Position numbers and translations under genes: made by a program
DNA from: a virus
DNA: 25,720 nucleotides
Virus record (IMG/VR): IMGVR_UViG_3300042691_025718
Span: 1 to 25,720 of that record
Reading direction: 5' to 3' (one strand)
The notes under the pieces: generated by a model
Told to the model about the DNA's origin: nothing
Seen by the model: the letters and a program-made list of their open reading frames with translations, nothing else
Database searches by the model: none
In this document: positions 1 to 25,720 of the stretch, piece after piece
How positions within the stretch are numbered: position 1 is the stretch's first letter
Layout of the letters: each line of letters opens with the position of its first letter

Positions 1-83
1 CAAACCAGGAAGAAGCCCTTGCTGCTGAGAAAGAGGCCCTACTCGCTGAGCAAGAAGCTCTCCTTGCTGAAGAAGAAGGGTAA
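1..83 (+). CDS. C-terminal end of an upstream gene (partial), Ala/Glu/Leu-rich
   Basis: Only the last 26 codons lie in the window, read from position 3 to the TAA at 81-83. The peptide is built from a heptad repeat (EALAAEK, EALLAEQ, EALLAEE) and ends in Glu-Gly, so it should form a charged helix or coiled coil. In phages with a Mu-like protease-scaffold the gene just upstream is often the portal or a MuF-type head protein, and portal proteins often end in acidic helical tails. That assignment is inference from position only. The stop codon lies inside the GGGTAAAA element at 78-85. Confidence 0.6.
   Translation, partial: NQEEALAAEKEALLAEQEALLAEEEG
12..74 (+). repeat. three 21-nt tandem units encoding an EALLAEx heptad
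   Basis: Units at 12-32, 33-53 and 54-74 encode EALAAEK, EALLAEQ and EALLAEE. The amino acids are better conserved than the codons, so selection for a helical heptad is likely. The array may extend upstream of the window. Confidence 0.7.
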
Positions 84-85
84 AA
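78..85 (+). promoter_or_regulatory. GGGTAAAA promoter-like element, copy 1
   Basis: This is one of seven identical octamers at gene boundaries. It overlaps the stop codon of the upstream gene and ends 25 nt before the GTG start of the protease-scaffold gene. A phage promoter element is inferred from its recurrence, orientation and spacing. Confidence 0.55.
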
Positions 86-110
86 AATGTTATCAGATCC
101 CTTATAGACT

Positions 111-2510
111 GTGTTCACTAAAAGAATTCACGTATTTCGTGCGGGTGATCAGACCTCTGCCCAAGGAATCAAGCGGACATTCTCTCCAGAAGATCTTCAG
201 CAAGTTGTCGACACATATGACCCTTCGGTCCATGAAGCTCCTATAGTTCTTGGCCACCAGGGTGATAACGATAGTTTGCCTTCTTTTGGGTGGATCCAAG
301 GATTTTCGAGGGAGGGACAAAATCTTTACGCAGATGTCTCTTTTACGGACACCGCTAAAGATTTGGTCAAAAACGGTCACTACCGAAAAGTATCAATTTC
401 CTTCTACTCCCCCGATAGCCAAATCAACCCGCACGGGGGAAAGTGGAGCGCAAGGCACCTGGCCTTGCTGGGGGCATCTCCCCCGGCTGTTAAAGGACTC
501 GAACCTTTCTCATTCAATGAGGCAGAGGGGTGCTTTGACTTCGCAGTGACTTTGTCCCCGGCCCAAATCTTTGATGACGAACTCGGTCCTACCTTGATCG
601 TTGAAAAGAGCCCTCTCGAGGTTCTTCGCGAAAAACTTGAGGAAGTTCGACAAGATGTTTCATCCGCTGTCAAAGATCTTCAAGAGTCTGGCGATACTCA
701 GAAGGAAACTAGCGTGGATGAAGCGGCTGGTGCACAAGCTCCGACCGAAATAACCAGCCCCGAGGAAAACCAACAATTTACGGAGGGCGCCAAAACCAAC
801 GAAATCACTCAGCAGACGGCTGAACTTGAAGACCAATTCCCAGAGGAACAATTTATGGAAGACGGAAAAATCAGCCGTAAGCACGCCAAAGGTGCCCACG
901 GCCAAGTAATGCAGGTTGTAGAAAACGTCTACGACGAGCAACACAAAGAGCTGCCCCCCGCTCTTAAAAAGAAAGCCGAAGAAATGAAGGCCAAAGCCAA
1001 GGCTCACCCTGGCGAAAAGGTTGAAATGGAAGAAGGCGACGAAATGGACTATGATGAGTCCGGTCGTTATGAAACAGCCCGTTCATCTGACAACGGTTAC
1101 GCCGACCGGATGAGCACAGGCAAGGAAGGCAAAGGCGGTGTTGGCGACGACCGCATGAACACTGCCAAGAGCGGTGAGCAGGAAGCCGATCGCGTTAGCA
1201 TTGCCAAGAATTCTGAGCAGGATTCCGATCGCAAAAAGACTGCCAAAGACGGCTCAGATAACGCAACTGGTGAATCCCGTTGGGCCGGTCAAGCCGATGC
1301 TGAAGATCGCACCATGAACGGCGACCAGTACGACACCGACGCTGACAGCTATCCTGAACCGAATCAGCCTAAAACTGCTTCCGGTTCTAACCCTGCTGGC
1401 CGCGAAGACGCTGATACCAAGATTCCTACCGAAACCGAAGAATCGCCTGACAACGAAGTGTTCGCAGTTAGCACCATCAACGTTATGTCTGATGGAAGCA
1501 TGCGCGTAATGCGTCAGAAGAGCAGCGATGGTCGTCAAGCCACCAAGGGCGGCAAGATTGACCACGCCGAGCCTGAGGCAGACGAGGTAACTTCCGAGCT
1601 GGGCGTAACTGCGATGGGCGAAGTTGACGATCTGACCCAAGGCAAAGCCAAACTCAAGAAAGGTCAACTGGAGCCTGGTCACTTTGAAGGTGGTGTTGCC
1701 GAAATCACCGGTCCTGACGGTGTGTTCGCAGAGGGTTACAAAGGAGAGAAGAAATCTTCTAAGAAGCAACTCACTCCTGGTGCAATGGATGAGATTGACG
1801 AAGCTGCTCAAGTTGTTGGTCCCGAAGGCGCTTTCGCTGAGGACAATCTGAGCGGTGATTTTGAAGGTGGCCCTAATCAAACCGCCAAGCGTTCCGGAGG
1901 CGTTTTCGCTGAAGAGCACGGTGAGAAGAAGAGTCCTTACACCAAGACTGGATTCGGTTCCACTTACGAGGAAGACGGCGACGACGACGCCGACGAAGAG
2001 GACTACGCCGACGAAGAGGACTACAACGAACTTTCCGCTGACCATTGTGGAATGGATTACGGCATGGGTTCAATGGCCCAAGCCAAGCCGTACGGTTTCC
2101 CCGCCGCCATCTTCGAGGAGCTCAACCGCCTGAAGAAAGAGCACTCTGAACTGCAGCGTCGCTTCGCTGAAGAGAAGATGAATGCCCGCAAGGCCAAGAT
2201 CGCCTCTTTCGTTGAGTCACTCTACGAAGATGGTCGCCTGACTGATGGCATCATGCCTCAGTCCGAGCTGCAAAGCTACTGCGAAGGGCTTGACTTCGGA
2301 ACTCTTGAGTTCTCCGAAGGTGAAACTGCCGCCACGAAACTGCTTGGCCTGCTGAGCAAGCTTCCTCCGATGGTTTACTACGATGAGGTCGCCGGTGGAA
2401 CTTTCCAGTTCGCCGAGGAAGATCTTGACCCCCACGCAAAAGCTTTGAAACTGGTTGAATCCGAAGGAATCGACTACGTTGAAGCTATCAAGCGCACAAT
2501 GTACAACTGA
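111..2510 (+). CDS. Mu gpI-like capsid maturation protease fused to a long scaffold
   Basis: This 799-aa protein starts at GTG 111; the only nearby ATG (87) opens a six-codon frame. Residues 1-135 match the head protease family typified by Mu gpI: an N-terminal KRIHVFRAG block, YDPSVHEAPIVLGH (36-49), FGWIQGFSREGQNLYADV (59-76), the KVSISFY block (93-99), and HLALLGASPPAVKGLEPF (116-133). The role is to clear the scaffold and process head proteins during prohead maturation. Residues about 165-660 are low-complexity, with Lys/Glu-rich stretches, degenerate DRM-TAK repeats (331-390), G-x-FAE repeats (534-607) and an extreme acidic patch (620-640). Residues 663-800 resemble a scaffold C-terminus, with a coiled coil at 665-700. 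Mu gpI is about 360 aa, so the middle is greatly expanded. The family call is strong; the catalytic residues were not assigned. Confidence 0.88.
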   Translation: MFTKRIHVFRAGDQTSAQGIKRTFSPEDLQQVVDTYDPSVHEAPIVLGHQGDNDSLPSFGWIQGFSREGQNLYADVSFTDTAKDLVKNGHYRKVSISFYSPDSQINPHGGKWSARHLALLGASPPAVKGLEPFSFNEAEGCFDFAVTLSPAQIFDDELGPTLIVEKSPLEVLREKLEEVRQDVSSAVKDLQESGDTQKETSVDEAAGAQAPTEITSPEENQQFTEGAKTNEITQQTAELEDQFPEEQFMEDGKISRKHAKGAHGQVMQVVENVYDEQHKELPPALKKKAEEMKAKAKAHPGEKVEMEEGDEMDYDESGRYETARSSDNGYADRMSTGKEGKGGVGDDRMNTAKSGEQEADRVSIAKNSEQDSDRKKTAKDGSDNATGESRWAGQADAEDRTMNGDQYDTDADSYPEPNQPKTASGSNPAGREDADTKIPTETEESPDNEVFAVSTINVMSDGSMRVMRQKSSDGRQATKGGKIDHAEPEADEVTSELGVTAMGEVDDLTQGKAKLKKGQLEPGHFEGGVAEITGPDGVFAEGYKGEKKSSKKQLTPGAMDEIDEAAQVVGPEGAFAEDNLSGDFEGGPNQTAKRSGGVFAEEHGEKKSPYTKTGFGSTYEEDGDDDADEEDYADEEDYNELSADHCGMDYGMGSMAQAKPYGFPAAIFEELNRLKKEHSELQRRFAEEKMNARKAKIASFVESLYEDGRLTDGIMPQSELQSYCEGLDFGTLEFSEGETAATKLLGLLSKLPPMVYYDEVAGGTFQFAEEDLDPHAKALKLVESEGIDYVEAIKRTMYN
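1101..1280 (+). repeat. degenerate repeats in the scaffold region (DRM-x-TAK units)
   Basis: The encoded peptide carries about four imperfect units of 14-17 residues, each with Asp-Arg-(Met/Val/Lys), then Ser/Thr, then (Ala/Gly)-Lys, then a Gly/Ser/Glu/Asp linker. The units lie at residues about 331-390 of the protease-scaffold protein. They look like tandem duplications that have drifted. Their function is unknown; they may bind capsid or lengthen the scaffold. Confidence 0.6.
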
Positions 2511-2518
2511 GGTTTGAA

Positions 2519-3172
2519 ATGGATCTCCTCTCTCTGATTGGCATGGCCACGAAACGGAGGGGAGATTACTTCACCCAGGCCGAGGCTCTACGAAAGAAAG
2601 TGAACTCTCAAGCTGAGCTTGAAGAGCGCATGACGGAGGAGTCGAAAGTTTTGGTGAAAGGTCTTCGAGATAAGCAAATGAGATGGGAGGAGTACGAAAG
2701 GTCTCTTCTCGATAAAACTCTCATCTCTGCGCTTGCCGCTGTCAACCTCGGCGCCGAAGATATCAACCCTCGCGGTAAGATGGAGCGGGCGTGGCCAACC
2801 ATCGTTGGCGAAATGTTACCGCCCTTGCATGAATTTTTGGTTGAAACAAAAGACGCACTCGACAACGGAGGTATTCTGTTGGGCGACAAAACACAAGATT
2901 TTAGTGAAGTTAAGAGTTGGCCTGGGTTGTTGGTTCGCGTTATTCGCTACTTGGCAAACCCTTCCTACTCTTTCTTCAACCTTGGCCAGTATTACGTTCG
3001 ACAAGATCAGGGATACAGGGAAATGCAGAGAGTTCCGAAACTCGACTCAAGAACTTGTCCCGATTGTATAATGTTTGGTCGACTTGGTTGGCAACCTCTG
3101 GGCACCCTCCCCATGCCAGGTAAAGAATGTCAGTGCTACGACCGCTGCCGGTGTAGCATTGAATACCGCTAA
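2519..3172 (+). CDS. minor head protein with MuF-like cysteine C-terminus
   Basis: This 217-aa protein starts at ATG 2519, eight bases after the protease stop. The N-terminal half is charged and helical (heptads around residues 20-70). The C-terminal 45 residues carry the arrangement TCPDC, then FGRLGWQPLGTLPMPGKEC, then QCYDRCRCSIEYR. This pattern, CxxC followed by a GW-x-PxGxLP-PG segment and a final CxCxxxCxC-x-EY, is typical of the C-terminus of MuF-type or portal-adjacent minor head proteins and probably binds zinc. The position between protease and capsid genes agrees. It lacks the rest of a full-length Mu gpF protein, so it may be a reduced or separate head-closure protein. The role call is moderate. 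Confidence 0.65.
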   Translation: MDLLSLIGMATKRRGDYFTQAEALRKKVNSQAELEERMTEESKVLVKGLRDKQMRWEEYERSLLDKTLISALAAVNLGAEDINPRGKMERAWPTIVGEMLPPLHEFLVETKDALDNGGILLGDKTQDFSEVKSWPGLLVRVIRYLANPSYSFFNLGQYYVRQDQGYREMQRVPKLDSRTCPDCIMFGRLGWQPLGTLPMPGKECQCYDRCRCSIEYR

Positions 3173-3180
3173 GGGTAAAA
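3173..3180 (+). promoter_or_regulatory. GGGTAAAA promoter-like element, copy 2
   Basis: It begins on the base after the TAA of the minor head gene and lies 74 nt upstream of the decoration protein ATG (3255). The longer distance than at other copies is filled by a structured leader (3194-3254). Confidence 0.6.
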
Positions 3181-3193
3181 CCATTCAGTTTAA

Positions 3194-3234
3194 CTGGGTG
3201 TAAAAACAAGTCCCAGAGTAAACAAATTGAAGTC
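3194..3234 (+). promoter_or_regulatory. structured 5' leader of the decoration gene
   Basis: The leader has a CTGGG/CCCAG stem (3194-3198 with 3212-3216) whose loop contains GTGTAA and AAGT, followed by TTGAAGTC at 3227-3234. The same order of short motifs recurs upstream of the major capsid gene (3745-3800). A role in mRNA stability or translation of these abundant proteins is inferred. Confidence 0.4.
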
Positions 3235-3244
3235 CTCATACTTT

Positions 3245-3248
3245 GGAG
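3245..3248 (+). promoter_or_regulatory. ribosome binding site GGAG deciding the decoration gene start
   Basis: GGAG sits six bases before ATG 3255. An in-frame TTG at 3243 overlaps this site and is therefore not the likely start. Confidence 0.65.
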
Positions 3249-3254
3249 AATTCC

Positions 3255-3734
3255 ATGGCTACAAACGCAGGTCCCGTATACGGCCGTCAGTACATCCGTT
3301 ACGCAGAAACTTTCGAAGCTCCTGCTGACAATCAAGATGGCGATCCCGGCGTAGTTGAAATCGGCGAATTCCGCGCCGTTTCTTACGCTACCTGGGCTGG
3401 CCCTAACTTCGCTGCTGCCCCCGATGCTTTCACTACCCCCGGCGGCGTAGACACCATCGTTGGTATCAACCAGGCTTACATGCCTACCGCTCTGGCTCAA
3501 CCTTACACCGCTCGTCAGCTGACCGTTGCTACCTCCGGTCTTCTGCTGGTTGAAGTTGCTCCAGCTGCTGTTCTGACCGATCTGACTCTGAACACTCAGC
3601 TCGAAATCAACTCCCTCGGCCAAGCCGTTGGCGTTGGCGACGGCACCCCCGTCACCCTGGACGGCACCACTCCTCTGATTCGCGAGCAAATCGGAATCGG
3701 CGGTCGTAAGTTCGCCCTTGTCAGCTTCGCCTGA
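3255..3734 (+). CDS. probable head decoration/stabilisation protein
   Basis: This 159-aa protein starts at ATG 3255, set by a GGAG site six bases upstream. It is rich in Ala, Gly, Thr and Val, almost lacks Lys, and has no signal peptide or membrane segment. The short beta-strand pattern and the position directly before the major capsid gene fit the small decoration or head-stabilising proteins of HK97-fold phages. Codons are strongly biased (CTG, CGT, GCT, GGC, ACC), like the capsid gene and unlike the tail genes, which points to high expression. The gene has its own promoter-like element and leader. No diagnostic motif was recognised, so the function rests on context, size and codon use. Confidence 0.6.
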   Translation: MATNAGPVYGRQYIRYAETFEAPADNQDGDPGVVEIGEFRAVSYATWAGPNFAAAPDAFTTPGGVDTIVGINQAYMPTALAQPYTARQLTVATSGLLLVEVAPAAVLTDLTLNTQLEINSLGQAVGVGDGTPVTLDGTTPLIREQIGIGGRKFALVSFA

Positions 3735-3744
3735 TAATTAACTT

Positions 3745-3778
3745 CAGTTGGGCATCCTTCGGGTGTAAGTCCCAACTG
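3745..3778 (+). promoter_or_regulatory. hairpin in the capsid gene leader
   Basis: An eight-base stem (CAGTTGGG at 3745-3752, CCCAACTG at 3771-3778) encloses a smaller CATCC/GGGTG hairpin around a TTC loop. No uridine run follows, so it is a poor intrinsic terminator. It more likely acts as a leader, attenuator or mRNA-stabilising structure. It is followed by TTGAAGTC (3793-3800), also present in the decoration gene leader, and by GGAG at 3814-3817 before the capsid ATG. Confidence 0.5.
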
Positions 3779-3827
3779 TGGTTTTCAACCATTTGAAGTC
3801 GTTTAACTATCTCGGAGCCTCCCTCCC

Positions 3828-4880
3828 ATGATGAACCTCCAGCAAACCTATGCTGGCGTAGATCCAATTCTGACTACGCTCGCACAAGGTTTCATGCTTC
3901 CGGCGACTAATATCGCCAACTTTATTGCCCCCGTTGTTGACACCCCGACTCGTGCTGGCCGCATTCTGCGCTTCGGCAAAGAGCAATTCGCCATCAACGA
4001 CTTCCGTCGTGCATACGGAACCAACATTCCGTTCGTTCAAAGCCGTTACGATGCTGAGCCTTATGCGCTTGAGCAAGAAGTCGTGGCTTGGGAACTGCCC
4101 GAAGAAGTCATCGAGAACGCTGGTGAAGGTCCTGCTCAGGTTGACCTGCGTGCGATCGAAACTCGCAACGCCATGTCTCGCCTGATGAATGCTTACGAGT
4201 ACACTGTAAGCCAGGCCGTAACCGTAACCGCTGGTTACAACCCTTACGAGCCTACCGCTGGTGCTGGTACTCAGACCGGTCTTGGTTTCACCACCTGGGC
4301 TAACTTCCAGACCGCCTACGGTTCTGCCGCTGGTCCTTCGGCTTGGTCTTCACTGACTTCCAACCCGATCGAGGACATCCTGACCCTGAAGCGTTCGGTT
4401 GCCAACCAAATCGGTATCCGTCCGAACTCGATGGTTCTGGGAACTGCCGTGTTTGATCAACTGCTGACCAACCAGGCTATCCTTGAGCGCATCAAGTACA
4501 CCACTGCCGATTCAATCGACACAGACCTGCTTGCTCGTTACTTCGGTCTTGAGCGTGGTCTGCGCGTTGCTGAGGGCCGTTATCTTGCCACCGATGGCAC
4601 CCTGCAGCCTGTGTTCCCTTCAAACGGAATCCTGCTGTTCTACAGCCCCAATGGTCCTTCAGATAGCGTAATGCCTGCTGGTGGTGCTAATGCTGCTACC
4701 CCTGCTTTCGCTTACACCTATCAACTGACTGGCACCCCTGCTGTTCGCCCCGAGTACTACATTCGTGAGCGTCGCGTGGTTCGTGCTGAAATCACTGTTG
4801 AGCGTGTTGTTAACCTGGTGGGTCTTGGTGCCACTGGTCTTATCGGTTCTGGCGCGATGATCTCCAACATTCTTGGTTGA
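3828..4880 (+). CDS. major capsid protein (HK97-like fold inferred)
   Basis: This 350-aa protein starts at ATG 3828 (a second ATG follows at 3831), with GGAG at 3814-3817. It should form the icosahedral shell. The N-terminal region, with the LPATNIANFIAPVV segment (residues 25-38) and RILRFGKEQFAI (44-55), resembles major capsid proteins of Mu-like and related myoviruses. A central helix carries DLRAIETRNAMSRLMNAYE (105-123), and the C-terminal region has YYIRERRVVRAEITVERVVN before a Gly-rich end. Size, position after protease and decoration genes, and the strongest codon bias in the window all support the call. The protein is full length. The HK97 fold itself is inferred. Confidence 0.85.
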   Translation: MMNLQQTYAGVDPILTTLAQGFMLPATNIANFIAPVVDTPTRAGRILRFGKEQFAINDFRRAYGTNIPFVQSRYDAEPYALEQEVVAWELPEEVIENAGEGPAQVDLRAIETRNAMSRLMNAYEYTVSQAVTVTAGYNPYEPTAGAGTQTGLGFTTWANFQTAYGSAAGPSAWSSLTSNPIEDILTLKRSVANQIGIRPNSMVLGTAVFDQLLTNQAILERIKYTTADSIDTDLLARYFGLERGLRVAEGRYLATDGTLQPVFPSNGILLFYSPNGPSDSVMPAGGANAATPAFAYTYQLTGTPAVRPEYYIRERRVVRAEITVERVVNLVGLGATGLIGSGAMISNILG

Positions 4881-4888
4881 TCCAAGAA
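4870..4888 (+). promoter_or_regulatory. hairpin over the capsid stop codon
   Basis: A perfect seven-base stem (TTCTTGG at 4870-4876, CCAAGAA at 4882-4888) has a five-base loop containing most of the capsid TGA stop (4878-4880). It ends seven bases before the AAGGAGGT site of the next gene. There is no T run. It could protect the capsid mRNA 3' end or tune translation of the tube gene. Confidence 0.45.
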
Positions 4889-4894
4889 ATACAT

Positions 4895-4902
4895 AAGGAG
4901 GT
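4895..4902 (+). promoter_or_regulatory. strong ribosome binding site AAGGAGGT
   Basis: This full-length Shine-Dalgarno sequence lies six bases before ATG 4909. It is the best match in the window and implies high translation of the tail tube gene. Confidence 0.8.
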
Positions 4903-4908
4903 GTCATC

Positions 4909-5352
4909 ATGGCTATTTTAAGACCGATTACCAAGTCTCAGTACGAAGTTTCATTCACAGCTCTTGGTGGGCCCACTTTCACAGCGGTGTTCACTAAGTT
5001 CAGCGGTGTCAAGGATTCAGCCGAAGACAGCAAGTACGCTAACGGTTCTGGAAACAGACTGTACCACGTCATTGGACCGAGAACCGCAGACGACGTAACG
5101 TTAGAGGCCCCGTACGACCCTACCATCTTCAAACAACTCGAGCAATTCTGGCTTTCGTACAACTGTGAGGAAATCACAGTTACCGTGACCCCTAAAGATT
5201 GCGTCGGCGCTGGTTCTGCTCCTGCAGGCGGCCAATACGTGCTTTACGGTTGCCAATACAAGTCAGTCACAACCGCTGACGTTGACCGTGAGAGCGGAAA
5301 CGTTCAGACGATCGAGTGCTCGTTCACAGTTAACTACTGGGAGAGAACCTGA
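4909..5352 (+). CDS. probable tail tube protein
   Basis: This 147-aa protein has a strong AAGGAGGT site. It reads as alternating beta strands. FTKFSGVKDSAEDSKYANGS (28-47) followed by RLYHVIGPRTADDVTLEAPY resembles the pattern of T4 gp19-type tubes: a strand with a SG turn, a tail-tube loop, then a G-x-x-x-x-DDVTL strand. The length is close to T4 gp19 (163 aa). It follows the capsid gene directly, is probably co-transcribed with it, and is closed by a strong terminator. Three Cys residues lie in the C-terminal half. No sheath gene precedes it, which is unusual for a contractile phage. An alternative is another small beta-rich structural protein. Confidence 0.6.
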   Translation: MAILRPITKSQYEVSFTALGGPTFTAVFTKFSGVKDSAEDSKYANGSGNRLYHVIGPRTADDVTLEAPYDPTIFKQLEQFWLSYNCEEITVTVTPKDCVGAGSAPAGGQYVLYGCQYKSVTTADVDRESGNVQTIECSFTVNYWERT

Positions 5353-5373
5353 TCCTCGGGTTCAGAGTTACTT

Positions 5374-5400
5374 ATCCCCGGCTTCGGCTGGGGATTTTTT
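5374..5400 (+). terminator. intrinsic terminator after the head/tube operon
   Basis: Nine-base GC-rich arms (ATCCCCGGC and GCTGGGGAT, with one G-T pair) close a TTCG tetraloop and run into six T residues. It is followed four bases later by a GGGTAAAA element, which makes a clear boundary between two transcription units. Confidence 0.92.
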
Positions 5401-5403
5401 GTA

Positions 5404-5411
5404 GGGTAAAA
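5404..5411 (+). promoter_or_regulatory. GGGTAAAA promoter-like element, copy 3
   Basis: It lies just after an intrinsic terminator and 30 nt before ATG 5442. A new transcript must start about here to express the tail genes, so this copy gives the strongest contextual support for promoter function. Confidence 0.65.
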
Positions 5412-5441
5412 CCAATTCAAGAAGGCAATCCGTAGGGATTC

Positions 5442-6017
5442 ATGAAGACAACTTTTTCTAGTGGTGTAATCGTTACAAGCCAGTGGCTTAACGGTGCTAA
5501 GCAAATTACGTTCGATGGTCAAGATCTCGATTGGCACTACCCTCCACTTGGTTTAAACTCGTTCATCACGGCTGGCCCGAACGGGCTTGACTCAAGATAC
5601 GTTACTTTGGACACCCCTCAACCAAACCTGGAAGGGGACCAATTCGTTAGCGGGCTAGCAATTTCTGGCACCAAAGTTGTCACGGGTGTTTGGAATTTTG
5701 GTTATGCGGTCGGAAAGACCAACCCAGAGAACGTAATTGAAAACGCACCGAAAAGCTATACCACCAACGACAAATATGATTTCGCTGCTGGAATCAACCC
5801 CTCCACGATCCCACAAAGGTTCGACGCTCTTCAACTTGAGGACTTGATCACAAAACTCGTTCTCAAAGAGCAGATTGAGTACTTGTTGGACACTTTGGTG
5901 ATTGACAACGGCTGGTACTACCTTGAGAACTCGGCGGGACAACCTTGCGATCCCCCTTGCAACAATTACTCTGCGCCGGTACTTGGTGCCAGCACTACGA
6001 TTTGCGAACCCTGCTGA
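5442..6017 (+). CDS. virion structural protein of unknown function, Cys-rich C-terminus
   Basis: This 191-aa protein is the first gene of the tail operon. It has beta-rich, Gly/Asn-rich sequence in residues 1-90, then a helical segment (RFDALQLEDLITKLVLKEQ around 125-143). The C-terminal 30 residues hold five Cys with Pro (CDPPC, then a final CEPC). There is no signal peptide or membrane segment. Its place before the gp6-like wedge gene, with nine bases between them, suggests a baseplate or tail-tip component. I do not recognise the family. Confidence 0.7.
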   Translation: MKTTFSSGVIVTSQWLNGAKQITFDGQDLDWHYPPLGLNSFITAGPNGLDSRYVTLDTPQPNLEGDQFVSGLAISGTKVVTGVWNFGYAVGKTNPENVIENAPKSYTTNDKYDFAAGINPSTIPQRFDALQLEDLITKLVLKEQIEYLLDTLVIDNGWYYLENSAGQPCDPPCNNYSAPVLGASTTICEPC

Positions 6018-6026
6018 GGCTGATAA

Positions 6027-9000
6027 ATGCCTAGATACGCACCATTACCGTCAGTTTCGATTGACCCTCGAAATGAAGCAGAGCTTGTTCAAGCTGCTTC
6101 ACAAAGAGTATATCAAGCCTCTAACCAAACGTTAAACGACTTCAGCTCTGGAAACCCTCTGGCTGCTTTGCTGGAAGGGCAGGTTTTCGCGCAGGGTGAG
6201 TTTCTCTTTTGGGCGAACCAGCTGCCAGAAAAGATTCTGCTTGAGTGGATTGGTCCTTTCCTGGGTGCGATGAGACGCCTTGGGACTGCGTCTCTCGCTC
6301 GTCTTGTACTTACAATACCGCCTTCAAACAGCCCCGTCACAATTCCCTCCGGCTCTTCGTTCACAACTGACCCGAACATCACCGGCGGCCAAGTTTATTC
6401 TTTCCTGACTGCTGAGAATTACACTTTCTCGCCAGGAGAGACGGTTATTTACGTGCCGGTATTCTCAGAGTTTGTCGGGTCGCTTTACAACGTGCCTGCG
6501 AACTCGATCGTCGGCTCTTCAGCGATAAACGTCGCTGGTTTGAGTGCAATAAATCCTGAGCCCGCAACCGGTGGATCGGACGTTGAAACTTACCAGGAAG
6601 TTCAGGAACGTTTTTTCACGTTAATTCGTCGAAAGAACCCTGTAAGCGCGCAAGATTGGCAGGACTTCTTCATCGACTTTTACGGAGTAGGGACTCAAAC
6701 ATCGGTGCAACCCAACAGAGGGTCTGAATTCTCGTACAATTACTTAACCGACTACATCCTACCAAGCGGTCAAGTATCATTCTTCGTTCTTGGTCCTGGC
6801 GGTGTTGAACTAACTGAGGAACAACTCAGCAGGGGTCAAAATGTGGTGAACTTCTCTGTTCCGGTCGGAACAACGGGACACCTGTATCCCCTAACACTTA
6901 GCCAGGTTCAATACGACATTACCCTGGAAGTGGATGCCAACAGTTCTTTCGGAGTGAATCTACGGAACTCCTCGTTGAACTTCCGGGACAGGCTTTTCCA
7001 GTTGCTTCAGCCCGGCAACGTTTTTCCTTCCTCTACCGATCCGAGCGTAAGCGACGTTGATTCCGCTTTCTACGCAACGTTTGACGCGGACACTCGGTAC
7101 GTTAACCCGCGAATTGTAACCGCGAAGGCATACAACACTCCGCCACAACTCGGACCTTCTGCTGCGCTTTATACGCAGGTCTACGCTTTTGACCCATCTG
7201 AGCAACTTCTGAACCAAAACGACTTGGTTTTGGAGACGATTCCGACAACGTCTTATTATCCCGTCCTTACCTCTTTTACTCCGTACTCTGCCGAAAAGAA
7301 AGATCAGACGATTTACGGAAATCTGGTCATGAGGCAAATTCAACTTCTGCAAGCGGGAAGTTACAACCAAGGTGACGTTGTTTACTGGAGCCCAGCGAGC
7401 GGTGGCGACGGAAAACTCCATGTGATCCTTGACAACATCAACATCGGCTCCTTAGCAGAAATTCCCCTTCTCATTTCAGCTGGAGGCAAGATATCCGGAG
7501 AGAAAACCTACTCACCGTGGTCGATTGGAAACAGCTACGTAAGCGGTTTTGGCAGTTTTTACGACCCCGAGATAGTAGAATACGACTATGTTCCAGGTGA
7601 CGGTCAGTTCGTTCCCGAAACGCCCCAAGAACTCTTGATCGGTCCCATTTCCGCCTTAGGGACAATTACTCCTGGTTTGGGATACACAGACGGAAATTAT
7701 ACGAATGTTCCTTTTGTTAACACCACTGGATTCGGCGTGGGGGCAACAGCAAACATCACGGTTTCCGGCGGCGTTGTGACAGACGTGGCGCTTATCTTCC
7801 CCGGTGAAGGTTATACACCAGGGTCGATTTTAACAGCAGATGATTCAAACCTTGGCAACAGTGGAGTTGGCGCTGGTTTCAGCATCCCTGTTACAGCAGT
7901 TACCGTCCCAAGAATCGGGAGTTTGGTTTGGGTTGTTGATCAAAACTTCACTCTCGAGGCTCCCTCAAATATCACAACAAGCGCACTTTCCGCAGGTCTT
8001 TTAGGAAGTTCGGTGGTTCCCGACTCCCTGGTTCCCGGAAACTCGTATTTGTCTGGAACGTGGGTTACCACTCCTCAAATCGGATCCGGACCGAATGCGG
8101 TGGCAGACCCTTACTACAACTACGTGGACCCCTTGAAGGGTGGCGTGAACAAATTTGCCTACGTTTTGCAGGGATTTGTGTACGAGCCAAACGACTTAGC
8201 GGTCAAAGAATACTTCGACACACTTGTTGAGCTCGGAATCATTCAAGAAATCGTGGTTCAAAATGCAGACCTCGGTTTGCCAGTGTACAAGTACAAACCC
8301 CGTTTCCCGGTGGGAACCTACCTGGAGTACAAGGAATCGAGTGTGTCAGCACCACAGTATTTTGTAGCAACTCAGTACTTCACGCCGGACAGCACTTTGA
8401 TTAACGATTTGCTGGATCAAAACCTCGTTTTACCGTTGGCTTACACGCCTTCTCAGGTAGTTTCACTTGCTGAGTCTATTAACAACGGCACGGTTAAAAC
8501 TCCGCAGAGAATGTTCCGGTTCTTCAAGGGTGACACCACATTCTTCAGACAAGGTAGTGAGATTCTTTCCTACACTGCGACGACGAACGTAACACCTCTG
8601 TTTGACTTTTCAGTCTACTTTCAGAACCAAGTGTTTGTGCCCTCGGCTGATGTCGCTGACAGCGCCCTCCTGACTCTGCCGTACATTCCCTATTTCAACC
8701 CGGACTACTCGCTCTACTCCGAGGATACGATTGTTTCGGAGGATGGTAGAAACTTGTATCGAGTCATGCGAGCTTTCTCGCCAGTGCCAACCGTTACCGA
8801 CTGGACGAACACCACTGTCGTCAACACAACCAGAATCGAAGAGTACGAAGGTAACCTTCTTCGGTACGTGAATGCTTACACTTGCGACGAGCAGATCAAA
8901 TCTCAGTTTGGTCGGGATATCTCGGCGATCAAACTTGGTATCGCAAGCATTACGTTAATCCCTAAGAATGGTGGCAGGTTCAGTAACGCTTCGGCTCCCT

Positions 9001-9119
9001 ACTTGTACGTTTGGGAGAACGCTTCTACTTCGACGGAAGTTCCGCAGCTTTCCTGGTTCACTGGAACAACCTACCCCTATTCGCCGCCGAACTATAGAAA
9101 CGGGACTATGGGGCTATGA
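6027..9119 (+). CDS. baseplate wedge protein, T4 gp6/baseplate J-like
   Basis: This 1030-aa protein has ATG 6027 preceded by GAGG (6016-6019). The N-terminal third matches the gp6/J family as found in cyanophages: SIDPRNEAELVQAASQRVYQ (11-30), LNDFSSGNPLAALLEGQVFA (36-55), LPEKILLEWIG, a VTIPSGSSF turn (104-112), and the ETYQEVQERFFTLIRRKNPVSAQDW segment (about 187-211). Members build the baseplate ring that clamps the tail tube. Residues about 541-628 form a Gly-rich inserted domain (see findings). The C-terminal 400 residues are beta-rich and unassigned. T4 gp6 is 660 aa, so this copy is much enlarged. It overlaps the next gene by four bases (ATGA), which indicates translational coupling. 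Confidence 0.85.
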   Translation: MPRYAPLPSVSIDPRNEAELVQAASQRVYQASNQTLNDFSSGNPLAALLEGQVFAQGEFLFWANQLPEKILLEWIGPFLGAMRRLGTASLARLVLTIPPSNSPVTIPSGSSFTTDPNITGGQVYSFLTAENYTFSPGETVIYVPVFSEFVGSLYNVPANSIVGSSAINVAGLSAINPEPATGGSDVETYQEVQERFFTLIRRKNPVSAQDWQDFFIDFYGVGTQTSVQPNRGSEFSYNYLTDYILPSGQVSFFVLGPGGVELTEEQLSRGQNVVNFSVPVGTTGHLYPLTLSQVQYDITLEVDANSSFGVNLRNSSLNFRDRLFQLLQPGNVFPSSTDPSVSDVDSAFYATFDADTRYVNPRIVTAKAYNTPPQLGPSAALYTQVYAFDPSEQLLNQNDLVLETIPTTSYYPVLTSFTPYSAEKKDQTIYGNLVMRQIQLLQAGSYNQGDVVYWSPASGGDGKLHVILDNINIGSLAEIPLLISAGGKISGEKTYSPWSIGNSYVSGFGSFYDPEIVEYDYVPGDGQFVPETPQELLIGPISALGTITPGLGYTDGNYTNVPFVNTTGFGVGATANITVSGGVVTDVALIFPGEGYTPGSILTADDSNLGNSGVGAGFSIPVTAVTVPRIGSLVWVVDQNFTLEAPSNITTSALSAGLLGSSVVPDSLVPGNSYLSGTWVTTPQIGSGPNAVADPYYNYVDPLKGGVNKFAYVLQGFVYEPNDLAVKEYFDTLVELGIIQEIVVQNADLGLPVYKYKPRFPVGTYLEYKESSVSAPQYFVATQYFTPDSTLINDLLDQNLVLPLAYTPSQVVSLAESINNGTVKTPQRMFRFFKGDTTFFRQGSEILSYTATTNVTPLFDFSVYFQNQVFVPSADVADSALLTLPYIPYFNPDYSLYSEDTIVSEDGRNLYRVMRAFSPVPTVTDWTNTTVVNTTRIEEYEGNLLRYVNAYTCDEQIKSQFGRDISAIKLGIASITLIPKNGGRFSNASAPYLYVWENASTSTEVPQLSWFTGTTYPYSPPNYRNGTMGL

Positions 9120-10399
9120 GTCAACAGCTTATTCCCATTGACGGTGGGGTTCAAACCATTCAGACGAGCACTCAAGGTAGGACTATTAGCACCTTGTCTG
9201 ATCAGTCAATCGAGGTTAAGAACCTGAGAACCAGGGAAACCGAGTGGATTCCAGGGGGAAGGCCGATTTACAGACGCTTGCCCGCTGTAAGTGAGACCTA
9301 CCAGGTCAACTTCTTTGACATAATTCCTGCGTCAAACACTGCTATTCAGCTTGACACAGTTCAAGATGTGGGATATGTTTTTATCCCGTGGGGAGAGGGC
9401 ATCTTCGGACCTACTTCCCTTGAGGTGGTTGCTTCTGCAACTTTTGAAAACTTGATTGTCAAGTCGGGTCAGGTTGTGTGGAAGTATGGGACGATCGCAG
9501 TCCCTCCGACCATTCTCAATCTGCAGGAGTTGGACTTCGACAGCGGTCGCTATCTTGTTGCTTATCAGCTTAGCTACGACGACAGCCCGGTTGAACATCT
9601 TTACCAAGTTAACGACTATTTGTTAACTGGAACCAAGTTGCTGATCACATCGAGCACCGATTCGGTTATCGGGTGGAGATACCCTGCTCTAAACGCTTTC
9701 CTAAGCTCAGACACTTTTTGGTCGAACCAGGACAGCTACTTCCCGCCTTCAACTCAGCCCACTTCCACTTTCCTGGAGTGGGTTAGTGGCGATGACCTAC
9801 CTTCGGCTTTTTCAAAGGTTGTTTTGCGGTGCCCGTCAGGTTCGAGCTTTTCTGGAAGCGCAACGTTGAGCTATGTTCTAAACAACGTTCCGCAAGAAGT
9901 TGTCACAGCTTCTGTGAGTCTAGACGAAACTAGTCAATACTTCGAGTTTCTTATCCCTTCGCCTAGTTTTCAAACCGGGTGGAGAGTGGATTTCACCGAT
10001 CTGAACATGAAAATTCAGACGATCACTGTGTCAGGGATAGTTACCAAGATGACGAAGAAAGCTGGAGCTTCTTCGCGTTGTGCGCTTTCAATCTACCCTG
10101 AGAACGCTGTTCCAAACACAGTTACAAACACTGACGGGGAAGAAATTCCCGTAACCTACTGCAACCTTGCATTCATAGATGTTGGCTCAGACTATCTGTT
10201 GCAAGACATACAGGATATTCGACCAATCATTCACCGCGAATACAAACCAGTTGCGGACTGGTTGACGAAACCTTTCGATGAAGAACTCATCGACTTCTAT
10301 GAGCAATTCTCAGGGTATTCTGTTTTGTGGATGAACCCGGTCGTCTGCATGAGCCAAGAATATCTGTCTCTTGAACTTTACGGTGTGGAACTAACTTAA
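9116..10399 (+). CDS. large beta-rich tail/baseplate protein, unknown family
   Basis: This 427-aa protein has an ATG that overlaps the stop of the wedge gene. It is predicted to be mostly beta structure with few Lys. A segment GWRVDFTDLNMKIQTITVSG followed by IVTKM (around residues 290-314) resembles a segment in the following protein, so the two may share a fold module. The C-terminal part contains a helical stretch (PFDEELIDFYEQFSG). It sits directly between the gp6-like wedge and the 1027-aa protein and abuts the latter (TAA then ATG), so it is probably a baseplate wedge or tail-fibre attachment subunit. No family was recognised. Confidence 0.7.
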   Translation: MSQQLIPIDGGVQTIQTSTQGRTISTLSDQSIEVKNLRTRETEWIPGGRPIYRRLPAVSETYQVNFFDIIPASNTAIQLDTVQDVGYVFIPWGEGIFGPTSLEVVASATFENLIVKSGQVVWKYGTIAVPPTILNLQELDFDSGRYLVAYQLSYDDSPVEHLYQVNDYLLTGTKLLITSSTDSVIGWRYPALNAFLSSDTFWSNQDSYFPPSTQPTSTFLEWVSGDDLPSAFSKVVLRCPSGSSFSGSATLSYVLNNVPQEVVTASVSLDETSQYFEFLIPSPSFQTGWRVDFTDLNMKIQTITVSGIVTKMTKKAGASSRCALSIYPENAVPNTVTNTDGEEIPVTYCNLAFIDVGSDYLLQDIQDIRPIIHREYKPVADWLTKPFDEELIDFYEQFSGYSVLWMNPVVCMSQEYLSLELYGVELT

Positions 10400-13300
10400 A
10401 TGACAGAAGCAAATCCTAGTTTTAGTCCAAGCGAATTTGAGCTTCGGAATTCCACTAACAAGTATCTGTCACCCGAGCAAACCACTCAGGTTGACCTTGC
10501 CCAGTCACGAGTAAACGGGCAACTGGACTTCCTGGCGCAAATGCTGGGCTGGAGCGGAAGCAACTACTGGACAAATCTCCCTGAAACCGTTTCTCAGAAA
10601 AGGCAACTTCTGGGGGGAACGTTCGGAGTATACAACAATTTCGTTCTTCCTCGTGTCTTCTCTGTCAGAACCTGGGACAATATTGAAGATTTTTCCGCAC
10701 CGAATGTTGCAGTTGTTGAGATTGAAAGAGACGACCGAATTTCCGCAGGGCAGACGGCATACCTTGACACCGATAGTTACACCATTCAGTCGCTCTCGGA
10801 AACTTCCGGCAGAATGCTTCTGAACTTTGGGGAAGTAGACGACACATTCTTCACAAAGATCAACAGCAATGTTCAGCTGCGAATTGACGTTCCTGGCGCA
10901 AGACCAGCACCGTTTCTTCGTCCGAGCATCGGAGTTGCTGGAGATAATTCTTTCCACTGTAAGGAAGAACTATCTTTTAGTCCCGTAGCGACTTTGTTTG
11001 ATGGTCCGACTTTGTTCGATGTTCCGACTCCAACTATTGGGAAACTTATTTTGTTCCCGAGTTACGACACCGGCGAACTTTTTCCTTACCTTTTCCCCAT
11101 CTTGTTCGCGGGATCTGTATATGCGTTCGACAAACCTGTGTTCCTGTCGTACAGCAGTTCTCTGAGTGTAGATATCGCCCCTGAGTACGACGAAACGATT
11201 GAGCGCTGGGTGCTTAGATTACCGGCCAATCTGACCCCGACTTCTGTAGGAGTTACCGCATTTCTGTCGACAGACGGCTATAGCCTTGAAGTTAAGATTC
11301 AAAGTTGGGTTGACCCGTCTGATTGGGGAGGGTCTTGCAGCCTTGAGAATTTCCGTGGAGCGTGGGGAAACAAAGGTGGTGCGCTGCCATTCAACTTGGC
11401 GTTCGACAGTCTTTCCATTCACGGGTACGACGAAGAAAAGTCCCTATATTTCCCCACTCTTGAGAGAAGTTTGGAGTTCAACGATCTGGTAGACCGGGTT
11501 TATGCACAGCGGGCTGAAGTTGATGCGGGCATTCCAGGTGATCTGCCGCCAGGGAAACTTTGGTGGAACAGTTCCACAGGAAAACTCGCGGTCCAAGTGA
11601 AGCAAGAAGGTGATTGCCCATTTTGGGTGGAAGTCACCTACAGAGAAGCACCTGAACAAGAGTTGATCCCTGACTTTGTGTTTCCGGATGTCGATTCCTT
11701 TTTGTCAGGTTTCGGTCAGGTGCCAGAAAATACGACTTGCATCGTCATTGTTGACATACAAGGTTTAACCGACTCGGCGAACATTCTAGGCATTGAAGGG
11801 GGATTCCCTGGTCCTGGTAGTTTGTACCTGTACCCTCAGCCCGGAACGCAGTACTGGGTTCCGATTCGTTTCCTATTTCAGAACGAGTTCGACTTCTCTG
11901 CGGCGAGCCAAGGTATACCGTTAAATGTGCCGACCTACGTTTACAACTCAGATGGGCTTTCGCCGTCCACTTCAAACTACTCGGTCAACAATTTAGAGTT
12001 TGTGGTCTCAGGGCAATACCAAACAATCCTGTGCAAGGAAGAAAATAACTTTGACTGGACCTTGTTTCCAGACTCAATCTTGAAGTTTATTGCGGACAGT
12101 TCTCTTTATGACGGTCCGCTGGAAGGCGAACTGTGGTGGGATTACGCTGACGCGAACGTAGGGGCGCGTAATGCTCAGATTTTGCTTGAAAGCGGGTGGA
12201 CCCCCTTGAATGACAACGTGGCACTTTCATCTCCGCCAAGCACTTACGACCCTAGTACAATACGTTTCTATTGTGATGGGAACTTGCTCGAGAACGGGCA
12301 AAGCCTCGTAACAACAGACTACAACATTTCCTACGAAACCGCAACAGTAGTGGGTTCTTACAGTTTCACATACCGAGCTTTCAACCTTCAAGGAAAAACA
12401 CAATTCCCCCGGATTGAAATCTCCGACTCACTAACCTCTTCGTATCGTCTGGACATCTCGTCGTTGGTTTTCAGCGGCGTGATTTACAAGATGTCCCCCA
12501 ACGTCTACGATGCTGAAACCCCCCTAAGGTTGTGGAAGACCCAGCACCTTCAAAGCTCAGACTCAGAGAGTTTGATTGCGCGGGGAACTTATCCGAACCC
12601 GCTGGTAGCGGACCTCAACAACGGGCCAGCTCTCGATAACTGGCAACGTTTCTTCGTTCGTCTCCCTCTCGATTACGGTCGCAATGAGGCACTGTGGCAG
12701 AAGACTGCCCTGGTTTGCGAAGATTTCGCTTACTTCGGTAGCAACATCGAGCCGGAGAGAATGGATTGCCCGCCACCTGCGAGCCTTCCGGAAATTTACG
12801 AAGAAGTTTCCCTCCGGGGCGACAGAACGGATTACACCTACGTGTATTCTGAGCCTTACTTCTACTCTACCGTTCTGTACGACGATTTCTCGTTTGTGGA
12901 TGCGTCCTACACAAATGCTTCGGTTCGCCCGATCGTCGATATTGACTACGACGATTTCACGGAAGCGCAGTTTGTGGAGTACGACCCTCTTCACAACCGA
13001 CTCGTAGACTTCTCTAAAGAAGGTTTTGGTAACTGGCAAGGTGTTTACTTGAACATCAGCGCATGCAGTTTCCTTTCAGGGTACTATGTGAATGACCTTC
13101 TGGACGGAGCGGTAGAGTTAATTGAAGCGCCAGTCTGGGACGCAAGCATTTACAAGTTCCCCCCAACCTGCAACAATCCGTCAAAGACTTACGATGTAGA
13201 TGCAAACAACTACAAGATCGGTTACGCATACTTTGTGGCCGATGCGTCCGCTGCTGAGGATGGTTTCTTCGACGTTCAGCAGGAAGCAGCGTGGAGATTT

Positions 13301-13483
13301 GCTGAAACGCAACCGCAAACTCTTTACATCACACCGGATTGCCCTGCCGAGCCTTCCGGACCCGGAGAGCCAATCACTGTGACAATCTTGCCGACACCGC
13401 CTCCTATAGACTCGCCCACCTTTGAAGCCACTTGGTTAAACTGCAGCAGTCTAACTTCCTTTCCCGTAGCTAACCCGGAGTAG
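10400..13483 (+). CDS. 1027-aa tail structural protein ending in a BspA-like repeat
   Basis: The ATG follows the previous TAA with no gap. The protein is large, acidic and beta-rich. It has two modules of a type common in tail-fibre proteins: LPPGKLWWNSSTGKLAVQV (residues about 383-401) and a second GELWWDYADANVGARNAQ module (about 575-592). A segment SSYRLDISSLVFSGVIYKM (about 677-695) parallels a segment in the preceding protein. A Pro-rich linker (ILPTPPPIDSP) leads to a single BspA-like repeat unit, FEATWLNCSSLTSFP, at the very end. The following protein carries the rest of such repeats. The role is probably baseplate wedge or proximal tail fibre. The exact family is not recognised. Confidence 0.7.
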   Translation: MTEANPSFSPSEFELRNSTNKYLSPEQTTQVDLAQSRVNGQLDFLAQMLGWSGSNYWTNLPETVSQKRQLLGGTFGVYNNFVLPRVFSVRTWDNIEDFSAPNVAVVEIERDDRISAGQTAYLDTDSYTIQSLSETSGRMLLNFGEVDDTFFTKINSNVQLRIDVPGARPAPFLRPSIGVAGDNSFHCKEELSFSPVATLFDGPTLFDVPTPTIGKLILFPSYDTGELFPYLFPILFAGSVYAFDKPVFLSYSSSLSVDIAPEYDETIERWVLRLPANLTPTSVGVTAFLSTDGYSLEVKIQSWVDPSDWGGSCSLENFRGAWGNKGGALPFNLAFDSLSIHGYDEEKSLYFPTLERSLEFNDLVDRVYAQRAEVDAGIPGDLPPGKLWWNSSTGKLAVQVKQEGDCPFWVEVTYREAPEQELIPDFVFPDVDSFLSGFGQVPENTTCIVIVDIQGLTDSANILGIEGGFPGPGSLYLYPQPGTQYWVPIRFLFQNEFDFSAASQGIPLNVPTYVYNSDGLSPSTSNYSVNNLEFVVSGQYQTILCKEENNFDWTLFPDSILKFIADSSLYDGPLEGELWWDYADANVGARNAQILLESGWTPLNDNVALSSPPSTYDPSTIRFYCDGNLLENGQSLVTTDYNISYETATVVGSYSFTYRAFNLQGKTQFPRIEISDSLTSSYRLDISSLVFSGVIYKMSPNVYDAETPLRLWKTQHLQSSDSESLIARGTYPNPLVADLNNGPALDNWQRFFVRLPLDYGRNEALWQKTALVCEDFAYFGSNIEPERMDCPPPASLPEIYEEVSLRGDRTDYTYVYSEPYFYSTVLYDDFSFVDASYTNASVRPIVDIDYDDFTEAQFVEYDPLHNRLVDFSKEGFGNWQGVYLNISACSFLSGYYVNDLLDGAVELIEAPVWDASIYKFPPTCNNPSKTYDVDANNYKIGYAYFVADASAAEDGFFDVQQEAAWRFAETQPQTLYITPDCPAEPSGPGEPITVTILPTPPPIDSPTFEATWLNCSSLTSFPVANPE
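13421..13480 (+). repeat. solitary BspA-like repeat unit at the end of the 1027-aa protein
   Basis: The last 20 residues have the pattern F-x-x-TW-x-NCSSLTSFP. It is the same unit that is tandemly repeated in the next gene, which starts five bases after this region and in another frame. Confidence 0.75.
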
Positions 13484-13485
13484 TC

Positions 13486-15735
13486 ATGCCAAACTTCAAC
13501 TGTGACCCTAATGCAGACACTGCCGGATTGGTAGATTTATCCTACGGTTGGGATGGCTGCACCTCTATAGAGAGCTTCCCGCCCAAGGATTTCAGCTCAG
13601 GGCTTAATTTCAATTATACTTGGGCTAATTGCTCTTCAATGGCAACTATTTCTACGCTATATCTATACAACCAGTTGCGGGACGCAACCGAGTTCGTGCA
13701 GACGTGGGAGGGTTGTGAGAGTCTTACGAGTTTTGGAGCTTTGGATCTAAGCTCGGCCACTGTTTTTGACCGAACCTGGAAAAACTGCAGCAGTTTGACA
13801 AGTTTTCCGTTCATTTTTGTTAATTCGGGTACAACTTTTACTAACACCTGGGAAGGCTGCACCAGCCTTGAGACATTTCCGCCCAACATGTTTAACGCTT
13901 GCTCTGCATCAAACTATGCTGGAGCCTGGTTTGGGTGTGCACTTTCACCTCAAAGCATTGAGAATATTCTTGTTTCCCTTGACACCAGCGGGGTAGTGAA
14001 CGGTACGTGTAGTGTTGCTGGAGGGACCAACGCCTGCTTCGGGGAGTGGACTGCTCTTGCCACTGCCGCTTACGATAATCTAATTGATAAATCTTGGACG
14101 ATTAATTACAACGACTGCCTTCCCGGTTATCCGCCGATCACTATTGATTTAATTCCTGAGGCTCCCTCCCCTTATGCCCTACCTCTGACTGATTACACTA
14201 CTATAGATATTGTTATGCCTGCGGGTAGCGACCCTTTGATCGCAGGCCAATACAATCTTTTCACTCTCACTTTAACCCCACTTGCCGGAACCCCTGACCT
14301 CGACTACTTTTTCCCCATAATGGGGACAGGGTACGACTTCCTGGACGTGAATTACACCGGTAGTGTGTCAGGGGCCTGGGTTGGTTCACCCTGGGGACCG
14401 AATGGCCCCTTTTTCTCCCCCGTGAGGATTGGAAACGGCCCTGACTACGTATTCGTGTGTACGGCTTTAAACACTTCTTTGAACACGATTCCTGCTGGCT
14501 CGCTTCTAGGGAAGCTATATTTACACACTCCCCCCGTTTGTTCGGAGGGTGTTTCAACGGGCGCAAGCTGGGAAATTTCCATCTCACAAACAACTCAGCA
14601 AGAACTGGATGCTTCCTACGCCATTGGCCAGACTCTCTCTCCATTCTATCCTCCTTTCGAGCTTCGACCTGCGGTTATTGGAACCACAGATGTAACGTCG
14701 GGTTACACCGTTGACGGAGAACGGTTGACGTTCCCCAGTAGTGATCCAGCATATAGCTCACCCGAGTGCTTACCACCAAGTTCTGCTGCCGTCTTAAATT
14801 GGGGGTCAGTTTATGGACCCGGCGGCGTCTTCTATAGAACCAGGATATACATTGAGGACTCAAGTTACTATAACGACGCCTCTTACCTGGATTTAGACTA
14901 CTCAGGTCCTGAACCAGTTTCCGTACAACCTTACCTTGACCCCCCGTTCGAGAATAACGGTTGGTCTATTCTTAGCGCTCCTGTTGCTTACTACGGTCCA
15001 GTCATATACGCAACGGTTGTAGGCGTTCAACTTATAAGAGTTTGGGCTGGTCCTGACCCAGGGGGCGTTCTTGTGTGGTCTGATACCCCGCAACCACCCT
15101 CGCCCCCTGTTGCAATACAGCAGACTATCTATATTCGAAGCATTCTTGAAACCATCGATGGAAACCTGCTGACCGGAGAAGTTAACACCCCTGGACCCAA
15201 CCCGACTCTTCCGGTAGTTTCCGTGCCGCCTGTTGTGGGTGCTGGGGGACCAAGCAACCAAATTTTTGAGCTTATCAGTGATTCTATTGGATCCTACGGT
15301 ATATTCACCTTGAGTTCAAACGGTGATTTTGAGTACATTGTCGATTTAACCAACCCGATAGTCCTTAACCTCAGCCCTTACACCCCTCCTTACTACACCG
15401 GTGTGAGTGAACCATTTCAATTCCGTGTTACAGACCTCGCCGGAAACACTAGCGAGGGTGTTGTAAACGTTTCTATACAGGCCAGTTACACAAGGATCGC
15501 TGCTGCTTTCACTTACGATCCCATTCCCCCCGTTCCCCCAAATCAAGGGAGGAAAATGTGGCATCTAAACGTGGAACTTATCTCCACTTTGGCGGAGCCA
15601 AACACCATCTCTTACGGACTAAACTACCCGTGGACCGGCCCAGTAGAGTCGCCGCCCCTCTATACTACAGGATATACTGATGGGGCGGGTAATTGGCTTA
15701 TAGGTGGCCCTCCCCCTAGTGGTTTCTTTGATTGA
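13486..15735 (+). CDS. tail adhesin with BspA-like repeats and a VCBS-like domain
   Basis: This 749-aa protein starts at ATG 13486, two bases after the previous stop. Residues 20-150 contain six units of the type W-x-x-C-(S/T)SL-x-SFP with Trp at 22, 46, 74, 98, 122 and 148, about 24 residues apart. This is the BspA/DUF285-like leucine-rich repeat found in surface adhesins and in some marine phage tail proteins. A cap follows (NILVSLDTSG, later KSWTINYN). The middle is Pro/Gly/Tyr-rich beta structure. Residues about 555-665 look like a VCBS or cadherin-like domain (GNLLTGEVN, then SYGIFTLSSNGDFEY, then FRVTDLAGNTSEG). There is no signal peptide, as expected for a virion part. Host receptor binding is inferred. 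Confidence 0.75.
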   Translation: MPNFNCDPNADTAGLVDLSYGWDGCTSIESFPPKDFSSGLNFNYTWANCSSMATISTLYLYNQLRDATEFVQTWEGCESLTSFGALDLSSATVFDRTWKNCSSLTSFPFIFVNSGTTFTNTWEGCTSLETFPPNMFNACSASNYAGAWFGCALSPQSIENILVSLDTSGVVNGTCSVAGGTNACFGEWTALATAAYDNLIDKSWTINYNDCLPGYPPITIDLIPEAPSPYALPLTDYTTIDIVMPAGSDPLIAGQYNLFTLTLTPLAGTPDLDYFFPIMGTGYDFLDVNYTGSVSGAWVGSPWGPNGPFFSPVRIGNGPDYVFVCTALNTSLNTIPAGSLLGKLYLHTPPVCSEGVSTGASWEISISQTTQQELDASYAIGQTLSPFYPPFELRPAVIGTTDVTSGYTVDGERLTFPSSDPAYSSPECLPPSSAAVLNWGSVYGPGGVFYRTRIYIEDSSYYNDASYLDLDYSGPEPVSVQPYLDPPFENNGWSILSAPVAYYGPVIYATVVGVQLIRVWAGPDPGGVLVWSDTPQPPSPPVAIQQTIYIRSILETIDGNLLTGEVNTPGPNPTLPVVSVPPVVGAGGPSNQIFELISDSIGSYGIFTLSSNGDFEYIVDLTNPIVLNLSPYTPPYYTGVSEPFQFRVTDLAGNTSEGVVNVSIQASYTRIAAAFTYDPIPPVPPNQGRKMWHLNVELISTLAEPNTISYGLNYPWTGPVESPPLYTTGYTDGAGNWLIGGPPPSGFFD
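13543..14115 (+). repeat. BspA-like repeat array and C-cap
   Basis: Six protein-level repeats of about 24 residues (72 nt), each with a Trp, a Cys and a Ser-Leu core, are followed by a capping segment. The DNA copies have diverged, so this is an old or fast-evolving array rather than a recent duplication. Confidence 0.7.
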
Positions 15736-15740
15736 ACCCT

Positions 15741-15770
15741 AGACTGTGAGCGGGTAAAACTAAACAGTCT
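15741..15770 (+). promoter_or_regulatory. GGGTAAAA promoter-like element, copy 4, inside an inverted repeat
   Basis: The octamer is at 15752-15759, 22 nt before ATG 15782. It is flanked by perfect six-base arms, AGACTG (15741-15746) and CAGTCT (15765-15770). The arms could form a hairpin in RNA or a binding site in DNA. Other copies of the octamer do not show the same arms. Confidence 0.55.
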
Positions 15771-15781
15771 TCAACCCACAG

Positions 15782-16036
15782 ATGGCCCCTAGACGACGCA
15801 AAACACCTTCGCAGATCGAACCGAGTACAATTGAAACTATGGAAGACGAATCAACATTTAGCCTGGAAGAAACGGTTGAAACTCCTTCGGAAACAGTTGA
15901 AGTAGTTGAAACGGTAAAGGAACCTTTGAAGCCGAAACCGACAGGTCGAACGATTTCTCCGCCGGTTGCACCCGTTCCACCCAAACGCCATCCCCGAAAC
16001 TTACCGAAATTCTCACAGTTTCGTAAGGACATTTGA
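15782..16036 (+). CDS. small charged protein of unknown function
   Basis: This 84-aa protein starts at ATG 15782. It is strongly segmented: a basic start (MAPRRRKTP), an acidic Thr/Glu/Val-rich middle with repeated ETVE-like pieces (residues 20-46), and a Pro-rich basic end. It is probably disordered. It is the first gene after promoter-like copy 4, and its stop overlaps a possible TTG of the next frame. It could be an assembly chaperone or a tether. No family was recognised and no ribosome binding site is obvious. Confidence 0.55.
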   Translation: MAPRRRKTPSQIEPSTIETMEDESTFSLEETVETPSETVEVVETVKEPLKPKPTGRTISPPVAPVPPKRHPRNLPKFSQFRKDI

Positions 16037-16038
16037 GA

Positions 16039-16842
16039 ATGCACCAGCCCAAACTCAGAGCTTCTGAATTTGTAAGCCAGTTTGTTGCAATGCTCAATGC
16101 AACTGAGGCGAACATGAAGTTTGCTGGACTGCCTCGGGGAACGCTACGTGGAACGATTGTGGATATCAACGATCCGCTGGATCGGGGGAGAGTGAAGGTC
16201 ATCTTTGACGACCACAACATCGAAATTCCCCAAATCTCTGGTGCCACCGGAGAGTTTTCCGCCGAGCGCGAAGGCCAACAAGCCAAACCATCACACTGGA
16301 TTGACACTTCCCCTGCGTTCAAGGGGAAACAACCGAAAGGATTGGTCGGAAAGCGTGTAAACATCGTACCGTCAAGCGGAGAGTACCAGTACGCCATCCT
16401 CCAAGATGTCTTGTACGACCCTCAACTTCTGACTTCAAAGGCAGAGAAAAACCTCAAGATGCCGGACAACAGCACGATGATTCGGCTGCCGGTATACCCC
16501 GCAGGAAGCCTTCCGCCCGCATCCAAAGAAAACCACGGTTGCACCGTGATTGAAGAAGGGGGGCCAATGAGCTCCGACTGGTTGTGTGTCTGTCTGAAAC
16601 GAAACGGCAGCTATATCTGGGTCCGCCACGTTGACTTAGCGCATGGTCACGCAGGCGAAAACGATGGAACTCAGCCAAACGACAGCCGTGGCGACGCAGA
16701 ACAGCCTGTCAAGGAGCAATCCATTTGGGACTTTGTTTTCCCCACTTCGGCAAAGGAAATGAGCAAAAACTCTGCTTACGGAACTTCTCCTCGCCCAAAC
16801 CCCTACGGCGGAAAAGCCACCTGGTACAAACCTCCCTCTTGA
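16039..16842 (+). CDS. baseplate hub/spike OB-fold protein, gp5-like
   Basis: This 267-aa protein's start is taken as ATG 16039, two bases after the previous stop; an in-frame TTG at 16033 is less likely. Residues 35-56 read GTLRGTIVDINDPLDRGRVKVIF. This is the signature of the OB-fold in T4 gp5, VgrG and P2 gpV hub or spike proteins (G-x-V-x-D-x-x-DP-x-x-x-GRVKV). The OB domain probably spans residues 34-125. No lysozyme domain and no long beta-helix follow, so this is a short hub protein. The C-terminal 60 residues are polar and low in structure. It should sit at the centre of the baseplate, at the tip of the tube. Confidence 0.75.
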   Translation: MHQPKLRASEFVSQFVAMLNATEANMKFAGLPRGTLRGTIVDINDPLDRGRVKVIFDDHNIEIPQISGATGEFSAEREGQQAKPSHWIDTSPAFKGKQPKGLVGKRVNIVPSSGEYQYAILQDVLYDPQLLTSKAEKNLKMPDNSTMIRLPVYPAGSLPPASKENHGCTVIEEGGPMSSDWLCVCLKRNGSYIWVRHVDLAHGHAGENDGTQPNDSRGDAEQPVKEQSIWDFVFPTSAKEMSKNSAYGTSPRPNPYGGKATWYKPPS

Positions 16843-16845
16843 ACT

Positions 16846-17268
16846 ATGGCAATTCGTCGTCCCGGAATTCAATCGCCCACTTGGCTCTTTCAGGATTTTC
16901 TCTACTACGAAGATCCTCCGAGTGAGTTACGATACCTATTGGTGAAGTGGGACGGTGAGATTTTCGATCGAGTCTCAGAAACTTTCGACTATAGCAATCC
17001 GCCTTACGCTGACGATGAGCAGCGCGGCGGTTCAATCGTTGCTCGAATCGACTACACGATCGAAGGTTTTCTTGTTACAATCGACTCCTGGGAGGTGAAC
17101 TGGAGGGACGAGTGGCCGCTCCGGTTGGCTTCGAATTACCTTCGAAATTGCAAATACCGGGAGTGGGACGGTTACGTCATTCAAGTTCCACAAGACGCTT
17201 ATTCGTTCTGGGTGAGTGAGTACTTCCACCCGTTCTCCAACGACCCTCGTACCAATCTTTATAGCTGA
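16846..17268 (+). CDS. 140-aa tail/baseplate protein of unknown function
   Basis: The ATG is three bases after the hub stop. The protein is rich in Trp, Tyr and acidic residues. A beta-like segment (GGSIVARIDYTIEGFLVTID, residues 61-80) precedes WEVNWRDEWPLRLASNYL. There are no Cys clusters and no membrane segment. The position between the hub protein and the gp36-like connector suggests a small virion protein, possibly a baseplate or connector accessory. The family was not recognised. Confidence 0.65.
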   Translation: MAIRRPGIQSPTWLFQDFLYYEDPPSELRYLLVKWDGEIFDRVSETFDYSNPPYADDEQRGGSIVARIDYTIEGFLVTIDSWEVNWRDEWPLRLASNYLRNCKYREWDGYVIQVPQDAYSFWVSEYFHPFSNDPRTNLYS

Positions 17269-17276
17269 GGAAGCTG

Positions 17277-18356
17277 ATGGCTGCGCCTAAGATCAAGGAA
17301 ATTCTAGTTTCGACACCGACGACGGTTGTTCTGTACTTTGACGCGCCACTGGACACAAATGTTCCGGTTCCGCTTACTTCCTTCACCGTCAATTACGGGC
17401 AGTATGGGGTGGAAACCCTGATCTATTCTTCGGACACGATGGTGTCTCTTGGGTTGGACAGCACTCTAACTCCTTGGGACCAAGCATTCGTTTCCTACGA
17501 GCCGCCTCTTGACCTCAACCTTTGCCTGCGCGGGCCGATTCCCCCTACGGCGAACGACGTTGTCAAGAAACGCAATGCTACTCGCGCTTTCTATCGCGTT
17601 GCAGCGAGAAACACTCTTGCACCAGACGAAACAACCGATGGCTCCCGAGTTCAGTCTAACTTGGGCCAAACCATCGGCGGATACGGCTTCCCTTACCAGA
17701 ACCGTTCCGGCGTACTCACAAACAACAAGACCGACCCGAGGAGTGCTTCACCCGACGACTTCATTATCGCGTTCGGCCTCAAAGAAGCCATTCAGCTAAC
17801 AAACATCGATGACGCAGCAGCCACGACAGTGAATGTGGCGAAGCTGCACATGGCGATTCAAGACGCCAACTCCCTGATTGACTCGTACATTGAGCAGTCA
17901 GGTAAGGCTGGCATGGTGTTAATTACAAGCAATCGCCGCCGCACCGCACTCACAATCGCCCGTTACTATCTCGACACGGTTCGCCGCAGAGAAGACGTCT
18001 ACAAGGATTACGACGCCGCTCTGAAGCAGATGCAGGCCGAGATGGGAATGACTGCGATTCGCGCAGGAAATGGGGACTCCGCCATTGATACGCCTCAGGG
18101 AATTATGCGGTCCTGGCGCATTCCTCAACGCTACAACTCGGTTTCTGGCAAAGGTCTTTCAGGCTGGACAACCGATACCGCTGGAGACCAGGCCCCGGAT
18201 TACCGTATCGGTTGGGGCGCAATCGGGCAGAATAACGACTTTCCGAACTGGATCACGTCCAATAATTTCCTGGAGTTGGGCGGAACGCTGCAGATTTCTC
18301 AACCGAACGATGCTGGCGGCTGGTATATCGACGGCTCGAACACGAATTTCCCGTAA
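17277..18356 (+). CDS. Mu gp36-like (DUF1320) connector with N-terminal Ig-like domain
   Basis: This 359-aa protein starts at ATG 17277 with GAGGAAG just upstream (17267-17273). Residues about 158-260 match the gp36 family of Mu-like phages: DDFIIAFGLKEAIQLTNIDD, AIQDANSLIDSYI (193-205), and the helical TALTIARYYLDTVRRREDVY (223-242). These small helical proteins act in head-tail joining. Residues 5-78 look like a SwmB-type Ig-like beta sandwich (VLYFDAPLDTN, then LTSFTVNY, ending AFVSYEP). The last 95 residues are polar and Gly-rich. Mu gp36 is about 140 aa, so this is a fusion with extra domains at both ends. The domain call is moderate to good; the effect of the extra domains is unknown. 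Confidence 0.7.
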   Translation: MAAPKIKEILVSTPTTVVLYFDAPLDTNVPVPLTSFTVNYGQYGVETLIYSSDTMVSLGLDSTLTPWDQAFVSYEPPLDLNLCLRGPIPPTANDVVKKRNATRAFYRVAARNTLAPDETTDGSRVQSNLGQTIGGYGFPYQNRSGVLTNNKTDPRSASPDDFIIAFGLKEAIQLTNIDDAAATTVNVAKLHMAIQDANSLIDSYIEQSGKAGMVLITSNRRRTALTIARYYLDTVRRREDVYKDYDAALKQMQAEMGMTAIRAGNGDSAIDTPQGIMRSWRIPQRYNSVSGKGLSGWTTDTAGDQAPDYRIGWGAIGQNNDFPNWITSNNFLELGGTLQISQPNDAGGWYIDGSNTNFP

Positions 18357-18359
18357 ACT

Positions 18360-19577
18360 ATGGAACTTAACACAATATCCCGTATCGAGCAGTTCATTGT
18401 TGATGCTCTTGTTGCCTCCCCCCTGATTCCAATCAGTGTGAATGTTCTTCGTCTCGCAGACGCGATCGAAAACGAGGGAGTGGTGCAGCAAACTAACAAC
18501 ATCGTCGTGCGTTACACGGGTTCTTCAAACACAGTTAAGAATCGCATTCCGATGGTTTTCGAGCGGAGTATGAGCTTCGAGCTGAACTTCTCCTGCCAGA
18601 ACTATCTCACCTCCTCTGGTCACGATTTCGCCACCCAACTTCTTGCAGGCGCTTTCAACACGATAAACGGCAGTGTTCCGTCCGGTGCGTCAGTGCAGAC
18701 GATCGAACCTTTCACGTGTCAAAACGAACTGTTCACTGGCATCAGTCCCGAATCTCAGTACACCTACACTCAAACTTACGTTCTTACGATTGAGGAAACG
18801 CTGCCGTATGTTGCCCTTGACCCTTGCGTTCAACGTGGCGATTGCCGGCAAATCTTTCCGGGACCGAACGTTGAAACGCGCCTTCCCTTGGCTGGAGTTG
18901 TTGACACCGCAAGCGGAGAGATTTACGTTCCGTGGTACACGGGAATCAAGTTACCCTTGGAAGACTATTCCGCCCCGTACGGTGTTCGTTGGAGCAATCC
19001 TGCGACTTCGTCAGGAAACTGGGTGTTTGTTTGCGACCCGGACACGGTATTCCTCCCAGATCCCCTCAACCAACCGATTTATCTTTTGAGCAACAACAGC
19101 TATACTGAAGATGGCAGGTTAGTTGTGACCGTTTGGGACGCCGAAACCTCCGAACCGATTGAGGAAGTTTTCTACTCGCCGACCGGAAAGTTTCTGGCGC
19201 GGTACGCGATCGAGCTGTGGAATGACGTCGCAGGAAAAGCCGATCCGATTTCCGACCGGGCTTCAAAATATGCTGAGTGGTTCACAGGCATGAACGTAGG
19301 CGAGTTTGCGGTCATTACCGGAGCGTACACCTTCTTAAACATCGACCCGTTGAATCCGGAGGCAAAACAACTGTACCTTGAGGGCGGTTCCGTGATCGGA
19401 ATTGTCCCCGAGACGTTCATTCAGACCCCGAAGGGAAGGTACTACTTTGTAGCTAAATCCCCCCAAGGGAAAGGGTGGATTCTGGAAGATACGTTCCAGC
19501 TCGCCTCTATCAACTCACTGTGGAAGTTAGGTTGCGTTCCCTGTGAAGGCAATCCCGGTCCCATCGCCCCTTGTTAA
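18360..19577 (+). CDS. Mu gp37-like (DUF1834) protein with a large C-terminal extension
   Basis: This 405-aa protein starts at ATG 18360, three bases after the gp36-like gene. In Mu-type phages gp37 follows gp36. Here residues 1-150 fit that family in size and pattern: an N-terminal helix (IEQFIVDAL), PISVNVLRLADAIE, NNIVVRYTGSS, an RSMSFELNF strand, and YTQTYVLTIEE near 148. Its role would be tail completion or head-tail joining. Residues 160-405 are an added beta-rich region ending in a Cys/Pro tail (GCVPCEGNPGPIAPC). The stop codon overlaps the ATG of the next small gene (TAATG). The gp37 assignment rests on order and pattern, not on a sharp motif. Confidence 0.6.
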   Translation: MELNTISRIEQFIVDALVASPLIPISVNVLRLADAIENEGVVQQTNNIVVRYTGSSNTVKNRIPMVFERSMSFELNFSCQNYLTSSGHDFATQLLAGAFNTINGSVPSGASVQTIEPFTCQNELFTGISPESQYTYTQTYVLTIEETLPYVALDPCVQRGDCRQIFPGPNVETRLPLAGVVDTASGEIYVPWYTGIKLPLEDYSAPYGVRWSNPATSSGNWVFVCDPDTVFLPDPLNQPIYLLSNNSYTEDGRLVVTVWDAETSEPIEEVFYSPTGKFLARYAIELWNDVAGKADPISDRASKYAEWFTGMNVGEFAVITGAYTFLNIDPLNPEAKQLYLEGGSVIGIVPETFIQTPKGRYYFVAKSPQGKGWILEDTFQLASINSLWKLGCVPCEGNPGPIAPC

Positions 19578-19735
19578 TGGACTCATCACAAGAACTTTGG
19601 AACAGTTACCACATCGCCGTGCAGCGCGGCGACATGGAAGAAGCAAAGAAGATCTTGCAAAAGATCGTGTCATACAAGGGGAATCCCCCGCCACCGAGAG
19701 GTGGTTGCTCCAAATGTAGAAAGAGGCTTTACTGA
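19577..19735 (+). CDS. 52-aa coupled small protein with a CxxC motif
   Basis: The ATG shares a base with the previous stop (TAATG), and its own TGA shares a base with the next ATG (TGATG), so translation is probably coupled on both sides. The protein has an amphipathic helix rich in Glu and Lys (GDMEEAKKILQKIVSYK), then a Pro run, then GGCSKCRKRLY. The C-terminal CxxC with basic residues could bind zinc or nucleic acid. Its place two genes before the large terminase suggests a packaging accessory. The gene is short but well supported by its overlaps and clean frame. Confidence 0.65.
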   Translation: MDSSQELWNSYHIAVQRGDMEEAKKILQKIVSYKGNPPPPRGGCSKCRKRLY

Positions 19736-20013
19736 TGGCTAAATCACGCGAAGACATTATCAAGCAGAAAGAGATTCTGGCTCAAGACACCCTTCTTGTG
19801 GCGAAAGACGCTCTGGATCAGCTTGCCAACCAGATGGAAGAGTGCTCCACTCGAGACCTCGTTTCCATCTTCAACAGTGCGATCAAAGCGCACAGAGAAA
19901 TTACTTCGGACATCGTTGCCCTGACCCAAGTTGATTCAAAAAGCGAGCAGGAAATAGCTGTTGCGTACGACGGAAAAGTTGGGGAGCTTCTGAAAAAACT
20001 GACGGGGGATTGA
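19735..20013 (+). CDS. 92-aa helical protein, candidate small terminase subunit
   Basis: The ATG 19735 overlaps the previous stop (TGATG) and the TGA at 20011-20013 lies one base before the large terminase ATG. The sequence is almost entirely helical and acidic (for example IIKQKEILAQDTLLVAKDAL, then RDLVSIFNSAIKAHREITSD). Small terminase subunits are helical oligomers that recognise DNA and are usually encoded just before the large subunit, so the position fits. No helix-turn-helix was clearly seen and the protein is shorter than most. The call is inferred from context. Confidence 0.55.
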   Translation: MAKSREDIIKQKEILAQDTLLVAKDALDQLANQMEECSTRDLVSIFNSAIKAHREITSDIVALTQVDSKSEQEIAVAYDGKVGELLKKLTGD

Positions 20014-20014
20014 T

Positions 20015-21748
20015 ATGCGTCCCGTAATCACGAAAGCCAGCCAGCTCGAAGAACACAGCTCGTGGAGAAAATACCAGCGAGGCATACGTGAACTGACGCT
20101 TATGGAAGCACCACGCATGGTGATTCAGGATTTTCGGTACAAAGCTGCCCGCGATTGCTTTCTCGCTTTTTGCGACATTATGAAGCACGGCGACCTGCAG
20201 GTTGCCCCGTTTCATGAACTGATCGGCTCAGCGTTTGAAGACCTTGCTACGCGAAGGTACAAGCGATTGATTGTTTCCTGCCCGCCACGATCGGGAAAGT
20301 CAATGCTTGCGACCATGTTCTTGGCGTGGCTTCTCGGGCGAGACCAAAGGACACAACACGTCATTGCCTCTTACGGTGCGTCTCTCTCCTTCAAATTTCA
20401 CCGCGAAGTGGTTCACATGATGAAGTCGAAGGAGTTCAAGCGGGTGTTCCCTGAGTGGCTTGGATTCTCCCCGGACTCAAAGTATGACATGGTCGGCGGC
20501 GGTTACATTCTTGCCACTTCCGTTGGCGGGGTGTTAACCGGTTTCACCGCCGGAACAACAGATATGGACAGCCCTGGCGTTGGCGCCATGGTGATTGACG
20601 ACCCGCTGAAATCTTCGGACTCAAAACAAGCACTCGACAACCTTGAATCTTGGTGGCAAGAGCAGGCGTCCACCCGAAGAACCAACCACTACTGCCAGAT
20701 GGTTATCGCAACTCGCTTCCACGAGAAAGATTTGCACGGCGTTCTGATGGAAGGCGACGGCCTTTACGACGAGGTTCACAACCCGTTTGGTTGGCGTTGG
20801 ATCAATATCGCAGGGCTTTGCGAAGACCCGCGCACTGACCCGCTTGAGCGGCAGATTGGAGAATCGCATTGGGGTGACAACCCGACTTTTTCTGTGCCGA
20901 TGCTCGAGTCGCAGAAGAAGATTATGGGAAGCTTCAAATTTGCGGCGCTTTACCAAGGCGTTCCCGTTGCTGCGGAAGGCCAGATTGTCAAGAACAGTTG
21001 GATTGAGGTTATCGAAGAAGAAGATTGCCCGCCACTTGATGTCGTGTGGTTAGCGGCTGACTGCGCTTTCTCCGAGAAACAAATGGCGGACGAAACCGCG
21101 ATTTGCGTGGCTGGGATTAGTATGCGAGATCCGACTGTTATTTACATTCGAGAGATTGTGAAAGGTCGATGGGGTTTCCCCGACTTGGTTGAAGCCGTGA
21201 AGCAAAACTACACATATTATCAGGCAAAAGTTCTATGTATCGAAAAAGCAGCTTCGGGGCACTCTCTCATTCAAGTTCTTCGAAAAGAAGCGAGAGTTCC
21301 GATCGAAGAGATGAAGCCGTTGAAGTCGAAGACTACGAGACTTCAGGCCGTTTGTCCTTTACTGGAGAACAGCCGGGTTAAACTGGTTCAGGGGCACTGG
21401 ACTGACACATTCATCAAGGAATTAACCTCATTCCCGTTTGTCCGTCACGACGACAGTACGGACGCTTTTGCTTGGGCGCTCACTTACTATGCAATGAAAA
21501 TGGACGTTGTTGATCGTAACCTGCAGGACACGATTATTCAAAACAAGCGATTCAAAGGAGATTTACTTCGTGATGGGCTCGGGGATAAGTCCGTCTTTGG
21601 GGAAATTCGCACAGGACGGCAGAAGTTGTTCTCGGGCGACACCGCAATTAACGACCCGGACTACGACGCTTCAACGATGGGTGTTGATGCTCGTTCACCT
21701 TTCGTGAGCGGAAGACGGGGTGGAAGAGGACGACTCGGCTACGAATGA
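20015..21748 (+). CDS. terL: terminase large subunit, ATPase and nuclease
   Basis: This 577-aa protein starts at ATG 20015, preceded by a G-rich site. It is the DNA-packaging motor at the portal. The ATPase domain has a Walker A of the form CPPRSGKS (residues 89-96), Walker B AMVIDDP (191-197) and the ATR coupling segment (232-234). The RNase H-like nuclease domain has the acidic residues in AADCAFSE (Asp349), CIEKAASG (Glu410) and HDDSTDAFAW (Asp480 and Asp483). The length is normal for the family and no key residue is missing. The last 70 residues are polar and Gly/Arg-rich. It is the last gene of the operon and is followed by a hairpin. Confidence 0.95.
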   Translation: MRPVITKASQLEEHSSWRKYQRGIRELTLMEAPRMVIQDFRYKAARDCFLAFCDIMKHGDLQVAPFHELIGSAFEDLATRRYKRLIVSCPPRSGKSMLATMFLAWLLGRDQRTQHVIASYGASLSFKFHREVVHMMKSKEFKRVFPEWLGFSPDSKYDMVGGGYILATSVGGVLTGFTAGTTDMDSPGVGAMVIDDPLKSSDSKQALDNLESWWQEQASTRRTNHYCQMVIATRFHEKDLHGVLMEGDGLYDEVHNPFGWRWINIAGLCEDPRTDPLERQIGESHWGDNPTFSVPMLESQKKIMGSFKFAALYQGVPVAAEGQIVKNSWIEVIEEEDCPPLDVVWLAADCAFSEKQMADETAICVAGISMRDPTVIYIREIVKGRWGFPDLVEAVKQNYTYYQAKVLCIEKAASGHSLIQVLRKEARVPIEEMKPLKSKTTRLQAVCPLLENSRVKLVQGHWTDTFIKELTSFPFVRHDDSTDAFAWALTYYAMKMDVVDRNLQDTIIQNKRFKGDLLRDGLGDKSVFGEIRTGRQKLFSGDTAINDPDYDASTMGVDARSPFVSGRRGGRGRLGYE

Positions 21749-21772
21749 GTGGTGATTTGGTAACCACCACTC
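21747..21772 (+). terminator. hairpin after the terminase gene, weak terminator candidate
   Basis: A perfect eight-base stem (GAGTGGTG at 21747-21754, CACCACTC at 21765-21772) with a ten-base loop begins inside the terminase stop codon. It lacks a proper T run; TATAATCT follows. It may terminate weakly, protect the mRNA end, or act as an operator over the adjoining -10 box. Confidence 0.5.
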
Positions 21773-21778
21773 TATAAT
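21773..21778 (+). promoter_or_regulatory. TATAAT -10 box, host-type promoter candidate
   Basis: A perfect sigma70-type -10 hexamer lies 32 nt before ATG 21811. No good -35 hexamer is visible at 17 bases spacing, where the preceding hairpin lies. Unlike the other gene groups, no GGGTAAAA element is present here, so this gene may be expressed by host RNA polymerase, perhaps early. Confidence 0.45.
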
Positions 21779-21788
21779 CTAAAAGTTG

Positions 21789-21804
21789 CTGTTGTTTACA
21801 ACAG
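21789..21804 (+). promoter_or_regulatory. 16-base palindromic hairpin before the 65-aa gene
   Basis: CTGTTG (21789-21794) and CAACAG (21799-21804) pair perfectly around a TTTA loop and end six bases before ATG 21811. The symmetry suits a repressor operator or an RNA hairpin covering the ribosome entry site. No Shine-Dalgarno sequence is visible for this gene. Confidence 0.5.
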
Positions 21805-21810
21805 ATTACC

Positions 21811-22008
21811 ATGGCTATTCATCCGACTGACTTTAACAGTGAAATTATGCGTGCCGAGCACGGCACTGTAGTATTGGCAACTTCGCCAATGGCTGACATG
21901 TATTTGACAAAAGCAAAGGACAAACAATACAACGTACCAGACGATCGGTACTCCCGATGGTGTGGTGGAAGAAACGGGTTTGATGACTTCGCAGAGCGAC
22001 TTCACTGA
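21811..22008 (+). CDS. 65-aa protein of unknown function
   Basis: The start is ATG 21811; the frame is clean and has its own upstream TATAAT box and palindrome. The protein is polar, with a single Cys near the end (RYSRWCGGRNGFDDFAERL) and no membrane segment. Its stop is three bases from the end of the convergent desaturase gene. Small host-takeover proteins of phages often look like this, but no family is recognised. Confidence 0.55.
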   Translation: MAIHPTDFNSEIMRAEHGTVVLATSPMADMYLTKAKDKQYNVPDDRYSRWCGGRNGFDDFAERLH

Positions 22009-22031
22009 GATTTAAACTCGCTCCAGTGAAG
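22000..22031. terminator. inverted repeat between convergent genes
   Basis: CTTCACT (22000-22006) and AGTGAAG (22025-22031) flank a centre that is itself nearly palindromic around TTTAAA. The structure spans the ends of the plus-strand 65-aa gene and the minus-strand desaturase gene. It may be a bidirectional terminator, but no long T run follows on either side. Confidence 0.3.
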
Positions 22032-22701
22032 AAGCTGCCCAGTAAATAAGATCGAATTTGTGCATCCTTTTTCGTTCGGGGTGACGGTGGTGGTCAGAAT
22101 GAAACTCTTCTCCCCACATCAAGGGGTACAACAAGGGAAGATTCAAAGCACTGCCCCCTTCACCCTCGCCTAAGTGATTCGCAATGAAGATGAGGTTCAG
22201 CATCCAGAAAGAAACCACTGGTATGAAAGGGAACACCAGAGAGGAAAGTAGGAAAAAATTAGCATTATTTCGATGCTGCAGGCAAATCTCTGGATCTCGC
22301 AGATACCTGACGTAGGATTTCACCGGCGGGTAGAATGTTTCGTCCCAACGCTTGAAAACGGTTCTCACGAGCCCTATCCTGCGAAAATCGTGAGGGTCTA
22401 GAGTCGTATCGGTGTGCTTGTGATGTTCAACATGAACGGCGCAACTCACTGCAAGACTTCCGAATCCGCACATCGAGAAAAGATCGCACAGAAACTTCTT
22501 GACACGGCGTGAAAATTGAAACTGATTGTGGGCCACCGCCCTATGCATAAACGCATACGAGGCGATGTTGAAGCTGAGCAGTCCCACGAACAAGGAAGCC
22601 AGCATATAGGTGTAGCCGAACACGTAGGAATACACGCCAAAGGTAATATGGCTTAGCGCGTAGAGAGTGGCGTACAGCCTGACGCTTCTTTGCAATTTCA
22701 T
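22012..22701 (-). CDS. membrane fatty acid desaturase, delta-9 (DesC-like)
   Basis: This 229-aa protein should insert a double bond into a membrane acyl chain using a di-iron centre and reduced ferredoxin. The three histidine boxes are intact: HRAVAH (residues 53-58), HVEHH (90-94) with the KHTDTTLDPH continuation typical of delta-9 enzymes, and HSDHH (201-205). NH at 175-176 is also typical. Hydrophobic segments lie at about 10-50 and 147-175. The start is set at ATG 22701, four bases after the stop of the upstream minus-strand gene; an in-frame TTG at 22740 would overlap that gene. Cellular DesC enzymes are usually 270-300 aa, so this is a compact form. It is probably a phage metabolic gene that alters host membrane fluidity. 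Confidence 0.88.
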   Translation of the reverse strand: MKLQRSVRLYATLYALSHITFGVYSYVFGYTYMLASLFVGLLSFNIASYAFMHRAVAHNQFQFSRRVKKFLCDLFSMCGFGSLAVSCAVHVEHHKHTDTTLDPHDFRRIGLVRTVFKRWDETFYPPVKSYVRYLRDPEICLQHRNNANFFLLSSLVFPFIPVVSFWMLNLIFIANHLGEGEGGSALNLPLLYPLMWGEEFHSDHHRHPERKRMHKFDLIYWAASSLERV

Positions 22702-22702
22702 C

Positions 22703-23155
22703 TTAACCTGCTGCACTAAAGTCTCTGAAGTAAAGACCAAGTTTGAGGGAGGGTTTAAACTTATACCGTTTTAGAAGGTTGTCGGAGATTTTACCGTTCT
22801 TTCGAAGAACAGCCACCCCTTTCACGCAAGGTCGATTCAAATCACGCAAAAGTTTGAAGGTTCTTTCTAGAATTTTAGGTCTATCACCGTAGTTCGGTAG
22901 GATAAAGACCCCTAAATAGTAGTACGTGCCCTTCAGGTACGGGGAGTACCGGGCATCCCCTGTAACCGTTCCGACAACTGTATTGGTGGGATTGTGTAAA
23001 ATCGCCATTACGACTTTGTTAACCCGCACTTTCGCAAGATTGAGGCTGTAAACCTTGTTGTTCACCCATAACTCTACAGCTTGGGTTTGGACAACCGCAG
23101 ATTTCAAGTCGTCGCCGAAGAGTAAGCTGTATTCGGTAGTTTGATCTTCAGTCAC
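22703..23155 (-). CDS. GNAT-like acyltransferase fold protein, divergent
   Basis: This 150-aa protein starts at GTG 23155; the ATG two bases earlier is followed at once by a stop in its own frame. The pattern of strands and helices resembles GNAT N-acyltransferases: VVMAILHNPTNTVVGTVTGD, then YYYLGVFILPNYGDRPKILE, a helix, and LLKRYKFKPSLKLGLYFRD at the end. The last part recalls the family's terminal Y-x-x-x-GF segment. The usual acetyl-CoA loop (Q/R-x-x-G-x-G/A) is not clear; YGDRPK stands in its place, so activity is uncertain. It is the first gene of a two-gene minus-strand operon with the desaturase and has a promoter-like element 32 nt upstream. Confidence 0.5.
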   Translation of the reverse strand: MTEDQTTEYSLLFGDDLKSAVVQTQAVELWVNNKVYSLNLAKVRVNKVVMAILHNPTNTVVGTVTGDARYSPYLKGTYYYLGVFILPNYGDRPKILERTFKLLRDLNRPCVKGVAVLRKNGKISDNLLKRYKFKPSLKLGLYFRDFSAAG

Positions 23156-23187
23156 ATCTCAAAGGGTGGATGACCAATGTATTTCGA

Positions 23188-23195
23188 TTTTACCC
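23188..23195 (-). promoter_or_regulatory. GGGTAAAA promoter-like element, copy 6, minus strand
   Basis: Read on the minus strand this is the same octamer. It points to the GNAT-like and desaturase operon and ends 32 nt before GTG 23155. It lies 24 bases from the plus-strand copy that points to phoH. Confidence 0.6.
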
Positions 23196-23219
23196 ACCAG
23201 CCTGTGTTCGTTGAGAGTA

Positions 23220-23227
23220 GGGTAAAA
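23220..23227 (+). promoter_or_regulatory. GGGTAAAA promoter-like element, copy 5
   Basis: It ends 27 nt before ATG 23255 of phoH. It lies inside a longer possible phoH reading frame from 23177, which argues that the shorter start is the real one. Confidence 0.6.
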
Positions 23228-23254
23228 TTCACTGTACGAGTTGCCCTTCCAACC

Positions 23255-24076
23255 ATGACTCGTTCCATTCGTTCTGAAGGGGGTGATAAGGATGTAATCC
23301 TGTTAAGCAGCAAAGTGTATGACCTACCCACCGACTGTATCACTCCCTTAAACATGTTAGATTCAAAGACAAAGCGCAAGGCTCGCCGTGCTGAAAATGC
23401 CCAGATGCTAGAACAATCCTACCACAAAGGAATGGATGTCATGCCTCCCAAGTTTCTGACTTGGCGGCAAGAAGATCTGTGGAATTCCCTCAAGAAAAAC
23501 ACTGTTACTCTCGCCCATGGCTGTGCCGGAACCGGGAAAACGCTGATTGCGTTGCATTACGGATTGTATGGTGTCGCCTCCGGCGATTTCAACAAAGTGT
23601 ACTACGTTCGAAGTGACGTGGGTGTTGAATTCCAGCGCGGGCGCGGAGCGCTGCCTGGAGACCTTTCCGAGAAGATCGCACCCCTGATTGCGCCTGTTCT
23701 TGACAACTTGCCCTGCATCATGAGATCACACGGTGCAAGTGAGTACCTGCTGAACAAGAAAATTATCGAGCCTGTCCTCCTGGAAGACATTCGGGGACGC
23801 TCGCTCAACGAGGCTTTCATCATTGTTGATGAGGCTCAGAATTTCCTCCCTTCACAAATCAAAACCGTCCTGACTCGCGTCGGCAAAGATTCGAAGATCC
23901 TTCTGATTGGTGACACGAAGCAGACCGATATGGAAGTGTTTCGAAGGGAAAATGGTTTGGTCGACGCTATTCACCGACTGCGCCACCTGTCGGAAGTTGG
24001 AATCGTAGAGTTCTCAAAAGAGGACATCGTTCGTAACTCCGTTATCGCCCACATTCTCGACCGTTACGAAGACTGA
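23255..24076 (+). CDS. phoH: PhoH-like ATPase
   Basis: This 273-aa protein has a P-loop ATPase core: Walker A GCAGTGKT (residues 89-96), a Walker B FIIVDEAQN (188-196) and the GDTKQTD motif (219-225) typical of PhoH. YYVRSDVGVEFQRGRGALPG (117-136) is the conserved segment after Walker A. PhoH is very common in phages of cyanobacteria and other marine hosts; its role is not settled, and RNA or phosphate-stress functions have been proposed. The start is set at ATG 23255 because the promoter-like octamer lies at 23220-23227; a frame from ATG 23177 would add 26 residues. It is followed after five bases by the HNH-like gene. Confidence 0.9.
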   Translation: MTRSIRSEGGDKDVILLSSKVYDLPTDCITPLNMLDSKTKRKARRAENAQMLEQSYHKGMDVMPPKFLTWRQEDLWNSLKKNTVTLAHGCAGTGKTLIALHYGLYGVASGDFNKVYYVRSDVGVEFQRGRGALPGDLSEKIAPLIAPVLDNLPCIMRSHGASEYLLNKKIIEPVLLEDIRGRSLNEAFIIVDEAQNFLPSQIKTVLTRVGKDSKILLIGDTKQTDMEVFRRENGLVDAIHRLRHLSEVGIVEFSKEDIVRNSVIAHILDRYED

Positions 24077-24081
24077 TTGCA

Positions 24082-25686
24082 ATGGGAAGTAAGTATCGCT
24101 GGTTTGACTTTGCAGGGTCAAAAAGTTATTCAGACGACAATTTGGATGCTCTTTTGGCTGACATCCAAGGCAAACCAGCAGCTTCTTCACCTAAAAACTC
24201 TTCTTCGAAGACGAGTCCAAGTGTAAGAAGTTCCAAAGGTGCCAAAAAATGCACCAAAGGCACTTCTTGCGGTGCTGCGTGTATTCAAAAAGGCGACAAA
24301 TGTTTGCTTGACCTTGTACCAGGACTTTCACCCGAGTTAAGAAAAGCAGTAAATGTTATTGGGAGACAAATATCCCCTGGTACAACGGACGACGACTTGG
24401 AGGAAACTATACTCAAATCATTTACCACCCTGGATAATAAGCAACAAAAAGCCTTTGCTGAATTTGGGGAATTGATGCGGCAGGGGAAAGTAACACAAGA
24501 AGAGGAGCAGATGATAGCCAATTTAATAGTTAGTGTAACATTAAAGCCAAAACAAGACGATAGAGGCGCAGCCCGTGCTATGTCTTATGACGAGATAAAA
24601 TCCATACATGAGTCAGGGCGTTTAGTCGAATTAGAAAAAGCGTACAAAGCGTCCATAAAAGACGGAGTCTTCAATCCTAATGCTCCGGGGGGGATGTCAG
24701 ACTATATCGAGAAGAATATAAAACAAGTTGAAATTTCAGAGAAAGTGGCAAATTTAGGTTTTAACATGCTGCCTCAGAGAGCAAGACAGTCTATTGTCAA
24801 CAGCGGCAGCGTAAAGGGAGAAGGTCAAGTTTTCAACGGGTACGATGCAAAGGGAAATGTAATTTTTGGTAACACGGGCAATGAAGCGCGAGGCACTCTG
24901 ATGGTCAGGAGGTGGGGGGAGCAAGCAGGTTTGGACCCATTTTCTGGTTTTTATGTGGATATCCGAGCTGGTGAACCCGAACACTTGTTTTCCTGGAGCC
25001 AAGCTAAAGCGTCGGGTGGCAAAGGTGATCACCCTGGTAATTTGGCGATCGCTGCACCACAAACCAATAACTCCAAAGCAGGAAAGGGCATTGACGACGA
25101 TTTTGGTAAATGGGGCTCCCAGGTTAAAAAATGGTATGACATGGGACCTGACAAATACCGTGCAGAGGTAGTAGAGCCAAAACTCGCTAAAGCGGCGGGA
25201 GCATCGGACAAGAAAGAAAGAGCCTCCTCAGAAGTAGAGAGGGCATTCTCAGCAACAACACCAAAAGAAAGGGTGCAGATTATACTTTCTGCCGCAAAAT
25301 CGTACGGTGATCGTGTGCGGTACCTGGTAATTGCAACCGGTGCCGAAAGTGGTCAGTGGGGTCAAAAAATTCCCGGCGCCAGGGCAGAAAGAAGACTGGA
25401 AATGGACGCCAGAGCGGAAGTAAGAATCGGCGGAAAGAAATTAAAACCTAGTGGTGCAGTTCTAGCAGCAGCAGCCACGATGGACCCGTCGCAGAGGGAG
25501 AAATTCATGCAGCAAATTGATCAACTTCGAGTAGCTAGATCGCCTAGCACACAAGAAATCGCCAAATTCTCTGGCAAAGATGATCCGAAATACGCTGCAA
25601 GATTAGAAGAGCTAGACAGACAATTTGAGAATAGCCTGACCAAGCTCATAGAGGAACAAGCGCCATCTTTGAAAGAGTTGCTATAA
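24082..25686 (+). CDS. 534-aa protein with a cysteine motif and HNH-like nuclease core
   Basis: The ATG 24082 lies five bases after phoH. Residues 1-55 are polar and Ser/Lys-rich. A compact cysteine motif follows at 57-74 (CTKGTSCGAACIQKGDKC). I recall similar short motifs in head-associated proteins of cyanobacterial phages, but could not check. Residues 100-280 are mostly helical. Residues about 284-340 resemble an HNH nuclease core: LDPFSGFYVDI, then EPEHLFSW (Glu300, His301), GGKGDHPGNLAIA (Asn320), and TNNSKAG (Asn329/330, Lys332). The zinc-binding Cys pairs of many HNH enzymes are absent. The C-terminus is Lys/Arg-rich and helical. Codon use is more A/T-rich than in the virion genes, which suggests a different origin. 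It could be a homing nuclease, a packaged nuclease or an effector. Confidence 0.55.
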   Translation: MGSKYRWFDFAGSKSYSDDNLDALLADIQGKPAASSPKNSSSKTSPSVRSSKGAKKCTKGTSCGAACIQKGDKCLLDLVPGLSPELRKAVNVIGRQISPGTTDDDLEETILKSFTTLDNKQQKAFAEFGELMRQGKVTQEEEQMIANLIVSVTLKPKQDDRGAARAMSYDEIKSIHESGRLVELEKAYKASIKDGVFNPNAPGGMSDYIEKNIKQVEISEKVANLGFNMLPQRARQSIVNSGSVKGEGQVFNGYDAKGNVIFGNTGNEARGTLMVRRWGEQAGLDPFSGFYVDIRAGEPEHLFSWSQAKASGGKGDHPGNLAIAAPQTNNSKAGKGIDDDFGKWGSQVKKWYDMGPDKYRAEVVEPKLAKAAGASDKKERASSEVERAFSATTPKERVQIILSAAKSYGDRVRYLVIATGAESGQWGQKIPGARAERRLEMDARAEVRIGGKKLKPSGAVLAAAATMDPSQREKFMQQIDQLRVARSPSTQEIAKFSGKDDPKYAARLEELDRQFENSLTKLIEEQAPSLKELL

Positions 25687-25692
25687 GAAGTA

Positions 25693-25700
25693 GGGTAAAA
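25693..25700 (+). promoter_or_regulatory. GGGTAAAA promoter-like element, copy 7
   Basis: It lies six bases after the stop of the HNH-like gene and should serve a gene just beyond the window. The last 20 bases after it end in nine T residues; nothing else can be assigned there. Confidence 0.55.
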
Positions 25701-25720
25701 TCCAAAGAGTCTTTTTTTTT

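Follow-up and report, generated by a model that had tools for sequence, protein, structure and literature searches.

In this study, we found that the octamer GGGTAAAA, which recurs in a 25,720-base stretch of virus DNA (IMG/VR record IMGVR_UViG_3300042691_025718, analysed whole and called the window below), is very probably a promoter, and that its timing is very likely late. Judged from sequence comparisons, it is likely to be the late promoter of a clade consisting of the Aokuangvirus Synechococcus phage S-CBWM1 and uncultured relatives, to consist of a -10 element only, and to be read by a phage sigma factor of the type we call P0002. A preliminary description of the window had proposed a phage-specific, perhaps late, promoter core, and this proposal is supported by the strand bias of the octamer, its position ahead of start codons, its lack of bias in ten other phages, its link with virion genes, an initiator-like signal downstream, and its conservation across species. 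The motif was not found described in the literature searched, which covered the genome paper on S-CBWM1 (Xu et al. 2018) only through passages citing it; GGGTAA in one published paper lies in a CRISPR spacer match.

The window contains genes for a head protease, major head protein, tail tube, baseplate, head-tail adaptor, terminase, and PhoH. Its closest annotated relative is S-CBWM1 (139,069 bp), the terminase of which is 58.5% identical and was the top match among annotated phages, and a near-identity search of the window against annotated phages gave no match. Close kin are numerous in IMG/VR, with 39 terminase loci and 318 stretches matching head-protein patterns; 308 of these stretches encode a relative, and 80 of the 308 were kept as head-protein loci. 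One 89-kb relative, G001, encodes a terminase and a major head protein 100% identical to those of the window and also a P0002 sigma, the gene for which is absent from the window. The features to which the text refers are as follows.

78 to 85, plus strand: predicted late promoter core, ending 25 nt before GTG 111 of the head maturation protease gene; predicted transcription start at A ~92
111 to 2510, plus strand: head maturation protease gene (phrog_976, 7.2e-68)
3173 to 3180, plus strand: predicted late promoter core, ending 62 nt before TTG 3243; predicted to lead gene 3243 and perhaps also 3828, which encodes the major head protein; predicted start ~3187
3828 to 4880, plus strand: major head protein gene (phrog_1005, 1.2e-51), without an octamer directly in front
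5374 to 5395, plus strand: terminator-like hairpin directly 5' of the 5404 promoter candidate, 9 pairs followed by TTTTTGT
5404 to 5411, plus strand: predicted late promoter core, ending 30 nt before ATG 5442; predicted to lead gene 5442 and baseplate genes; predicted start ~5418-5419
6027 to 9119, plus strand: baseplate wedge gene (phrog_6, 2.7e-16)
15752 to 15759, plus strand: predicted late promoter core, ending 22 nt before ATG 15782; predicted start ~15766
20015 to 21748, plus strand: terminase large subunit gene, terL (phrog_38, 1.4e-81)
22012 to 22740, minus strand: fatty acid desaturase-like gene (PF00487, 5.1e-10)
22703 to 23155, minus strand: gene of no PHROG match, first after the minus-strand octamer
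23188 to 23195, minus strand: predicted late promoter core, ending 32 nt before GTG 23155; predicted to lead the minus-strand operon of genes 22703-23155 and 22012-22740
23220 to 23227, plus strand: predicted late promoter core, ending 27 nt before ATG 23255 of the PhoH gene; predicted start ~23234
23255 to 24076, plus strand: PhoH-like gene (phrog_170, 6e-64), start re-placed; the upstream ATG 23177, where the mechanical ORF begins, was not used
25693 to 25700, plus strand: predicted late promoter core, at the end of the window and pointing out of it to a next gene outside; predicted start ~25707

The seven octamers listed, six on the plus strand and one on the minus strand, are exactly those present in the window and agree in position with the seven copies described previously. 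Dinucleotide shuffles of the window gave a mean of 1.02 copies and a maximum of 4, with 0 of 100 shuffles reaching seven. The earlier count of five copies 22-32 nt ahead of a start codon is correct given the start codons chosen here, and the copy said to follow a terminator is that at 5404, behind the hairpin. The claim that the octamer marks the start of every transcription unit was too strong, as the gaps 3735-3827, 19578-19734, and 21749-21810, which precede the genes at 3828, 19735, and 21811, are free of it. Scans of the window for sigma-70 consensus promoters stayed at chance level (11 vs 10.7 and 9 vs 7.4), with none of the hits at octamers.

The bias extends over the whole genome of S-CBWM1, where GGGTAAAA occurs 33 times with the gene direction and once against it and ranks first among all 8-mers by strand bias; in a high-order Markov ranking of 8-mers of the same genome it lies outside the top 15. 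Twenty-one of the 33 octamers are followed by an annotated plus-strand start 20-40 nt after their end, compared with 2.6% of random positions (binomial p ~2e-25), and 30 lie within 100 nt of a start. Distances to the start range from 4 to more than 90 nt, with a median of 27 nt among the 25 sites within 45 nt, three of which are at 4-6 nt. Octamers stand ahead of the PhoH gene, of the gene following the putative tail tube gene, and, at 128436, directly before the head protease gene, as in the window. Only 5 of the 33 are wholly inside a coding sequence although 89% of the genome is coding, and four of these five are at most 20 nt from the gene end; thus, equal abundance within genes, which the preliminary description had named as evidence against a promoter, is not what S-CBWM1 displays.

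Strand bias was also seen in all of 19 relatives, picked mostly for length and some of them near-identical, with a sum of 313 octamers on the major strands vs 5 on the minor strands and 38 copies of the backward-read control on both strands together. Among them, G010 has sparse octamers (9/1) though it encodes both sigma factors found in S-CBWM1. A comparable bias is absent from ten other phages, several of them cyanophages, with counts per strand of 4/2 in S-PM2, 2/6 in T4, 0/0 in S-CREM2, 5/1 in ACG-2014f, and 0/2 in S-N03, and also from the four that have SigF/FliA-like sigmas: S-CBS2 (1/0), S-CRES3 (1/0), Cr-LKS4 (3/4), and MaAM05 (11/10). The tenth, S-TIM5 (8/4), has the next nearest terminase among isolates, by kind.

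Furthermore, the octamer is conserved by place. The junction between genes 4909 and 5442 contains the exact octamer in all 61 loci with both genes (47 distinct flanks), and the junction from 2519 to 3243 contains it in 61 of 66 related loci, whereas four junctions that are octamer-free in the window have it in 0/75, 1/61, 0/79, and 3/56 related loci, the 0/75 being the junction before the major head protein gene. The gene-by-gene junction test had 0 loci for the octamer at 15752 and just 2 for 16033; among the 13 terminase loci for which the 10-kb flank is complete, 9 have an octamer 4245-4272 bases ahead of terL, and the distance of the 15752 copy is 4263. In 32 of the 39 terminase loci both terL and phoH are present, and the interval between them contains an exact forward octamer in 28. 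The minus-strand desaturase operon is found in 5 of these 32 loci; four of the five carry an exact octamer on the minus strand, and in the fifth (L009) the copy has one mismatch. Among the 27 loci without the operon there is one minus-strand octamer (L026), before a different minus-strand ORF; minus-strand genes were checked individually at this locus out of the 27. Reverse octamer copies accompany reverse operons.

To describe the promoter anatomy, 525 octamer sites in overlapping loci were reduced to 117 (26 S-CBWM1 sites, 6 window sites, and 85 others) by removal of similar flanks. No conservation upstream was found in these 117 sites, the mean being 0.018 bits from -50 to -9 and the maximum 0.053 bits from -50 to -5, and neither a -35 box GTTTAA nor a -32 box TAGGC gave a signal. 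The base directly before the octamer is A or C in 79% (A 47%, C 32%) and T in 3%, and the next two positions after it are pyrimidine-rich (77% and 74%); of the flanks proposed earlier, the following pyrimidine is thus confirmed and the preceding TA is at best loose. Downstream, offsets 13 (T) and 14 (A) are conspicuous, and a YA step starts at offset 13 in 53 of the 117 sites, compared with 29 sites for the next most frequent offset. From its position, this initiator-like YA at offsets 13-14 looks like a transcription start ~7 nt past a -10 element. The core appears stringent: in six genomes the exact word occurs 144 times and its reverse 4 times, and the one-mismatch words are far rarer, with the best at 25/13, 24/8, and 21/7 (a mild bias) and GGGTATAA at 13/0. 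A degenerate core was rejected on these counts, the one-mismatch words being far below the exact word.

The assignment to late genes, which is very likely, comes from the kinds of genes led. When a simple operon rule is applied to S-CBWM1, an octamer leads 18 of the 20 virion or packaging genes that have a name, compared with 9 of the 31 remaining named genes (Fisher p 1.7e-5), and it stands directly in front of 9 of 20 and 2 of 31, respectively (p 0.0018); hypothetical genes were omitted from this test, and the virion labels were assigned here from product names. One of the two non-virion genes with an octamer directly in front encodes NMN adenylyltransferase. This gene may be late too, because such proteins are reported to be present in the S-CBWM1 virion, according to a passage of the S-CREM2 genome paper (PMC10665884). 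At least two S-CBWM1 octamers precede a homing endonuclease or a tRNA. Neither of the two sigma genes of S-CBWM1 has an octamer directly in front; that of P0001 is among the nine non-virion genes led, via the distant octamer 99643, and in G001 and G003 it has a sigma-70-like TATACT box ahead.

Two sigma factors are annotated in S-CBWM1, P0001 (gp055) and P0002 (gp045), and among the 19 relatives, many of which are short fragments, homologues of P0001 were found in 5 and of P0002 in 6. P0001 has ~24-25% identity to the sigma found in cyanomyoviruses, S-N03 and ACG-2014f among them. Its match to the sigma-70 superfamily model TIGR02937 continues to the end (2-165 of 165), and that of P0002 covers 5-80 only. 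The best models for P0002 are SigB/SigF/SigG and SigF, far below their curated cut-offs and over the first two thirds only: against TIGR02980 it scores 53 bits (cut-off 234), with residues 17-154 on profile positions 3-142 of 227. For P0001, too, there is a weak SigB/SigF/SigG match (39.5 bits, region 2). All 16 aligned P0002 homologues match SigB/SigF/SigG models, and all 16 match FliA/WhiG models as well. In a single-sequence search, SigA and FliA chains came first and sigma-B did not, and the profile of the P0002 family aligned to residues 27-215 of the 256 in S. aureus sigma-B; the best PDB match of the profile, 8vd6 ('CAP REPEAT'), covers a repeated 25-27-residue stretch only and was set aside. 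By sequence, P0002 is SigB/SigF-like, and we do not file it as a member of the family.

If the octamer is a late promoter, P0002 is probably the protein that reads it, and the residues at the contact positions point in this direction. In sigma-B, R110, R100, and R97 contact GGG at -15, -14, and -13, as described in part of PMC11156646. The corresponding residues in the P0002 family are R, R, and H, each in 16 of 16 homologues, and F79, which belongs to the -11A pocket, is not conserved. At the same three positions P0001 has V, N, and G, the S-N03 sigma V/Q/R, and the ACG-2014f sigma T/E/R, and R, R, and H occur in the FliA homologue encoded by Microcystis phage MaAM05 and R, R, and M in the Cr-LKS4 sigma. 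Because MaAM05 (11/10) and Cr-LKS4 (3/4) are without octamer bias, the R-R pair marks a group of sigmas rather than the exact word. A biased octamer is present in 18 of 18 records retrieved by way of P0002 homologues (227 vs 14 in sum; the three less pure records are 30/6, 18/3, and 9/2); these 18 come from 30 sigma loci, 5 further records being outside the test, and the co-occurrence of sigma and octamer does not represent independent evolution, because both belong to one clade. The predicted structure of P0002 is modest (mean pLDDT 71.7, pTM 0.45) and has near the C-terminus one helix, 201-218, at the place of the region-4 helix-turn-helix. Such a single modelled helix fits the missing -35 element, but this is a weak point. 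With Foldseek, the sigma-B open complex was the second match of the model at a TM-score of 0.35, whole sigmas lying at ~0.35, and in VIA-align SigE and sigma-70 domain 2 lead, sigma-B is not among the 50 rows, and many rows span the P0002 C-terminus.

Other explanations were weighed against these observations. Chance, base composition, or a mobile repeat has a negligible probability; no support for it was found, and the shuffles, the backward-read control, the one-strand bias, and the flanks differing between sites are all contrary to it. An element acting in the RNA leader, in translation, stability, or processing, would account for octamers placed 22-31 nt before many start codons, which would be transcribed if an upstream promoter reads through. 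We regard this as very improbable, considering the initiator-like YA at a fixed 13-14 nt, the octamers inside the ends of upstream genes (5/33) and the one right after the terminator-like hairpin, and start distances that vary from 4 to >90 nt.

If the octamer is a promoter, as we hold, a different protein might read it. Borrowing of the host SigF, with the octamer as its -12 box, is an improbable arrangement: GGTAA of the SigF box does lie within the octamer at about the right place, but TAGGC or any other -32 signal is missing in the 117 sites, ten other phages, several of them cyanophages, are without the bias, and the SigF protein was undetected by Western blot in Synechocystis, as stated in a section of PMC2758279. 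It is unlikely, though a more serious proposal, that the late promoter is read by P0001 with a changed specificity. P0001 recurs across the clade, in 5 of 19 relatives, and resembles a sigma annotated in T4-like cyanophages, and gp55 of T4 is the classic late sigma, according to the portion of PMC2988020 available. Against this, P0001 matches the sigma model to its C-terminal end, yet the promoter has no -35 signal, and P0001 is without arginines at the GGG-contact positions. Moreover, ACG-2014f, with a P0001-like sigma, has TATAAATA at 17/0 (control 10/2) and GGGTAAAA at 5/1, and in S-N03 neither word is in clear excess, which makes this a weak comparison.

In the preferred scheme, reading by P0002, GGGTAAAA would be a -10 element at about -15 to -7 used without a -35 element. 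Transcription would start at a purine, mostly an A after a pyrimidine, 7-8 nt downstream of the octamer, so that most start codons would be preceded by a leader of about 16-25 nt. The reader would be the host core polymerase with a phage sigma of SigB/SigF/FliA type, S-CBWM1 gp045 and its homologues, in which regions 2.4-3.0 may read GGG like S. aureus sigma-B and from which the -35-reading helix-turn-helix of region 4 may have been lost. The chances appear even that this cyanomyovirus clade replaced the T4-type late switch by a SigB/SigF-derived sigma reading an invariant 8-bp -10-only promoter, convergent with the gp55 design, while keeping a gp55-like sigma for another purpose. If true, late promoters made of a -10 element only would be independent of gp55 and of TATAAATA, and the conversion of a stress-type sigma to a late sigma with a single element could be tested here. 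The octamer also provides a marker by which late genes can be located computationally in a phage group with few cultured members, and, again if true, a short, stringent promoter of possible use in cyanobacteria.

The late promoter of the T4 type is TATAAATA, with gp55, gp33, and gp45. Like it, the octamer is short, restricted to a -10 element without a -35, placed close before virion genes, and presumably dependent on a phage sigma; the word differs, and a SigB/SigF/FliA-like sigma is more likely than a gp55-like one. The earlier statement that the octamer is distinct from the T4 word was borne out, TATAAATA being absent from S-CBWM1 (0/0) and without excess in the other five genomes of the clade (1/1, 1/1, 0/2, 0/0, and 0/0). 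As a positive contrast in T4-like cyanophages the word is rather weak: by record strand rather than gene strand, it exceeds the backward-read control in S-CREM2 (10/2, control 2/0) and in ACG-2014f, and not in S-PM2 (9/3 vs 19/2), and T4 itself has 18/14.

The SigB promoter of Firmicutes is GTTTAA-N15-GGGTAT in an excerpt of PMC9847131, and GTTTWW and GGGWAW in S. aureus in an excerpt of PMC11156646. GGGTAA, the first six bases of the octamer, agrees with this -10 box, and two of the three G-reading residues are kept in P0002, whereas the -35 box GTTTWW ~14 bp upstream is missing, and the octamer has further fixed A's and a probable late use by a phage. SigF promoters of Synechocystis have GGTAA at -12 and TAGGC at -32, as given in part of PMC2758279; the octamer has GGTAA at about the same place, lacks the -32 box of this type 3 system, and belongs to phages with a sigma of their own. 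Late genes of a cyanobacterial myovirus are also the subject in Microcystis phage Ma-LMM01, where the promoters are reported to be host sigma-70-like and no phage-specific motif is described in the part of PMC5780444 consulted. In summary, the octamer would act like a T4 late promoter and resembles half of a SigB/SigF promoter, and we file it under neither.

The octamer is very probably the late-promoter core of the window phage and its relatives. Three S-CBWM1 octamers (at 26662, 65887 and 126638; loci L120-L122) share a longer upstream repeat that includes ...CACTGTCCCA... immediately 5' of the octamer. Because the exact octamer is scarce in the related genome G010 (loci L144-L149; nine forward and one reverse copies) vs 16 forward and no reverse copies of AGGGTAAA, the core may have drifted at its final position among these phages. 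The 277-kb related record G020 (that of L184), twice the size of S-CBWM1, encodes a homologue of the S-CBWM1 gp045 sigma factor (P0002) and carries 30 forward and six reverse octamers.

The window also contains the following features:

22012-23155, minus strand: gene pair including a fatty acid desaturase-like gene, between terL and phoH
3735-3827: inverted-repeat-like stretch CAGTTGGG...CCCAACTG, ahead of the major head protein gene
3188-3220: inverted-repeat-like stretch CTGGG...CCCAG, downstream of the 3173 octamer
19571-19735: 54-aa ORF, inside a 157-nt gap

The desaturase pair, found in only five of the 32 loci with terL and phoH and predicted to have a late-type promoter of its own, is possibly an acquired metabolic gene cassette. 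Neither inverted-repeat-like stretch is a T-tailed terminator. The gap (19578-19734), upstream of the 19735 gene, is exactly as long as its S-CBWM1 counterpart (63162-63318), and its ORF is perhaps a small, so far unannotated gene. Tandem 72-nt repeats containing CAGCCTAACC (16 forward, none reverse) lie at ~31.8-32.8 kb of the relative G003 in flipped orientation.

A layout in which a GGGCGGTTTCCC box is followed by CTTGTTT, ~17 nt and TATAAT or TATACT was seen at L150-L159 of the related genome G011, L123, L124 and L120-L122, and likely represents a second promoter class. The same layout lies upstream of the gp055-type sigma gene (P0001) in G003 and in G001, the 89-kb relative. The GGGCGGT[AT][AT] box occurs 38 times forward and seven times reverse in G011, whereas S-CBWM1 lacks such a strand bias for this box (7/14); there, CGCCCTTT is strand-biased (19/1). 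A late octamer within 300 nt of a second-class box is rare (0/33 in S-CBWM1, 1/21 in G011). The second-class layout resembles an early or middle promoter of host type to which an upstream activator site has been added.
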